DNA from: Phyto melanocephala
Lineage: Eukaryota; Arthropoda; Insecta; Diptera; Rhinophoridae
Assembly: GCA_941918925.1 (NCBI GenBank)
Contig: OW799237.1
Coordinates: 71,603,626 to 71,667,625 of the forward strand
Length of the DNA: 64,000 bases
Reading direction: 5' to 3'
The first letter of the stretch is position 1, and each line of letters starts with the position of its first letter. A program made the translations under genes and the position numbers. The notes beneath the pieces were generated by a model that saw only the letters and a list, made by a program, of their open reading frames with translations, searched no databases and was not told the DNA's origin. Shown here in pieces: positions 1 through 64,000 of this stretch.

Positions 1-234
1 TAATTTGAAGACTTTAGCTGCGATAACTTTTGTGATATATAATATTTAATACCTATTCTTTAATAGGGCGTGGCACCCCGCCCACTTACAATTACAAAAC
101 CAAAGTATAGCCTATAGTTCCTTCCAGACATACAGAAAGATTCTGTGAAAATTTCAAGGAAATCGGTCTAGCCGTTTAACCGTCTATAAAGCACAAACAA
201 ACATACAAACATACATTGATTTATATATATATAG
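1..234. repeat. 3' part of tandem-core repeat (family C)
   Basis: The segment matches the end of the neighbouring repeat at 239-898: a GGGCGTGGCACCCCGCCC block, a stretch reading like 'aaatcggtctagccgtt', then AAACATACAAACATACA and TTATATATATATAGATTA. It is the downstream end of a second copy whose start lies left of the window. No coding potential was seen. Confidence 0.6.
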
Positions 235-238
235 ATTA

Positions 239-898
239 CTAGCTAATACCCGGTGTGCTTCAAAACCCCAAATTTTAGTATTTAATTCATATGGCAGGTG
301 CCACGCCCACTATTGTTAATGCACCCATTTTTTCCATAAATGTTTATTTGAATATCAAAGTTGCTTTTGCAAAATTTTAGTACTCTAATCGATATCGTTT
401 TCTAGATATACGAATTTTAGTATTTAATTCATATGGTAGGTGCCACGCCCACTACTGATAATGCACCCATTTTTTCCATAATAGTTTATTTGAATATCAA
501 AGTTGCTTTTGCAAAATTTTACTACTCTAATCGATATCGTTTTCCAAATATACGAATTTTAGTATTTAATTCATGTGGCCACGCCTACTACTGCAAGTAC
601 GCCCATTTTTTACCCAAATGTTCGTGTGGATGTCAAAGCTTACCGTACTTAATTTGAAGACTTTAGCAGCATTAACTTTCGTGATATATAATATTTAATA
701 CTTATTCTTTAATAGGGCGTGGCACCCCGCCCACTTACAATTTCAAACCAAAATATAGCCTTTAGTTCCTTCCCGACATACAGAAAGATTTTGTGAAAAT
801 TTCAGAGAAATCGGTCCAGCCGTTAAACCGTCTATAAAGCACAAACAAACATACAAACATATAAACATACAAACACACATTGATTTTTATATATATAG
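239..898. repeat. Family C repeat with about 142-bp internal tandem units
   Basis: It begins ACTAGCTAATACCCGG and ends TATATATATAGATTA. Inside, a unit starting ATTTTAGTATTTAATTCAT and containing GTGCCACGCCCACTA recurs near 272, 415 and 555, a period of about 142 bp. The element at 42460-43465 has the same plan (ACTAGC..ACCCGG start, tandem GGGCGTGGC core, TATATATA-AGATTA end) with a different core, so the two may be related non-autonomous elements. The transposon class is not identified. Open frames here are short and repeat-derived. Confidence 0.55.
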
Positions 899-904
899 AT
901 TATA

Positions 905-1402
905 TTGGTATGGTTCAATTATGTATGGAACAAAATATCGGCAAATTGCCGCCTCGAACTCAGCGGCACACCTCCATCCAATGGTCCAAATTTTTAATAA
1001 CAATGCTGATGTTTAATTGTTGGGCACGATGATGCGTCGAGGTTAACTGGACTTTTGCCACACTATTTCGAAAAACAGCAATGTTTTCCGTTCAACGAGC
1101 TAAGAAGGCATTCACAGATCTTCTCAAATTTCATACAGACCTGTTTTGCTGAAATAAAAAAATTTTTCACAATTCTCCCGATTGTGGACGAATTTTAACC
1201 ATTATGTTGACCAAAAGAATCACGAAGTGCAGAAATGCATTTTGATTTTAACGCCTATTTTCATAAGCCTCAATAATGGTTTAAATTGAGTTCGTCTGAA
1301 ATTGAGAAATGTCAAATGAAATGCAAAAAAAAAACTTGACGTGTAGGTGTGGTTCACATTTAACATCGGCCCCTAAAATTTAACCACCCTTTTTATATCT
1401 TT
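905..1402. mobile_element. Internally deleted mariner-family remnant
   Basis: Sequence from 'attggtatggttcaattatg' to the right terminus ending TTTAACCACCC matches, in order, blocks of the transposase-bearing copy at 46938-48198 with a large internal deletion. The left terminal inverted repeat is missing. No usable reading frame remains. Confidence 0.65.
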
Positions 1403-1439
1403 TGTGAACATTGCTTAATGCCTTAACAAGTAGTTACTG

Positions 1440-1581
1440 ATTAAAAATTATACAATATTGTTTGTTTGTTTATTCATTCATTTATTTTATTTATTATTTA
1501 TTCGATATTCGCACATCATTAGAATATTCATGGACCTAAGGATAAAATGTTCAATGTTCTCTTAAAGGTTTAATTCGCTTT
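1440..1581 (-). terminator. D1 3' flank with poly(A)-signal-like motifs
   Basis: On the minus strand several AATAAA-type hexamers lie within about 110 bp of the D1 stop (the TTTATT runs around 1478-1500). They are plausible polyadenylation signals; which one is used cannot be told. Confidence 0.35.
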
Positions 1582-2430
1582 TCAATTAAAACACACACAA
1601 AATCCCTTGGAACTACAATAACCACTGCTATATTTTTGTTTAATGCAGTAAACAACACAATGTGAAATATTTAGTCTGAAAAGGCCACTTGTTGTATAAC
1701 AAGCCTCGAGATTAGCACCTTCTAAACCTGAAGTTTCTTCTAAGGCAATTTGAACAGGTACTTTGCATTCAGCCTTAGGGAAGTCATTATTAGCTACTGC
1801 AAAGTCATCTGAATCAGTTGAATTGTTGGCAGTAAGTTGGCTTTTAATAGAATTTTGACAAACACAAATGTTAGTGACAGTACAGAAGCCAGTATTGTAT
1901 TTACTATTTTTGCAAAAAGAAACACAACGATGTTGATTCAGTCCTAAAAGTGGAAACGCTGATATCTTGGTGCAAATTTCTTGCTTAGTATTTGCGAAAC
2001 TACTGCTACTACTAGTCCTTTTTGAGGTTTCTGATTTGACCTCTACGACGGGTTTTTTTAGTTTACCTTTTATCGCATTAAAACACATACAATAGCCTAT
2101 GATACTGCAATAGCCATTGTTGTAGTTGTTAATCTTTTTACAATGAACATCACATTGCGAATGATTCAGTTTAAATAGATTATTCGGTAAAAGGCAAGCT
2201 TCGCGCTTAGCTCGTCTCCTCAAACCGTAAGTTGTTTCTAAGGTATTTTGAATAGATTCTTTAACTCCGACCTCAGCAGGAACAATATTATCGATTGCTG
2301 CAAAATCGTTGGCATCTAGCTTAGCAATGTCAGATTTATCGAGAACGTAAATGTCATCTTTCCCATTTTTGGCTTTCACTAGGCTAATAGTCAAAATAGC
2401 AAGAAGTAGCAATGACCAAAAGATTTTCAT
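1582..2430 (-). CDS. D1: secreted three-domain defensin-like (CSalpha-beta) protein
   Basis: Predicted secreted antimicrobial-type protein, 282 aa. Fifteen in-frame codons precede the chosen ATG at 2430. I chose it because it opens a good signal peptide (MKIFWSLLLLAILTISLVKA), as in the paralogues. Three domains follow at C79-C116, C153-C191 and C244-C280, spaced C-x13/15-C-x3-C-x9/10-C-x5-C-x-C with GYC/GFC cores, the layout of insect defensins (three expected disulfides). A furin-type site RAKR (73-76) lies three residues before the first domain cysteine, as in classical fly prodefensins. Domains 1 and 2 are joined by a Ser/Lys-rich linker. C222 is an unpaired extra cysteine. It is the most divergent intact copy, with no frameshifts and no visible intron. 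Family assignment is strong; antimicrobial activity is inferred. Confidence 0.85.
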   Translation of the reverse strand: MKIFWSLLLLAILTISLVKAKNGKDDIYVLDKSDIAKLDANDFAAIDNIVPAEVGVKESIQNTLETTYGLRRRAKREACLLPNNLFKLNHSQCDVHCKKINNYNNGYCSIIGYCMCFNAIKGKLKKPVVEVKSETSKRTSSSSSFANTKQEICTKISAFPLLGLNQHRCVSFCKNSKYNTGFCTVTNICVCQNSIKSQLTANNSTDSDDFAVANNDFPKAECKVPVQIALEETSGLEGANLEACYTTSGLFRLNISHCVVYCIKQKYSSGYCSSKGFCVCFN

Positions 2431-2433
2431 TCT

Positions 2434-2690
2434 TTTTAATAAAAATTTACTGAGAATCGGAATATATAATGTCAAGTATGTAAATATGTAGTTCTAAGAT
2501 ATCTTTTTCTGTGATAAGACTGGAAATTCGGCTGTGGTATATATACCAAAAAAGTTCTTGCTATTGTTTAAAGATTCTGCTTAAATTTGACATACATACA
2601 TATTTGTATTTGTTGTTTTGTATTTTTCTAAATATTATTAAAAAAGATATTGTTTATTAACACGTGCATTAAACAAAAGTTTTTGAAAAT
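2434..2690 (-). promoter_or_regulatory. D1 promoter: TATA box and conserved middle block
   Basis: On the minus strand, AGCAAGAACTTTTTTGG runs into TATATATACC (2536-2547), about 105 bp upstream of the ATG. It matches AGCAAGAAACTTTGG-TATAAATAC of D2/D3. Farther upstream, 2651-2680 (GTTTATTAACACGTG on the plus strand, then CATTAAACAAAAG) matches the middle block of the other copies. The distal GATC block was not found. Confidence 0.6.
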
Positions 2691-2903
2691 ATTAATTTTA
2701 TTATTCGCCAGTTATTGTTATAAACAAATGCATAGATGACAGCAGAGTACACAGCTACATGACTGCTGCTTAATTATATTGAAGGCGACAGAAATTTTGT
2801 AATAAGCAGATTTGAAATAGTCAGGCTTTGTAGCTTTAATTATATTCATTTCTTTATTTTAGATTTTATTAGTTGCTGAAATTTTTGAAAATATAAATTT
2901 TTA

Positions 2904-3020
2904 CTGCCGTATTAAAAAAAAGTATTTTAGGTTTATTAAAGGCTTATTTGACAAATTTCTCTACAACATCTTTTAAATAAGCCTTTAATAAACCTAAAAT
3001 TTTTTTTATGCATGCGGCAG
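2904..3020. mobile_element. 117-bp fold-back MITE, TTA target duplication
   Basis: It is bounded by TTA on both sides (2901-2903, 3021-3023) and by CTGCCG / CGGCAG ends. Inner arms 2925-2949 and 2975-2999 are perfectly complementary over 25 bp, so the element folds into a long hairpin. A sister copy lies at 15274-15374. A 3-bp TTA/TAA duplication suggests PIF/Harbinger mobilisation. Confidence 0.75.
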
Positions 3021-3331
3021 TTAAAAAAAAATAATCTTTGTTTCTGATTTAATTTTTACGTTCTGAAATAAAAAATAAGTCATCGTTTATTCGGCAACAT
3101 TTTTAATTCATCGCTTTTATAATTTAATATAAGACGTACGTACAAACTGGGAAAAGTATTAAGTCTGATAACAATCTTATGGAAGATACACACTTTTGAA
3201 CATGTTTATGCAAAGTCGTGCTAATGGTTTCATTTCATGTTTTAATCCAGGTTTCAAGAACATCAAAATTTTTTGATATATTCAGGTTGGATATATATGT
3301 ATGTCGAATGCATAGTGTGCATCGTTGTTTA

Positions 3332-4305
3332 TAATACCCTTCAGAGTGAGTGTTAGGACATACATAGGTTTGACATTCCGCTTGTAATTTCTACAACTTT
3401 CATTTACGATCCAATAAAGTATATATTTTCTGAAATCTTATGAATAGAGGAGCCGATTAAGCCGTCTGTCCGTGTGGTCGTTGAAATCAACTTTTAGAAG
3501 CAACCACATGTTCCTCAGACCTGTGTATGGTATCAATCTTCTGAAAATGTACGGCAATAAATCGCTATTGAAATGCAGCACAACTGCCCCATAACTCTCA
3601 TTTTTTACCAACAAAATTAAAATTTTTCAGCCATAGAAAAATTTGTAGGTACCTTTGCTACTATTTGTAGATATAATATGCCTCTAGAGATATTCGTGAA
3701 AAATTTTGGATAAAGCGGGCTCTATAGGCAAAATTTTTTTTTAAATATTTATTCCAAAAATTTACAAACGAAAATCAATTTTTTTTAAGCTTCTAGACAA
3801 CCAAAAAAGAGTCAGTATTGGTATCATCTGAAAGGACTTGACGAGCGCAATATAATGCACTGTAAAAATTAAAATTCATGATGGGCGCCACTACAAAATG
3901 GCGAACAATAAATTTATATGTATATGGGTCGAATCTGGTATTTTAAAATGTAACTCCTTTAGCAGCCTTAATATTGGGTTTAAATGCAAGGGCTTGACCA
4001 GTAAAATACAGTAAATTATGTTAAAATCCAAGATGGCGGCCTAACTAAAATAGCAGATATATGGGTAAAATATTGTAATAACGGCTTTGTCCCCTTCAAC
4101 ACCAATATGGGTATCAAATGAAAGGGCTTGACTAGTGGAATACAGTTAACTAAGTAAAAATTCAAAATCAAGGATGGCGTCGGAAATAATAAAGAAAAAT
4201 GGTGTATAACATGCAATCTAGGTTAAGCCACGATGTGGGATTATATATGATGGTGAAGGGTATTATCAGATTCGGCACGGTCAAATATAGCACTCTTACT
4301 TGATT
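3332..4305 (+). repeat. Family B repeat copy 1
   Basis: It starts with TAATACCCTTCAGAGTGAG and ends with a CGGCACGG palindrome-like tag followed by GCACTCTTACTTG. The interior has the family's 'tatcaaatgaaagggcttga' and 'aagatggcg' motifs repeated several times. Other copies are at 20508, 34785, 52695, 59115/61478 and 62990. There is no protein coding; the class is not identified. Confidence 0.6.
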
Positions 4306-4475
4306 TTTAATGGTTTAGTTCATTAAAGAAATGCAAGTTCTGAATATGTATGATTTTTTAATGAACTTCGTTATTATTAAATTGCTGATTGCAGGAAATA
4401 TGCATATCATCGGCGGCTCTGTGATAATAAACAATTGACAAGATGAACAGCTACTTATAGCTTAAGAAAATATAA

Positions 4476-4799
4476 ATTAAGGCTATAATACACGGCATGT
4501 TTTTTACATCTGACTTTAAAATTTGTGAGACATATGTAAATCCGCATGTCTGTCAAAATTTTACTTTTACGCTGACTGCTTTGCAGCAGCAGAGATTTCT
4601 GCCAACTACTGATGTCACATGTTTTGACAGAGGAAAATAGAGCGCACTCTAATTAAAATTTTGTCCGATGTCTCAACACATGTTTTTTTACAGAAGTAAT
4701 GTTTTAAAGGTAACACACGACATGTTTGTATTAGCAGTGGAGAATTTGACAAGTCAGATGTAAAAAACATGCCGTGTATTAGCTCCTTTAGCCTTAATT
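4476..4799. mobile_element. MITE with long terminal inverted repeats
   Basis: The left end reads AATTAAGGCT, then TAATACACGGCATG, then TTTTTTACATCTGAC. The right end is its reverse complement (about 4750-4798), differing mainly by a few inserted bases. Length is about 325 bp, with no open frame. The superfamily is undetermined. Confidence 0.7.
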
Positions 4800-4980
4800 G
4801 GGCATAGCTGCAATGGTGGTCGAGTTGCCATGTAGCCGTGTTGTCGTGAAAATAATCATTTTCGGTAGCCTGCTGTCCTCAATGTGTTTAAAGCATAAAG
4901 AAATTAGTTAAGTCGCTCTAGAATGTAGAAAATAATACACTGGTTATTTGCGCAGTTGAATACAATAATCTATATATTTA

Positions 4981-5759
4981 CGGCCATATGTATAAAAACT
5001 TATAACAGGCTTATAAGTCGTTTTTAAGCAAAATTCACTATTGTTGCATTCATAAACCATTAATAGACTTATAAGCCTTTTATAAACCATTTATAAAATC
5101 AAAAATTTTATTGTTTGATTTAACCTTCTTTAAACCGAAAATAAGGCGACATTTCATGCATAATTTGCGTTAAAAAAAAAATTTTTAAAGAAATTTTGTA
5201 AAAAAAAGTTTAGAAAAAGTAATTGAAATATTAAAATTGATTAGATTAAGACATTTCGACATATAGATAAGTGCAATTTATACAAAAAAAATAATAAATT
5301 TAACACATTTTAAATTAAATAAAATTAAAAAATTATAATAGTGATGTAAGAAAAACGTAAACAAACTTTTAACCCGAATACTTTTCTTATTGTTATTAAC
5401 AAAATAGGTAAATCATTAATATTTGTATTATAATTTTTGCTCAAAATTTTTCATATACCAAAGTTATATACTTTTGATTTTTTCGATGTTGTTTTTGTGC
5501 TTTAATTTTATAAAAAATGTTACCTTTACTTGATACCCGGGTAAATCTTATAGTAGTTATAAGCACCACTAAAAATAAAATGACAACTAAATATAAAAAG
5601 CGTTGCCATACATACTAATAAAATCACTACAGACATATAATAACTATAAAAGGTTTATTTATAAATACAAATTCTTATAAGTGGTTTATAACACAAAAAG
5701 AGTTTAATAACTATTGTACACTATAACCATAAAATAACTACTTTTTATGCATATAGCCG
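4981..5759. mobile_element. 779-bp MITE with TTA target duplication
   Basis: The ends CGGCCATATGTATAAAAA and TTTTTATGCATATAGCCG are inverted repeats of about 18 bp, flanked by TTA (4978-4980 and 5760-5762). The interior is very AT-rich with many 'ttataa' words and no coding. The duplication is Harbinger-type. Confidence 0.65.
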
Positions 5760-5762
5760 TTA

Positions 5763-6108
5763 CTCTTTTAGCTGTCGGTTTTTTTTTCCAAATATTGCTT
5801 ACAAAGCCGCTCTTGTTTAGGTTTGGCTGCGAAGAAAGCTATGTTTGTTTTCAACTTTTTGTTCAAGGACGAAGAGATGTCTTCGTCAGATGCACGTAAA
5901 AGTGAAGAAATAAATATTTTTTTTTTGTAATTTAGTAGATAAATTTTGCATCACGCAAACCAAAAATACAGCAAAATGAAACATAAACAAAGTGCTTGAA
6001 CACTACTTAGATCATTTATTAATTTAATTTTTTAGTATATAAAGGCATATTCAAGGTCTAAACCTAAAAGTTTTTTAGGACCTATTATCTAAATAGTTAG
6101 TTAGTTTA
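5763..6108. other. No recognisable feature
   Basis: AT-rich spacer between a MITE and the first family A repeat. No gene, TIR pair or tandem structure was seen. Confidence 0.5.
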
Positions 6109-6182
6109 AAACAAGTAAGAGCACTATATTCGGCTGTGCCGAATCTTTTATACCCACCACCAATTTTCCGTACTTTTATAGC

Positions 6183-7027
6183 TAGGGTTTTTTTCCCGGG
6201 AATGCGAGATTTTTTTCTTAATTTCCCGGGATCCCGCGGCAAAACAACTAAAAAGTAAATTTGTTTTTAATTAATAAAAAACTTTTTATTAAAAAGCATA
6301 AAATAGTTTATAATGTAAAAGAAACACTTCAAAACTATAACAATTAAAAAAGAAACTTGAACTTAAAATATAAATTGGGTAAAAATATTTTGTATTGAAA
6401 AAAATATTATTCTCTAGATGCGAGATCAAATATGAGCACAAAAACAGAAATACAGGTACTTCAGCTATGAGATCAAAAATAAAATCATTAGAATTCAATT
6501 TTAAAAACATGTAAATAAAATGTATAATTAAAATAATTAAAAAAATATATAACGTTAAAACTTTTAATACCCTCAAAGCGTTTATTGACTGGTCAGAAAG
6601 TATATTTCTGATTTTATTAACAAATTGCCCTGTTACAGAAAATACTCGTTCACTTTATATCGATGTTGGACGAATATTTAAAAGTGCATTTAACAAATAA
6701 AAAATATTTCGAGTTATTTTGACCACTTCCCTTAAAAAATTTTAACTCTTTCTTTATAGAAATTTTGAAGTATTGGTAACGTGGGCTCAGTTTTTTTTAA
6801 TTTTTCAACACATTACCTCCAAATGTATATCAAATTATTTTTAATAATATTTTTAAATGTAAAGTTGAAAAAAAAACCTAAAAGAAAAAATATTTATGAA
6901 AAAGAAATGTTACACTATAAACATCTTGTTTTCAAATAGTACCCACCTTTTTCATTTCCCGGGATCCCGAAAAATAAGTCCGGAAAATCGGAGATTAAAT
7001 ATCTCAAATTCCCGGGAAAAAACCCTA
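6183..7027 (-). mobile_element. hAT element remnant, 845 bp, 8-bp TSD
   Basis: The termini TAGGGTTTTTTTCCCGGGAA and TTCCCGGGAAAAAACCCTA are inverted repeats. They are flanked by the 8-bp duplication TTTATAGC (6175-6182 and 7028-7035), diagnostic of the hAT superfamily. Most of the transposase has been lost. Confidence 0.85.
6577..6654 (-). pseudogene. hAT transposase C-terminal dimerisation fragment
   Basis: The minus strand reads SERVFSVTGQFVNKIRN followed by ILSDQSINAL. This is the hallmark C-terminal motif of hAT transposases (SERxFS..G.....R..L). An in-frame stop lies immediately upstream of the serine, and no other transposase part was recognised, so this is a relic inside the 845-bp element. 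Confidence 0.75.
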
Positions 7028-7235
7028 TTTATAGCACAAAATATATTATTTTGTTATTAACAGTTATCGCTATGAAATAATCTATTTATACTAAAATATG
7101 TATCACTTTCTTTGTATTACTTCGATATGCTAGTAAAATATTTTCGTAATTTTAGTCTTTCAATGAAAGTGGCCTAAATTTCCGGAAACTGAAGAGTATA
7201 ACTTGATACCCAGAGGTAGTTTAAAAATACAATTA

Positions 7236-7684
7236 TACTACATTTACACCTGAGCGAAATCTAGTACTTACGGGATTTTGAACGAAATCTTGTTCATTTC
7301 TACCAGATTTCCCATACAAAACGAAATCTACTTCACCACTAGATTTTGGCAAAATCTACTTAAAATCTAGTACTACTTCGTGATGCTACTGTGGTTTTTA
7401 TTAAACTGTAACAAAATATACTACGCTGCACACAGAAAAATTCAATCATAATATGTAAGGTGGTTGCAATTGCACAAGTACTTTATTGTTTACATTTTTT
7501 TATATGGAGTTTGAATTTTGTAGAAGTAGAACATAGAGAACCTCTCAGACCATCTTGTTAATAAATATATTGTTTTGAAAACGAAATCTTGCAAAATGTT
7601 AAAAAATAGTGGTATAAATGGTTTAGATTTTAAAAATGATTTTAAATCAAATCTACTAGATTTCGCTCAGGTGTAAATGTAGTA
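7236..7684. mobile_element. 449-bp MITE with 29-bp TIRs
   Basis: The ends TACTACATTTACACCTGAGC and its reverse complement extend for about 29 bp (7236-7264, 7656-7684), flanked by TTA. The interior contains many copies of an 'aaatctag' word. No coding. Confidence 0.75.
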
Positions 7685-8691
7685 TTAGCTATTAGCACCT
7701 CCTATTGTTTGAATTCAATTTAGATAATCCATTACAGATTCCCTTTTTTTATTTTTGTCCATAGAGAAATAACATGAATTTAAGGAGAAGCGTTATATGG
7801 GAGGTGGGCGTTTAAGTGGACGTGCCACCTCAATTTGATGTTATTACAAGTATTTTCATCATGTTTGCAAAATTTCAGAATCGTATACATATGTTTTTTT
7901 TAGTCAGTTAAATTACGTTTTTCATTATGAATATACCGAAAAATATACTGTGCGGTATAAATTTTCGTACATATTGATATATAACTACTTTCGTAATGAT
8001 TAGATTTATACTATGTTCACACTCGCGCCTTAATTGTTAATTAATAATATTCTCGCAATTAAAGGCCTTTATTGAGCTTAATTACTTATAAATTGAGCAA
8101 TATATACTTTATTGTTTCACTTATTGTCCAAAACTCGAAATACAACTCTTGAGAAGTATGTTCAGTGAAAAGAAATTTCTATAGGTGGCATTTCTAATGT
8201 CAAACAAATAAATATACAAAAAACAAGAAGTAAGAAAATGGAAAATGGTTGATAGAAATTAAAAAAAAAGGTTTAAATAAATTCATATACATATAGATAT
8301 ATGTAAATATATAATTGTAAATATATTTTATGAACAGGAAAAAAAAACTGAAGAAAAGGCATTATTTTATTTGGTATAAATACATCGTATTTTAACAGCT
8401 AAGTTTCAAATGCTAATGGAGTAAGATAAATTGAGTATGTGTGAACACTTGTTTTAGTTGCTCAATCAACACTTAATTGAAACAATTAAAAATATCTGTC
8501 TGAACAGAGTATTAGGCAATTTTCAGGCGAAGATATTTTTTTTATTCAGGAAATATAATTTTGAAATTATATCGCTCTACGTCAATGCGTTTAAATACAA
8601 TCACATTTTATTCGATGTAGAAAGGGCATTGTTTTTATCTACTCTTGCATTACGAGCTAAAACTTTCTTCCTTATATACCGATTTAGCCCA

Positions 8692-9710
8692 CACTTAAGA
8701 AAAAAATTGGTTGGAAAACGGTTAAAACAATAAAAATAGTATTGCAAATATTAAAAGTTTGTAAAAAGAACAGATATAATATAGTTATAAGCGAAAAAGC
8801 ACAACAGTATTAGAAATTTATTGCTCAGGACAACTAAATTAGTTCTCCAAACCAATTAGCCTTATTAAAAAGATTTGTATTCAATTCACTTTTATCACGA
8901 CCGAATTTAATTATATGTATAAATAAGGGTTTACAACTAAATATTAATCCATGTAATAAAAAATCCTTTATGCCAGTGTTTTATTTCAAACAAAAATGCA
9001 ATTTTAGTTATAGCAAATAATTATTGGTCGATTACAGTAAACAAATACTTAATGTTAAGCTGTATTTGGTGTTTACAAACGAAAAACTGTTATTTACATG
9101 TAATAATTATTTGTTGTAGAAATTAAATAAAAACACTATCTCTCAAACACAACTGATTTTTCTGTCAATGGTGAAAAATATAAACAAATCAAAACATGAA
9201 ATTAATAAATATAAAAAAATATTTAAATTATTAGTGTGTGGTACGATAATAAATCTGCAAGTGACTATTTAAAAAAGAAAAGACAGCGATTGTTGATTAA
9301 AAGATTGTTTTATGCATTTTATTACGCGAAATGAATTTTCAAATGCGGAAACTTTCAAAATGGTGCTGTACTGCAAAATGGTTTAAATCCACTCAAAACC
9401 ACGACTATGAAAAATATCAAGATGTTTGCTATTTTCAAGTCTATTTTTGTGTTAAAATGTATGCATACATACATACTTATGTACTATGTATGTATATAAA
9501 TAGAGATATTTGTTTTATATATCATTCTACATACATATGTATGTATACTTATGAATATTATTAAATAAAAATATAATAAAAAATCATTTGAAAAAATTGT
9601 GTTCATTTTTTTATTTTCCTGGGTGAAATGAAGAATTGTTAATGATGATTAATTATTCTGTTGGTAACCCCAATTCAAAATTTTGTTTCAGTTGCATCAA
9701 GCATATATTT
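8692..9710. other. Unidentified insertion segment between family A pieces
   Basis: The family A consensus breaks at about 8692 and resumes at about 13745. This AT-rich left part and the short right part (13544-13744) belong to an unclassified insertion, itself interrupted by the LINE at 9728-13526. Its ends start CACAC and finish GTGTG, but a convincing TIR/TSD was not established. No believable gene was seen. Confidence 0.4.
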
Positions 9711-9722
9711 GGAATCAGGTAC

Positions 9723-9759
<37 letters not shown>

Positions 9760-9910
9760 TGGTGAGGTAGGAAAATCCCTTCGGATCATCAGATGTCGTC
9801 ACATCCGGTATGTGGTGACACCACTAAAAACCTACCTCCTTCTGAGAATTTCTCTATCCGGAACCGCGTTCGCATTACTTCGGATAGAGAATCAGAGTGG
9901 TTGAGCAACG

Positions 9911-12910
9911 TTACTCTATTGCCTGCGTCCAGGCGGTTAATGGTAAACCCCTATCCAAGTCAATCTTCTTCATCTTAAGGACGTTTTCCGCATACTTTGC
10001 CACCTTTTGCCAATTTTCATTTCCGCGTAACATTTTGCTGACAATATTCTCAACAGTTATGCGACCAATCGCCTTCTCCAATTCCTTTCTCTCGTTTTTC
10101 CATCGCTCGCAATTAAAGAAAGTATGCTCCGCATCGTCAATTGCTCCGTCGCCATATACACAGCTTGGATCGTCCGCTTTTCCTATTCTAAAAAGGTATT
10201 TTCGGTAATAGCCGTGTCCCGAAAGCATTTGGGTTAAGTAGTAATTTACCTCTCCCTCTTTTCTATTGAACCATTCAGCAATCCTTGGAATTAGTTTTGC
10301 GGTCCATTTGCCCTTTACAGAACTGTTCCATTTCTCTTGCAACTTCCTTAGTGTTTCCATTCGCAACTCTCTTTTATCTACTTCGTTTCCCTGCTTTCGT
10401 TCAGCGTATATTCTTACTCTCTCCTCAATTAAAAGGTCTATGGGGATTGTACTGCTGATTATAAAAACGGCTTCCTGTGAAACTGTCCGATATGCTGATG
10501 CAACTCTTAGCGCCGATGTTCTCTGTGTAGTTAATAGTATGTTTCGCATGTTTTGTGTTCTAAGATATGTTCCCCACACTTCGCTGCCATATAAAAGCAC
10601 TGAATTTGTAGTATCCATTAACAATTTCCGCTTGAGCTGTGTTGGTCCTCCTACATTTGCCATAAGTTTACTGAGCATTCCTATTACTTTCCCTGCTTTG
10701 TCGGCAACATGATTTATCTGATGGGTGAATTTAAGCCTGCTATCAAATCTGACTCCCAAGTATTTTAGAATATTAGCCGTCGTTATCCTTGTGTCCAGAA
10801 TGTCGAAAACCATCTCAAGGTGTATATGTTTTTTTGTCAGTAGTATAAGCTCCGTTTTCTCCGTAGCGAGACTTAACCCATGTTGCTCCAGCCATGTTTT
10901 ACTCCGGAGCATTACCATATTTAATTTCCGTTTAACGTCGTCTACATTTCTACCAGTAATAACAGCTGCTATATCGTCCGCATAACCTACCAGGTGGCAG
11001 TCATCGGGCATTTCCAGTCTGAGGATTTGATCGTACGTAATATTCCACAGATCTGGTCCAAGTATGGAACCCTGTGCAGCTCCTGACGTTATTTTCCTTG
11101 CCTTTAGTCCGCTTGTTGTATCGTAGAGAAGAGTACGATCGCTAAGGTAACTTTTGATTATATTTAGTAAATACACAGGGATTCTGAAATTAACTTTCAA
11201 AGCTTCTATAATGTCCTTCCATTGTAGGCTGTTAAATGCATTTCGGACGTCTAATGTAGCTAACAAAACGATATTTCTGGAATAATTACTTCCTTGCTGA
11301 GCTCGTTCGACACTCAAAACCACGTCTTCTAGTGCTCCAAGTGTTGATTTTCCCTTTCTGAAGCCATGTTGTCTTACTGATAGACCTCCTAACCTCTTAA
11401 CTTCTATTGTGAGTCTGCCTTTTATAAGCTTTTCAAAAAGCTTTCCGGTCACATCAAGCATGCATAGTGGTCTATATGCTGAGGGATGTGTTGGATCTCC
11501 CTTCCCTTTACTAATCAAAACCAACTTCTGTTTCTTCCATATCTTTGGAAATATTCCATGTGCCCAGCACAGATTAAACATTCCCAAAAGTATGTTTGGG
11601 CGATTCTCAGCTACGCATTTTAAAACCTCGGCTGGGATTCCGTCGGGTCCTGGAGCTTTATTCCGTTTGAAGCTTTTGGCTGCTAGCAAAAGCTCGTCCT
11701 CTGTAAAAGGCGGTGGAGTCTCACTTATTTCAAAAAGTTCCTCAAATTCTTCATGATTCGGAAATAGGGCGTCCACAATACGCTTCGCATTTTCGCTATC
11801 CATCGGCTCCGTTCCAGATTTTGCAATAAGTTTCTGAGTAACTAGCCTATACCCAAGTCCCCATGGGTTGTTATTTATATCGTTTCTCAGTTCTTCTAGC
11901 TTATTTCTTTTGCTTCTCTCTATTGCTAATTTCAGCCCCATCTTGGCTTTCTTGTGGCGTGATTGCTCTGTTATAGCTGGTCCTGTTTTCCTTGCTCTGG
12001 TAAGTTTTCTTCTTGTTTTTAGGCATACTTTCCTTAGTTCGGCTATCTCTGATGTCCACCAGTGCATTGCTTTTCGTTTTCCTCTTCCTCTGTTTTTTGG
12101 CATAGATGCATCACAGCTTTTAACTATGCTTTGCATCGTTTTCCTTATTACTTGCGAATTGCTGCCAGTCTGATTGAAACTCTCCATACGTCTATCAATA
12201 TTCGCGATTAGTATCTCTGTATTCAGTTTTGATACATTCCACTTCCTCGTCCCAAGATATTTTCCTAGGTTTGGTCGGTTGTGGGCACTTTCCTTATTCA
12301 TGGTATAGGTGATATATTGATGATCACTACCAGTAAATTCCTCCATCACTTTCCAGTTTTCTACTCTTGAAGCTATTATCTCGGAAACTAGTGTTATATC
12401 TGGGGTAGTTTCCTGACATCCGGGTCTTCTATATGTGGTTGCTCCCCCTGTGTTTGCCACTACGAGATCCAATCTCCCCGCCATATCAAGTATTAAACGA
12501 CCCCTAGAGTTTGTGTTTGGTGCGCCCCATTCTATTGCCTTGGAATTAAAGTCTCCAGCGATTATCCAAGGTCCACCGATCTCCCTGGCTGTGTCCTCGA
12601 TGATATTCAGCTTTCTCTCAAACTCATCTATAGTATCACTAGGTGTAAGATAACAGCTCATCAGATTACATACCGTTGTCTTTACATATGCTAGGCAGTC
12701 GTTGTTTCCCGTCCGTGTTATACTTGCGGCGCTGCTACGTGGTTTCCATATCGCCGCTGTTCCTGTACAGTCACTCAGCCAAATGCCTGTGTTCTTAGGT
12801 CTATACTGTTCGCTTATTATAGCAATGTCTATCTCCTTCTCCACAACAATTTGTTCTATTAATGCATGTGCTGTCTTGCTCCTATGCATATTTGCCTGAA
12901 GTATCCGCAT
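9911..12910 (-). CDS. LINE ORF2: endonuclease-reverse transcriptase
   Basis: 999 aa, uninterrupted. It nicks target DNA and reverse-transcribes the element RNA. An AP-endonuclease domain fills the first ~220 residues (MRILQANMHRS, IISEQY, IAGDFNSKAIEWG, TGSDHQYI). The reverse transcriptase follows at roughly 400-700 (KAPGPDGIPAEVLK, HGFRKGKSTLGALEDV, LDVRNAFNSLQW, GAAQGSILGP, catalytic YADD). A C-terminal zinc-finger-like segment (C...DDAEHTFFNC) lies near 905-925 with one usual cysteine not evident. The start ATG overlaps the ORF1 stop by one base (TGATG), implying termination-coupled reinitiation. All expected catalytic motifs are visible, so the protein could be active. Confidence 0.9.
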   Translation of the reverse strand: MRILQANMHRSKTAHALIEQIVVEKEIDIAIISEQYRPKNTGIWLSDCTGTAAIWKPRSSAASITRTGNNDCLAYVKTTVCNLMSCYLTPSDTIDEFERKLNIIEDTAREIGGPWIIAGDFNSKAIEWGAPNTNSRGRLILDMAGRLDLVVANTGGATTYRRPGCQETTPDITLVSEIIASRVENWKVMEEFTGSDHQYITYTMNKESAHNRPNLGKYLGTRKWNVSKLNTEILIANIDRRMESFNQTGSNSQVIRKTMQSIVKSCDASMPKNRGRGKRKAMHWWTSEIAELRKVCLKTRRKLTRARKTGPAITEQSRHKKAKMGLKLAIERSKRNKLEELRNDINNNPWGLGYRLVTQKLIAKSGTEPMDSENAKRIVDALFPNHEEFEELFEISETPPPFTEDELLLAAKSFKRNKAPGPDGIPAEVLKCVAENRPNILLGMFNLCWAHGIFPKIWKKQKLVLISKGKGDPTHPSAYRPLCMLDVTGKLFEKLIKGRLTIEVKRLGGLSVRQHGFRKGKSTLGALEDVVLSVERAQQGSNYSRNIVLLATLDVRNAFNSLQWKDIIEALKVNFRIPVYLLNIIKSYLSDRTLLYDTTSGLKARKITSGAAQGSILGPDLWNITYDQILRLEMPDDCHLVGYADDIAAVITGRNVDDVKRKLNMVMLRSKTWLEQHGLSLATEKTELILLTKKHIHLEMVFDILDTRITTANILKYLGVRFDSRLKFTHQINHVADKAGKVIGMLSKLMANVGGPTQLKRKLLMDTTNSVLLYGSEVWGTYLRTQNMRNILLTTQRTSALRVASAYRTVSQEAVFIISSTIPIDLLIEERVRIYAERKQGNEVDKRELRMETLRKLQEKWNSSVKGKWTAKLIPRIAEWFNRKEGEVNYYLTQMLSGHGYYRKYLFRIGKADDPSCVYGDGAIDDAEHTFFNCERWKNERKELEKAIGRITVENIVSKMLRGNENWQKVAKYAENVLKMKKIDLDRGLPLTAWTQAIE

Positions 12911-13526
12911 CAGAGTTTCATTCCTGCTGCCCTACACTTCCCAGAAGCCGGTAAGTGATCAATGAGTTCGTAACCTGCCTCTATACACAGGCAGCACTTA
13001 GGTGCTTGGGTACAGTTTCTCATGATATGGCCCGTGTTACCACATCGTATACATAATCCTTGGCCTCTTCTGTCTGGTCCAGTGCATTTCCATTGCTCGT
13101 GTCCTGTGCCAAAGCATTTAAAACATTTCCTTTGTGTTATGTGCCGTCTCACTTTGAGTCTACATCATCCGATTTTGATAGTCTCGACTCTTAAGAGTTC
13201 ATCTGCCTCCCTGGATGGCATTGTTACATAGGCTTGAACCAATTCTCTACTGTTCGGTTTTGATATCTTAATTCTCATATTATTTTCCCCTATTTTAATT
13301 GCATCTCCAATGGCCTGGGCTATCTCTTCGATTGTAGTCATTGAATCTAGATCCCGAATATTCAAAGTTATATTTGCGGTACCGCTTCGTACTTCAGCTG
13401 AGTCTTTCATAACTTCTCTCATTTTGTTGAAAAGTTCTGGGTTTACTCGTTCTCCTCTTTCAAGCTCAATTAACATCGATCCTGTTTTCGTTTTCCTGAT
13501 CGTTTTGACTTTTATATTTGTTTCAG
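12910..13526 (-). pseudogene. LINE ORF1 (gag-like) C-terminal half, one in-frame stop
   Basis: RNA-binding gag-like protein of the R1-type element. One frame is open from the 5' junction to 12910 except for a single TGA at 13165-13167, in the sequence IKIG-stop-CRLKV. Downstream come CCHC zinc knuckles (CFKCFGTGHEQWKC, CIRCGNTGHIMRNC) and a third cysteine cluster. The usual long N-terminal part is absent because of 5' truncation. The stop falls where related gag proteins usually have a tryptophan-containing segment, so it is most simply a point mutation. Confidence 0.8.
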
Positions 13527-13870
13527 GGAATCAGGTACAGTTTGTTTTTTAAATATCTATAATATCAACTAAGAAAATCTGCTAAAACAAACATTGGTTT
13601 ACTAAAAGTATAAAGTGCAACCAAATCTACCATGCTAAGAGACGCAATTTTCAGTTGTTATAAACGAATTGAGAGATAGTACGTGGAACCGAACGAATTC
13701 GATTGGCAACAAATTTGGTTGCCACAATGAATTTGTTTTCTGTGTGCATTTTCAATTCCAAACAAGCCTTGTATATAAGAAATATTCTGGCAAAACTTGA
13801 TACCCCTAACTTTTTTGGTTCGAGCTCTATCGCGCTTTCAGACGGACAGACTGACAGATGGACGGACATA

Positions 13871-14088
13871 GTTAGGTTAGGTTAGGTTGAAAAGGAGGGG
13901 CACTAAAAGCCCAAACCCATGACAGGTATACACTTATGCCCAGTTGGCATGTTGTGCGCTCCATGTGGTAACCGGAATTCCCAATTTAAAACCATAATCA
14001 ATATTTTCCCATAAATAAATATTGGACTAGTTTAAGAACTTAGTCCCCTCAATGTAATTCCTTATGGATCTCCAGTTTGAGTTCCCCA
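13871..14088 (-). mobile_element. Short LOA/I-like LINE tail, 11-bp TSD
   Basis: It matches the 3' end of the element at 61663-62340, including its GTTAGGTTAGGTTG terminus (on the minus strand the tail ends in CAACCTAACC repeats). GGACGGACATA flanks it (13860-13870, 14089-14099). It carries 3' UTR only. Confidence 0.75.
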
Positions 14089-14225
14089 GGACGGACATAA
14101 CTAGATCGTCCTAAAATGAAACCAGGACTCAGAAAATAAACACTTTATGGAGTCTAAAATGTATATTTTGATGTGCTACAAAATTAATATACTCCCACCC
14201 ATTTTTTTGGTGGTGGGTATAAAAA

Positions 14226-14660
14226 CAGTAATTCATAGCAAAAGCATTAAGTACAATAGAACACATACAAAAATCTTTAAAAGTATTAAATAATTACATT
14301 TAGGACAGTTAAAAGAAAAAACACTTATAAGATATTTTTAATACATTTGAATTCATGTCATTACAGAACATTAAAAGTTGAAGTTTTTGTGTAAGTTTTT
14401 CTTTGCTGTAGGGTACTATCGAAACATTGAAACATATGTTGAATATTCTATTTAAGTTTTAATTTTCAATTTCATCTTTCTTCTGATTCAGCTTAATTTT
14501 ATTCAAAGTTGTACTATTTCAGTTTTGTTCTATTCTTCAATATTTTGATTGTAAAACAAAAACACACTTTCGAAATTTGTATTTTATAATGAGAGGGTAA
14601 TATAAACATATTACCTAAATGCTTTACAAGTCATTTTTCTTATGCTTGTGCAGCTCTTTA
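14226..14660. other. No recognisable feature
   Basis: AT-rich spacer between the family A end and psi1. No gene or repeat structure was seen. Confidence 0.4.
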
Positions 14661-14664
14661 GTAC

Positions 14665-14901
14665 GCATACGTTCATGAAAGAAAAATACAACGGATATAG
14701 TTTTAGGTAAAAGAGGTAATCCTTGAGCTATTAATATCTCGTTTAGTGCCTTTCATACCAAAATTTTATTCTAAGGCGATTTGAAAATTTCTGAATTATC
14801 ATTAGCTTTAATTTAAGTAGGGTCAATATTGTCGAAGTTTCTTCAAAGCTTCTGTTTTCAATAGGGCAACACTCAATATTGCAAAAAGTGAAAAACTTCA
14901 T
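14665..14901 (-). pseudogene. psi1: decayed defensin-like gene
   Basis: Minus-strand sequence aligns base by base with the 5' half of D5/D2. The ATG at 14901 starts MKFF; after a one-base shift a signal-peptide-like AILSVALLKTEAL appears. Further on comes QIALE-stop-NFGMKGTKRDI, then a domain-1 remnant ending in IRC. At least three in-frame stops are present, plus the frameshift, and the first domain cysteine codon has become Asn. Homology fades below about 14665, so domains 2 and 3 are gone or unrecognisable. The promoter upstream is still legible. Confidence 0.8.
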
Positions 14902-14990
14902 TTAAAAAAAATTACTGAAAATTACAAATTAAAACGAAAAATTGTTAAAATTCACTTCGTTGGTCTATGTAAGTAAAACTTTTTGGATGA

Positions 14991-15545
14991 GGTATTTATA
15001 ACATTTCTTGCTGCTCTGTGCTTATTGTCGTTGAGTTTCTCTTATATTTCATAGTTTTAAATATACATTCATGATGTACTCAAAAGATGTCCTAAGAGTC
15101 ATTGTGAAATTTCCCAAAAACTTTAAAATAAATAAATTTCACTGTTTATTTTAAAATACAAAACTGGTGACACCTTGTAAATTAACCAAATATAAATACT
15201 TTTTCTATACGTATTGTCGTTGAACTTTTCAACATTTATTTTTTTTTCAACATTTCTTTGTTTTAAACATTAACTGCCGTATTTATAAACAAGTATTTTA
15301 TATGACAGATGTTGTACAGAAATTTTGTCAAATAAGCTTTCAATAAAGCTAAAATATTTTTATGAATACGGCAGTAAAGCATTTTATTGCATTGTTTTAA
15401 GTTTCTATTTGCTAACACGTGTATTAAACAGATGTTCTTAACTTACGCTTTGGAAAAATCCATTTTCAAGAAACTAAATAATCTTTTATATTTCAACTTT
15501 TTGAAACAATTTATTTGTCGATCTTATTATGTTTTGTGATCTTCT
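14991..15545 (-). promoter_or_regulatory. psi1 promoter relic with all three conserved blocks
   Basis: Minus-strand order from the gene outwards: TATAAATACC (about 14992-15000); CAGCAAGAAA and CAACGACAAT (15001-15034); middle block GTTTAATACACGTGTTAG-type (15408-15436); distal block AGATCACAAAACATAATA with a following GATC (15511-15545). A MITE at 15274-15374 separates proximal and middle blocks. Confidence 0.65.
15274..15374. mobile_element. 101-bp MITE, sister of 2904-3020
   Basis: The ends CTGCCGTAT and ATACGGCAG are flanked by TAA (15271-15273, 15375-15377). The internal 'aataagctttcaataaagct' resembles the hairpin arm of the copy at 2904. It sits inside the psi1 promoter. Confidence 0.7.
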
Positions 15546-15599
15546 GAATTTTGGTCAGGGGTTTTTGTTTGTCCTAAAGTATGTATGTATGTAGATATT

Positions 15600-16830
15600 T
15601 ATCTTAGAAGTGATGTATACTTATTAAATATCGCTAAAATATATTGAGAATTGTATTAGAATGTTAACACGATTAATGCCATTTCTCTCTAATACGTTTA
15701 ACAGGTTCTCATGTGACAGTGTATCAAAAGCCTTACTAAAATCTATAAAAATAGTTAAGCAGTGCTGGTTTTCTCCCATACAGGTGTTTATATGATTTGA
15801 GAATTCTCCTAATAGCTGGTTAATGTTTTTTCCTTTTTGAAAGCCATACTGATTAGAGTTTATAATCTTGAACTTTCTAAGGAATTCTTTTAGTCTGCGT
15901 ACTACTACTTCTTCTAGAACTTTTTCGATCACAGATAATATTGAGATTGGTCTATAATTATTACAATCATTTTTACAGCCACTTTTATATATTGGACGTA
16001 TTAATGACATTTTCAGTAGATTAGGTATTATAGCATTGCTTAAGCTTGAGTTTATACAATTGGTGATAACTGGTGTCAAAAGTGAAGAATTATACTTCAA
16101 ATCTTTTGGCCTAATGTTGTCAGCTCCAGCTCCTTTGTTTATTTTTAATGTTGTTAAAATATTATATACTTCATCTTCCGTTGCAGGAGATAGGAAAAGT
16201 GAATGTTGCATTGTCCTAGCTTGTGTTGTACACGTTTTTATGTCACATTTGTGTATTATCTTCTCAACGTTTTCTTTGAAACTTTTTGCGAAGTTATTGG
16301 CAATATTTTGTAAATTCTTACTTTTGAAATTGTTTATTAATGAATCGTCCAAGTTGGTTGTTTTTTTGCCCGTAATTTGATTAATTATTTGCCAGATTAC
16401 CCTTATATTGTTTCTATTTTCCATAAATAATTTTTTATAATAATAATTTTTAACATAATTTAATTTTTTATTTAGATAATTTCGAAATTTTTTGTATTCA
16501 TGTTCATAGCATTTATTCTTTTTATTATTTAACCATTTAGAATAAAGTTTATCCCGTAATTCACAATTTTTTTTTAATTCATCTGTCATCCACGGATTCA
16601 CTTTTCGTTGTTTTTTATTATTTATATTTGTTGATTTTGATGTATTATATACATTTTTAAAGCTTTCATATATTTCATTATATATTTCATTAGTACTCAT
16701 GTTTTCATTAACTAGTCTATTCCAGTTTATTTGTTTAATTTTTTTATTAACCTTAAAACTGTTTATTTTGGTTCCCTGATAGAGGTTGTTTGCCGTTGTA
16801 CATAGATAGAATCTGCAGTAAGAAGCAGGG
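15600..16830 (-). mobile_element. CR1/L2-like LINE fragment (reverse transcriptase)
   Basis: A 358-codon open stretch (16700-15624), open further upstream without ATG to about 16820, encodes the linker and first half of a non-LTR reverse transcriptase: PWMTDELKKNCELRDKLY, NYRPISILSVIEKVLEEVV, QYGFQKGKN, LTIFIDFSKAFDTLSHENLL. Frame and homology end after NVLERNGIN, before the YADD active site. The endonuclease is also missing. Clade assignment is tentative. A dead fragment in the gap between psi1 and a mariner relic. Confidence 0.75.
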
Positions 16831-17204
16831 CTGACAGCCTACTCCTAATAGTATACCACATAAAAGACGCTTGAACCAATATAATTTCCCACTTAATTTT
16901 TTTCAAGGCGATTATCATGTTCATAACTAGCATGTCCCTTATTGCCCGAATTCTAAAGCAGTTTTACCCTTTCAAAATCAGTCCCAAATACACTCAAACT
17001 CGAATGGCTCTCGACCATTATCGAAACAGAATGCCAAAGTAAAGAAAGTAAGCCGTTGTACAATCCAATCACAAGCTCTTCCAAAAGAGACTTCTCTATA
17101 ACATACACTGTCTATATAATAACTGTATGCGACCTTATTGCCACATTGCCAGAAATAAAACCTGACCTTATTTGTACAGGCTGGAGCAAAAGTCAACATG
17201 AGGT

Positions 17205-17485
17205 TCAAATTTTAATAATTTAATCGTTTACATGGTTATCTCTCAAATTATATAACATACAAAATGGAAATTTATTTGCACTTTATATGAAAAATAATGT
17301 CCCCTAAATGACCACCGCTTTTAGCTTCGCTATGAGGGTCTCGTTTAGGAGCATTTTCCGAAACAATAAGAAATCATTTTCAACATTTGTGGCTGTAGCG
17401 CTTGAATTTCTGCAACAATATTGGCTTTAGGTTTACGAATTGTCTTGGGCTTGTTCATTCGCTGCTTTAAATAACTACAAAGAAA
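17205..17485 (-). pseudogene. Mariner-type transposase C-terminal relic
   Basis: Shifting minus-strand frames give KPKTIRKPKANIVAEIQ, ISYCFGKCS and SGGHLGDIIF-like endings, matching the C-terminal segment of mariner transposases (compare GGHLHDILFH at 22060). Several frameshifts and stops are present. Confidence 0.5.
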
Positions 17486-17489
17486 ATAC

Positions 17490-18795
17490 ATAGTTGTTTA
17501 TCAATATTCTATTATCGCTATATTATGACTGTTATAACTACTATATACGTCGACCAAGTGCTCAGGTAAGTAGGCAGAATCTAGTAAAACCTCAAACACT
17601 CTTGAGACAGAGATAATCTTGACGGAAATAGCTATTAGGTCAACAAGAAGAAATCCTACATTTATGTGCCATTATCTACACACAAAGAAAAGCCATGGTT
17701 ACGACACGATCACCACGATCATATTATAGTTGCTATAACAATTTTTGGTTATCGAAAACAAGTAATAGTTATTTGTATATTGTTCTATCATATATTTGTT
17801 GACGAAAATCAAGTCTTTGTTTAAATTTAATTATTTGCTATTTACTTTTTTTGATATGGTTGTCCTTTTAAAATAATATGATTAACAAAATTAAGATGAC
17901 AAAAATAGTATGATGTGTTAAATATTAAATAATATTATAAATATTATACAAAAGTATAGGAAAAACTTCAAAAAAGTAGAATTTTTCAGAGGCAGGATTA
18001 GTTCTTCTAAGGAAACATTTTTTTTCCCCCTTGATTTACACACAACAACACAACACACTTGAATCAGCAGCTATTCGCAATGCCTTTATTCAGCTTTAAA
18101 ATCTTAAGCTCGTATTATAAATTTAAGTTGTTCATTAATCTATCTTCGGGTTGAAAGATGGTTTGTAAGAGGGCGGAACGGGCTCTAAGCAATCTAATCT
18201 TATTCTACTCCTCTTGTCGAGAATATCAGTGGTATGCTTAAATAACTATTAACTTTAGTTTTCATTAATTAATTTAAAATTGTTTTAGGATTTTTATATT
18301 TATAACCCTACTATTTATTTAACAATATTTATTTTTATGCATTTCAAATTTATTGCCAATCGAATGATTCAGGACTTGCAATCGAACTTTTCTTTTGTGG
18401 TTATGAAATGTCTATTGCATGAATAACAATTTCTTAACGTTGACTATACATTCATATTCCGAAATGAATTTCTGTACATACAGCCGTAAAATTCTATTAT
18501 CAGAACTAAGCTATGCGATTGGAAATAAATATGGTCCTCACAACTGATACTGTTTGCTCTGTTTATAAACATTAGTATGTTCAAATTAATTTTTCATCTC
18601 CTGTATCAATTATGGCCGTTTTCGTTCTTTGAAAGAGAAACATATGATTCTACTAATCTTGTCGCGTGTGTATCTAGTATAACACTTGGCCTTATCTATG
18701 AGCTGCAGTTTCTTTTATGCAAATCGTTCAATTACACAATTTAGAAGTTAATTTTTTTTACTGCCATCTTTATTTCTAAGGTTCCTATTACGCGT
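17490..18795. other. Gene-free AT-rich spacer
   Basis: I see no coding region, TIR pair or tandem array here. The right edge is where similarity with the D3 upstream region begins. Confidence 0.5.
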
Positions 18796-19215
18796 AAATA
18801 TTTCTGGTTTTTGAACAAGACATAAACAAGCGAATTATGAAAAATACACAACTGAACTGAACTTAATTAAATAGACGATACGTGTATACGTGCACAACTT
18901 GACTGTTTGAAGATAAGTAATAATTAGGAGTGAATTCGACTATTGTAAAATGTTGTTCACTCGATCGAGTCAATCTTTCGTGCTGACGTTTGTAGTAGCA
19001 TCAACTTTAAATTACATATTCTGATCTACTAAAGGGCAATAAAATTATCAGTCTGTGAAACGGTATTCATCATTCCATTCGTGGGTTATTATGTTAATGC
19101 TGTAATCGAGAAATAAGTGGAAACTTTAAATATATATTAATGATAATAAGTGTACATCACTTTTTAGTAAAAAAAATTTAAAAACAAAACAATTAAAACT
19201 AAAACAATAATTAAG

Positions 19216-19545
19216 TAGATCACAAAACATTATTAGATCCACAAAGGTTTCTCTTTCAAAAATAAAGAAACAATTATTTCAGCTGTTCTACAATGCAAAT
19301 TTCCCTAAGACTAATATAAAAAACAATTGTCTTATACACGACCTAATAAACTGTACATTTTAACAATACACAATAATAATTTATAAAAAAAAAGCACTGA
19401 CAACCTCAACGACAATCCTTTCAAAACAGCAAGAAACTTTGGTATAAATACAGCACCTTTTCAGCCCAACAAAATTACTTTAAACTATTACTCTGCAACT
19501 ATCGAATGTTTTAATTGTAGTTCTTAGTGAAGTTTTTTTTAAAAA
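19216..19545 (+). promoter_or_regulatory. D2 promoter: distal, kB-like, middle, proximal blocks
   Basis: Distal AGATCACAAAACATTATT followed by AGATCCACAAAGG (19217-19248). kB-like GCAAATTTCCC (19295-19305; reverse strand GGGAAATTTGC). Middle AACAATTGTCTTATACACG (19322-19351). Proximal CAACGACAATCCTTTC, then CAGCAAGAAACTTTGG and TATAAATA (19405-19450), about 100 bp before the ATG. Each block recurs at other copies. Confidence 0.7.
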
Positions 19546-20354
19546 TGAAATTTCTTTGCATATTATTGCCTCTACTTGGAATGGTTGTTGTTGGCCTAGT
19601 GAAAGCCGCAAACTTGGAAAATGCTAACGTTATCGACAATGCTGACTCTACTGTAACTATCGCCAACGATGTAGTCGTAACTGTTGATTCTGTTTCTACT
19701 AATATTCGAAGAAAAAAAAATGTTCAACTTCCCTCAGAAGCAAACTTTGGTTTGAAGGGTGTTAATCGCTATATCTGCAGTTCAACGCTTATTCCTTTCA
19801 CACAAAATCACTTACGTTGTGCTTTTCTTTGTGGAAGGTACAAGTACAAGACTGGTTTCTGTACTTTCAAAAGCGTTTGTACGTGTCAAAATCCCATAAA
19901 TAACGAAATTAGTGCTAACGAATTTGTCATTCCTGATGATACTGATTCCACTGAGAGCCGCAGTGTAGAACTTGCTGAGAACCATTATTGCAGCTCAGAA
20001 TTTACTCCCTTTAGACAATATCATATGCGTTGTGATTTTAATTGTAAAAGGAATAAATATAGGATAGGTTTTTGTAATTTCAAGGGCGTTTGTATGTGTC
20101 GTGATCCCATAAGCAGAGAAATTGACACCAGTGATTTAATCTTAACTGTAGTCACAAAGTCTGCAAAGGTTAAACTTGAAGAACCAGTCAAAATTGCCTT
20201 AAAAGAGTTATACGGTTTGCCAGATATTTGCAGCGAAGTACAAAAGTTTATTCTTTTTGCTCTGAATGATTTGCATTGTGATGATCAATGTGTAAAGAAT
20301 AGCTTTAAGTACGGTTATTGTACATTCGAAGGCGTTTGTATGTGCCAAAAGTAG
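19545..20354 (+). CDS. D2: secreted three-domain defensin-like protein
   Basis: 269 aa. The ATG at 19545 is chosen because it starts the conserved signal peptide MKFLCILLPLLGMVVVGLVKA; an in-frame GTG 18 bases earlier has no support. An acidic propeptide-like region (21-54) is followed by RRKK (55-58), a degraded furin site. CSalpha-beta domains lie at C78-C114, C149-C185 and C229-C267, spaced 13-3-9-5-1, 13-3-9-5-1 and 15-3-9-5-1, each with a G-F/Y-C core. The linker before domain 3 (PVKIALKELYGLPDIC) repeats the one before domain 1 in degenerate form (VQLPSEANFGLKGVNRYIC). All 18 domain cysteines are present. Likely a secreted immune effector; whether it is processed into three peptides is unknown. 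Confidence 0.88.
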   Translation: MKFLCILLPLLGMVVVGLVKAANLENANVIDNADSTVTIANDVVVTVDSVSTNIRRKKNVQLPSEANFGLKGVNRYICSSTLIPFTQNHLRCAFLCGRYKYKTGFCTFKSVCTCQNPINNEISANEFVIPDDTDSTESRSVELAENHYCSSEFTPFRQYHMRCDFNCKRNKYRIGFCNFKGVCMCRDPISREIDTSDLILTVVTKSAKVKLEEPVKIALKELYGLPDICSEVQKFILFALNDLHCDDQCVKNSFKYGYCTFEGVCMCQK

Positions 20355-20392
20355 GGTTAACAATTTTATGCGTTTGAAGTCGTATTTTATGT

Positions 20393-20398
20393 AATAAA
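20393..20398 (+). terminator. D2 polyadenylation signal
   Basis: AATAAA 39 bases after the stop codon, followed by an A-rich run. Confidence 0.6.
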
Positions 20399-20499
20399 CT
20401 AAAAAAAAATATGAGAAATGTGTTTTTTTTATTTATTTTTTGAAGCCTAACCTCAAGTGTCTTTTAGTTCCATTTTTTTTACTTTATTTTGTGACCCTT

Positions 20500-22178
20500 T
20501 TTATACCCTTCACACAGTGAAAAAGGGTATATATTGGTTTGTCATTCCGTGTGAAATTTCTACAATTTTCATTTCCGACCCCATAAAGTATATATTTTCT
20601 GAAAGCTTATGAATAGGGGAGTTGATTAAGCCCTGTCAGTCTGTCAGTCTGTCCGTCTGACCGTCTGTCCGTGTGTATGTTGAAATCAACTTTTTGAAGC
20701 CCCCCGACATAGGTTGGTCCCCGGTAAGGTACATATCTCAGTTGTTTATGTACCGATATTTCTAATTTTCAATACCGATCTACTCCCGAATATTTCTGAT
20801 ATTTTAATACCACACCTGGGTCCAAGTGATGTCGGGATATTGTTTCAGACGCCATTTTGGATTTCACACTTTTTTAATAGTCGAAGGTCCTTGTATTTGA
20901 TACTAATATTGTGGGGGTTAAAGGAGACAAGCGGTAACTACTATATTATTCTCATATATTTGCCATTTATCTAGGACGCCATCTTGGGTTTTTTATTTTC
21001 AAGCCCTTTCATTTGATCCCCATAATGGCTGTCTCGGTTGTACAGAAACTGAAGAATATCGATTTCCGGTTATGAATTTTAGAAAAAAAAAACAAAGAAA
21101 CAGTTGTACTTTGGTGCTTATATCTCAGTTGATTTCAAACCAATTTGTTAGTTTTTCTAATAAATAATTTCTGAGATTACGGCTCATAATTTAGTGTCTT
21201 AAGAGTGTTCAAAAATTATTTAAAAGTTTGAAAAATGTTGATATATTTAAATATATATATTATTCTTCCAAAATCTTAATTCATATATCGGATGTCCCAA
21301 TTAGAACGCAGTTTTTAAATTTGGCGCCATTCAAAGTGTCATTGTTTGACATTTGAACAATTGTTATTGTTTGCTAGTAGAAGGTACGAGGTTAGTAAAA
21401 ATGGAGCGCTACACAAATGAACAACGCATTCTCATTGTGAAATTGTTTTACCAAAATGGTGAAAGTTTTGCGGCTACAGTTCGCAAATTGCGATCATCCC
21501 ATTTCCATCTTGATGGCTTCGTCAATAGGCAGAATTGTCGCATTTGGGGTGAGGAAAATCCTCGAGTGATGCACGAGAAGCAAATGCATCCTCAACGTGT
21601 CACTGTGTGGTGTGGTTTTTGGGCTGGAGGAATAATTGGACCTTTTTTTATGAAAAAGAGGCAGGTCAAGCGCAAACAGTCAAGGGTGTTCGGTATCGTG
21701 AAATGATAACCAGTTTTTTCTTGCCTAAAATTGAAGAAATGAATGTGGAGGGCATGTGGTTTCAACAAAATGGCGCCACATGTCATACAGCCAGAGAAAC
21801 AATTCAATTGCTGCATTAGTCATTTCCCGGTCGTGTTATTTCGCGTTTTGAAGACCAGATCGTGTGATTTAACACCTTTAGACTTTTTTTCTTTCGGGTT
21901 TTTTGAAGTCGATGGTTAACGCGAATAAGCCGACGACGACTCAATCCTTCAAAGAGGAAATTGGACGCTGCAATAATGATATACCGCAGCATTTATGCAA
22001 AAAGGTCATTGAAAATTTCATTAAAAGATCGCGTGTGTGCCAGCAAAGCCGCGGCGGCCATCTGCACGATATATTGTTCCATACATAACCTCATTCTGTC
22101 TACTTTACGATATAATAAAGTTTCACGATTTTTTTATACCCTTCAGACAGTGAAAAAGGGTATATAATATAGCGCTCT
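20500..22178 (+). repeat. Family B repeat copy 2, interrupted by a transposon
   Basis: It starts TTTTATACCCTTCACACAG and continues with the 'gaccccataaagtatatatt' and 'gtcagtctgtccgtc' blocks typical of family B. It ends with a second TATACCCTTCAGACAGTG block and AGCGCTCTTACTT. A decayed mariner-like element occupies about 21290-22135. No host gene. Confidence 0.6.
21290..22135 (+). pseudogene. Tc1/mariner-superfamily transposase relic
   Basis: The ATG at 21401 begins MERYTNEQRILIVKLFYQNG (helix-turn-helix N-terminus). The frame then jumps by deletion to HPQRVTVWCGFWAGGI, shifts, and gives MWFQQNGATCHTARETI, where the second catalytic Asp is Asn. Stops follow, and the C-terminal GGHLHDILFHT is at 22050-22088. 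It lacks the segment holding the first catalytic Asp and is inactive. TIRs were not defined. Confidence 0.7.
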
Positions 22179-22241
22179 TACTTTTTTGTCTTAGAGTATA
22201 TATCGGGGATATTCTGCGCTTACATCGTTTTCATCACGTCT

Positions 22242-22560
22242 TGTTTTGATTCGGCTACCAACACTAAAAAATCGACGAACATATCTTTACGTTTCATTTC
22301 TCGTAAATCTTTTAAATGGAAATATATCATCCGATTTTCTTCTAAGTAAGATATCACTGAATGTTCCTCAACGCACACTACGTTTTAATAACCCACTTTA
22401 TGTTAAAACTTTTAAATCAAACTACGAAACGGCAGATCCGTTTAGGAAACTATGTTTTAATTTTAATGAAATGTTTAACTCTATAGATTTCTCTCTAAAT
22501 GTAAATATTATTAAACGTAACATTATTATTAATGTTACCTAATTGTCTGTATACAAAAAA
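22242..22560 (+). mobile_element. 3' fragment of Jockey/CR1-type LINE
   Basis: RLPTLKNRRTYLYVSFLV, then SDFLLSKISLNVPQRTLR, closely resembles the C-terminal part of the LINE at 29.4-32.7 kb (KLPTLKSRR, SEFLLSKISFNVP). It is a 5'-truncated copy of the same family. Confidence 0.7.
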
Positions 22561-23280
22561 TAAATTGATAAATATTTATAATAACACTGCTCTGCAGCAA
22601 AATCCTCCATTTAATAAAATTATGTGGACTATATGGATTTTGACGCGCTGAACTCAAATCCTTTGTCGGTTTTTTCCATCAGATCGGGATTTTTTTTATG
22701 GGCGTGGCAAATTTTTCCCCCTAAATTAGTCAGGTACGGAGACTTATTTCCTCCTAACTCGAGAACCAGTCATTCGATGAAACATGAAACACCAAAAAAT
22801 GTGTAACAAAATTTTATTTATTTTAGTGGAATAAAATTTGTCTCTATCTCTTATCGTTTTGGAGTTATTTAGAAATTAATGGAGAAAAAAAATTTTTCGT
22901 GCAAAATTCGTAATATTTTTCAATTTAAAAATGGAATTAAAAAAAATGTAAGGCAAATATTCAACATTTTAAACTTTTTTCTGAGAGCTACTTATCTTGG
23001 AAATAAAAAAAGTCATAAACCATAAAAAATCCGTTAAAAAATGTGTGTGTGTCAATTTACCGCAGGTACCCAATATTGACCAAATATGTGTAATGCAGCT
23101 AACAACGTCAGAGTGGGCGCACTAAAGCGCCTTGTAGCATCAATGAATGGCAACTTTTTACTTCTATCTATTTTCGTACAACAAAAACAAATACAAGCAA
23201 AAAAATTTGCCAGAGTTGTAGGGCGCTTGTAGCAGGAATTTTTCGTCATAAAGAGTTTTAAATCATAACGCTATAAAATT
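22560..23280. other. No recognisable gene
   Basis: AT-rich DNA. Open frames are short and lack features. A stretch at 22624-22690 resembles 35310-35385 in reverse ('tggactatatggattttgacgc' type), so part is probably repeat-derived. Confidence 0.4.
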
Positions 23281-23289
23281 TTTATTCTA

Positions 23290-23377
23290 AATATGTATAC
23301 ATATTTATATGTACATGTATGTGTGGGTACATGTATATGTAAGTGTATATATAGTTGTATATGTACATATATGTATG

Positions 23378-23408
<31 letters not shown>

Positions 23409-23650
23409 ATGTACATAGGCATGCACGTGTATATGTGTATATATGTATATACATGAATATGTGTATATGTATGTGTATATATATGCATGTATATGTATGT
23501 GTATATATATGCATGTATATGTATGTGTATATATATATATAATTGTATATGGATGTGTATTTATACATGTATATGAATATGTACATGTAAGTGTTTATAT
23601 GTATATATGCTTGTACGTATATGTACATGCACATGTATATGTACGTATTA
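23290..23650. repeat. (TATG/TGTA)n microsatellite, about 360 bp
   Basis: Imperfect alternation of TATA, TGTA and TATG words on both strands. The long open frames here are Tyr/Ile/Met low-complexity artefacts. Confidence 0.9.
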
Positions 23651-24868
23651 TCAGGTATTTAAATTTTCCCAGACTAAAGAATATAAATAGAATGAGATTT
23701 AGAAACTTAAGCATAATGATTTCATGTCAGCGATATATCAATGATGTTAACTTTTGAGGTAATGCAGTGCTACGGTGCATGAAAAATATAGTAACGAGGC
23801 GATAAGTATAGTTTTCGTATACGGGAACATTATACTTCTATGTCAAAATAGGAGATTCATTAGTATTTGTGACAATGCTGAAAAATCGTCTTATTTCCAA
23901 CAAAGGCTAGGTATAAAAGCCTGAAATTTTCAAGAATTTTTCATTTTTGGTAGACACATGATCAGTTATAGACAACCTTGTTAAAGTAACAAAATATCTT
24001 TTTAAACGACGCTTAAAGTACAGCAATAATTTGAACTTACAAGAACCCATAATCTTGTACAAAAGGTTAATATATCCTGACCGAGAAAATAGAAAAAATA
24101 CCATTTCTCAAACTGTTCTTATGTTTCTTAAAGGTGACCAGGAATTTAGGCTATTCACACATAACCTCGATATATTTATATTTAATAGCAACAAAGGAAA
24201 ATAACACCTTGTACGTAGGTGTAGCCGTGATAGGAAAATACCGGCCTATTCAAAATTTCAATTCCGTATTGTGAATCTTTGAAGTTATTTTGCTCCATAA
24301 ATAAAAAGGTAACTTCAGATGTCCTTAACAAAAGGCTTCAAAAAAATACCACATTTAATCACAAAAAGCAAAACTAATTGTTACTTTGTTTGCTTCAAAT
24401 TAACACGAATTTTAAACCAAGGCAATATTGCGAACAGCGATTAAAATTTAAAGGCCACATAAATTTACTAGGAAAGATCTAGTTTATCATTTGATTAAAC
24501 TGCCACCAGTTCATCCATCCAAGTTTTTTTCTGTGAAGTGATTAGTAGTGTATTAATAATCTCAAGTGCTAAGTAAAAAGAAAAACAAAATAATAATACC
24601 CTCGAAATCTTAATTAGAACTAAAATATAGTCAACATTTGTAAATATTTAGAAAAGAACAACTTACCCTAGTGTTATGCCCAAAATAATTATAATATCAA
24701 TAATTTAATACTGATAAGTTTGATACAGTAACTTATTAAAATTTAAAGTTTATATTCCCTCGATTTTTTTTAATTAATTGCAAAAAGAAAAAAAATGTAG
24801 TCATTTACTTATTAAAACTGGCAAGCGGTAATTTATTAAAATGTGCAAACACAAGAAAATAAGATAAA
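23650..24868. other. No recognisable feature
   Basis: AT-rich spacer between the microsatellite and a family A repeat. Nothing was recognised on either strand. Confidence 0.4.
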
Positions 24869-27016
24869 AAACAAGTAAGAGCACTATATTCGGCTATGCC
24901 GAATCTTTTATACCCACCACCAATTTTTATTATTTATTATTTTGTTAATCATTATGGAATAATCTCTTTATAATAAAATATGTATCACTTTCTTTGTAGA
25001 AGGTGGTTAAATTTTAAGGGCCTCTATTGAAGGTGAACTACACCTAGTTTTTAAATTTGTTTTCTGCATTTCTTTTGATATTTCTCAATCTCAAACTTAT
25101 TCTATTTGATCCGTGGAAATATACGCAAATGAGCAACGCTTTAAAGTTATTCAGGTTTTTTATAAAAATGGGCGTTCAAATCAAAATGCATTTTGTGCAC
25201 TTCGTAATTCTTTTGATCAACATAATCGTTCAAATTAGTCCACAATCGGGAGAATTGTAACAAATATTTAAATTTCTGCGAAACAGGTCTGCAAAAAATG
25301 TTAGAAAATCTGTGAATGCCTTCTTAGTGCGTTGAATGGGAACCACTGATAATCTTTGCGATAGAGTGGCAAAAGAGCAGTCAACCTCGACTCATCATCA
25401 TGCCCAACAATTGAGCATCAACATTGTTATTGAAAATTTGGACCATCAGATAGAGGAGTGGTGCCAAGGATTTGGGGTGGGGTGCTCATTTGTTTGATAT
25501 TTTGTTAAATACATAATTGAACCATACAAATATTATAATTACAAAAAGAAATAATAATAATATCCTGAATAATTTGTGTTTTATTTAAATTCAACATCGG
25601 TCCTTAAAATTTAACCACCCTTTATAACTTCGATATGCTACCAAAATGCTTTTGTAAATGTAGTCTTTCAATGAAAGTGGGCGTTAAAGTAGGAGTGTCA
25701 ATAAAGTTTCAGCTAATAAATACAACTTAGAAATTTCAATATAGTCCTTTATTTTCCCAAAAACTTTGTCAATAGAGAAATTACATGAATTTAAGATAAA
25801 CCGTTATATGGGAGGTAGGCGTTAAAGTGGGCGTGTCACCTAAACTTTTTGGCACAACAATTACATTGATTAGAAGAATATATGTAGCAAATTTTAACAT
25901 CATACTTATAATTTTGGCGGTTTTATGAGCTTTTAAATTTCATTAACGGTAGATAACGTGAAAAGTGGGCGATATAGTAGGCGTGTCAAAGTTGTTTTTG
26001 CGAATGACTACAACTTATGTGTTTCAATTTAGCCCTTTATTATTCCAAAATCTTTATTAATAGAGAAATTATTTGAATTGTAGGTAAAACGTTATATGGG
26101 AGGTGGGCGTAAAAGTGGGCGTGGCACCTTAATTTTCTGGCACAGTTATGACACTGCCTAGGGGGATATACGTAGCAAATTTTATCATCATACCTCTACT
26201 TTTGGCGGTTTTATGAGCTTTTAAATTACATTAACGGTAGATAACGTGAAAAGTGGGCGTTATAGTAGGCGTGTCAAAGTTATTTTTGCGAATCAGTACA
26301 ACCTAGGTGTTTCAATATAGCCCTTTATTATTCCAAAATCTTTATTAATAGAGAAATTATATGAATTTTAGTTAAAACGTTATATGGGAGGTGGGCGTGG
26401 CACATTGATTTTCCGTAACGAAAAAGCCACTCACCAAAAAGCAGAGTGTGCAAAATTTCAGAGTCGTACATTCGATTTTGTTGCTTTTATGACGTTTTTG
26501 TTTTTAAATATACCGAAAAATACACTGTGCGGTATAAATTTTCGTACATTTTGATCGATAACTCCTCTCCTAATGCATAGATTTAGACAATTTTCGGGGA
26601 AAAATATTGTTTTTACTCAGGAAATATATATTCGAAGTTTCATGAGTCTACGTTAATGTGTTTGGACACAATTCCATTTTATTTTTCCATTACATTTTAT
26701 ATTTTTTCGACCTACTCTTGCTTTTCGAGCTATAACTCTCTTCCTAATATTCCGACTTAGCCCATTTTCAATACCAAACAAACCTTGTCTATAGGAAAGA
26801 TTCTGGCAAAATTTGAGCCCCCTAGCTTTTTCGGTGCGACCTCTATCGTGCTTTCAACAGACGGACAGACGGACGGACATAGCTAGATCGTCTTCAAATC
26901 AAACCCTGATTCAGAATATATATACTTTATGGGGTCTAAAATGGATATTTCGATGTGTTACAAACGGAATGACAAAATGAATATACCCCCACCATTTTTT
27001 TGGTGGCGGGTATAAA
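24869..27016 (+). repeat. Family A repeat copy 2
   Basis: A near-complete copy: AACAAGTAAGAGCACTATAT, TTCGGCTATGCCGAA, TTTTATACCCACCACC at the left; TTTTTTTGGTGGCGGGTATA at the right. The interior holds about 288-bp tandem units with GGAGGTGGGCGT and a mariner-derived MITE at about 24999-25624. The conserved right part contains 'gacggacggacatagctaga'. No open frame spans it. Confidence 0.75.
24999..25624. mobile_element. Mariner-derived MITE inside family A
   Basis: The ends AGGTGGTTAAATTTTAAGGG and its complement TTTAACCACCC are flanked by TA. Uninterrupted family A copies (for example 7105) read straight across the site. The internal sequence corresponds to the transposase-bearing copy at 46938-48198 with deletions. 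Confidence 0.75.
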
Positions 27017-27164
27017 AATTACCAACAAAGAATAAATGTTTGCATCGTGTCCCTATATTTTGTATTTTATTTTTTTGTATTAAACTAATATTTTTAAGTT
27101 TTACTCAGGCTTGAGTTTAATTAGAATTTTCTTTTTCTAAAAAAAATAAATGTGATAATAAACA

Positions 27165-27262
27165 AATAAGAGTGCTATATTCGGCAGTGGCGAATCTTAT
27201 ATACCCTAACGTGTAGTTATGCAATAACAATTGCTTACACTCATTGTGAAGGGTATAAAAAA
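27165..27262. repeat. Short family B terminal remnant
   Basis: It contains GAGTGCTATATTCGGCAGTG, then CGAATCTTATATACCC, 'gtgtagttatgcaataacaattg' and GTGAAGGGTATAAAA. These are the two family B ends brought together. Confidence 0.5.
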
Positions 27263-27908
27263 TAACTTTCCAGATTATTCTTTTTATCATCACAATTAAA
27301 TCTACATATATTTGTATACATACATATACATATGTATAATATAATTGCCGCAAAGAAAAAAAGGTATTGACAAATTTATTTGACATATACAAATTTATAA
27401 AGAAATATTCATACGACTCAGCGTACAAAAAAAGGACATAGTTTAAAAGTCACATTTACTTTTACTATTTATTTTTGTAAAGTCCTTAGTGTACTTTGTA
27501 TTTTTGGTTTCTTGAAAGACATGAACAAGCGATTAAAGAAAAATACTTAATTGAACTGAACTTAATTAAACAGTTATTATGTGTATACGTGCACAACTTG
27601 ACTGTTTGAATAAAACTAATAGTTTGCATTTGATTAGTGTAAAATTTTGCTCACTTGATCAGGTCAATTTCTGGTGCTGATACTTGTAACACTATCAACA
27701 TTAAATTACATATTATGATCTTTTAAAGAGCAATAAGTTTTTTATGGAACGGTATTCATTAATCCATTCGTATGTTATCAAGTGTAATCGAGAAATAAGT
27801 GGAAACTTTAAATATATATTAATGATAATAAGTGTACTTCACTTTTTAGTAATAAAAATTTAAAAACAAAACAAACGTTAACAATTAAAACTAAAACAAT
27901 AATTAAGT

Positions 27909-28234
27909 AGATCACAAAACATTATTAGATCCACAAAGGTTTCTCTTTCAAAAATAAAGAAACAATTATTTCAGCTGTTTTTCAATGCAGATTTCCCTAA
28001 GACTAATATAAAAAACAATTGTCTTATGCACGAGCTAATAAACTGTACATTTTAACAATACACAATAATAATTTATAAAAAAAAGCACTGACAACATCTA
28101 CGACAATCCTTTCAAAACAGCAAGAAACTTTGGTATAAATACAGCACCTTTTCAGCCCAACAAAATTACTTTAAACTATTATTCTGCAACCATCGAATGT
28201 TTTAATTGTAGTTTTTAGTGAAGTTTTTTTAAAA
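27909..28234 (+). promoter_or_regulatory. D3 promoter blocks
   Basis: Distal AGATCACAAAACATTATT (27910-27942). kB-like GCAGATTTCCC (27987-27997). Middle AACAATTGTCTTATGCACG (28014-28042). Proximal CGACAATCCTTTC, CAGCAAGAAACTTTGG and TATAAATA (28097-28142). Same spacing as D2. Confidence 0.7.
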
Positions 28235-29044
28235 ATGAAATTTCTTTGCATATTATTGCCACTACTTAGAATGGTTGTTGTTGGCCTAGTGAAAGCCGAA
28301 AACTTGGAAAATGCTAACGTTATCGACAATGCTGACTCTACTGTAACTATCGCCAACGATGTTGTCGTAGGTGATGATCCTGTTTCTGCTGAGGTCGGAA
28401 GAAAAGAATGTGTTCAAAAAGCCTTAGAAAAAAACTTTGGTTTAAACGGTGTTAATCGATACATCTGCAGTTCAACGTTTGTTTCTTTCACACAAAATCA
28501 CTTACGTTGTGCTTTTCTTTGTAGAAGGTACGAGTACAAGACTGGTTTCTGTACTTTCAAAAGCATTTGTACGTGTCGAGATCCCATAAATAACGAAATT
28601 AACGCTAATGAATTTGTCATTTCTGATGAGACTGATTCCACTGAGAGCCGCAGTGTAGAACTTGCTGAGCGACATTATTGCAGCTCAGCATTTCCTCCCT
28701 TCAGACAAAATCATATTCGCTGTGATTTTATTTGTAAAAGTAATAAATATAGAACAGGTTTTTGTAATTTCAAGGGCATATGTTTGTGTCGTGATCCTAT
28801 AAGCAGCAATAGTAATTCCAGCGTTTTAATCGTAACTGAAGGCACGAATTCTGCAGAGGTTAAACATGAAGAACCAGTCAAAATTGCCTTTAAAGAGTTA
28901 TACGGTTTGGCAGATATTTGCACCAAAGTGCTAAAGTTTAATCTTTTTGCTCTGAATGGTTTAAAGTGTGATGTTCAATGTGTAAAGAATAGCTTTAAGT
29001 ACGGTTATTGTACATTCGAAGGCGTTTGTATGTGCCATAAGTAG
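28235..29044 (+). CDS. D3: secreted three-domain defensin-like protein
   Basis: 269 aa, the closest paralogue of D2, with the same signal peptide (one change, LRMVVVGLVKA). Domains lie at C78-C114, C149-C185 and C229-C267. The furin-type motif of D1/D4 is reduced to GRKE (55-58), and a lone extra cysteine follows (C59), giving an odd cysteine count outside the signal peptide. Domain 1 tolerates charge changes (GRYKYK to RRYEYK). Domains 2 and 3 differ from D2 mainly on surface positions, while every domain cysteine and the GFC/GYC cores are kept. The reading frame is intact, so selection is likely. The D2/D3 duplication looks recent. Confidence 0.87.
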   Translation: MKFLCILLPLLRMVVVGLVKAENLENANVIDNADSTVTIANDVVVGDDPVSAEVGRKECVQKALEKNFGLNGVNRYICSSTFVSFTQNHLRCAFLCRRYEYKTGFCTFKSICTCRDPINNEINANEFVISDETDSTESRSVELAERHYCSSAFPPFRQNHIRCDFICKSNKYRTGFCNFKGICLCRDPISSNSNSSVLIVTEGTNSAEVKHEEPVKIAFKELYGLADICTKVLKFNLFALNGLKCDVQCVKNSFKYGYCTFEGVCMCHK

Positions 29045-29369
29045 GGTTAAAAATTTTGTGCGTTTGAAATCGTGTTTTATGTAAAAAATTAATAATGTTT
29101 CATAAAGCGAAAAATATATATTAAAAATATAAGATATGTGTTTTAATTTTATTTCCTGAATCCTGGGGTCAAGTATCTCTAAGTTTCTAATTTATGTTGA
29201 TTTTGTTTAGTGACAGTGTCGACAAAGCGACTACTTTTTTCACTTTGCGCTTTGATGTCTAAAGGATTTTCCTCTTTAATAAGACATCTAATTTTAAGAA
29301 AGTTTATGAAATTGTTTGAAATAAGTATATTATATATATCCTTATATTAATTTGCCAATACAAATGTTA

Positions 29370-32300
29370 TTAGAAAAATATATTTTACGTATTGTTACGT
29401 TTACACTATTTACACTTAAAGTAATTTCTCCAAAGAAAACAATTTTTGCTGCTCGTTTTTCATCTGATACTACTTCTAACGCTGTTGCTGACTACATTAA
29501 ATTAAAGCTTGGATACGATTGTGAATTATCTGTTTTTAAATTCAACTATTCGGAAAAATGGAGTAAATCTTCTTTTAAAATCATCGTACCAGAGGAATAT
29601 TTTAATATTATTGTCAATCCTGAGTTTTGGCCACCCAATGCTATAATACGCGAATATGAATATAGAAATGCTTCTCGTTCTGATATCGTTTATTTACCTA
29701 CTCAAAATAATAATATAAAATAATAATAATTTTTCTACCGATAATCTTATTAATATTGTTTACCAAAATGTCCGTGGCCTTAATACGAAATTAACCACTC
29801 TTTATGCAAATAGTTTTGATTTTTCATACCACATCATTGTCTTTACTGAAACCTGGTTAAACGATAAGAATTGTATTAATAACAACGAAATATTATCTTC
29901 AAAATACCAAATATTCAGACATGATCGATCACATAAGTTGGGTGGAGGTGTGCTCATTGCCGCACATAACAATTTTCGTTGTGAGGAAATCAATGTTATA
30001 CTTAACGATGACATCGAATTTGTCGCTGTAAAAATTCGACTGAGAAATATAAATTTATATATTACGTGCTCATACATTCCTCCAAACTCTTCTCTGGATA
30101 TATACAATAATCACATCTTTGCCATTGAATTTGTTTTGCAACAATCTATTCCATCTGATTTATTTATTGTTTTGGGAGATTTTAACCTACCTAACATAAG
30201 TATCGTGGAATAAATCTTCAGAAATAAACTATCTAATTCCTACAGTTTCAAATGAATTTATTCACTCACTCACAAGCTATGGACTTTTTCAAATTAACTA
30301 TGAAAACAATATTAATGGAAAACTTCTTGATCTTGCATTTGTCAACCAGCCGATGGATATATTTTTGCATAAAACACTTCCCGTTACTTACCCTGAAGAT
30401 CGTTATCATCCTACATTAAAATTGGAAATATTTAATTTATTAAGCTTACCTGTTTTACTTCCTAATAAAATTAAACCCCATAAAGTTTTTTGCTTCTCTC
30501 GTGCAAACTATCAGAGGCTTAACTCTTTGCTATCAAACGTTAACTGGGATAGTATAATCTCTATCGATGATGTTGTTTCTCTCTTCTATTCAACACTACG
30601 CCGCTGCATTTCTGAAACTGTCCCAAAAATTACAATTAGAAATAACAATATTGGGCCGCCTTGGAATAATAAGTATCTCCGAACTATTAAAAACAGGAAA
30701 AACAAGTTATATAAGAAATACAACAGGACCGGATCATCTGTAGAATATACCAAATACTGTATTGCTCGTTCTTACTACAATTTGGCAAATAAATCTGCAT
30801 ACGACAACTATATAATCCGTATGAAGTCGAAAATGAGATCAAATCCTAAATCGTTTTATAAATTTGTGAACTCTAAACGGCGATCGTCCGTTAATCCTAA
30901 ATACTATAAATATGGATCAAATGACGCTGATGATGACGTTTCTATTTCCAATTTGTTTGCTGATTTTTTTCAACTACCTACTCTAAAAAAGTATATAATA
31001 ACATAACATCTTACCCATTTAATATACCTCAATCATCTGGTGTACAATTCTCTTTTATTACTTATAAAACGACTCCTTCAAATTTATTATCACTAAATAA
31101 TTCGTTTAACGCTGGTCCAGATGAAATACCAAATTGCGTTCTAAAAAAATGTGCAGAAAATTTATGTTACCCGCTTACTGCTATCTTTAACAAATCCATT
31201 AAATTAGGGTACGTACCATTGATTTGGAAAGTATCGTATATAATTCCGTTGTTTAAAAATGGAAGCAAAATTGAGATATCAAATTATCGTGGCATTGCTA
31301 AGCTGAGTGATATTCCCAAACTTTTTAAAAAAATTTTAACTGATAATTTATACTATCAAATTTCTTCGATTTTGTCACCGTGCCAACATGGTTTTTGTAA
31401 ACATCGCTCTACAACGACTAATATTTTGGAGCTAACTACTACAATAAATGATGGTTTTATAAATAATATGCAAACTGATGCTATCTACACAGATTTTAGT
31501 AAAGCTTTTGATAAGGTAAACCATGATCTCTTGCTTAACAAATTGTCATTAATGGGATTTACGGATATGACAATAAAATGGTTAAGATCATTCTTGTCTT
31601 TAAGAACTCAACAAGTTAAGTATGGAAGTGCAACGTCTAATGCTATCAAAGTTCCTTCTTGTGTTCCGCAAGGTAGCCACCTTGGTCCTATTTTATTTAC
31701 CTTATTCATAAATGATCTACCTTTAGTTATTCAGCACTCTAAAGTTTTGATGTATGCCGATGATGTCAAAATTTTTCGTTCTTCTAATAATCCCGAAGAT
31801 CAACTTTTCCTTCAATCTGATATTGGCAAATTGGTAAATTGGTGTGAAATCAACTTAATGGAGCTGAATATAAATAAAATGTAAGCATATGTCCTTTTCT
31901 CAGAATTAAGAAATTGGATTTATTTTATTGCATTAATGAGTGTAAACTTGATAAAGTTCTGAATTTTCTTGATCTTGGTATTTTGCTTGATCACCAATTA
32001 AATTTTCGTGACCATATTTCTTTAATTGTTAATAAAGCAAATGGTGTACTTGGATTTATGAAGAGGTGGTGCAAGGAATTTCTAGATCCTTATATTACGA
32101 AAGAATTATATTCATCGTTAGTTCGACCTATTCTAGAATATGGATCGATTATTTGGGATCCTTGCTATAATATTCATATTGATAGTATCGAGTCTGTACA
32201 AAAGAAGTTTTTAATATTTTGTCTTCGTGGCCTTGGATGGAATTCGTTTTTACTACCTTCATACGAAAGCAGACTCTGTCTTATAAAATTACCAACTTTA

Positions 32301-32690
32301 AAAAGTCGTCGTTCAATGCTGAGTTTTTCTTTTGTGCTGGGCCTAATTCAAGGCGATATCGACTCAGAATTCCTGCTAAGTAAAATATCTTTTAATGTTC
32401 CAACCAGACCAACTCGATATTTCCGTTTTATTAACTTTAAATACTATAGAACCAACTATGCTAATAATGATCCTCTTCGTCGTATATGTGAAAACTTTAA
32501 TAATTATTATCACCTTATTGGCCTTAATGAAAGAAAAGAAATTGTTTAAAGAAATATCATTTTATATTTAAATAGTTGAATTATTATAGAATATTATTTT
32601 ATATATAACCTTTATTTTGTTTTGTTATTTTACATACTTTAGTCTGTAAGGATTTATAATCTATAGACAATAAATTAAATAAAATAATTG
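29370..32690 (+). mobile_element. Jockey/CR1-type LINE, degenerate but nearly full coding span
   Basis: An ORF1 C-terminal part ends at 29723 (ARFSSDTTSNAVADYIK, then SFKIIVPEEYF and FWPPNAIIREYEY). ORF2 follows from about 29740: endonuclease (QNVRGLNTKL, FTETWLND, GGGVLIA, VLGDFNLP), then a frameshift near 30208 and LLDLAFVNQ. A second shift lies near 30990. The RT is AGPDEIPNCVLK, NYRGIAKLSDIPKLFKKIL, QHGFCKHRSTTTNI, IYTDFSKAFDKVNHDLL, VPQGSHLGPILF, MYADDVKIF. A stop and shift fall near 31880, then the C-terminus to 32549 (LVRPILEYGSIIWDP). RT motifs survive but at least three frame breaks make it dead. It starts about 330 bp after D3. A 3' fragment of the family is at 22242. Confidence 0.82.
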
Positions 32691-32699
32691 TTGGTTTAT

Positions 32700-33035
32700 T
32701 TCCTTTAAAAAATTTGAGATTCTTTTATTGCAAATAATAACACTTTAATTTTATGATATAAAATAGCAGAAACTTTATTTTTTTTTTAATAACACTTAAA
32801 TATTTCTTATACAGTACTCTATTTATTCTTTCACTTATTGTTATACACCTTTATTATCAAACTCACTTTGGCACACACTTGACAAGTTCTAATGTTATAC
32901 TAATTATGTGAGGTGGGCTTTTCGACTATTTATAGTAACATAGTGGTGGTCTGTAACATTCTACAATGTTCCCGCATTTATAAACTAGAACATTCCGGTA
33001 AACTACCAGCAGGCCATTACATTTACATATATTAC
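32700..33035 (-). other. Possible solo-LTR-like segment
   Basis: The minus strand holds, in order, TGTAATGGCCTGC, TAGTTTATAAATGCGGG (TATA-like), heat-shock-element-like GGAATGTTCTAG, a second TATAAATA and AATAAA/AATAAAAG further on. That is the order expected in an LTR promoter-polyA unit. No second LTR or coding region was seen, so the call is speculative. Confidence 0.25.
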
Positions 33036-33870
33036 AAATTTCAATACAATTTGTATCATGAAATGTTGCAGTTGTCATACCATCCCGTCGTTTTATAAAA
33101 ACCTTAAGGCACACAACTGGTGATTAGCATGCTCTACTAGGCCCTCTTGCCGCTCTAATTGTATTCATGGTAGTAACTCAGTGTTTTGGTCATTGATTAA
33201 AACAATTTAGCAGTCTTATTATTCTTCTTCTTATTAGTCTTCAACAGCACACTGGACATCGTCTTCTAATAAAGCCCCCTCCAATTCGCTCACATTTGCT
33301 TTTGCAGTTTTGTTGTCCATAATGTTTTCTAAAAGTGCTGCTGTTTCCTGATCCTCCTTTTAATCCTTAATTGGGCGCTTTAGGAAAATCAGACAATTAA
33401 TCGCATTGTGGACTTACGTAACCCCAAAGCTTATTGCAAGTGCAGAACTAGAAAAACTAAAATAAAGTGCTTTTTTAATAAATTAAAAAGTCTAAATGAA
33501 AGCACACATATAAGTAACTAGCATTTAAACCGCTACTTCGTTAGCGCAGTTCAGTTCTGTTTTTAATTATTAAATATTTTTGATTCAAATTATGAAAACT
33601 TGTATTTCTGATTCAATTTACTTAGAAAAATAAAAAGTAGAGTAAGGATATATCGGGCATATATTTCCTAACTAAAAGCAAGATCAATGCTACTGAGTTT
33701 CAAAAATTAAGATTCATACTTTGCAAAAATGACCCTTAAAATAATAAAAGTAACATTTTTTCCTTCACTAAAACTTCCACCTGGTTTAGTATTACCTACA
33801 TTCAGAATTCTATGTATACAAAATATAAAAAAAAGAGAAAAAGTAATTTTGGTCGTCTATAATATTAGGA
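33035..33870. other. No recognisable gene; decayed satellite edge on the right
   Basis: The first part shows nothing. From about 33690 words of the 117-bp satellite ('acaaaatataaaa', 'ttttggtcg') begin to appear in eroded form. Confidence 0.4.
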
Positions 33871-34668
33871 GTTAGACCTCGGATCAAAAAACACAAATTT
33901 TAAGAATCCATGTTTACAAACGTAAAAATACAAAGAGTACAATATAAATGTGTGTCTCCAATATCATTTTAATTTTCAAATTGAAACAACAATCCTATAT
34001 TTCACTATATTAGTTTTATAAACGTAGGAAATACAAAAAGTCCCATTAAAATTCAATAAAGTACCATCTTGGTCGCCCATATCATTTTCAGTTTCACCTG
34101 GAATCAAAAGTCCTTGATTGTACAATCCCACCTTCATAAACGTAGAAAATACCAAAAGTATCATAAAAATCAAAAAAGTACTTTTTTGGTCGCCCATGAC
34201 ATTTTCAGTCTCACCTTGTATCAATAGTCACTTATTTCAAAATTCTAGCTTCGCAAACGTTGAAAATACAAAAAGTACCATAAAATTTCAAAAAGTACCT
34301 TCTTCGTCGCCCATAACATTTTTAGTCTCACATAGAATCAATAGTCATTGATTGTATAATCCTATCTTTATAAACGTAGAAAGTACAAAAAGTACCATAA
34401 AAAATCAAAAAAGTGCCTTTTTGGTCGCCCATAACACTTTTAGTCTCACCTTGTATCAATAGTCACTCATTTCAAAATTCTAGCTTCGCAAACGTTGAAA
34501 ATACAAAAAGTACCATACAAATTCAAAAAAGTACCTTTTTGGTCGCCCATAACAATTTTTAGTCTCACCTGGAATCAATAGTCCTTGATTGCACAATCCT
34601 ACCTTCATAAACGTAGCAAATACAAAAAGTACCATAAAAATTCAAAAAAGTACCTTTATGGTCGACCA
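33870..34668. repeat. About 117-bp tandem satellite, alternating A/B units
   Basis: About seven units share AAATACAAAAAGTACCAT and GGTCGCCCATAACA. The better-preserved right-hand units alternate: type A (CTTGATTGTACAATCC...CATAAACGTAG) near 34094, 34325 and 34560; type B (TATTTCAAAATTCTAGC...GCAAACGTTG) near 34209 and 34441. The higher-order period is about 233 bp. Units on the left are progressively diverged. Frames across it are repeat artefacts. Confidence 0.85.
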
Positions 34669-34784
34669 AAAGGTACCAAAAAAAATAATATAAATAATAT
34701 ATAAAAAAAAAATTAAAAAAAAAATAAAATTAAAAAAAAAATTTTTTGGCTCAGCTGGGATTTGATTCCACTTTTACTCTAACT

Positions 34785-35150
34785 ACTATACACGTTTGTA
34801 TGTATGTATGTTGTTGTTGTAATGTTGCTTTTGTGAAAAAAAATCGAGGTGGTCGTGGGTTTTTGCTCATGTCTCAGTTGTTTATGTACCGATGTTTCTG
34901 ATTTTCAATAGCGATCTACTCCCGAAGATTTCTGATATTTTAATGCCTCACCCGGGTCCAAGCGATGTCGGGGGCTTCAAAAAGTTGATTTCAACATACA
35001 CACGGATAGACATACAGACTGACAGAGCTTAATCGACTCCCCTATTCATAAGCTTTCAGAAAATATATACTTTATGGGGTCGGAAATGAAAATTGTAGAA
35101 ATTTCACACGGAATGACAAGCCTATATATACCCTGTGTGAAGGGTATAAT
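34785..35150 (-). repeat. Family B fragment
   Basis: Contains, in reverse, 'gcgatctactcccgaagatt', 'gtcgggggcttcaaaaagttg' and the terminal TGTGTGAAGGGTATAA. It follows an A/T-rich run and a GGCTCAGCTGGGATTTGATT segment also present at 53080 and 63300. Confidence 0.6.
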
Positions 35151-35382
35151 AAATTTAATCTTAATACTAAAGATCAACATATTTAGACATTATTTAGAAT
35201 TTACATTTGCTGGTATTTTAATCAAAATCGGACTAAATAATCGTTCTCAAGTTAAAATGTATCAGCATAACCGGCTTATTTCGGGCGAAGCATTAGGCAA
35301 GTCCATAAAAAAATCTGAACCCGATAGAACAAAAATGGAAAGTGGATTTGAATTTAGCGCATTAAAATCTCTATAGTCCACA

Positions 35383-36559
35383 TTTTTATACCCACTACAA
35401 AAAAAAAATAAAAAATGGTGTGGAGATATATTCATTTTGTGATTCCGTTTGTAACACATCAAAATATCCATTTTAGAACCCATAAAGTATAAGAGTATTT
35501 TCTAAATCCTGTGGTGTGATTCACTAACTTTAAATTATCCGCCAAACGTTAAATTTGGCGACACTTGTTATTGTTTGCACTATCGGTTTTGTAATTCATT
35601 ATGTATTTTTTAACGATACTAGACGACTGTTACATTAAAGTGCATTTTTGTCATAAAAAGTGTCTAAATTAATTCACCACTAACATCCCTCATACAGGCA
35701 GTCACGCCATAGCCAAGACTTAAACAAGCAGTTTTTGAATCGGGTATAAAGTTCAACTTTATGATTGATTGCTTTTTGATCGAGAATTCTAATAACAGAA
35801 AAATAAGGAGACACGCCCTCTTCCCATATAAGTTCAAAGATTTTAAAAGAATTAGCGACTAGCTCTCCTGTAAATTTTATTATGCCAGAAAATAAAAGTG
35901 AGAAGCGCACATTAACGCCTACCTCCCATATAACGCTTTACTTTAAATTCATATTATTTCTATATGGACCAATATTTAAAAAAAAAAAAAAAAGAAATAA
36001 ATTTGTAATGGATTATCTAAGTTGAATTCAAACATTAATTATATAACTTTAAAAGTAGGAAGTGCCATGCTCACACAATGCTAAAATTATTTTTTAACCA
36101 CCTCTGGTACTTAGTTTAGTTTTTGTTCAAATACAATATTGTAGCAATAATGAGTGAGTGATATTATTTCTCAAGTATAAATACTTAAGATAATCTATAT
36201 ATGTATATAAAAGAGTAATGTGACTGACTGACTGATTCATCATCACACAGCCCAAACGCAAAGAGCTAGATACATGAAATTTGGACAATCGGTTCCTCTT
36301 TCGATGTATAGCTCCACTAAGAAGGGATTTTTGGAAATTCGTAAAAATACGGGTAAAATCGGTAATTGATTATAAGACTAAATTTAAGAAAATAAAGTAA
36401 TAGCAAATCGGTGCTACACAAAGAAAGTAATACATATTTCAGTATAAAGAGATTATTGCGTAGCGATTGCTGTTAGTAACAAAATAAAAAGTTTTGTGCT
36501 ATAAAAGTACACAGAATGGTGGTGGGTGGCACAGCCGAATAAGGTGATCTTACTTGTTT
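35383..36559 (-). repeat. Degraded family A copy
   Basis: It begins TTTTTATACCCACTAC with the 'tccgtttgtaacacatc' block. It contains the 'acctcccatataacgcttta' block and ends with GGTGGTGGGT-GGCACAGCCGAAT and CTTACTTGTT. The central tandem units are mostly missing, replaced by unrelated sequence. Confidence 0.6.
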
Positions 36560-36562
36560 ATT

Positions 36563-36800
36563 AAAGTTTTGTTTCGTTTTGTATTGTTTTTTATAAGGTG
36601 TTTAATATACAACCCCTTTGTTATGCTATTTTTGTTTTAGGAGACAGTATTGTCTGATTGTTGTTAATAATTTTTGTTTAGAAAATTTGTTTAATCCTAC
36701 ACTTTTATTTAATATATTTTTGTTGTTCAATTGTTTTGTTAGATCAATACAGGCATAACAATAGACATGTTTTTAGTATAAAAATTGTTTTATCGTTTTA
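36563..36800 (-). repeat. Orphan copy of the D5 upstream region
   Basis: AAAGTTTTGTTTCGT, GACAGTATTGTCTG and AATCCTACACTTTTATTTAA occur in the same order and orientation as at 61255-61445, the D5 upstream flank, followed by CATAACAATAGACATG. The expected gene position to the left is occupied by a degraded family A repeat. See findings. Confidence 0.7.
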
Positions 36801-37041
36801 AAGATGAAAAACAATGTTTATTTGTATATTTTTTTATTTGCTAAAAATGTTGTTCCAAATGTCTGCAGTCGTTAATTTTTGTATTCCTGAATTGCTTCAC
36901 TGCTTATTCGACATTGAACAATACAATACAGACGACATAACCAAAACAGCTGAATTTGTATTCACAAGTAAATAAACAAAATTTATTTTAAAATTTAAAT
37001 AGACGATAAGAAAAGCAAAGAGGGTTTTGTATTAAACAACT
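36801..37041. other. No recognisable feature
   Basis: Short AT-rich spacer. Nothing seen. Confidence 0.4.
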
Positions 37042-39478
37042 TTTTATACCCGCCACCAAAAAAATGGTGGGGGTATATTCATTTTGTCATTCCGTTTGTA
37101 ACACATCGAAATATCCATTTTAGACCCCATAAAGTATATATATTCTGAATCAGGGTTTGATTTGATGACGATCTAGCTATGTCCGTCCGTCTGTCCGTCT
37201 GTCCGTCTGTCCGTCTGTTGAAAGCACGATAGAGGTCGCACCGAAAAAGCTAGGGGGCTCAAATTTTGCCAGAATCTTTCTTATAGATAAGGTTTGTTTG
37301 GTATTGAAAATGGGCTAAATCGGAATATAAGGAAGAGAGTTATAGCTCGAAAAGCAAGAGTAGGTCGAAAAAACCGTGTCCTTCAAACATCGAATAAAAT
37401 GGAATTGTGTCCAAACGCATTAACGTAGGCTCATGAAACTTCGAATATATATTTCCTGAGTAAAAACAATATTTTTCCCCGAAAATTATTTAAATCTATA
37501 CATTAGGAGAGGAGTTATCGATCAAAATGTACGAAAATTTATACCGCACAGTGTATTTTTCGGTATATTTAAAAACAAAAACGTCATAAAAGCAACAAAA
37601 TTGGATGTACGACTCTGAAATTTTGCACACTTTGCTTTTTACTGAGCCGCTTTTTTGTAACGGAAAATCAATGTGCCACGCCCACTTTTACGCCCACCTC
37701 CCATATAACGTTTTACATCAAAATCCTTTAATTTCTCTATTAATAAAGATTTTGGAATAACAAAGGGCTATATTGAAACACCTAAGTTGTACTCATTCGC
37801 AAAAACAACTTCGACACGCCTACTATAACGCCCACTTTTCACGTTATCTACCGTTAATGAAATTTAAAAGCTCATAAAACCGCCAAAATTAGAGTTTTGA
37901 TGATCAAATTTGCTACGTATATCCCCCTAGGCAATGTCATTACTGTGCCAGAAAATTAAGGTGCCACGCCCACTTTTACGCCCACCTCCCATATAACGTT
38001 TTACCTAAAATTCATATAATTTCTTTATTAATAAAGATTTTTGAATAATAAAGGGCTACATTGAAACACCTAAGTTGTACTCATTCACAAAAATAACTTT
38101 GACACGCCTACTATAACGCCCACTTTTCACGTTATCTACCGTTAATGAAATTTAAAAGCTCATAAAACCGCCAAAATTAGAGGTATGATGATGAAATTTG
38201 CTACGTATATCCCCCTACGCAATGTCATTACTGTGCTAGAAAATTAAGGTGCCACGCCCACTTTTACGCCCACCTCCTATATAACGTTTTACCTAAAATT
38301 CATATAATTTCTCTATTAATAAAGATTTTGGAATAATAAAGGGCTATATTGAAACACCTAAGTTGCACTCATTAGCAAAAACAACTTTGATACGCCTACT
38401 ATAACGCCCACTTTTCACGTTATCTACCGTTAATGAAATTTAAAAGCTCATAAAACCGCCAAAATTAGAGGTGTGATTATCAAATTTGCTTCGTATATCC
38501 TTCTAATCAATGTAATCGTTGTGCGAAAAAGTTTAGGTAACACGCTCACTTTAACGCCCACCTCCCATATTTCATATAATTTCTCTATTGACAAAGTTTT
38601 TAGGAAAATAAAGGACTATATTGAAATGTGTTAGTTGTATTTATTAGCAGAAACTTTATTGACGCGATTACTTTAACGCCCTACATTACTACATTAACAA
38701 AAGCATTTGAGTAGCATATCGAAGTTATAGAGGGTGGTTAAATTTTAAGGACCGATGTTGAATTTAAATAAAACACAAATTATTTAGGATATTATTATCA
38801 TTTCTTTTTATAATGACAATACATGTATGGTTCAATTATGTATTTAACAAAATATCTGCCAAATGGCCCCCCCCCCATCCTTGGCGACACTCCACTATCT
38901 GATGGTCCAAATTTTCAATGACAATGTTGATGCTCAATTGTTAGGCATGATGATGAGGCGAGGTTGACTGCTCTAAACAGCAATGGTTCCCATTCAACGA
39001 ACTAAGAAGGCATTCACAGATTTTCTAACATTTTATACAGACCTGTTTTGCAGAAATTTAAATATTTTTTACAATTCTCCCGATTGTGGAAGAATTTGAA
39101 CGATTATGTTGATCAAAAGAATTACAAAGTGCACAAAATGCGATTTGTATTGAACGCCCTTTTTTTTATAAAAAACCTGAATAACTTTAAAGCGTTGCTC
39201 ATTTGCGTATCTTTCCACGGATCAAATTGAGTAAGTTTGAGATTGAGAAATGTCAAGTGAAATGCAGAAAACAAATTTAAAGACTAGGTGTAGTTCACCT
39301 TCATCATGGGCCCTAAAAAATTTAACTACCCTCTACAAAGAAAGTGATACATATTTTATTATAAAGAGATTATTCCATAGCGATTAACAAAATAATAAAT
39401 ATTGTGCTTTAAATGTACACAAAATTGGTGGTGGGTATAAAAGATTCGGCACAGCCGAATATAGTGCTCTTACTTGTT
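37042..39478 (-). repeat. Family A repeat copy 3
   Basis: A full-length reverse copy from TTTTTATACCCGCCACC to TTCGGCACAGCCGAA, then CTTACTTGTT. The block CACGCCCACTTTTACGCCCA recurs at about 37677, 37965 and 38255, with a weaker copy near 38551, a period of about 289 bp. A mariner-derived MITE lies at about 38726-39346. Confidence 0.75.
38726..39346. mobile_element. Mariner-derived MITE inside family A copy 3
   Basis: Termini AGGGTGGTTAAATTTTAAGG and TTTAACTACCCT. It occupies the same family A position as in copies 2 and 4. Confidence 0.75.
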
Positions 39479-39749
39479 ATTATTATTAACTCGAAGGTAT
39501 ATTTGTTCGCAATTTAAGCGTTAGAAAACTTTTTTTATTGTTTCTCAGTTGTTGATTTTTGATTTTATCGTTTTTTCATTGGCAGCAAAAACTCTATGAG
39601 TTGAATGTACTAAAAACAAGTCCTTCACTACTTAAAACTTGGCATCTTTACACATTATTTAAACAAGGCAATGCCATTGTAGTACTACCTTCGCTTATAG
39701 ATAGGGACTCAAAAAGGTGCTTACCGCCCTTTCTTACAAATTGGGACAC

Positions 39750-40448
39750 GAATAATGCTAGGCGCACAATTGGGACGAACGACAAATTATTCGTCGCAAA
39801 TATTCATCATCAAAAATAAAACACATTTGTGTATATGAGAATTCATACAATTGTGGCGTCAGTCGAAGTTCGCTATACGCAGCGAACACTGCATTAGATT
39901 GATTTCTATTTCTTACGCCGGCGAACGACGAACAAATTAATACAAGGTGACCATTTTTTATTAAATTTGGATTTACTTCTCAACTTTTTAAGAAAAAAAA
40001 GTTAGTTTTTACTTTAATAATTGTTTTATTTTTTATTTTAAAACATTTAAAATAAGTATAAAAAAATTAAGTACAAATGTTTGAGTTTATTAAGTGATCC
40101 TTTTTACATATGGTCACACTATTAGCTGTTATACACAAACAAAATTTTTATTATTGTTTAATGCACGTACTCACAACATTCTTTGCAAACGTTTACTTAT
40201 ACGTAAAAAAGTTTTTATTATTACAGAAATTATATATAATGTTTTGTTGAGTTTCACAAAAAATTAAATTCTTCATTATTTTGGTTTTTTCTTTGCACAA
40301 ACAGTAAACAATTTTATAACCTATAAAAGAAGTTAATTTTTCGTCGTTGTTGTGCTTCACACGACGAATTTGCACAGCGAATTTTTACTGAAGAGTTCGT
40401 CGTATTGGGCGAAATTTGTCGTTCGTCCCAATTGTGCGCCGAGCATAA
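39750..40448. mobile_element. About 700-bp MITE with long TIRs
   Basis: The left end GGCGCACAATTGGGACGAAC, continuing GACAAAT, is repeated inverted at 40405-40441 (ATTTGTCGTTCGTCCCAATT, then GTGCGCC). TIR similarity may extend a few bases outward (TAATGCT/AGCATAA). The interior is AT-rich with further CGTCG words. No coding or clear TSD. Confidence 0.75.
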
Positions 40449-40870
40449 GTACTTATTACTCTCGCTTATGATTATGGACTTTAGTAAATACTTACATTTA
40501 TAACAGTAAATAAGTACTTGATTTTAATAACCTAAATAACCCATTTATATTATAGATTTACAGACAGCGATGTCAACTATTTATAATATAATATAAATTT
40601 TATATTTAATCAAAAGAAGGTAGACATCAACTCAAAACGCACAAGAAAGTTCTAAAATTTTATTTTGCTTTGATTTACGAATACATTTTTTAATCTAACC
40701 CTTAGAGATAATTTCGTGACTTAAGCACGGGTTAAGGTGATTTTGTGTTAATGCTTTTAGTAGTTACAAAGCATATATAAAAATACCAAATATCTTTAGC
40801 ATTCTTATTATATGTAAGATAAATTAAGGGGGTCCAAATGTTAGGTGTTATTTTAAATTTTATAAAAACT
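40449..40870. other. No recognisable feature
   Basis: AT-rich spacer. No gene or structured repeat seen. Confidence 0.4.
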
Positions 40871-42399
40871 GGTTAGAACATTTCGGCTGTGCCGAATTTT
40901 TCGTATCCACCACCAATTGTATGTACTTTTATAGCCCAAAATTTATTATTTTGTTATTAACAGTAATCGCTATGAAATAATCTCTTTCTACTTAAATATG
41001 TATCACTTTCTTTGTGTAACTTTGATTTGTTATTTAAATATTTTTGTAGATTTAGTGTTGCAATAAAAGGTCTAAACGCATTAACGTAGAGCCATGAAAT
41101 TTCGAAAGTATATTTCCTAATTAAAAAAAAGTCGTTTCATTTGATTTCCATATTGGCTATCTTGGTTATATATAAACTGAAAAATATCTATTTTCGTTTG
41201 TAAATTTTAGGAAAAACACCGAAGCAGTTGTACTCAGATGCTTATATCTCAGTTGGTTTCAAACCGATTTGTTAGTTTTTCTAAGAAAAAATGTCTGAGA
41301 TTATGGCTTCTAATTTGGTATCCTTAACAAACATTATTTAAGAGTTTGAAAAATTTTGATATATTTAAAAAATATATATTTTTTCATATATTTTTTTCCT
41401 ATAACTTTGCCGATTAGTGACCAATTTGTCCAACATTTGTCACTAGTATCTCCAGAGGCATACCAAATTTATAAATATTAACAACCGTGTTTATTAATCA
41501 TCCTAGGGCCGGAAAATTGTGTGATAAAAATAAGCAAAAAAACAGAGACAGTCGTGTTTATTTGTTCATATCTCAGATAGTTATCGAGCAATTTTTCTGA
41601 TTTCTAATGCCAATCTGCTCCCGAATATTCCTGATATTTTGATAACTTGCACGGGCCTTGGCGATGTCGGTGGGCTTAAACAAGCTGATTTCAACATACA
41701 CACGGACAGACAGACTGATAATACTTAATTGACTCCCCTATCCACAAGCTTTCAGAAAATATATACTTTATGGGGTCGGAAATTAATATTGTAGAAATTT
41801 TTACATGGAATGGCAAACCTATTTCCTTTTACACTGTCGTCTGAAAGGTATAAATATGGTAATAGCTTAAATCTATACATTACGAAAGGAGTTATAGACC
41901 CAAATATGCGAACTTTTATACCGCACAGTATATTTATCGGTATATTCAAAATTCAAAACGAAATAAAACTGACAAAATTAGACATATGATTCTGAAATTT
42001 TTCAACTATTGCTTTTTGGTCTAAGGCTTTGTACTAACGGAATATAAATGTGACACTTCCACTTTTGCTTTATCTCAAATTCATATAATTTCTCTATGAA
42101 TAAAGTTTTTGGAAGAATAAAGGACTCTATATTAAAAAATCTCAGTTTTATTTATTAGCAGAAACTATATTGGCACGCCTACTTTAACGCCCACTTTCAT
42201 TGAAAGACTAAATTTACGAAAACATTTTACCAGCATCGAAGTTGTACGAAGAAAGTGATACATATTTTAGCATAAAGATATTATTCCATAGCAATTACTG
42301 TTAATAACAAAATAATAAATTTTGTGCTTTAAAAGTACATCAAATTGGTGGTGGGTATAAAAAATTCGGCACAGCCGAATATAGTGCTCTTACTTGTTC
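40871..42399. repeat. Hybrid repeat with inverted family A ends and a family B core
   Basis: The left end has TTTCGGCTGTGCCGAA in family A forward orientation; the right end has TTCGGCACAGCCGAA in reverse. Between them 41130-41850 is family B-like ('gctgatttcaacatacacacgg', 'atatactttatggggtcgg'). The rest is family A-like ('ccgcacagtatattt'). The product looks like recombination or nesting between the two families. Confidence 0.5.
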
Positions 42400-42459
42400 T
42401 TAATAGTTTAATATCTTTTTATGATACAAACATTTATGATTTTAATTTTATAGTTTTAC

Positions 42460-43404
42460 TAGCCAAACCCGGCACGCGTTGCTACGCCCCTTAATGAATC
42501 GCAATGCATTCTAAATTTTAATTGAATATCAAGTGCAAAAACCTAAAAATTATTATTTTTTTGCTATGGACGTGGCATTGCCCACTTTTCTAATCACGAA
42601 ATTGTAAAGTCATAACAGCTCAATATGTGTGCAAAGTTTCAGAAGAATCGGACCAGTGCAAGTTCCTAAAAATTATAATTGCTTTTATGGGCGTGGCCCT
42701 GCCCACTTTTCTAATCACGAAATTGTAAAGTCATAACAGCTCAATATGTGTGCAAAGTTTCAGAATAATCGGTTAAATGCAAGTACCTCAAAATGGTACC
42801 TTTTTTTATGGGCGTGGCCCTGCCCACTTTTCTAATCACGAAATTAAAAAGTCATAACAGCTCAATATGTGTGAAAAGTTTCAGAATAATCGGTCAAGTG
42901 CTAGTACCTCAAAATGATACCTTTTTTTTATAGGCGTGGCACTGCCCACTTTTCTAATCACAAAATTATTTAGTCATGACAGCTCAACATGTGTGCAAAG
43001 TTTCAGAAAAATCGGTCTGGTGCAAGTACCTCAAAATTTTACATTTTTTTTATGGGCGCGGCCCCGCCCACTTTTTTAATCACAAAATTATAAAGTCACG
43101 ACAGCTTAATATGTGTGCAAAGTTGCAGAAAAATCGGTCCAGTGCAAGTACCTCAAAATTAAAACTTTTTTAGGGGCGTGGCCCCGCCCACTTTTCTTAT
43201 CACGAAATTATTTAGTCATGACAGCTCGATATGTGTGCAAAGTTTCAGAAAAATCGGTCAAGTGCAAGTAGCTAAAACTGATAACTAATTTTTTATGGGC
43301 GTGGCCCCGCCCACTTTTTTTCATCCATAAACACTCCCCGGTATGTGTACATCAACTTACCAAGGTTTGAGCACGATCGGTTTTACAGTTTCAGAGTCTA
43401 TAGC

Positions 43405-43443
<39 letters not shown>

Positions 43444-43465
43444 TTCACTTTTATATATAAAGATT
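42460..43465. repeat. Family C-type element, seven 122-bp tandem units and (CA)n
   Basis: It starts ACTAGCCAAACCCGGCACGC. Units of about 122 bp with GGGCGTGGCCCTGCCCACTT, 'taatcacgaaatt' and 'aatatgtgtgcaaagtttcag' repeat near 42562, 42686, 42807, 42930, 43051, 43172 and 43295. It closes with 'cacgatcggttttacagttt', a (CA)n run (43408-43438) and TTTTATATATAAAGATTA. Class unknown. Confidence 0.75.
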
Positions 43466-44175
43466 AACAGCAAAGAAATAACAGTAATATTTCTTGCTAC
43501 TCTTTGTTGTTACAAATAAATAAAATATTTATGACTTTTTGTATTATTTTTCTAAACATTAATCATATAAGGCGGTTCCTTGTTTCCTTTTAAATACAAA
43601 AAAAAAAAAAAAATAATGATAAAATTCGATTTTATAGGAAAATTTTGCAAGTCCAAAAAAATTTTAACAAATCATAAACAGTAGATGTGTTGAGTGTAAA
43701 AACAGCTATTACTATGTAATGTCATTATTTTTAAATAGTTCGATTATTAATGGTACTGAAAAACTAAAAATCAGCGAAAAAATCTATGTTTACAGATTTA
43801 AAAAATATTAAAAGCAAATATAGTTACAACGTTTTTTACGCTCTCTGTAAAATTTAAAAATTAGGACTTGGGCAATTTTACACCAATGGTGGTTTCTTTT
43901 CTAACAAACACTGTTGCCCCTTTATTGTTGAACACTTTTCAAAGGTCACACACACCCTAACAAAATGCTACCTTTATAATCAGCAGAATAGAACAGAAAT
44001 TTTCACCCTTTTTACATGATAGCTGTATTTTTATGTAAAACTGCATTTCTTGCTTCCATTTTAATAATTTGGGATGAAAAATTATTTTTAACACCAAAAA
44101 GACTTTATTATTCTTATTAAAATCAGCTGTTAAAAAGGGCAGTATTCTAACCCTTTGATTTTTATGGCAACATTA
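43466..44175. other. No recognisable gene
   Basis: AT-rich sequence with nothing recognised on either strand. Confidence 0.4.
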
Positions 44176-44178
44176 TTA

Positions 44179-44482
44179 AGCCGTGTATCCACTAGCAAGT
44201 GACTTGCGGAAGAACTTCTACAAGTATTTGCTGAAGTGTTTCCACTCAAACCGAAACTTGCGGAAGTGTGCTTCCAGAAGTCTTCAAAACACTTGTAGTT
44301 CACAGCAAGTCGTTCAAGTTTGCAAGCAACAAACTCGTGTTTCCACATAATTGCTGCAAGTAACTTCTGCAAGCCGTGACTTCTGGAAGTCGACTTCTAA
44401 TACGTGTTTACATGACAAAAACTTCTGAAAGTCACTTCTGGAGGTAACTTCCGCAAGAAAACTTGGTAGCGGACACACGGCT
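44179..44482. mobile_element. 304-bp MITE rich in ACTTCYGGAAGT-type palindromes
   Basis: TIRs AGCCGTGTATCCACTAGCAA and TTGGTAGCGGACACACGGCT are flanked by TTA (44176-44178, 44483-44485). The interior is packed with variants of CTTGCGGAAG / ACTTCTGGAAGT in both directions. The duplication is Harbinger-type. Confidence 0.75.
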
Positions 44483-44914
44483 TTACAAATGAACTTATCA
44501 CCCGTTTATAATGTTACATATTTTTAAGAAAAGAACACAAAAAAGGGATAGGGCAGAATAAATGCAACATTTACGTCAGAAAAGAAAACACCATAAGCTA
44601 TCGAATTATTGCTTTTAAAAAAATACACAAGCCCTTTGATTTGTTTGTAAGTTGTTATTTCTGAACACATTTTAAAATTATTTTTTGATTATTACTTGAG
44701 TACGTTATAAATCTCCTTGCGTGGTTAGGCTACCAAAATGTTGTGTTCATTAAGAACCACCTGTGTTGTTATAAGTTGTTTTGTTGTACCACTTTGTTTA
44801 GTTTGGTCTTCGATAGGATCTAACTTTTAAGGGATATTTGTATAAAATTTGTATTACCTAAATTTATGCGACACATGAGAAGTTCAATACCTTGGCCACA
44901 GTGTGATCTCTTGA

Positions 44915-45154
44915 AAAATTGCATTTTAAGACATACGCAGTTGCTTATGAAAACCACAGAATTAAGCCTTCTACGTACAACGAAAATGATTTTGAGTGAG
45001 CAGAAAGTGTTGTTTGAGCTACAAATATATCGGTTTTCATTAGACCAACAGTAAAAATTGCAAGGACTGGCAACAAGGTTAAGCAAAGTCAAATTTTTAA
45101 GTTAAATTCACTGACAATTACAATTTAGAACGTTAATGGGTTTTAAAATTTCAT
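44915..45154 (-). pseudogene. psi2: decayed defensin-like gene
   Basis: Minus-strand similarity to the D-family: ATGAAATTT at 45154 but stopped at once. A signal-peptide-like LPVLAIFTVGLMKT appears in a shifted frame. Then RYICSS, and in a further frame LLTQNHFRC, and finally NCVCLK resembling the C5-x-C6 end. The acidic pro-region is missing. At least two frameshifts and stops lie inside domain 1, and no domain 2 or 3 was recognised. Inactive. Confidence 0.72.
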
Positions 45155-45189
45155 TCGTCTCTGCCAGCATTCATCTAAGTAATTAGAGG

Positions 45190-45660
45190 AGTTTTTATAC
45201 CAAAATTTCCAGCAGCTCCCTAAATATTTGTCGTCGTTCGTAAGTTATTGTGTTCTATGTGACAAATAAAACCTATACATAAAGAACACAATAGTTTACG
45301 AACGACGTTTTATTGAGTTTGTCAATATTAATATTAAACAAAAATAGCTTTGTTTTGTATTGTTTGAAAAATATTGTTTACTGACACGTGTATTGAACAG
45401 TTGTTTCTAATTTTATATTTGGGGGTTTTAATTTTGAGCCAAACTAAAACAATTCCTTTTAAATTTTAAAAAGGCAAAATCTTTGTTTATTTTATTATGT
45501 TTTGTGATCTATTGAAATTTATTTACTTTTTAAAACAAAGATAAAAAGTTTTATTGTATTAATTAAACAGTTGTTTCTAATTTTATTTTTGGGGAATTTT
45601 GTTTTGATCAAAACTAAAACAATTCCTTTTAAATTTTAAAAAGAAAAATCTTTGTTGATC
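45190..45660 (-). promoter_or_regulatory. psi2 promoter relic, partly duplicated
   Basis: Minus strand from the gene outwards: GGTATAAAAAC (45192-45202) with GCTGCTGGAAATTTT beside it; CGACGACAAAT (45228-45240); middle block GTTCAATACACGTGTCAG (45374-45405); distal AGATCACAAAACATAATA (45484-45511). Sequence at about 45395-45480 is repeated at about 45565-45660, giving a second middle-block edge and kB-like AAAATTCCCC. Confidence 0.6.
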
Positions 45661-45679
45661 TTATTCACCCCAATTCTAA

Positions 45680-46930
45680 ATATTTCCAGGAAATTGAATT
45701 CCCCGGGAATTTATTTTTCCCGCGAATAAAATTCCCCTATTCTAAACAGTCGGGGAAGGGAATAACAAGGGAGAGAGAATTTTACATTTTCGAAGTCAGC
45801 TGTTTGCTTTTGCTGTTTTGTTTTGACAAAATATTTGCTAATAATTTTTAGCGTAAAAAGTGAATATTCGTAAATAATAAAAAAAATTGTTAAAAGTGAA
45901 CAAAAATGTTAGTGTAGCGTTGATAATAATAATAGCTGAAGCAGAAAACTCTGAAGCACAAGAATAAGCAAAAGGTAGAAAGAAAAATGCTAAGTGACGC
46001 CAGCAACCCACTTGAGTTGCCGCACACTTTGTAAATTTTACTTTTGGAAGGTTAGAAAAATATTACAGAGTAAATAAACCGGCGTTCAAATATCTGTTGG
46101 ACGTGTTAAGGTATTCAGCCCAAACGTAAGTCCTTTGCAATTTCTCCAATCGCGAAATTAAGTGCGACTTTCCGCTTCTTTGCTGAAGGTTTGTACCAAA
46201 CGGGTATTGATAAAGATTACGGTGTGTCTGTGGCTCAGTGTAGTGTTAGCAAAGTTCTGGTAGAAGTTATTAATAAATAAGGAACATTTACGCCCAATGT
46301 AGATAACTTTCTGCAGAACTGAAGTGCGAAAACGGAAAGTTGCGTTAGCTTTTTGTGTGAAGTATGGCATTCCAAACGTTATTGGATGTGTTGACGGAAC
46401 TCAAAAAATTAAAGGTCTGTGATCATGAGCTGAGGATTCAGTACGATGATGCCTCACATCCCGGAGCGTGTCACAATTCATGTATTTGGAATTCTGGCGA
46501 ATTGCGTGCTCACCTTGAGTAAGAATACCTTAGAGGTGGCAGCAATTATTGGCTTCTTGGTAAAGTTTTGAATAATAACAGACAATTCATAAATTAAACA
46601 TGAATTTTTTTGCCCACAGGATGAGTGTGTTGAAATATGGTTGAACGCATTAATGGTGTTTTAAAAATTAGATGGAGGTGCATTCTTGGTGCTAGATAGC
46701 TGCACTACGCTCCAAACAAGGCTGCTAAAATAACAAAATTTTGCTGTGCGTTGCATAATTCATTTTAAATGCAATGCTGAAGTAAGCGATGTAGAAAATT
46801 TAGATTATTTGTTATGCAATACATGGTGTAATCACATAAGATGATTCCGTTAACATTTTAGCGTAGATGGTAAGAATTTTTCATATCTTTTTTATATGTA
46901 GTTTGACAATACTTTGCACTGAAAGCTGTT
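45680..46930 (+). pseudogene. PIF/Harbinger transposase relic
   Basis: Plus-strand fragments in shifting frames: AKLSATFRFFAEGLYQTG, KDYGVSVAQCSVSKVLVEVI (46140-46290), YGIPNVIGCVDGTQ (about 46365-46405), DASHPGACHNSCIWNSGE (about 46448-46500), VERINGVLKIRWRC and a final KFCCALHNSF (46640-46770). The order matches HARBI1-like nucleases. A plausible intron (GTAAAG...CCCACAG, about 46560-46619) and many stops are present. The left boundary may be the CCCCGGGGAA-rich block near 45680; the right is cut by the mariner at 46938. Confidence 0.72.
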
Positions 46931-46937
46931 TATATAT

Positions 46938-48198
46938 AAAGGGTGGTTAAATTTTAAGGGCCGATGTTGATTTTGAATAAAACACAAATTATTTGGGAAA
47001 TTATTGGCATTTCTTTTTATTATGATAATATTGGTATAGTTCAATTATGTATGGAACAAGATATCGGCCAAATGACCACCGCGACTTCGGCGGCACACCT
47101 CAATCCGATAGTCCAAATTGTCGATGACACTGCATTATGCATTGAGGTTCTATGCCGTTAATGTGTCGAATTATCTCATCCATTAGCTCTTGAATTGTTG
47201 CTAGCTTATCGACGTACACCTTTTCTTTCAAATAACGCCAAAGAAAGAAATCCAACGGTGTCAAATCACATGATCTTGGCAGCCAATTGATATCGCCACC
47301 ACGTAAGATAACACGGCCATTGAATTTGTCGCGCAAAAGAGTCATTGTTTCGTTAGCTGTGTGGCAAGTGTCACCGTCCCGTGAAACCACACATCGTCCA
47401 CATCCTTATCTTATCCAATTCGGGCCATAAAAAGTTCGTCATCATCTCACGATAGCGAACACCAGTCACAGTAACTGCCTGACCGGCCTTATTTTGAAAA
47501 AAATACGGCCCGTTGATGCCGCCAGCCCATAAACCGCACCAAACAGTCACTCTTTGTGGGTGCATTGGTTTTCGACAATCAATCTTGGATTATTAATCGC
47601 CCAAATGCGGCAATTCTGTCTCCTGACGAATCCACTGAGGTGAAAATGTGGCGCAAAACTGAAGATGATTTTCTTCGAAAATTAATCATCCACGGTTGTC
47701 ACTTCCTGACACCATTCCGACCATTGCCGACGTTTGGAATATCAAGAGGCTTTAGTTCTTGAGTCAATTGCACCTTGTAAGCGTGTAAATGCAAGCTTTT
47801 ATGGATAATGTTTATCAATGGGCACGACGACGAGTTGAGGTGGACGGCTCTTCAGCCACACTATCGCGAAAAGCAGCAATATTTTCTGCAGTACGAGCTG
47901 TACGAGCATGCACTGGTGTTTTCACATCTTCTACAGACCCGGTTTGCTCAAAATTTTGCACGTTTTTTTCCGATTGTACGCACATTTTGACGATTACATT
48001 GACCGAAAAAATCACGATCATAAAAAAAATCATAATAAGCCTGAATAACTTTAACGCTTTGCTCGATTGTGTATCTTTCCATGGTTCAAATCGAGTTAGT
48101 CTGAAATTGAGAAATGTCAAATGAAATGAAGAAAAAAAACTTGACGTTTAGGTGTAGTTAACATTCAACATCGACCCTTTAAATTTAACAACCGTTTA
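46938..48198 (-). mobile_element. Mariner-superfamily element with TIRs, decayed transposase
   Basis: TIRs GGGTGGTTAAATTTTAAGGG and TTAAATTTAACAACC bound about 1.26 kb. The minus-strand transposase is in pieces: VKTPVHARTARTAENIAA region (about 47990-47815), KVQLTQELKPLD (about 47770), HPQRVTVWCGLWAGGINGP (47565-47371), RDGDTCHTANETM and PRSCDLTPLDFFLW (47390-47100). About 36 residues separate the last two acidic residues. Frameshifts separate the pieces. It is the longest member of the family giving the MITEs at 905, 24999, 38726 and 56787. Confidence 0.8.
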
Positions 48199-48225
48199 GT
48201 ATCTCAAATATTCTGGCAAACAAAA

Positions 48226-49670
48226 AAAAAAAAATAGTCAGCTGGGATCGCCCCACTACCTGAAAAGGGACCCTTACAGAGACGGGGGGTAGTTAAAGAT
48301 GATTTTGCAGATGAGGTCGCAAACGAAACTTCTTTGCGACGTAAACGTTTACGTACGAGTTCGCACAATGACATTGAAAAAGCTCTTGCTCAATGGTTTG
48401 ACCAGATGAGAGCTCGTAACCTTGTGTTAGCCGATGCTCAAATCCTCCAAAAAGCCAGCAAAATTACATTCCGATTTATGCCAACAAATGGCTGGCTATG
48501 GCGATGGAAACGTCGGGAAAGTATTAAGTTCATAAAAATAGCAGGAGAAGCGGCTGATGCTGATACCAAAGAGGCGAATAGGTCTCGTCAACAAAAATTG
48601 CAGGATTTAATGAAAGCTTCTGATCCTCGCGATATCTTCAATGCTGACGAAAGTGAGCTATTTTATAAGGCATTGCCGAATGGAACTTTGGCAAGAAAGG
48701 GTACAACAGTAACAGGAGGAAAATGTCAAATAGCACGGCTGACTCTTCTATTCTTGTGCAATGTTGACGGGAGTTACAAAAATTGTTTGCTATCGGAAAT
48801 TCGAAGAATTCCAGATGCTTTAGAGGAAAATCTATTCCTTTGCCTTACTACTTCCAAAATAAGGCTTGGATTGTAGGCTCTCAGTGGTCAATTATTTTAA
48901 AACAATTTGATCGCGAAATGGAAAAGGAAAATAGAAAAGTTTTGCTCCTTGTCCGTAATGCTTTTTTGAACCTCGAAAATGTGAAAATTGAATTTCTTCC
49001 AGCGAATGCCACTTCGATATTGCAGCCTCTGGATCAAGGAATCATATAAGTATGTATGATGTGTATACACATCTTTAAATTTTACTTTCGACAAACAGTT
49101 GCTTGCAATTGAAAAATGGTTAACAACCAATAATTTTTTGAAAACCATTTCGATTTTGGATGCTTAGACTTTTTCAAAACGAGCCTGGTGGCTTTTCAAA
49201 GGAAAATCCATCAAAAACAGCTTTCAACAGGTGTGGTTTTTCACTGCTATGTATTTAAAATTTAAAAACTCTAATTTAATTGTAATTTTTTAGGCCGGAT
49301 TTGTGATTCAAAATAATTTTCCTGACGGCGACGGGGCAACACTAATAGATAGATATTCCCATAAACGCTCAAGAGTTTGAGGAATATGTAAATTGCAATA
49401 AGAATACTGAATGCTTTGGCTCACTTACGGAGGAAGAAATAGTGTCATGTATTTTGGAAGATGACGCTGGCGAGGTGTCACCATCTGAAGATACTATGGA
49501 AAATACAATTCAAGTGAATCCACCCTCTTTTGCAGAAGCGCTAACAGCACTAGAAAAAGTGAAAATATATATGGAGGGCAATAATCTCGAATTTGATGAC
49601 CTCGAAATATTAGAAGAAAAATTTCAAAACATGCGTCAAAAGAAAATTACTGACTTTTTCGTTATTTAAA
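48226..49670 (+). pseudogene. pogo/Tigger-like transposase relic
   Basis: MRRKRLRTSSHNDIEKAL through NGWLWRWKRR (from 48334) is the CENP-B-like DNA-binding part. DIFNADESELFYKALPNG begins the DDE domain. A frameshift near 48790 leads to KVLLLVRNAFLNLE, where the expected catalytic Asp is Arg, and FLPANATSILQPLDQGII. A further stop follows. A 63-bp GT-AG intron-like gap (49231-49293) precedes the AGFVIQNNFPDG segment. The tail frame runs to 49669. Inactive; TIRs not defined. Confidence 0.75.
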
Positions 49671-50205
49671 CCTTTTTTTTTAATCCACTTTATTTTAAGT
49701 GATCTCATAAAATACATACATATGTGTTACATATGTATATGTATTATGTACACAAAATGTTCCTTTTTTAAAATGAATTTTTAAAGCAATATGAAATAGG
49801 GTTTTAATTAATATGTAATCAAAATATTTTTTGTTTGTGTTTAAATAAGTAATGTATGTATTTTCAATATTCTTAAAATTATTAAATGTTTAACTACCCA
49901 ACAGAAGGTACTAAAACGGGGTTGTTTAAGTACCCAACCTAACGTACTAAAGCGGATTCTTATAAGTACACAATCCGCTTAAGTATCTTAAAATGCTGTC
50001 AATTTTAGGCAAGGCACTTATGCGGGTTTTTCTGTACATACATACATTGCTAAAATCCCATAGTTAAAGGAGAATATACATACATACATCTATACATACC
50101 GAACTCTAAATAAACAAACACTAATTGAAGTAATAGTACTAACGCTTTGTATTTTTATTTAAATTTTGTTCACTTGACCAATTCCCTACAATTATAATAA
50201 CTCTT
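49671..50205. other. No recognisable gene
   Basis: AT-rich; contains a few 'aagtac' repeats around 49900-49990 (GTACTAAAACGGGG / GTACTAAAGCGGA). Otherwise featureless. Confidence 0.4.
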
Positions 50206-51210
50206 TGCTTTGTATTGAAATCGGAATATTAGAAAGAGAGTTATAGTACGTAATGCAAGCGTAGGTGAAAAAAACATGTTCTTCCAACGTCAAATAAAAT
50301 GCAATGTGTCCAAGTGGAGCCATGAAATTTCGACTGTATATTTCCTGAGTAAAAAGGATATTTTTTTTCCCAAAAATTGCTTAAGTCAATAAGTAAGGAA
50401 AGGAGTTATAGATCAAAATGTATGAAAATATATACCGCACAGTGTATTTTTCGGTATATTTAAAATTTAAAACGCAATAAAACTGACAAAATTAGATGTA
50501 TGATTCTGGAATCTTGCAAACATTTCTTTTTGATCAAGGTCTTTGTACTAATGGAAAATAAATGTGACACGCCCACTTTTACGTCCACCTCCCATATAAC
50601 GCTTAATCTCAAATTTATATAATTTCTCTATGAATAAATATTTTGCAAGAATAAAGGACTCTATATTGAAATATCTGAGTTCAGTTTATATGCAGAAACT
50701 ATTTCGACACGCCAACTATAACGCCCACTTCTCACGTAATCTACTGTTAATGAAATTTAAAAGCTCATAAAACCAACAAAATTAGAGGTATGATGATGAA
50801 ATTTCTTATATATAGCTTTCTAGTCAATGTCGCTGTTATGCCAGAAAAAAAGGTGACACGCCCACTCTAACGCCTACCTCCCATATAACGCTTTATCCTT
50901 AATTCATATAATTTCGCTATGGACAAAGTTTCTAAAAGAATAAAGAACTTTATTGAAATATCTAAGTTGTATTTATTAGCAGAAACTATATTGACGCGCC
51001 TATTTTAACGTCCACTTTCATTAGAAGACTAAATTTACGAAAACATTTTACCAGCATATCGAAGTTGTACGAATAAAGTGATACTTATTTTAGTATAAAG
51101 AGATTAGCGATTATGTTAATGACAGCAATAAATTTTGTGCTAAAAAGTACACAAAATTGGTGGTGGGTATCAAAAATTCGGCACAGCCGAATATAGTGCT
51201 GTTACCTGTT
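50206..51210 (-). repeat. Family A fragment abutting the D4 promoter
   Basis: It contains the family A blocks 'atcggaatattagaaagagag', 'ataccgcacagtgtatttttc' and CCACCTCCCATATAACGC, and ends TTCGGCACAGCCGAA, then GTTACCTGTT. No MITE is present. The end lies directly against the kB-like site of D4. Confidence 0.7.
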
Positions 51211-51216
51211 TTCAAA

Positions 51217-51451
51217 GCAAATTTCCCCAAACCTAATACAAAAAACAATTGTTTAATACACGAGTTAATGAACTAACAATAGATTGTTAAAAAAAATAGT
51301 ATTGACAAACGCAACGACAATCCTTTCAGAAGAGCAAAAAATTTTGGTATAAATACAGCACCTTTTAGCCCAACAAAATTACTTTAAACTATTTTCTTTC
51401 AACTATCGAATGTTTTAAATTGTAGTTCTTAGTGATTATTTTTTATTAAAA
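51217..51451 (+). promoter_or_regulatory. D4 promoter, truncated by family A repeat
   Basis: kB-like GCAAATTTCCCC (51217-51228; reverse strand GGGGAAATTTGC). Middle AACAATTGTTTAATACACG (51244-51273). Proximal CAACGACAATCCTTTC, AGCAAAAAATTTTGG and TATAAATA (51312-51356). The distal GATC block seen in D2/D3 is missing because the repeat begins there. Confidence 0.7.
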
Positions 51452-52222
51452 ATGAAATATCTCTCGATATTACTGTCACTACTTGCTGTTGGCCTAGTGA
51501 AAGCCGAAAACTTGAAAGATGCTAACGCTCTCGAAAGTGTTGACTCTACTGTAACTACTGCTTCTGCTCATGGCCGAAGAAAAAGATGTGTTCAACTTCC
51601 CTTAGAAAGAAACTTTGGTTTGAAGGGTGTTAATCGATACATCTGCAGTTCAACGTTTATTTCTTTCACACAAAATCATTTCCGTTGTGCTCTTCTTTGT
51701 AAAAGGTACAACTACAAGACTGGTTTCTGTACTTTCAAAAGTGTTTGTACGTGTCAAAATCCCATGAATAACAAAATTTGCGCTAACGGTTTTGCGATTT
51801 CTGATGATACTGATTCCACTAAGTACGGGCATAAAGAATTTGCTGAGCGAGGTATTTGCAGTGTAGAAACCGCTTCCTTGAGACCAAATCATACCCGTTG
51901 TGATGCTCATTGTAGAAGGAATAAACGGAGGACAGGTTTTTGTAGTCTCAAAGGCGTATGTATGTGTAACAAACCCATTAGCAGCGAAATTAATACCAGC
52001 GATTTAATTGTAACTGAAGGCACAGATTCTGCTGAGGTTAAACTCAAAAAACCAGTCGAAATTGCTTTAAAAGAGTTAAATGGCTTGCCAGATATTTGCA
52101 GCGAAATAACAGAGTTTAACTTTTTTACTCAAAATGATTTGAATTGTGATATTCAGTGTGGAAAAAATAGCTACATGTTGGGTTATTGTACATTCGAAGG
52201 CGTTTGTATGTGCTATAATTAG
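51452..52222 (+). CDS. D4: secreted three-domain defensin-like protein
   Basis: 256 aa. The ATG at 51452 starts MKYLSILLSLLAVGLVKA, a clear signal peptide. The propeptide is shorter than in D2/D3 and ends in a perfect furin-type RRKR (42-45). Domains lie at C65-C101, C136-C172 and C216-C254 with the family spacing. Two extra cysteines, C46 just after the furin motif and C110 just after domain 1, bracket domain 1 and could form a fourth disulfide. Domain 2 has diverged most (SLRPNHTRCDAHC). The linker before domain 3 keeps PVEIALKELNGLPDIC. The frame is intact and an AATAAA lies 80 bp downstream. Confidence 0.87.
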   Translation: MKYLSILLSLLAVGLVKAENLKDANALESVDSTVTTASAHGRRKRCVQLPLERNFGLKGVNRYICSSTFISFTQNHFRCALLCKRYNYKTGFCTFKSVCTCQNPMNNKICANGFAISDDTDSTKYGHKEFAERGICSVETASLRPNHTRCDAHCRRNKRRTGFCSLKGVCMCNKPISSEINTSDLIVTEGTDSAEVKLKKPVEIALKELNGLPDICSEITEFNFFTQNDLNCDIQCGKNSYMLGYCTFEGVCMCYN

Positions 52223-52302
52223 AGTTACCAACTTATGCGTTTTAAATCGTGTTTTATGTATTAATTTAATATTGAATCATAAACCAAAAAATATATATTA
52301 AA

Positions 52303-52308
52303 AATAAA
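52303..52308 (+). terminator. D4 polyadenylation signal
   Basis: AATAAA about 80 bases after the stop. The surrounding 'atatatattaaaaat' context is shared with the D3 3' flank. Confidence 0.5.
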
Positions 52309-52694
52309 GAAGAGATGTGTGTTTTTATATATTTTTTTTTTATTTATTTCCTGAAGACTGGTTTTAAGTGTCGTTAAGTTAGCAACAAAGCGTCTACCCT
52401 TTCGACTATTCCCTTTGCTCGCTAAGAATTTTTTAAAGAAAATATATGTATGAAATTGTTTTTACTAAGTTTATTGTCTTATTCTATATTCAATATTTCA
52501 AATTTCAATCAGTTGTTTTGTGTTTATATTTACAAAATAAGTTTTCTAAAAGAAGTTAAAAACAATAAAATATTGGAAAATTATCAGATATTCAAACTTA
52601 ATATGAATTTTTAAAACCGTAAAAAGTAGAAATACTGTAATAAATCATTATTTTATTATTTTAAAGATCCCACGTTTAATAATATACTTATTAT

Positions 52695-53442
52695 ACCCTT
52701 CACCTTCACACAGTGAAAAAGGGTATATATAGGTTTGTCATTCCGTGTGAAATTTCTACAATTTTCATTTCCGACCCCATAAAGTATGTATTTTCTGAAA
52801 GCTTATGAATAGGGGAGTCGATTAAGCTCTGCCAGTCTGTCCGTGTGTATGTTCAAATCAACTTTTTGAAGCCCCCCGACATCGCTTGGACCCGGTTGAG
52901 GTATTAAAATATCAGAAATATTCGGGAGTAGATCGGTATTGAAAATCAGAAACATCGGTGCATAAACAACTGAGATATGAGCAAAAACCCACGACCACCT
53001 CGATTTTTTTTTCACAAAAACAACATTACAACAACAACATACATATATACAAACGATACATGGTTAGAGAAAACGTGGCATCGAATCCCAGCTGAGCCAA
53101 AAAAAAAAAATTTTAATTTTTTTTAAATTTTTTTTTTATTTTTTTTTTGTTTTATGTTTATTATGTATATTTTAATTATTTTTTTTAATATTTTTTTTTT
53201 ATTTTTTTTAAATATTTTTTAATATTTTTTTTATTTTTTTTTATATTTTAGTTTTTTTAACATACATACATACGTAAATTTATAATTTTACAATGGGATG
53301 TTTTTATATATGTATGTTTTTTAAATGTATGTACGTATTTCATATCGGCTGAATGGTGATATAAACTACTGTTATTGCATGACTACACGTTGTGAAGAGT
53401 ATATAAGATTCGACACGGCCGAATATAGCGCTCTTACTTGCT
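52695..53442 (+). repeat. Family B repeat copy with tRNA-like segment and T-rich run
   Basis: It starts TTCACACAGTGAAAAAGGGT and has the 'gtcgattaagctctgcc' and 'gtagatcggtattgaaaatc' blocks. At 53065-53098 it carries GTGGCATCGAATCCCAGCTG, a B-box-like word, then a 200-bp A/T run. It ends TTCGACACGGCCGAA with AGCGCTCTTACTTG. Confidence 0.65.
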
Positions 53443-53450
53443 TTAACATA

Positions 53451-54678
53451 AAGAATGAGATCAGTGAAACCTTAACACACATTTTTAATTCCACCTTTCT
53501 TCATGCACAAAAAATATAACTGTTTATGATCAAGTTTGGATTCCGAAGAAAAAGTGCGTGAAAAAATAATAACAATTTTTTTAAAAAATTCCAGTCGTAC
53601 TTACAAATCTATTGCAAATGAGATAAAGGTGTCACGACAAACAGTTTCGCGTGTGATAAAAGTGTATAACGAACGTCGTAGTATTAAAAGGAAAGCTGGA
53701 AGTGGAGCTAAAAAAGGTATAACTGACCCACAGTTAGCTTCAAAGATTGTTAGTCTTCTAAACCAAAATCCCAACCTCTCAAACCGTAAAGCCGCCTTAA
53801 AAGCAAACTGTTCCGATTTTTTTGTAAGGAAGGTTAAAAGATATGAAGGCCTTAAGTCCTACAAGGTTCAGAAAGTGCCAGACAGAAATTCGAAGAAAAA
53901 CTTGGATGCAAAAAGTCGTGCCAAAGAACTGCTTAGAAATTTTATCAACAAATATGAGTGTTGTATTATGGATGATGAGACTTACGTTCTTGCCGACTTT
54001 TCTCAGCTCCCAGGGCGAAGTTATTATGTGGCCGATGGAAGAGGTAATGTCGATGACCAATTTAAGTTCCAAAAAAAGACAAAGTTTCCAAAGAAGTACT
54101 TAGTTTGGCAAGCTATATGCACGTGCGGAGAAAGAAGCAGTAAATTTATTACTACTGGGACTATCAACACTGATATTTACATCAAGGAGTGCTTGCAGAA
54201 GAGGTTGCTTCCATTCATACGAAAACACAATAAGTCAACATATTTTTGGCCCGACCTAGCGTCGTGTCATTATAGTAAATCTGCAGCAGAATGGTATGAA
54301 AGAAATAATATAGTGGTAGTGCCAAAAGAAGCAAATCCACCTAATTGTCCAGAACTAAGGCCCATCGAACGTTACTGGGCTTTAGTCAAAAGAGTGCTGA
54401 AGGATACAAAACAAGTTGCTAATACTACTAAAATTTTTTCCCAGAAATGGTCTTATTCCAGCAATAAAGTTACTAAGGATACCATCAAAACCCTCATGGT
54501 CTCAATTCCGGAAAAGGTGAAACAGTTCATCAAAAAAAGCTGAATTTTTACAAAAAGCATTAATATTTTAATTTACTGTTATTTTATTGTTAAACCACGC
54601 TATTTTCATTAAAATGGATTAATTCGTTTCAAAGTTATTGCGTTTTATTCGTGTTAGGGTTTTATCGATCTCATTCTT
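53451..54678 (+). mobile_element. Complete Tc1-like (DD37E) element
   Basis: TIRs AAGAATGAGATCAGTGAAAC (left) and the complement of AAGAATGAGATCGATAAAAC (right) extend about 27 bp, with TA on both sides (53449-53450, 54679-54680). Length 1228 bp with one transposase frame. It sits immediately beside the family B terminus. Confidence 0.88.
53536..54543 (+). CDS. Tc1-like DD37E transposase, ATG lost
   Basis: 335 codons, uninterrupted. Cut-and-paste transposase acting on the flanking TIRs. The N-terminal helix-turn-helix part is YKSIANEIKVSRQTVSRVI; a second DNA-binding half covers about 60-115. Catalytic residues: Asp in CCIMDDETYV, Asp in YFWPDLASCHYS, Glu in ELRPIERYW, with 37 residues between the last two (DD37E). 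The frame starts at TTG (TTGGATTCCGAAG) with an in-frame stop three codons upstream. The usual ATG appears mutated to TTG, and the next Met lies in the catalytic domain. Apart from that the protein looks complete, so the copy was recently active or initiates at a non-AUG codon. Confidence 0.82.
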   Translation: MDSEEKVREKIITIFLKNSSRTYKSIANEIKVSRQTVSRVIKVYNERRSIKRKAGSGAKKGITDPQLASKIVSLLNQNPNLSNRKAALKANCSDFFVRKVKRYEGLKSYKVQKVPDRNSKKNLDAKSRAKELLRNFINKYECCIMDDETYVLADFSQLPGRSYYVADGRGNVDDQFKFQKKTKFPKKYLVWQAICTCGERSSKFITTGTINTDIYIKECLQKRLLPFIRKHNKSTYFWPDLASCHYSKSAAEWYERNNIVVVPKEANPPNCPELRPIERYWALVKRVLKDTKQVANTTKIFSQKWSYSSNKVTKDTIKTLMVSIPEKVKQFIKKS

Positions 54679-54680
54679 TA

Positions 54681-55085
54681 TAATGTTCTGTAGAGCAGGT
54701 ATACAGGTATATAAAAATATCTTTTATGGGGATGTGTGGGACATTCCCTTATCACTATTATCGATAATAAAGAATTTTTAAAATTTATAATTATGGGCAG
54801 GTATTAACATTGTGAAGTGTTAAAAGTGATGTGAATAACAGTTGAAACAATAATTTAAAATACAGAAAAGTTTATGTCGATATAAATGTATAAGAAAAAG
54901 TGCATAAAGAGCAAAAATAGAAGAAATGTGAAAACTTAAAAAAAAAATCGTCAAAAATAATGGCGCAAACTTGCGCAGACTTTTTTTCTTGTTTCTAAAA
55001 TTAGAGATTCCAAATTTCATTGTGGTATTAAACATAATTCGTAGAGATGCTAACCTCACTTTTAAAAACCTCTTATACACTCTTA
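54681..55085. other. No recognisable feature
   Basis: AT-rich spacer between the Tc1-like element and a family A repeat. Confidence 0.4.
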
Positions 55086-57510
55086 TTATACCCGCCACCA
55101 AAAAAATGGTGGGGGTATATTCATTTTGTCATTCCGTTTGTAACACATCGAAATATCCATTTTAGACCCCATAAAGTATATATATTCTGAATCAGGGTTT
55201 GAATTGATGACGATCTAGCTATGTCCGTCCGTCTGTCCGTCTGTCCGTCTGTCCGTCTGTTGAAAGCACGATAGAGGTCGCACCGAAATAGCTAGGGGGC
55301 TCAAATTTTGCCAGAATCTTTCTTATAGACAAGGTTTGTTTGGTATTGAAAATGGGCTAAATCGGAATATTAGGAAGAGAGTTATAGCTCGAAAAGCAAG
55401 AGTATGTCGAAAAAACCGTGTCCTACGAACATCGAATAAAATGGAATTGTGTCCAAACGGATTAACGTAGACTCATGAAACTTCGAATATATATTTCCTG
55501 AGTAAAAGCAATATTATTCCCCGAAAATTATCTAAATTTATGCATTAGGAGAGGAGTTATCGATCAAAATGTACGAAAATTTATACCGCACAGTGTATTT
55601 TTCGGTATATTTAAAAACAAAAACGTCATAAAAGCAACAAAATTGGATGTACGACTCTGAAATTTCGCACACTTTGCTTTTTGATGAGGGGCTTTTTTGT
55701 AACGGAAAATCAATATGCCACGCCCACTTTTACGCCCACCTCCCATATAACGTTTTAGCTCAAATTCATATAATTTCTCTATTAATAAAGATTTTGGAAT
55801 AATAAAGTGCTATATTGAAACACCTAAGTTGTACTCATTCGCAAAAATAACTTTGACACGCCTACTATAACGCCCACTTTCTACGTTATCCACCGTAATG
55901 AAATTTAAAAGCTCATAAAACCACCAATATTAGAGGTATGATGATCCAATTTGCTAGGTATATCCCCCTAGGCAATTTCATTACTGTGCCAGAAAATTGA
56001 GGTGCCACGCCCACTTTTACGCCCACCTCCCATATAACGCTTTAACTAAAATTCATATAATTTCTCTATTAATAAAAATTTTTAAATAATAAAGGGCTAT
56101 ATTGAAACACCTAAGTTGTACTCATTCGCAAACACAACTTTGACACGCCTACTATAACGCCCACTTTTCACGTTATCTACCGTTAATGAAATTTAAAAGT
56201 TCATAAAACCACCAAAATTAGAGGTATGATGATCAAATTTGCTACGTATAACCCCCTAAGCAATGTCATTACTGTGCCAGAAAATTAAGGGGCCACGCCC
56301 ACTTTTACGCCCACCTCCCATATAACGCTTTACTTAAAATTCATATAATTTCTCTATTAATAAAAATTTTGGAATAATAAAGGGCTATATTGAAATATCT
56401 AAGTTGTACTCATTCGCAAATACAACTTTGACACGCCTACTATAACGCCCACTTTTCACGTTATTTACCGTTAATGAAATTTAAAAGCTCATAAAACCGC
56501 CAAATTTAGAGGTTTGATGATCAAATTTGCTACGTATATCCTCCTAATTAATGTAATTGTTGTGCCAAAAAGTTTAGGTGACACGTCCACTTTAACGCCT
56601 ACCTCCCATATAACGGTTTATTTTTAATTCATGTTAGTTCTCTATTGACAAAGTTTTTTGGAAAATAAAGGACTATATTGAAATATCTAAGTTGTATTTA
56701 TTAGCAGAAACTTTATTGACACACCTACTTTAACGCCCACTTTCATTGAAAGACTACATTTACAAAAGCATTTTAGTAGCATATCTAAGTATCTGATGGT
56801 CCAAATTTTCAATGACAATGTTGATGCTCAATTGCTGGGCATGATGATGAGGCGATGTTGACTGCTCTTTTGCCACACTATCGCAAAAACCAGCAGTGGT
56901 TCCCATTCAACGAATTAAGAAGTCAGGATTATGTTGATCAAAAGAATTACGAAGTGCATAAAATGCATTTTGTTTTGAACGCCCATTTTCATAAAAAAAA
57001 CCTGAATATTAAACCTGAAAATTAATTTACAAATAATTAATTAATAATAATTAATTAATTAATTAATTAATAATAAATAATTAATAATAATGAATTTTCC
57101 TGAAGATGCTACACGAAGGAGTAGCGAAATATTGAGAATTTAAATACAAAAATTGGATATTTAAGTATGAAAATTTAAAAAAATAGATCAAATAAAATAA
57201 ATAACTAAACCTGAATAACTTTAACGCGTTGCTCATTTAGGTATCTTTCCACTGTTCAAATTAAGTTAGTCTGAGATTGAGAAATGTCAAATGAAATGCA
57301 AAAAAAAACTTGTTGCTTATGTGTGGTTCACCTTCAACAGGGGCCCTTAAAAATTAACCACCCTCTATAAAGAAAGTAATACATATTTTATTTTAAAGAG
57401 ATTATTCCATAGTGATTAACAAAATAATAAATAATGTACTTTAAATGTACACAAAATTGGTGGTGGGTATAAAAGATTCGGCACAGCCGAATATAGTGCT
57501 CTTACTTGTT
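55086..57510 (-). repeat. Family A repeat copy 4
   Basis: A full reverse copy, TATACCCGCCACCAAAAAAA to TTCGGCACAGCCGAA and CTTACTTGTT. GCCACGCCCACTTTTACGCC recurs at about 55718, 56007 and 56294, with a diverged unit at 56582. It includes a MITE remnant (about 56787-57366) and a (TTAA)-rich microsatellite (57025-57095). Confidence 0.75.
56787..57366. mobile_element. Mariner-derived MITE remnant inside family A copy 4
   Basis: It starts abruptly at 'atctgatggtccaaattttc' with the outer TIR missing and ends AAATTAACCACCC. Same relative position as in copies 2 and 3. A (TAAT)n expansion interrupts it. Confidence 0.65.
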
Positions 57511-58200
57511 TTTTTTTTGCTTTTGAACGAATTGTTTCAACATGAATATTCAACATATTTTAAATTTTTTTCCTTTTTTAAATAACTTTTGATCAAACCT
57601 TTCAGCGAAAAAAAAAATTATTGTTAAACCTTTAAAATTCATATAAACATCCAGAAACCGAAAAAAACATTTAAATCTCATATAATTTTCTACACTTTCC
57701 TGACTTAAGCAGGGTCTGAGAGCTACAAATCGCAACTAAAGGTCTTCAAAATTTACAATATAATGTAAAATATTGTTGTCTGTCGACCTGCAAACTTAGT
57801 TCTAAAGATTTCTTAAAATTCAGTTTTGCCTTTTTGGCCAGCTTTTCAGGTCCAATACTCCTCTGTGCGTCTGTGGAATTTGCTGCCGAAAATTTTGTGT
57901 TGATTTTCAATGGGTCGATGCAAATATTTACTGGGAAAGTTAATGAACACACCTAATATTTCATTAAATGTTGCAAGTTTTTTATGTTTTATTTTTTTTT
58001 CATTTTTAAAAACTTTGATAGAAACGTTGGATAATTTCTTTGAACGAGAATACCTCGTTTCTTTTACATTTCTATAACGGAAAGTTTTTCAAACAAAACG
58101 CTGGAATAGAAGAAAAAACTAAATGCAAATTAAAACCATTTTCTCTGTGATTTTTAATGTTAAAAATAAATATTCAGTTTTTAACCTAAACAATTTCGGA
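57511..58200. other. No recognisable gene
   Basis: AT-rich. Minus-strand open frames at 57550-57952 have no recognisable domain and are probably chance. Confidence 0.35.
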
Positions 58201-58204
58201 TTTT

Positions 58205-58725
58205 ATTGTGAAACATTTGTCTAATTAAATTTGTTCAAAGTATTGGCCATTGTTAGCTTTGGACTTTTTCCATCATTCTGATAGCAAATGAACTCCACGG
58301 CAAAAGAACTGCTCATCAAGCTAATTTCGGACGCCCTGGTATGAAGTGAAGTCTTTTTCGCATCGGTGGACACAACCTTCCCCATCACTTATTTTTAAAA
58401 GGGTATTGCGGCATGTTGGCAAGCATTGTCATAACAGAATATTACTGTTTCAAGTCTGGCCACATACTCTGGGCGTTTTTTTTTGCCAATGCACGTTTTA
58501 AATGAATCAGTTGCATTCGATACAGCCTCCTTGTGATGGAGTGGCCAGATTTCCTCAGCTCATAATAGATAATACGCATTTTGTCCCACAAAACACAGAG
58601 CATTACCATAGCGACACAGATATTTGGCTTTGTTGTCAATTCTCCAAATTGGTCGGTCTCTTATACTTCGAGTTATCATAATGGATCCTTTTGTTTTTGC
58701 AACTAATGAGTCAGTGCAAAACCTA
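58205..58725 (-). pseudogene. Mariner (DD34D-type) transposase relic
   Basis: The minus strand gives KPNICVAMVMLCVLWDK, then IIYYELRKSGHSITRRLY and RMQLIHLKRALAKK, the central catalytic region of classical mariner transposases (VMLCIWWD..GVIYYELL..). The normal 'Asp' region continues but flanking frames are broken. Only about 520 bp are recognisable; TIRs not found. Confidence 0.72.
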
Positions 58726-59114
58726 TTTTTTTGCGTTTAATAAAAAATCGTGTTTCAAGGTCTTCCGGCTACAATGCATTTGTTAAACAATTTTAGTGCT
58801 TTTAGATGGAAAAGCAGAGGATTTTAGGTTGCTGCTTAAATAGCTACCGATGTATGAGCAAACATCTCATTGAGTTTGTCATTATTTTTCTGCTTTAGCA
58901 TAATTTATAGACACGATTGTGACCAGAAATATGCGTGAACAATTTTGGACAAGTGGATCACCAATCGTCAAAGTTATAGCAAAAACTATTTGGAAAAATG
59001 TGTATTTTTTTTGGACACGCTGTAGACACAGAATCATAAGCCGTGATCTCAGCAATTATTTCAGCGAAAAAATTACAAATCGGTTTGAAAATGAAATAAA
59101 AGCATGAAAGTATA
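58726..59114. other. No recognisable feature
   Basis: AT-rich sequence right of the mariner relic. No motif recognised. Confidence 0.4.
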
Positions 59115-59545
59115 AATACTTTGGTGTTTTTCCTGAAATTTATAAACGAAAATCGGTTTTTTCAATTTCTCTACAACGGGGAGAGCCAATATGAGTATCA
59201 AATGAAAGGACTAAGCTAGCGCAATATAATTCACTTTAAAAAAGAAATTAAAATCCATGATGCCCACTACAATTTTATGGCAGGAAATAAATTGATATAT
59301 GCGTTATATCTGATATATCAAGATGTACTCCCTTGATACCCTCAATAATGGTATCAATCCCCACCATAATGGTATCAATCTTGACCAGTGAAATTCAGAT
59401 AACTATGAACAAATAAAAAGTCAAGATGGCGCCCTTCAAGATGTCCCCTTGAACCTCCGCAATAGTGTAATCAAATGAAAGGGCTTGATTAGTAGAATAC
59501 TGTTAACTTAAGATCAAAGATGGCGTCGAAAATAAAAAAGAAAAT
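59115..59545 (+). repeat. Left half of a family B repeat split by D5
   Basis: Matches family B copy 1 in order: 'gtatcaaatgaaaggact', 'gcgcaatataattcact', 'gttaactta', 'agatggcgtcgaaaataaa'. It breaks off after 'aaaaagaaaa' near 59545 and continues at about 61478. Confidence 0.65.
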
Positions 59546-60106
59546 TACTTGCCTATTTATACATATATGTGTAAGATGTCATCTGAAGTTGGGAAATATT
59601 TTTAATAACTAATAACAGTATTTTGTTGGTTTCTTTTCTTTATGAATTGCTTGGTTTTTATTCAAATAACTATTTATATTGATGTGATATTGTTTCTTTG
59701 AATAAAGCCGGCTAACAGATTACTTTTTATGTTCGTAGCCGAAAACAGGGTTTTGTAAAATATAAACTCGAAATAACCGAAAACCGATTGATGAAAATAT
59801 TCGATCAAAATCAATACAATCAAACATTTATTTATTGGAACACAAATTAATACAAATCCGTGGTTACGGTTACTTCACTTCATATTTGAATAATGTCATC
59901 AATTTAATTAAATTACGTTTTTGTAAATATGTATAAGCTCGTATGTATATACTTATCTATCTACATGTGTTTGTATGTAACAGAATTATACACAAAATAT
60001 TGAAATAAATAACAAGTGAATATTCTTTGATTTTAAATGCATGCATGTATTTCAAAATTTATCAACAATTCTTTAAGGTTTTACACAAAACACCATACTC
60101 ATGAAG
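59546..60106. other. D5 3' flank, no other feature seen
   Basis: AT-rich sequence between the broken repeat and the D5 stop codon. No canonical polyadenylation hexamer stood out on the minus strand within 100 bp of the stop. Confidence 0.4.
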
Positions 60107-61093
60107 TTATAGACACTTACAAACGCCTTGGAAAGTACAATAACCAGCCTTATAGTTAATCTCTCTACATTGAAAATCACAGCGAAAATGTTTTCGTCTC
60201 AAAGGAAAAAATGATAAAATCTCTCTGCAAATATCTTCAAAACCAAAGGACTTGTCTAAGACAACTTCAACAACATCTTCACGTTTGGCAGAAGAAGTGT
60301 CATCAGCTGCGAGTAAATCACTAGAATTATTACACACACATACGTCTTTCAAAGTGCAATAACCAAACAAATAGTTAATCTTTTTACATTCGATTTCACA
60401 GTGCAAATAATTAAATCTGAAAAGATTAAACTTCAACACCTTGGTGCAAATATCTGGCAAGCCATATACATCTTTAAGGGCGATTTGAACTGGCTGTTGC
60501 AGTTCAGCCTCAGCAGAATCATTGTCATCCGGTACAATTAAATCACTGGTGCTATTTTGGCTGCTTATGGGATCCTCACATATACAAACATTCTTGAAAG
60601 TACAATAACCTGAATGGTGATTATGCCTTTTACAATAGCGTACACAAAGAAAATGATTTTGTCTAAAAGAAGAAATTGCAAAGCCGCAAATAGCTTGTTC
60701 TACAGGTTTTTCACCTCTGATTTCCAAAGAATCAGTAACATCGTCTACGATAAAATTGTTATCGCTAATTTCGTAGCTTATGCGATTATAACACATACAA
60801 ACACTTTCAGAAGTGCAATTACCAGCCATGTATTTGTGTCTTCTACAGTGAAAACCACAACGGAAATGGTTTTGCGTGTAAGGAGTAATCTTTGAGCTAC
60901 AAATATCTCGTTTAACCCCTATCAAACCAAAATTTTCTTCCAAGGCAAGTTGAACAGATTCCTCTTTTTCGGCATCAACAGAATCAGTATAATAAGCTGT
61001 GGCTAAATAATTGGTATTAGTTACAGCAGAGTCAGCATTGTCGAAAACAGCCGACATTTTAAGAAGTGACAACAATATCCAGAAGAATTTCAT
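60107..61093 (-). CDS. D5: secreted four-domain defensin-like protein
   Basis: 328 aa and the only four-domain member: C65-C101, C136-C172, C216-C254 and C289-C327, all with the 13/15-3-9-5-1 spacing. Domain 1's core reads GNC instead of GFC/GYC. The start at 61093 gives MKFFWILLSLLKMSAVFDNA: the hydrophobic core is present, but the VGLVKAENLENAN stretch found in D2/D3 is deleted, so the signal peptidase site is less clear. No furin-type motif precedes domain 1 (AEKEESVQ). The linker motif V-x-I/L/V-x-L-x(4)-G-L/F occurs before domains 1, 3 and 4 (VQLALEENFGL, VQIALKDVYGL, VEVVLDKSFGF), showing growth by linker-plus-domain duplication. Frame intact. Confidence 0.86.
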   Translation of the reverse strand: MKFFWILLSLLKMSAVFDNADSAVTNTNYLATAYYTDSVDAEKEESVQLALEENFGLIGVKRDICSSKITPYTQNHFRCGFHCRRHKYMAGNCTSESVCMCYNRISYEISDNNFIVDDVTDSLEIRGEKPVEQAICGFAISSFRQNHFLCVRYCKRHNHHSGYCTFKNVCICEDPISSQNSTSDLIVPDDNDSAEAELQQPVQIALKDVYGLPDICTKVLKFNLFRFNYLHCEIECKKINYLFGYCTLKDVCVCNNSSDLLAADDTSSAKREDVVEVVLDKSFGFEDICREILSFFPLRRKHFRCDFQCREINYKAGYCTFQGVCKCL

Positions 61094-61445
61094 TTTTAAT
61101 AAAAAAAAATCCTCTTAAAAAAGCTTTAAACGTTAAATCTATAACCACATAATTCACTAACTGCGGTATTTATAAGAAAATTTCTAATTATTTTATAGAG
61201 ATTTTCGTTAAGTGTGTTAATATTTATTATTTTTTATTTTAAAGTTATTTTCTATTAAAGTTTTGTTTCGTATTGTCTTAAATGAGTTGGTTAATACACA
61301 ATTATTAGACAGTATTGTCTGCTTGTTGTTGGTAATTTTCATTTAGAAAATTTCTTTAATCCTACACTTTTATTTAATATATTTTTGCTGTTCAATTGTT
61401 GTGTTGGCTCAATGCAGACATAACAATAGACATGTTTTTTAAATA
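61094..61445 (-). promoter_or_regulatory. D5 promoter and upstream flank
   Basis: The minus strand has TTATAAATACCGCAGTTAG (TATA at about 61168-61182, some 80 bp before the ATG), and TAGAAATTTT beside it in place of AGCAAGAAACTTT. A diverged middle block (GGTTAATACACAATTATTAG, 61289-61318 on the plus strand) is present. The 61255-61445 part is duplicated at 36563-36800. Confidence 0.5.
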
Positions 61446-61477
61446 AAATTTTTTTTACCAAATAATAATAATAATGA

Positions 61478-61617
61478 AAAGAGGGGAATAACATGAAATA
61501 TAGGTTAAGCTACGATGTTAGATTATACCTATGTACATGATGATGAAAGGTATTATCAGATTCGGCACGGCAGAATATAACACTTTTACTTGTTCACTGT
61601 GTGAAGGGTATAAAAGG
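61478..61617 (+). repeat. Right half of the family B repeat split by D5
   Basis: Continues the copy interrupted at 59545: 'atataggttaagctacgatg', GATGATGAAAGGTATTATCA, CGGCACGGCAGAATA, CACTTTTACTTG, then GTGTGAAGGGTATAAAA. Confidence 0.65.
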
Positions 61618-61662
61618 TCATAAAAGTGATGGAATTATATGTAGAAAATGAAATTTCACATA

Positions 61663-62340
61663 GTTTAGGTTAGGTTGAAAAGGAGGGGCACTAAAAGCTC
61701 AAACCCTTGACAGGTATATATACACTTATGCCCAGTTGGCATGTTGTGCGCTTCATATGAAAAACGGAATTCCCAAACAAAAACCATAATCATAATTTCC
61801 CATAAATAACGGACTAGTCTAAAAACCCAGTAATTCCTTATGGATCTCCAGTTCGAGTTCCCCAGGTACTCCAAGTTCGGCATAGTATTCACTGTAAAAT
61901 TTTCGCGTCTATTGCCCAAATGCAGGACAATGACAGAGGTAGTGTACCAAAGTCTCATCCTCTTCCTCGCATGCTCTACATGTTGTCTCCGCAGATAATT
62001 TAATGCGAGCTAGATGAGTTCTCAACTCCGTATGGCCTGTAATTACACTGGTTAGTTTCCCAAGTGTAGGTCTACTTAGTCGCAGAATCTCTTTTGGTTT
62101 CCCAAGATTTGGGTCACCCCATAGTATTTTTGTCACTTTACCGACATCAGTACTTTGCCATTTTCTGAGATGTTCCTCTATCGCCCAACGTTTAAGTTCA
62201 TCCTTGAATCGTTTAAGGGGTTTAGCATTTCCAAAGTTATAGTACTCAGAAGAGCTCCCATTTTGGATAATTTCTCGGCTTTCCGATCAGCACGTGATGG
62301 CTTGGTATCCATATTATCTATAGATGTTCACAATTTGCAT
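61663..62340 (-). mobile_element. 5'-truncated LOA/I-like LINE with RNase H and C-terminal zinc motif
   Basis: On the minus strand the frame 62340-61909 reads through an RNase H C-terminal end (ADRKAEKLSKMGALL), then LTSVITGHTELRTHLAR and the cysteine/histidine motif CRACEEEDETLVHYLCHC. A 3' UTR ends in CAACCTAACC repeats. It is flanked by a 14-15-bp duplication ATGAAATTTCACATA / ATGAATTTCACATA (61648-61662, 62341-62354). A shorter copy is at 13871. Confidence 0.8.
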
Positions 62341-62354
62341 ATGAATTTCACATA

Positions 62355-62985
62355 ACCATATAGTTTTCTAATAATTTTTTTTTTGTTTTATTATTTTAAA
62401 TTCATATAATTTCTGGGTGGACAAAAATTATATAAAAAAAGAAATCTAGAAAGGATTATATGAGTGAAATTCAAATATTAATTAATTAATTAGTTAAAAA
62501 GTGCCATGCCCATACAAAGCTAATGTCTATCAAATTCTGCGCTTTAGTTTTCGTAAAGTTACAACATTGTAAGTATCACTCCTAACCCAGCACATAAAAG
62601 TAATTTCATGAAATTCGCAATACACTCACGCTTCTTCACTAACACGCTCACATTTATTTTACTTTCCACTCGGATTTCAACGATATGTATTTTCAAGAAA
62701 GTAATTTTTTGACGTTTTCAAGAAAGTAACGTAACAAATAGGTAAACACTGTTGCCTACTAATAAAACTTATACAAATTAACAGGATTGTGGTAAAATAA
62801 TTGTAAATATATAACTTATTTTTGTGTTAATTAAGATATTTTTAATATTTATTCTTCAAATACACATAAATAATAATATTGATGTAATTTTAAAACAATA
62901 ATTTTATTAAAAGTTAACAAAAATAATTTTTTAAAACTATTGCCTTTTAAATTTGTGTATGAAACATTCTTGGTAACTCAAATGA
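62355..62985. other. No recognisable feature
   Basis: AT-rich spacer; nothing recognised. Confidence 0.4.
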
Positions 62986-62989
62986 TAGT

Positions 62990-63510
62990 AAACAAGTAAC
63001 AGTGCTATATTCGGCCGTGCCGAATCTTATATGCCCTTCACAGCGTGTAGTCATGCAATAACAATTGTTTGTATCACGATTCATCTCATATAAAATACAT
63101 ACATACATACATACATGTAAAAAACATACATATAAAAAACATACCATTGTAAAAATATAAATTGAGTTTAAAAACAAAATTACAAAAAAAAAATATATTA
63201 AAAATAAAAAAAAAAAATAATAAAATTAATTACAAAAAAAATTTTAAAAAAAATAATAAAATATAAATAATATATAAAATAAAATAAAAAAAAAATTGTT
63301 GGCTCAGCTGTGATTCGATGCCACGTTGACTCTAACCAGTATGTATGTATTTTGTTATACCCTTCACCTGTGGTGCACTAGGGTATATATTTATAGCTTT
63401 GTTATTCCGTTTGTAATGTCTAAAATTTTCATCTCCGACCCCGTAAAGTATATATTTTCTGAAAGCTTATGAATAGAGGAGTCGATTATACCACAGGTGA
63501 AGGGTATAAA
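62990..63510. repeat. Family B fragments
   Basis: 62990-63345 reads in reverse orientation (ATATTCGGCCGTGCCGAA, 'gtgtagtcatgcaataacaattg', A/T run, GGCTCAGCTGTGATTCGATG). 63354-63510 is a forward piece (ATACCCTTCACCTGTGG, 'ccgaccccgtaaagtatata', GGTGAAGGGTATAAAA). Confidence 0.6.
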
Positions 63511-64000
63511 AATGGTGGCAAGTTAAGTTCATCAATGTACAATGTATAGCAATTATTGCGGCTATACGCTTCGACGACATTTTTAAAATTAAGTTTCACA
63601 AAAAATTTACATGAAAGTGGTCTCTTTCATATAAAACTTTTTTATTATAACATGTACACAGAAATTTCATGAAATTACTTTCATGTGTAAATGCAGGGTA
63701 ATGTAGAAATAATTGAGGTTTTATTACAAGACTATAGTGAGAAGAATATAGTGAGTTCTCTTACTAGGTTCTTTTGTTTTGTTTGTTTGTATAGTTCAAG
63801 TAGTGTATACTTATTAAATATCACTATTATTCAAGCGCAGACCTAAGGGGGTGCGAAGGACACCACGAATATGTGACTTTTCGCATATAAAAGATTAGAT
63901 AGACTTTTTTCGGACCTTACGTGTTCCTGAAGAACATTCATTAAGAAATGTTTTTGAGAAATAAAACAACATAATTAAAGCAGAAAGTAGTCGTTGCAGC
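63511..64000. other. No recognisable gene at the window end
   Basis: 63812-63834 (GTATACTTATTAAATATCAC) resembles 15615-15636 next to the LINE fragment there, hinting at a shared repeat. Otherwise nothing. Confidence 0.35.

Follow-up and report, generated by a model that had tools for sequence, protein, structure and literature searches.

Genes at the locus

The window, that is, the whole stretch of 64,000 nucleotides of Phyto melanocephala DNA analysed here, carries five uninterrupted open reading frames (ORFs; D1 to D5), each running from ATG to stop and together encoding 3+3+3+3+4 = 16 defensin domains (Table 1). When all six frames were scanned for a six-cysteine pattern, 16 cores fell in D1-D5 in the same arrangement, and the other matches in the window lay in a simple repeat rich in YIC (23.4-23.6 kb) and in an off-frame, stop-broken stretch within D3. 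A tighter cysteine pattern gave 15 matches in the window against none in 60 dinucleotide shuffles. The 16-row domain alignment shows no variation in the six cysteines or in the gamma-core glycine, and two of the domains carry net negative charge. The first-pass annotation of this DNA had described five intact genes with 3-3-3-3-4 domains, several domains behind one leader, and all six cysteines plus the gamma-core glycine in each domain; the ORFs and the core scan bear out this architecture, including the conserved residues in 16 of 16 cores. With three or four domains per ORF, all five genes depart from the single peptide of about 40 residues that characterises classical defensins.

Table 1. 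Coordinates of genes, duplicated blocks, motifs and gene remnants in the window.
Feature	Position	Strand	Description	Basis
D1	1582..2430	-	282 aa, secreted, 3 domains; cores 2083-2196, 1858-1974, 1591-1701	ORF, core scan
RAKR furin-type motif	2203..2214	-	D1, directly ahead of first domain	
Dead copy	14661..14790	-	Covers the last part of the pro-region and the opening of the first domain; lacks the first cysteine and has two stops in frame	
Duplicated block, D2 and upstream region	18799..20405	+	88% identical to 27499-29095 (D3)	Self-comparison
TATAAA	19443..19448	+	About 100 bases upstream of D2 ATG	
D2	19545..20354	+	269 aa, 3 domains; cores 19776-19886, 19989-20099, 20229-20345	ORF, core scan, Defensin_2
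Duplicated block, D3 and upstream region	27499..29095	+		Self-comparison
D3	28235..29044	+	269 aa, 3 domains; cores 28466-28576, 28679-28789, 28919-29035	ORF, core scan, Defensin_2
Possible dead fragment	44977..45035	-	77% over 61 nt to D5	Short, weak nucleotide match alone
Block, D4 and upstream region	51206..52264	+	79% identical to 19283-20397 (D2)	Self-comparison
D4	51452..52222	+	256 aa, 3 domains; cores 51644-51754, 51857-51967, 52097-52213	ORF, core scan, Defensin_2
RRKR furin-type motif	51575..51586	+	D4 pro-region, starts 23 residues before first cysteine	
Possible dead fragment	58132..58173	+	80% over 44 nt to D3	Short, weak nucleotide match alone
D5	60107..61093	-	328 aa, 4 domains, shortened leader; cores 60791-60901, 60578-60688, 60332-60448, 60113-60229	ORF, core scan, Defensin_2

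Family across the genome

The family was found at about 74 places in the 740-Mb assembly, a lower bound for the copies detectable with two protein queries (one of them D3) and not a gene count. Matches at most 1.2 kb apart were merged, fragments and matches up to E 0.01 were counted in, and the classical C3:116.32 match as well as matches judged already covered were left out; 25 of the 74 places are known from search rows alone. Forty-seven places lie inside 1.4 Mb of the window chromosome, 19 inside 1.0 Mb of another chromosome and 8 elsewhere. The stretches that were read hold ORFs of 1, 2, 3, 4, 5 or 13 domains, with all domains of each intact gene inside one uninterrupted ORF. The assembly also shows a putative 84-kb triplication. 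The five-gene array proposed earlier is therefore real but was drawn too narrowly, covering only five of about 74 places in a family with 1 to 13 domains per ORF. The set of 49 ORFs used below excludes three classical and three C4 ORFs and includes fragments of disrupted genes, of which C3:21.44 and C5:71.67 Mb contribute two each and C5:74.07 Mb one.

Defensin identity and predicted fold

All five window proteins scored above the curated cut-off of the Pfam Defensin_2 profile (PF01097), with E values from 1.8e-7 to 2.7e-12 (D1, 7.2e-10), as did six of seven further family proteins scanned, the miss being a single-domain ORF (C5:71269221). The single-domain model is predicted to form a helix and a two-stranded hairpin, the fold of sapecin-type defensins, and the cysteine spacing fits a putative C1-C4, C2-C5, C3-C6 pairing; the full-length D3 model was poor (pLDDT 40) and was left out of fold claims. 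Defensin homology, which the first-pass annotation had staked on a Defensin_2 match and a fold with the helix-sheet pair, was put to both checks and stood, supported by the profile matches and the predicted helix-hairpin fold.

A Foldseek search with the domain model gave no match that reached E 0.001; in its ranking a robber-fly venom peptide (6px8) came second, followed by scorpion channel toxins. This ranking, together with rapid change among paralogues, is what would favour a secreted protein that acts on other animals or on the physiology of the fly itself, for example a salivary, venom or reproductive-tract product whose CS-alpha-beta domains would block channels or receptors. However, antibacterial insect defensins ranked equal to or above the venom and toxin matches and the fold is common to many functions, and we regard such a role as unlikely. 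The earlier label 'venom-like' found no direct support beyond the fold held in common with one robber-fly venom peptide. An immune role for the chains is plausible.

Cleavage sites and processing

A furin-type RxKR motif stands directly ahead of the first domain in 15 of the 49 ORFs and ahead of none of the 80 later domains, and the chains are for this reason probably secreted uncut. In the window, no RxKR precedes the first domain of D2, D3 or D5. A full RxKR motif occurs anywhere in the linker in only 1 of 80 linkers (counted in 42 ORFs with a chosen start, a set without the RxKR-bearing single-domain ORF at C5:71.269 Mb), so that the family has spacers without conserved cleavage sites, as in the moth X-tox proteins, with which it also shares a leader followed by several CS-alpha-beta motifs per protein.

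The distribution of these motifs also bears on whether the genes encode polyprotein precursors, in which proteases cut the linkers and free several different single defensins per transcript. Such a precursor would agree with the 15 of 49 ORFs that have leader, pro-region and RxKR ahead of the first domain, with the one linker containing the full motif, and with the KR or RR present in the junctions of 10 of the 80 later domains, each of which belongs to a gene at 72.08-72.45 Mb. Yet RxKR is missing from the expected place at all 80 later domains and from all linkers but one, and the moth analogue was not processed into active defensins (PMC2728511), which makes the precursor reading improbable, though other proteases might still cut the linkers.

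Homology of the pro-region to that of classical defensins beyond RxKR was also considered and dropped, as z averaged -0.04 and peaked at 2.55 in 45 comparisons of pro-regions trimmed of their RxKR end.

Turnover, constraint and upstream regions

Dead and truncated copies are common in the family. The earlier annotation had counted two dead copies in the window; one is certain (14661-14790, also recovered by the genome search), and the others are two possible weak fragments (Table 1). Its proposal of birth-and-death evolution is supported by the coexistence of intact, truncated and dead copies. The domains of D1 pair one-to-one with the three domains of the gene at C5:71318151, and the second domain of D4 clusters apart from the second domains of D2 and D3, which indicates that the history was not simple copying of one three-domain gene.

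Values of dN/dS were 0.40-1.24 for whole genes and reached 2.07 in one pair when its domains were taken alone, pointing to weak constraint outside the cysteines. Together with the frequent dead or truncated copies and one 5-domain ORF that has no ATG ahead of its first domain, these values raise the alternative that the chains are a by-product of tandem duplication that is drifting towards decay with little or no expression. Against this, only 1 of 165 cysteines had changed in the compared pairs, versus 185 of 861 other domain positions, a count that is biased because the pairs were chosen among ORFs passing a cysteine pattern. Further, the ORFs remain open, although at dS 0.12 substitutions, with no other damage counted, would have disrupted about 90% of neutral copies. 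Drift is also at odds with the TATA-type box at similar distance in most of the genes: a TATAWA box lies at -60 to -135 in 40 of 42 family genes scanned, against a rate of 35% within 150 bases in random stretches, and in the window TATAAA stands at -101 in D3 and at -104 in D4 and D5, with TATATA at -115 in D1. We hold decay by drift to be quite unlikely.

Kappa-B sites, taken as a possible sign of immune induction, showed no enrichment in the 300 bases upstream (4 of 48 genes vs 9% expected) or within 1 kb, where they were found in 2 of 14 family genes vs 26% expected, and under a stricter pattern in 0 of 14 vs 4%. The scan is a weak test, since three classical positive controls gave 0/3 and 2/3.

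Comparison with known defensins

The closest known proteins are the moth X-tox and the wasp nasonin-2 and nasonin-6, both of which the family resembles, and in our reading it is a version of a known type of defensin chain that arose independently in flies. X-tox proteins of Lepidoptera, such as Spod-11-tox (the 'defensin rosary'), have 3 to 11 domains joined by spacers that lack conserved cleavage sites; Spod-11-tox has been shown to be induced in blood cells as part of the immune response, it was degraded there and its products showed no antimicrobial activity, and the authors considered the chains limited to moths and left the driver of their evolution open (PMC2728511). Like X-tox, the fly family places several defensin-derived CS-alpha-beta domains in one secreted protein, here up to 13. 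It differs in its about 74 places in one genome and in cysteine spacing: the Spod-11-tox consensus C-x4-C-x3-C-x7-G-x-C-x3-K/R-C-x-C fits 0 of 129 fly-family domains, in which 11, 13 or 15 residues mostly separate C1 from C2, and nearly always five separate C4 from C5. Nasonin-2 and nasonin-6 of Nasonia similarly have four to five defensin-like repeats per protein without protease processing signals, but only two such genes are named and nasonin-6 has one exon per repeat (PMC2853521), whereas the fly family is large and its multi-domain ORFs are uninterrupted.

Classical fly defensins (sapecin, lucifensin, insect defensin A) have the same fold and the C2-C6 spacing x3-x9-x5-x1 seen in nearly all family domains, but are single-domain, with RxKR ahead and a C1-C2 distance of 12 residues. 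In this genome they lie on another chromosome, and the copy at C3:116.09 Mb agrees with sapecin in 37 of 39 residues by our count over the alignment. The robber-fly venom CS-alpha-beta peptides (Asilidin family 12) are single-domain and come from venom, the likeness being the fold match to 6px8. The avian AvBD11 is a beta-defensin and has another fold. Two-domain defensins are described in the portions available of reports on the plant MtDef5 (PMC5700942) and on AvBD11 (PMC9138766), which thus hold more than one defensin unit per protein, but only two, and in plants and birds. Stable-fly defensins share the tandem clustering, with 11 genes on one scaffold and diverged members, and several domains per protein are not mentioned in the portion of that account available (PMC7944917). 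Among the matches listed in a search of mainly open-access literature, no fly protein with several defensin domains was reported.

Proposed explanation and significance

The reading towards which we lean is that the genes form a fly family whose products are secreted defensin chains; the family would have arisen from a single-domain gene, and its chains would stay mostly uncut and act by avidity. The architecture, the clustering, the dead copies and the standing single-domain genes are its observed basis, and the order of duplication, copying and loss events is our inference. The ancestor would have been an ordinary defensin gene with leader, pro-region, RxKR site and one CS-alpha-beta domain; in-frame duplication inside one ORF would then have produced genes of 2 to 13 domains, and whole genes would have been copied and lost in two large clusters. 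Judging from motif positions and charges, loss of the leader may be followed by no more than one further cut, within the pro-region, and the chain would be secreted as a single protein in which several knobs, each locked by disulphides and most of them cationic, are joined by linkers that are mostly acidic. Each chain would present several defensin-type faces that bind weakly one by one; by avidity these might grip microbial surfaces more strongly than a single peptide could, and the gripped microbes might be killed, clumped or marked, although the inactivity of Spod-11-tox products (PMC2728511) argues by analogy against killing by the fly chains.

We give about even chances to the broader proposition that uncut defensin chains evolved in flies as a superfamily of their own, separately from the chains of moths and wasps, with about 74 places, most of them in two clusters, 1-13 domains and the whole route from peptide to chain readable in one species. 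Genes with one domain and a furin-type site, genes with two to five domains and one gene with 13 still stand side by side, which would make the route from released peptide to multivalent chain readable and testable in this species. The family may show how single defensins become chains and, with many chains and intermediate steps still in the genome, offers a further and richer case for testing the function of chaining defensins. If the chains do bind microbes by avidity, they would provide a natural template for multivalent antimicrobial proteins.

Multi-domain defensins in the window

The first-pass annotation had proposed 16 defensin-type CS-alpha-beta domains, arranged as 3+3+3+3+4 in five open reading frames (ORFs; D1 to D5) with a single leader each, and exactly this arrangement was found. 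All five ORFs scored above the cut-off of the Defensin_2 profile, and the alignment showed all six cysteines and a glycine two residues ahead of cysteine 4 to be common to all 16 domains. The tight cysteine pattern had 15 matches in the window versus none in 60 shuffles, and is thus not a product of shuffled sequence. Among solved structures, D3 is closest in sequence to defensins of mosquitoes and flies and to variants of these (top E 1.6e-4). Two dead copies had also been claimed; one is clear, with two further possible ones. D2 and D3 are contained in a 1.6-kb duplicate (88% identity), about 1.1 kb of which is also present around D4 (79% identity).

The window additionally holds mobile elements and repeats. 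The first reverse transcriptase ORF encodes 999 aa and includes an endonuclease domain, and copies of a dispersed repeat share ~76-93% identity, one of them stopping just upstream of D4.

Features of the window and places of the gene family on contigs C2, C3, C5 and C6 of the assembly (the window lies on C5)
Feature	Location (strand)	Description
D1	window 1582-2430 (-)	282 residues; 3 six-cysteine domains; one leader
D2	window 19545-20354 (+)	269 residues; 3 six-cysteine domains; one leader
D3	window 28235-29044 (+)	269 residues; 3 six-cysteine domains; one leader
D4	window 51452-52222 (+)	256 residues; 3 six-cysteine domains; one leader
D5	window 60107-61093 (-)	328 residues; 4 six-cysteine domains; one leader
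Dispersed repeat	window 25674-27018, 37040-38725, 50218-51209, 55082-56790	288-base internal tandem units; self-comparison
Three reverse transcriptase ORFs and a DDE transposase fragment	window 9911-12910 (-), 15624-16700 (-), 31468-31884 (+), 53968-54543 (+)	
Simple repeat	window 23305-23757	YIC-rich ORFs on both strands; imitates cysteine patterns
Family places	C5:71.27-72.71 Mb	47
Family places	elsewhere on C5	3
Family places	C3:21.18-22.17 Mb	19
Family places	elsewhere on C3	2
Family places	C2	2
Family places	C6	1

Distribution across the genome

The window corresponds to C5:71603626-71667625 of the assembly (740 Mb, 9 contigs), and a search of that assembly with two protein queries located the family at ~74 places. 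Sequence was read at 49 of the 74, and the stretches read held 49 family ORFs with 129 domains in total, pieces of broken genes counted: one domain in 10 ORFs, two in 17, three in 15, four in 3, five in 3 and 13 in 1. Five single-domain ORFs of the C5 cluster resemble whole genes by eye (71.269, 71.292, 71.295, 71.387 and 72.052 Mb), and four of these have the furin-type motif RxKR ahead of the domain. Ordinary defensins are located at C3:116.09 Mb, where 37 of 39 residues match sapecin, and at C3:116.32 Mb. A third chromosome carries a small, distinct defensin group: three short CS-alpha-beta genes of one domain each, whose first loop has six residues (C4:116541463-116560153; stretches L005 and L015).

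Outside the window, one family locus recurs with the same scores at C5 72253340, 72337255 and 72421174 (spacing 83,915 and 83,919 bases) and a second at 72237098, 72322583 and 72406502 (85,485 and 83,919 bases). This match spacing suggests either a recent tandem triplication of ~84 kb at C5:72.237-72.421 Mb or an assembly error.

Evidence for working genes

Drift is one rival explanation. Pairwise dN/dS was 0.40-1.24 where dS was <1.2 (twelve genes, simple counting method). In ten gene pairs, cysteines differed at 1 of 165 positions versus 185 of 861 other domain positions, a comparison drawn from ORFs passing a cysteine pattern, which favours low cysteine change; linkers between domains were about as variable as domains (249/1345, p 0.09). 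At dS 0.12, ~10% of neutral copies were computed to stay open under substitutions alone. A TATAWA box lies 60-135 bases ahead of the ATG in 40/42 family genes, 3/3 C4 genes and 0/3 classical single-domain defensins, against a background of 35% of random stretches carrying one within 150 bases, and 41 of 42 family genes scored have a hydrophobic leader. Together, the dN/dS values, cysteine constancy, open frames, TATAWA boxes and leaders favour working, fast-changing genes that would be constrained mainly in their disulphide frame. One five-domain ORF (L010:832-2331; C5:64679244-64680743) has an otherwise recognisable leader and no ATG ahead of its first domain.

Growth of the chains

A tree of the domains, built by a quick search from 134 rows with only 41 columns, is weakly resolved. 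In this tree, D2, D3 and D4 have their first domain in a cluster made up of 11 first domains (SH-aLRT 85). For D2 to D5, the third domain belongs to a 17-row group that includes last domains from C3 (SH-aLRT 99), and the second domains of D2 and D3 lie in one second-domain group of 8 (SH-aLRT 93). The second domain of D4 stands apart, beside those of two neighbour genes (SH-aLRT 99), and D1 pairs with the C5:71.318 Mb gene at all three positions. Position labels required 27 changes versus 62.2 when shuffled, a clustering that near-copies alone help to give. The positional grouping of the D1 to D5 domains points to multi-domain forms that predate many of the gene copies, with some domain exchange or replacement.

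Grouping within a gene occurs for domains 2-4 of the 71.286 Mb gene, for all five domains of the 64.679 Mb gene, and in the 13-domain gene (one 868-aa ORF, L018:79-2682; C5:72452235-72454838), whose domains 4-7 pair with its own domains 9-12 and which contains an internal copy of ~1.27 kb at 92% identity. Such own-gene grouping indicates that these three chains grew within their own genes. The third five-domain gene (72.077 Mb) is without it; there, four of the five domains (the third being the exception) cluster with domains from neighbouring four-domain genes.

Possible cutting of the chains

In classical fly defensins, RxKR is expected to free the domain, and it is present in all three classical defensins of this genome. 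A rival reading takes the chains as cleaved precursors. RxKR was found <=8 residues ahead of the first domain in 15/49 family ORFs and ahead of later domains in 0/80; anywhere in the segment, it occurred in 17/42 pro-regions (between leader and first domain) versus 1/80 linkers, and D2, D3 and D5 have none in either. The simplest reading of this distribution is that the pro-region may be removable and the chain left whole. KR or RR pairs, a weaker signal, were seen at 10/80 later junctions, every one of them in a gene at 72.08-72.45 Mb, where the chains may be partly cut.

Relation to known chains and proposed role

In the available parts of the sources, X-tox proteins are described as moth-only, Spod-11-tox having 11 domains and the others three to six, the spacers carry no conserved cleavage sites, and Spod-11-tox is secreted and degraded in blood cells with no conversion to active defensins (PMC2728511); nasonin-2 and -6 have 4-5 repeats and no processing signals (PMC2853521). 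Both resemble the fly chains in architecture, but the stated X-tox consensus fits 0 of the 129 fly-family domains. Except in the first loop (C1-C2, mostly 11, 13 or 15), the family has the cysteine spacing of fly defensins, with remaining intervals of 3, 9, 5, 1 in nearly every domain. From this misfit and this spacing, we read the fly chains as probably having a separate origin from X-tox, out of fly defensins. Stable-fly defensins are clustered, with no mention of several domains in the part of that paper available (PMC7944917), and no multi-domain defensin was found in the available parts of papers on Lucilia cuprina (PMC12239484) and on robber-fly venom (PMC6266666).

We propose that the products would be secreted as uncut multi-knob proteins, both secretion and lack of cutting being predicted from sequence, and that the value of the chain may lie in avidity for microbial surfaces. 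A role in saliva or venom is a further rival explanation. Defensin chains as such are already known; what sets the fly case apart is their unusual scale and the standing intermediates.
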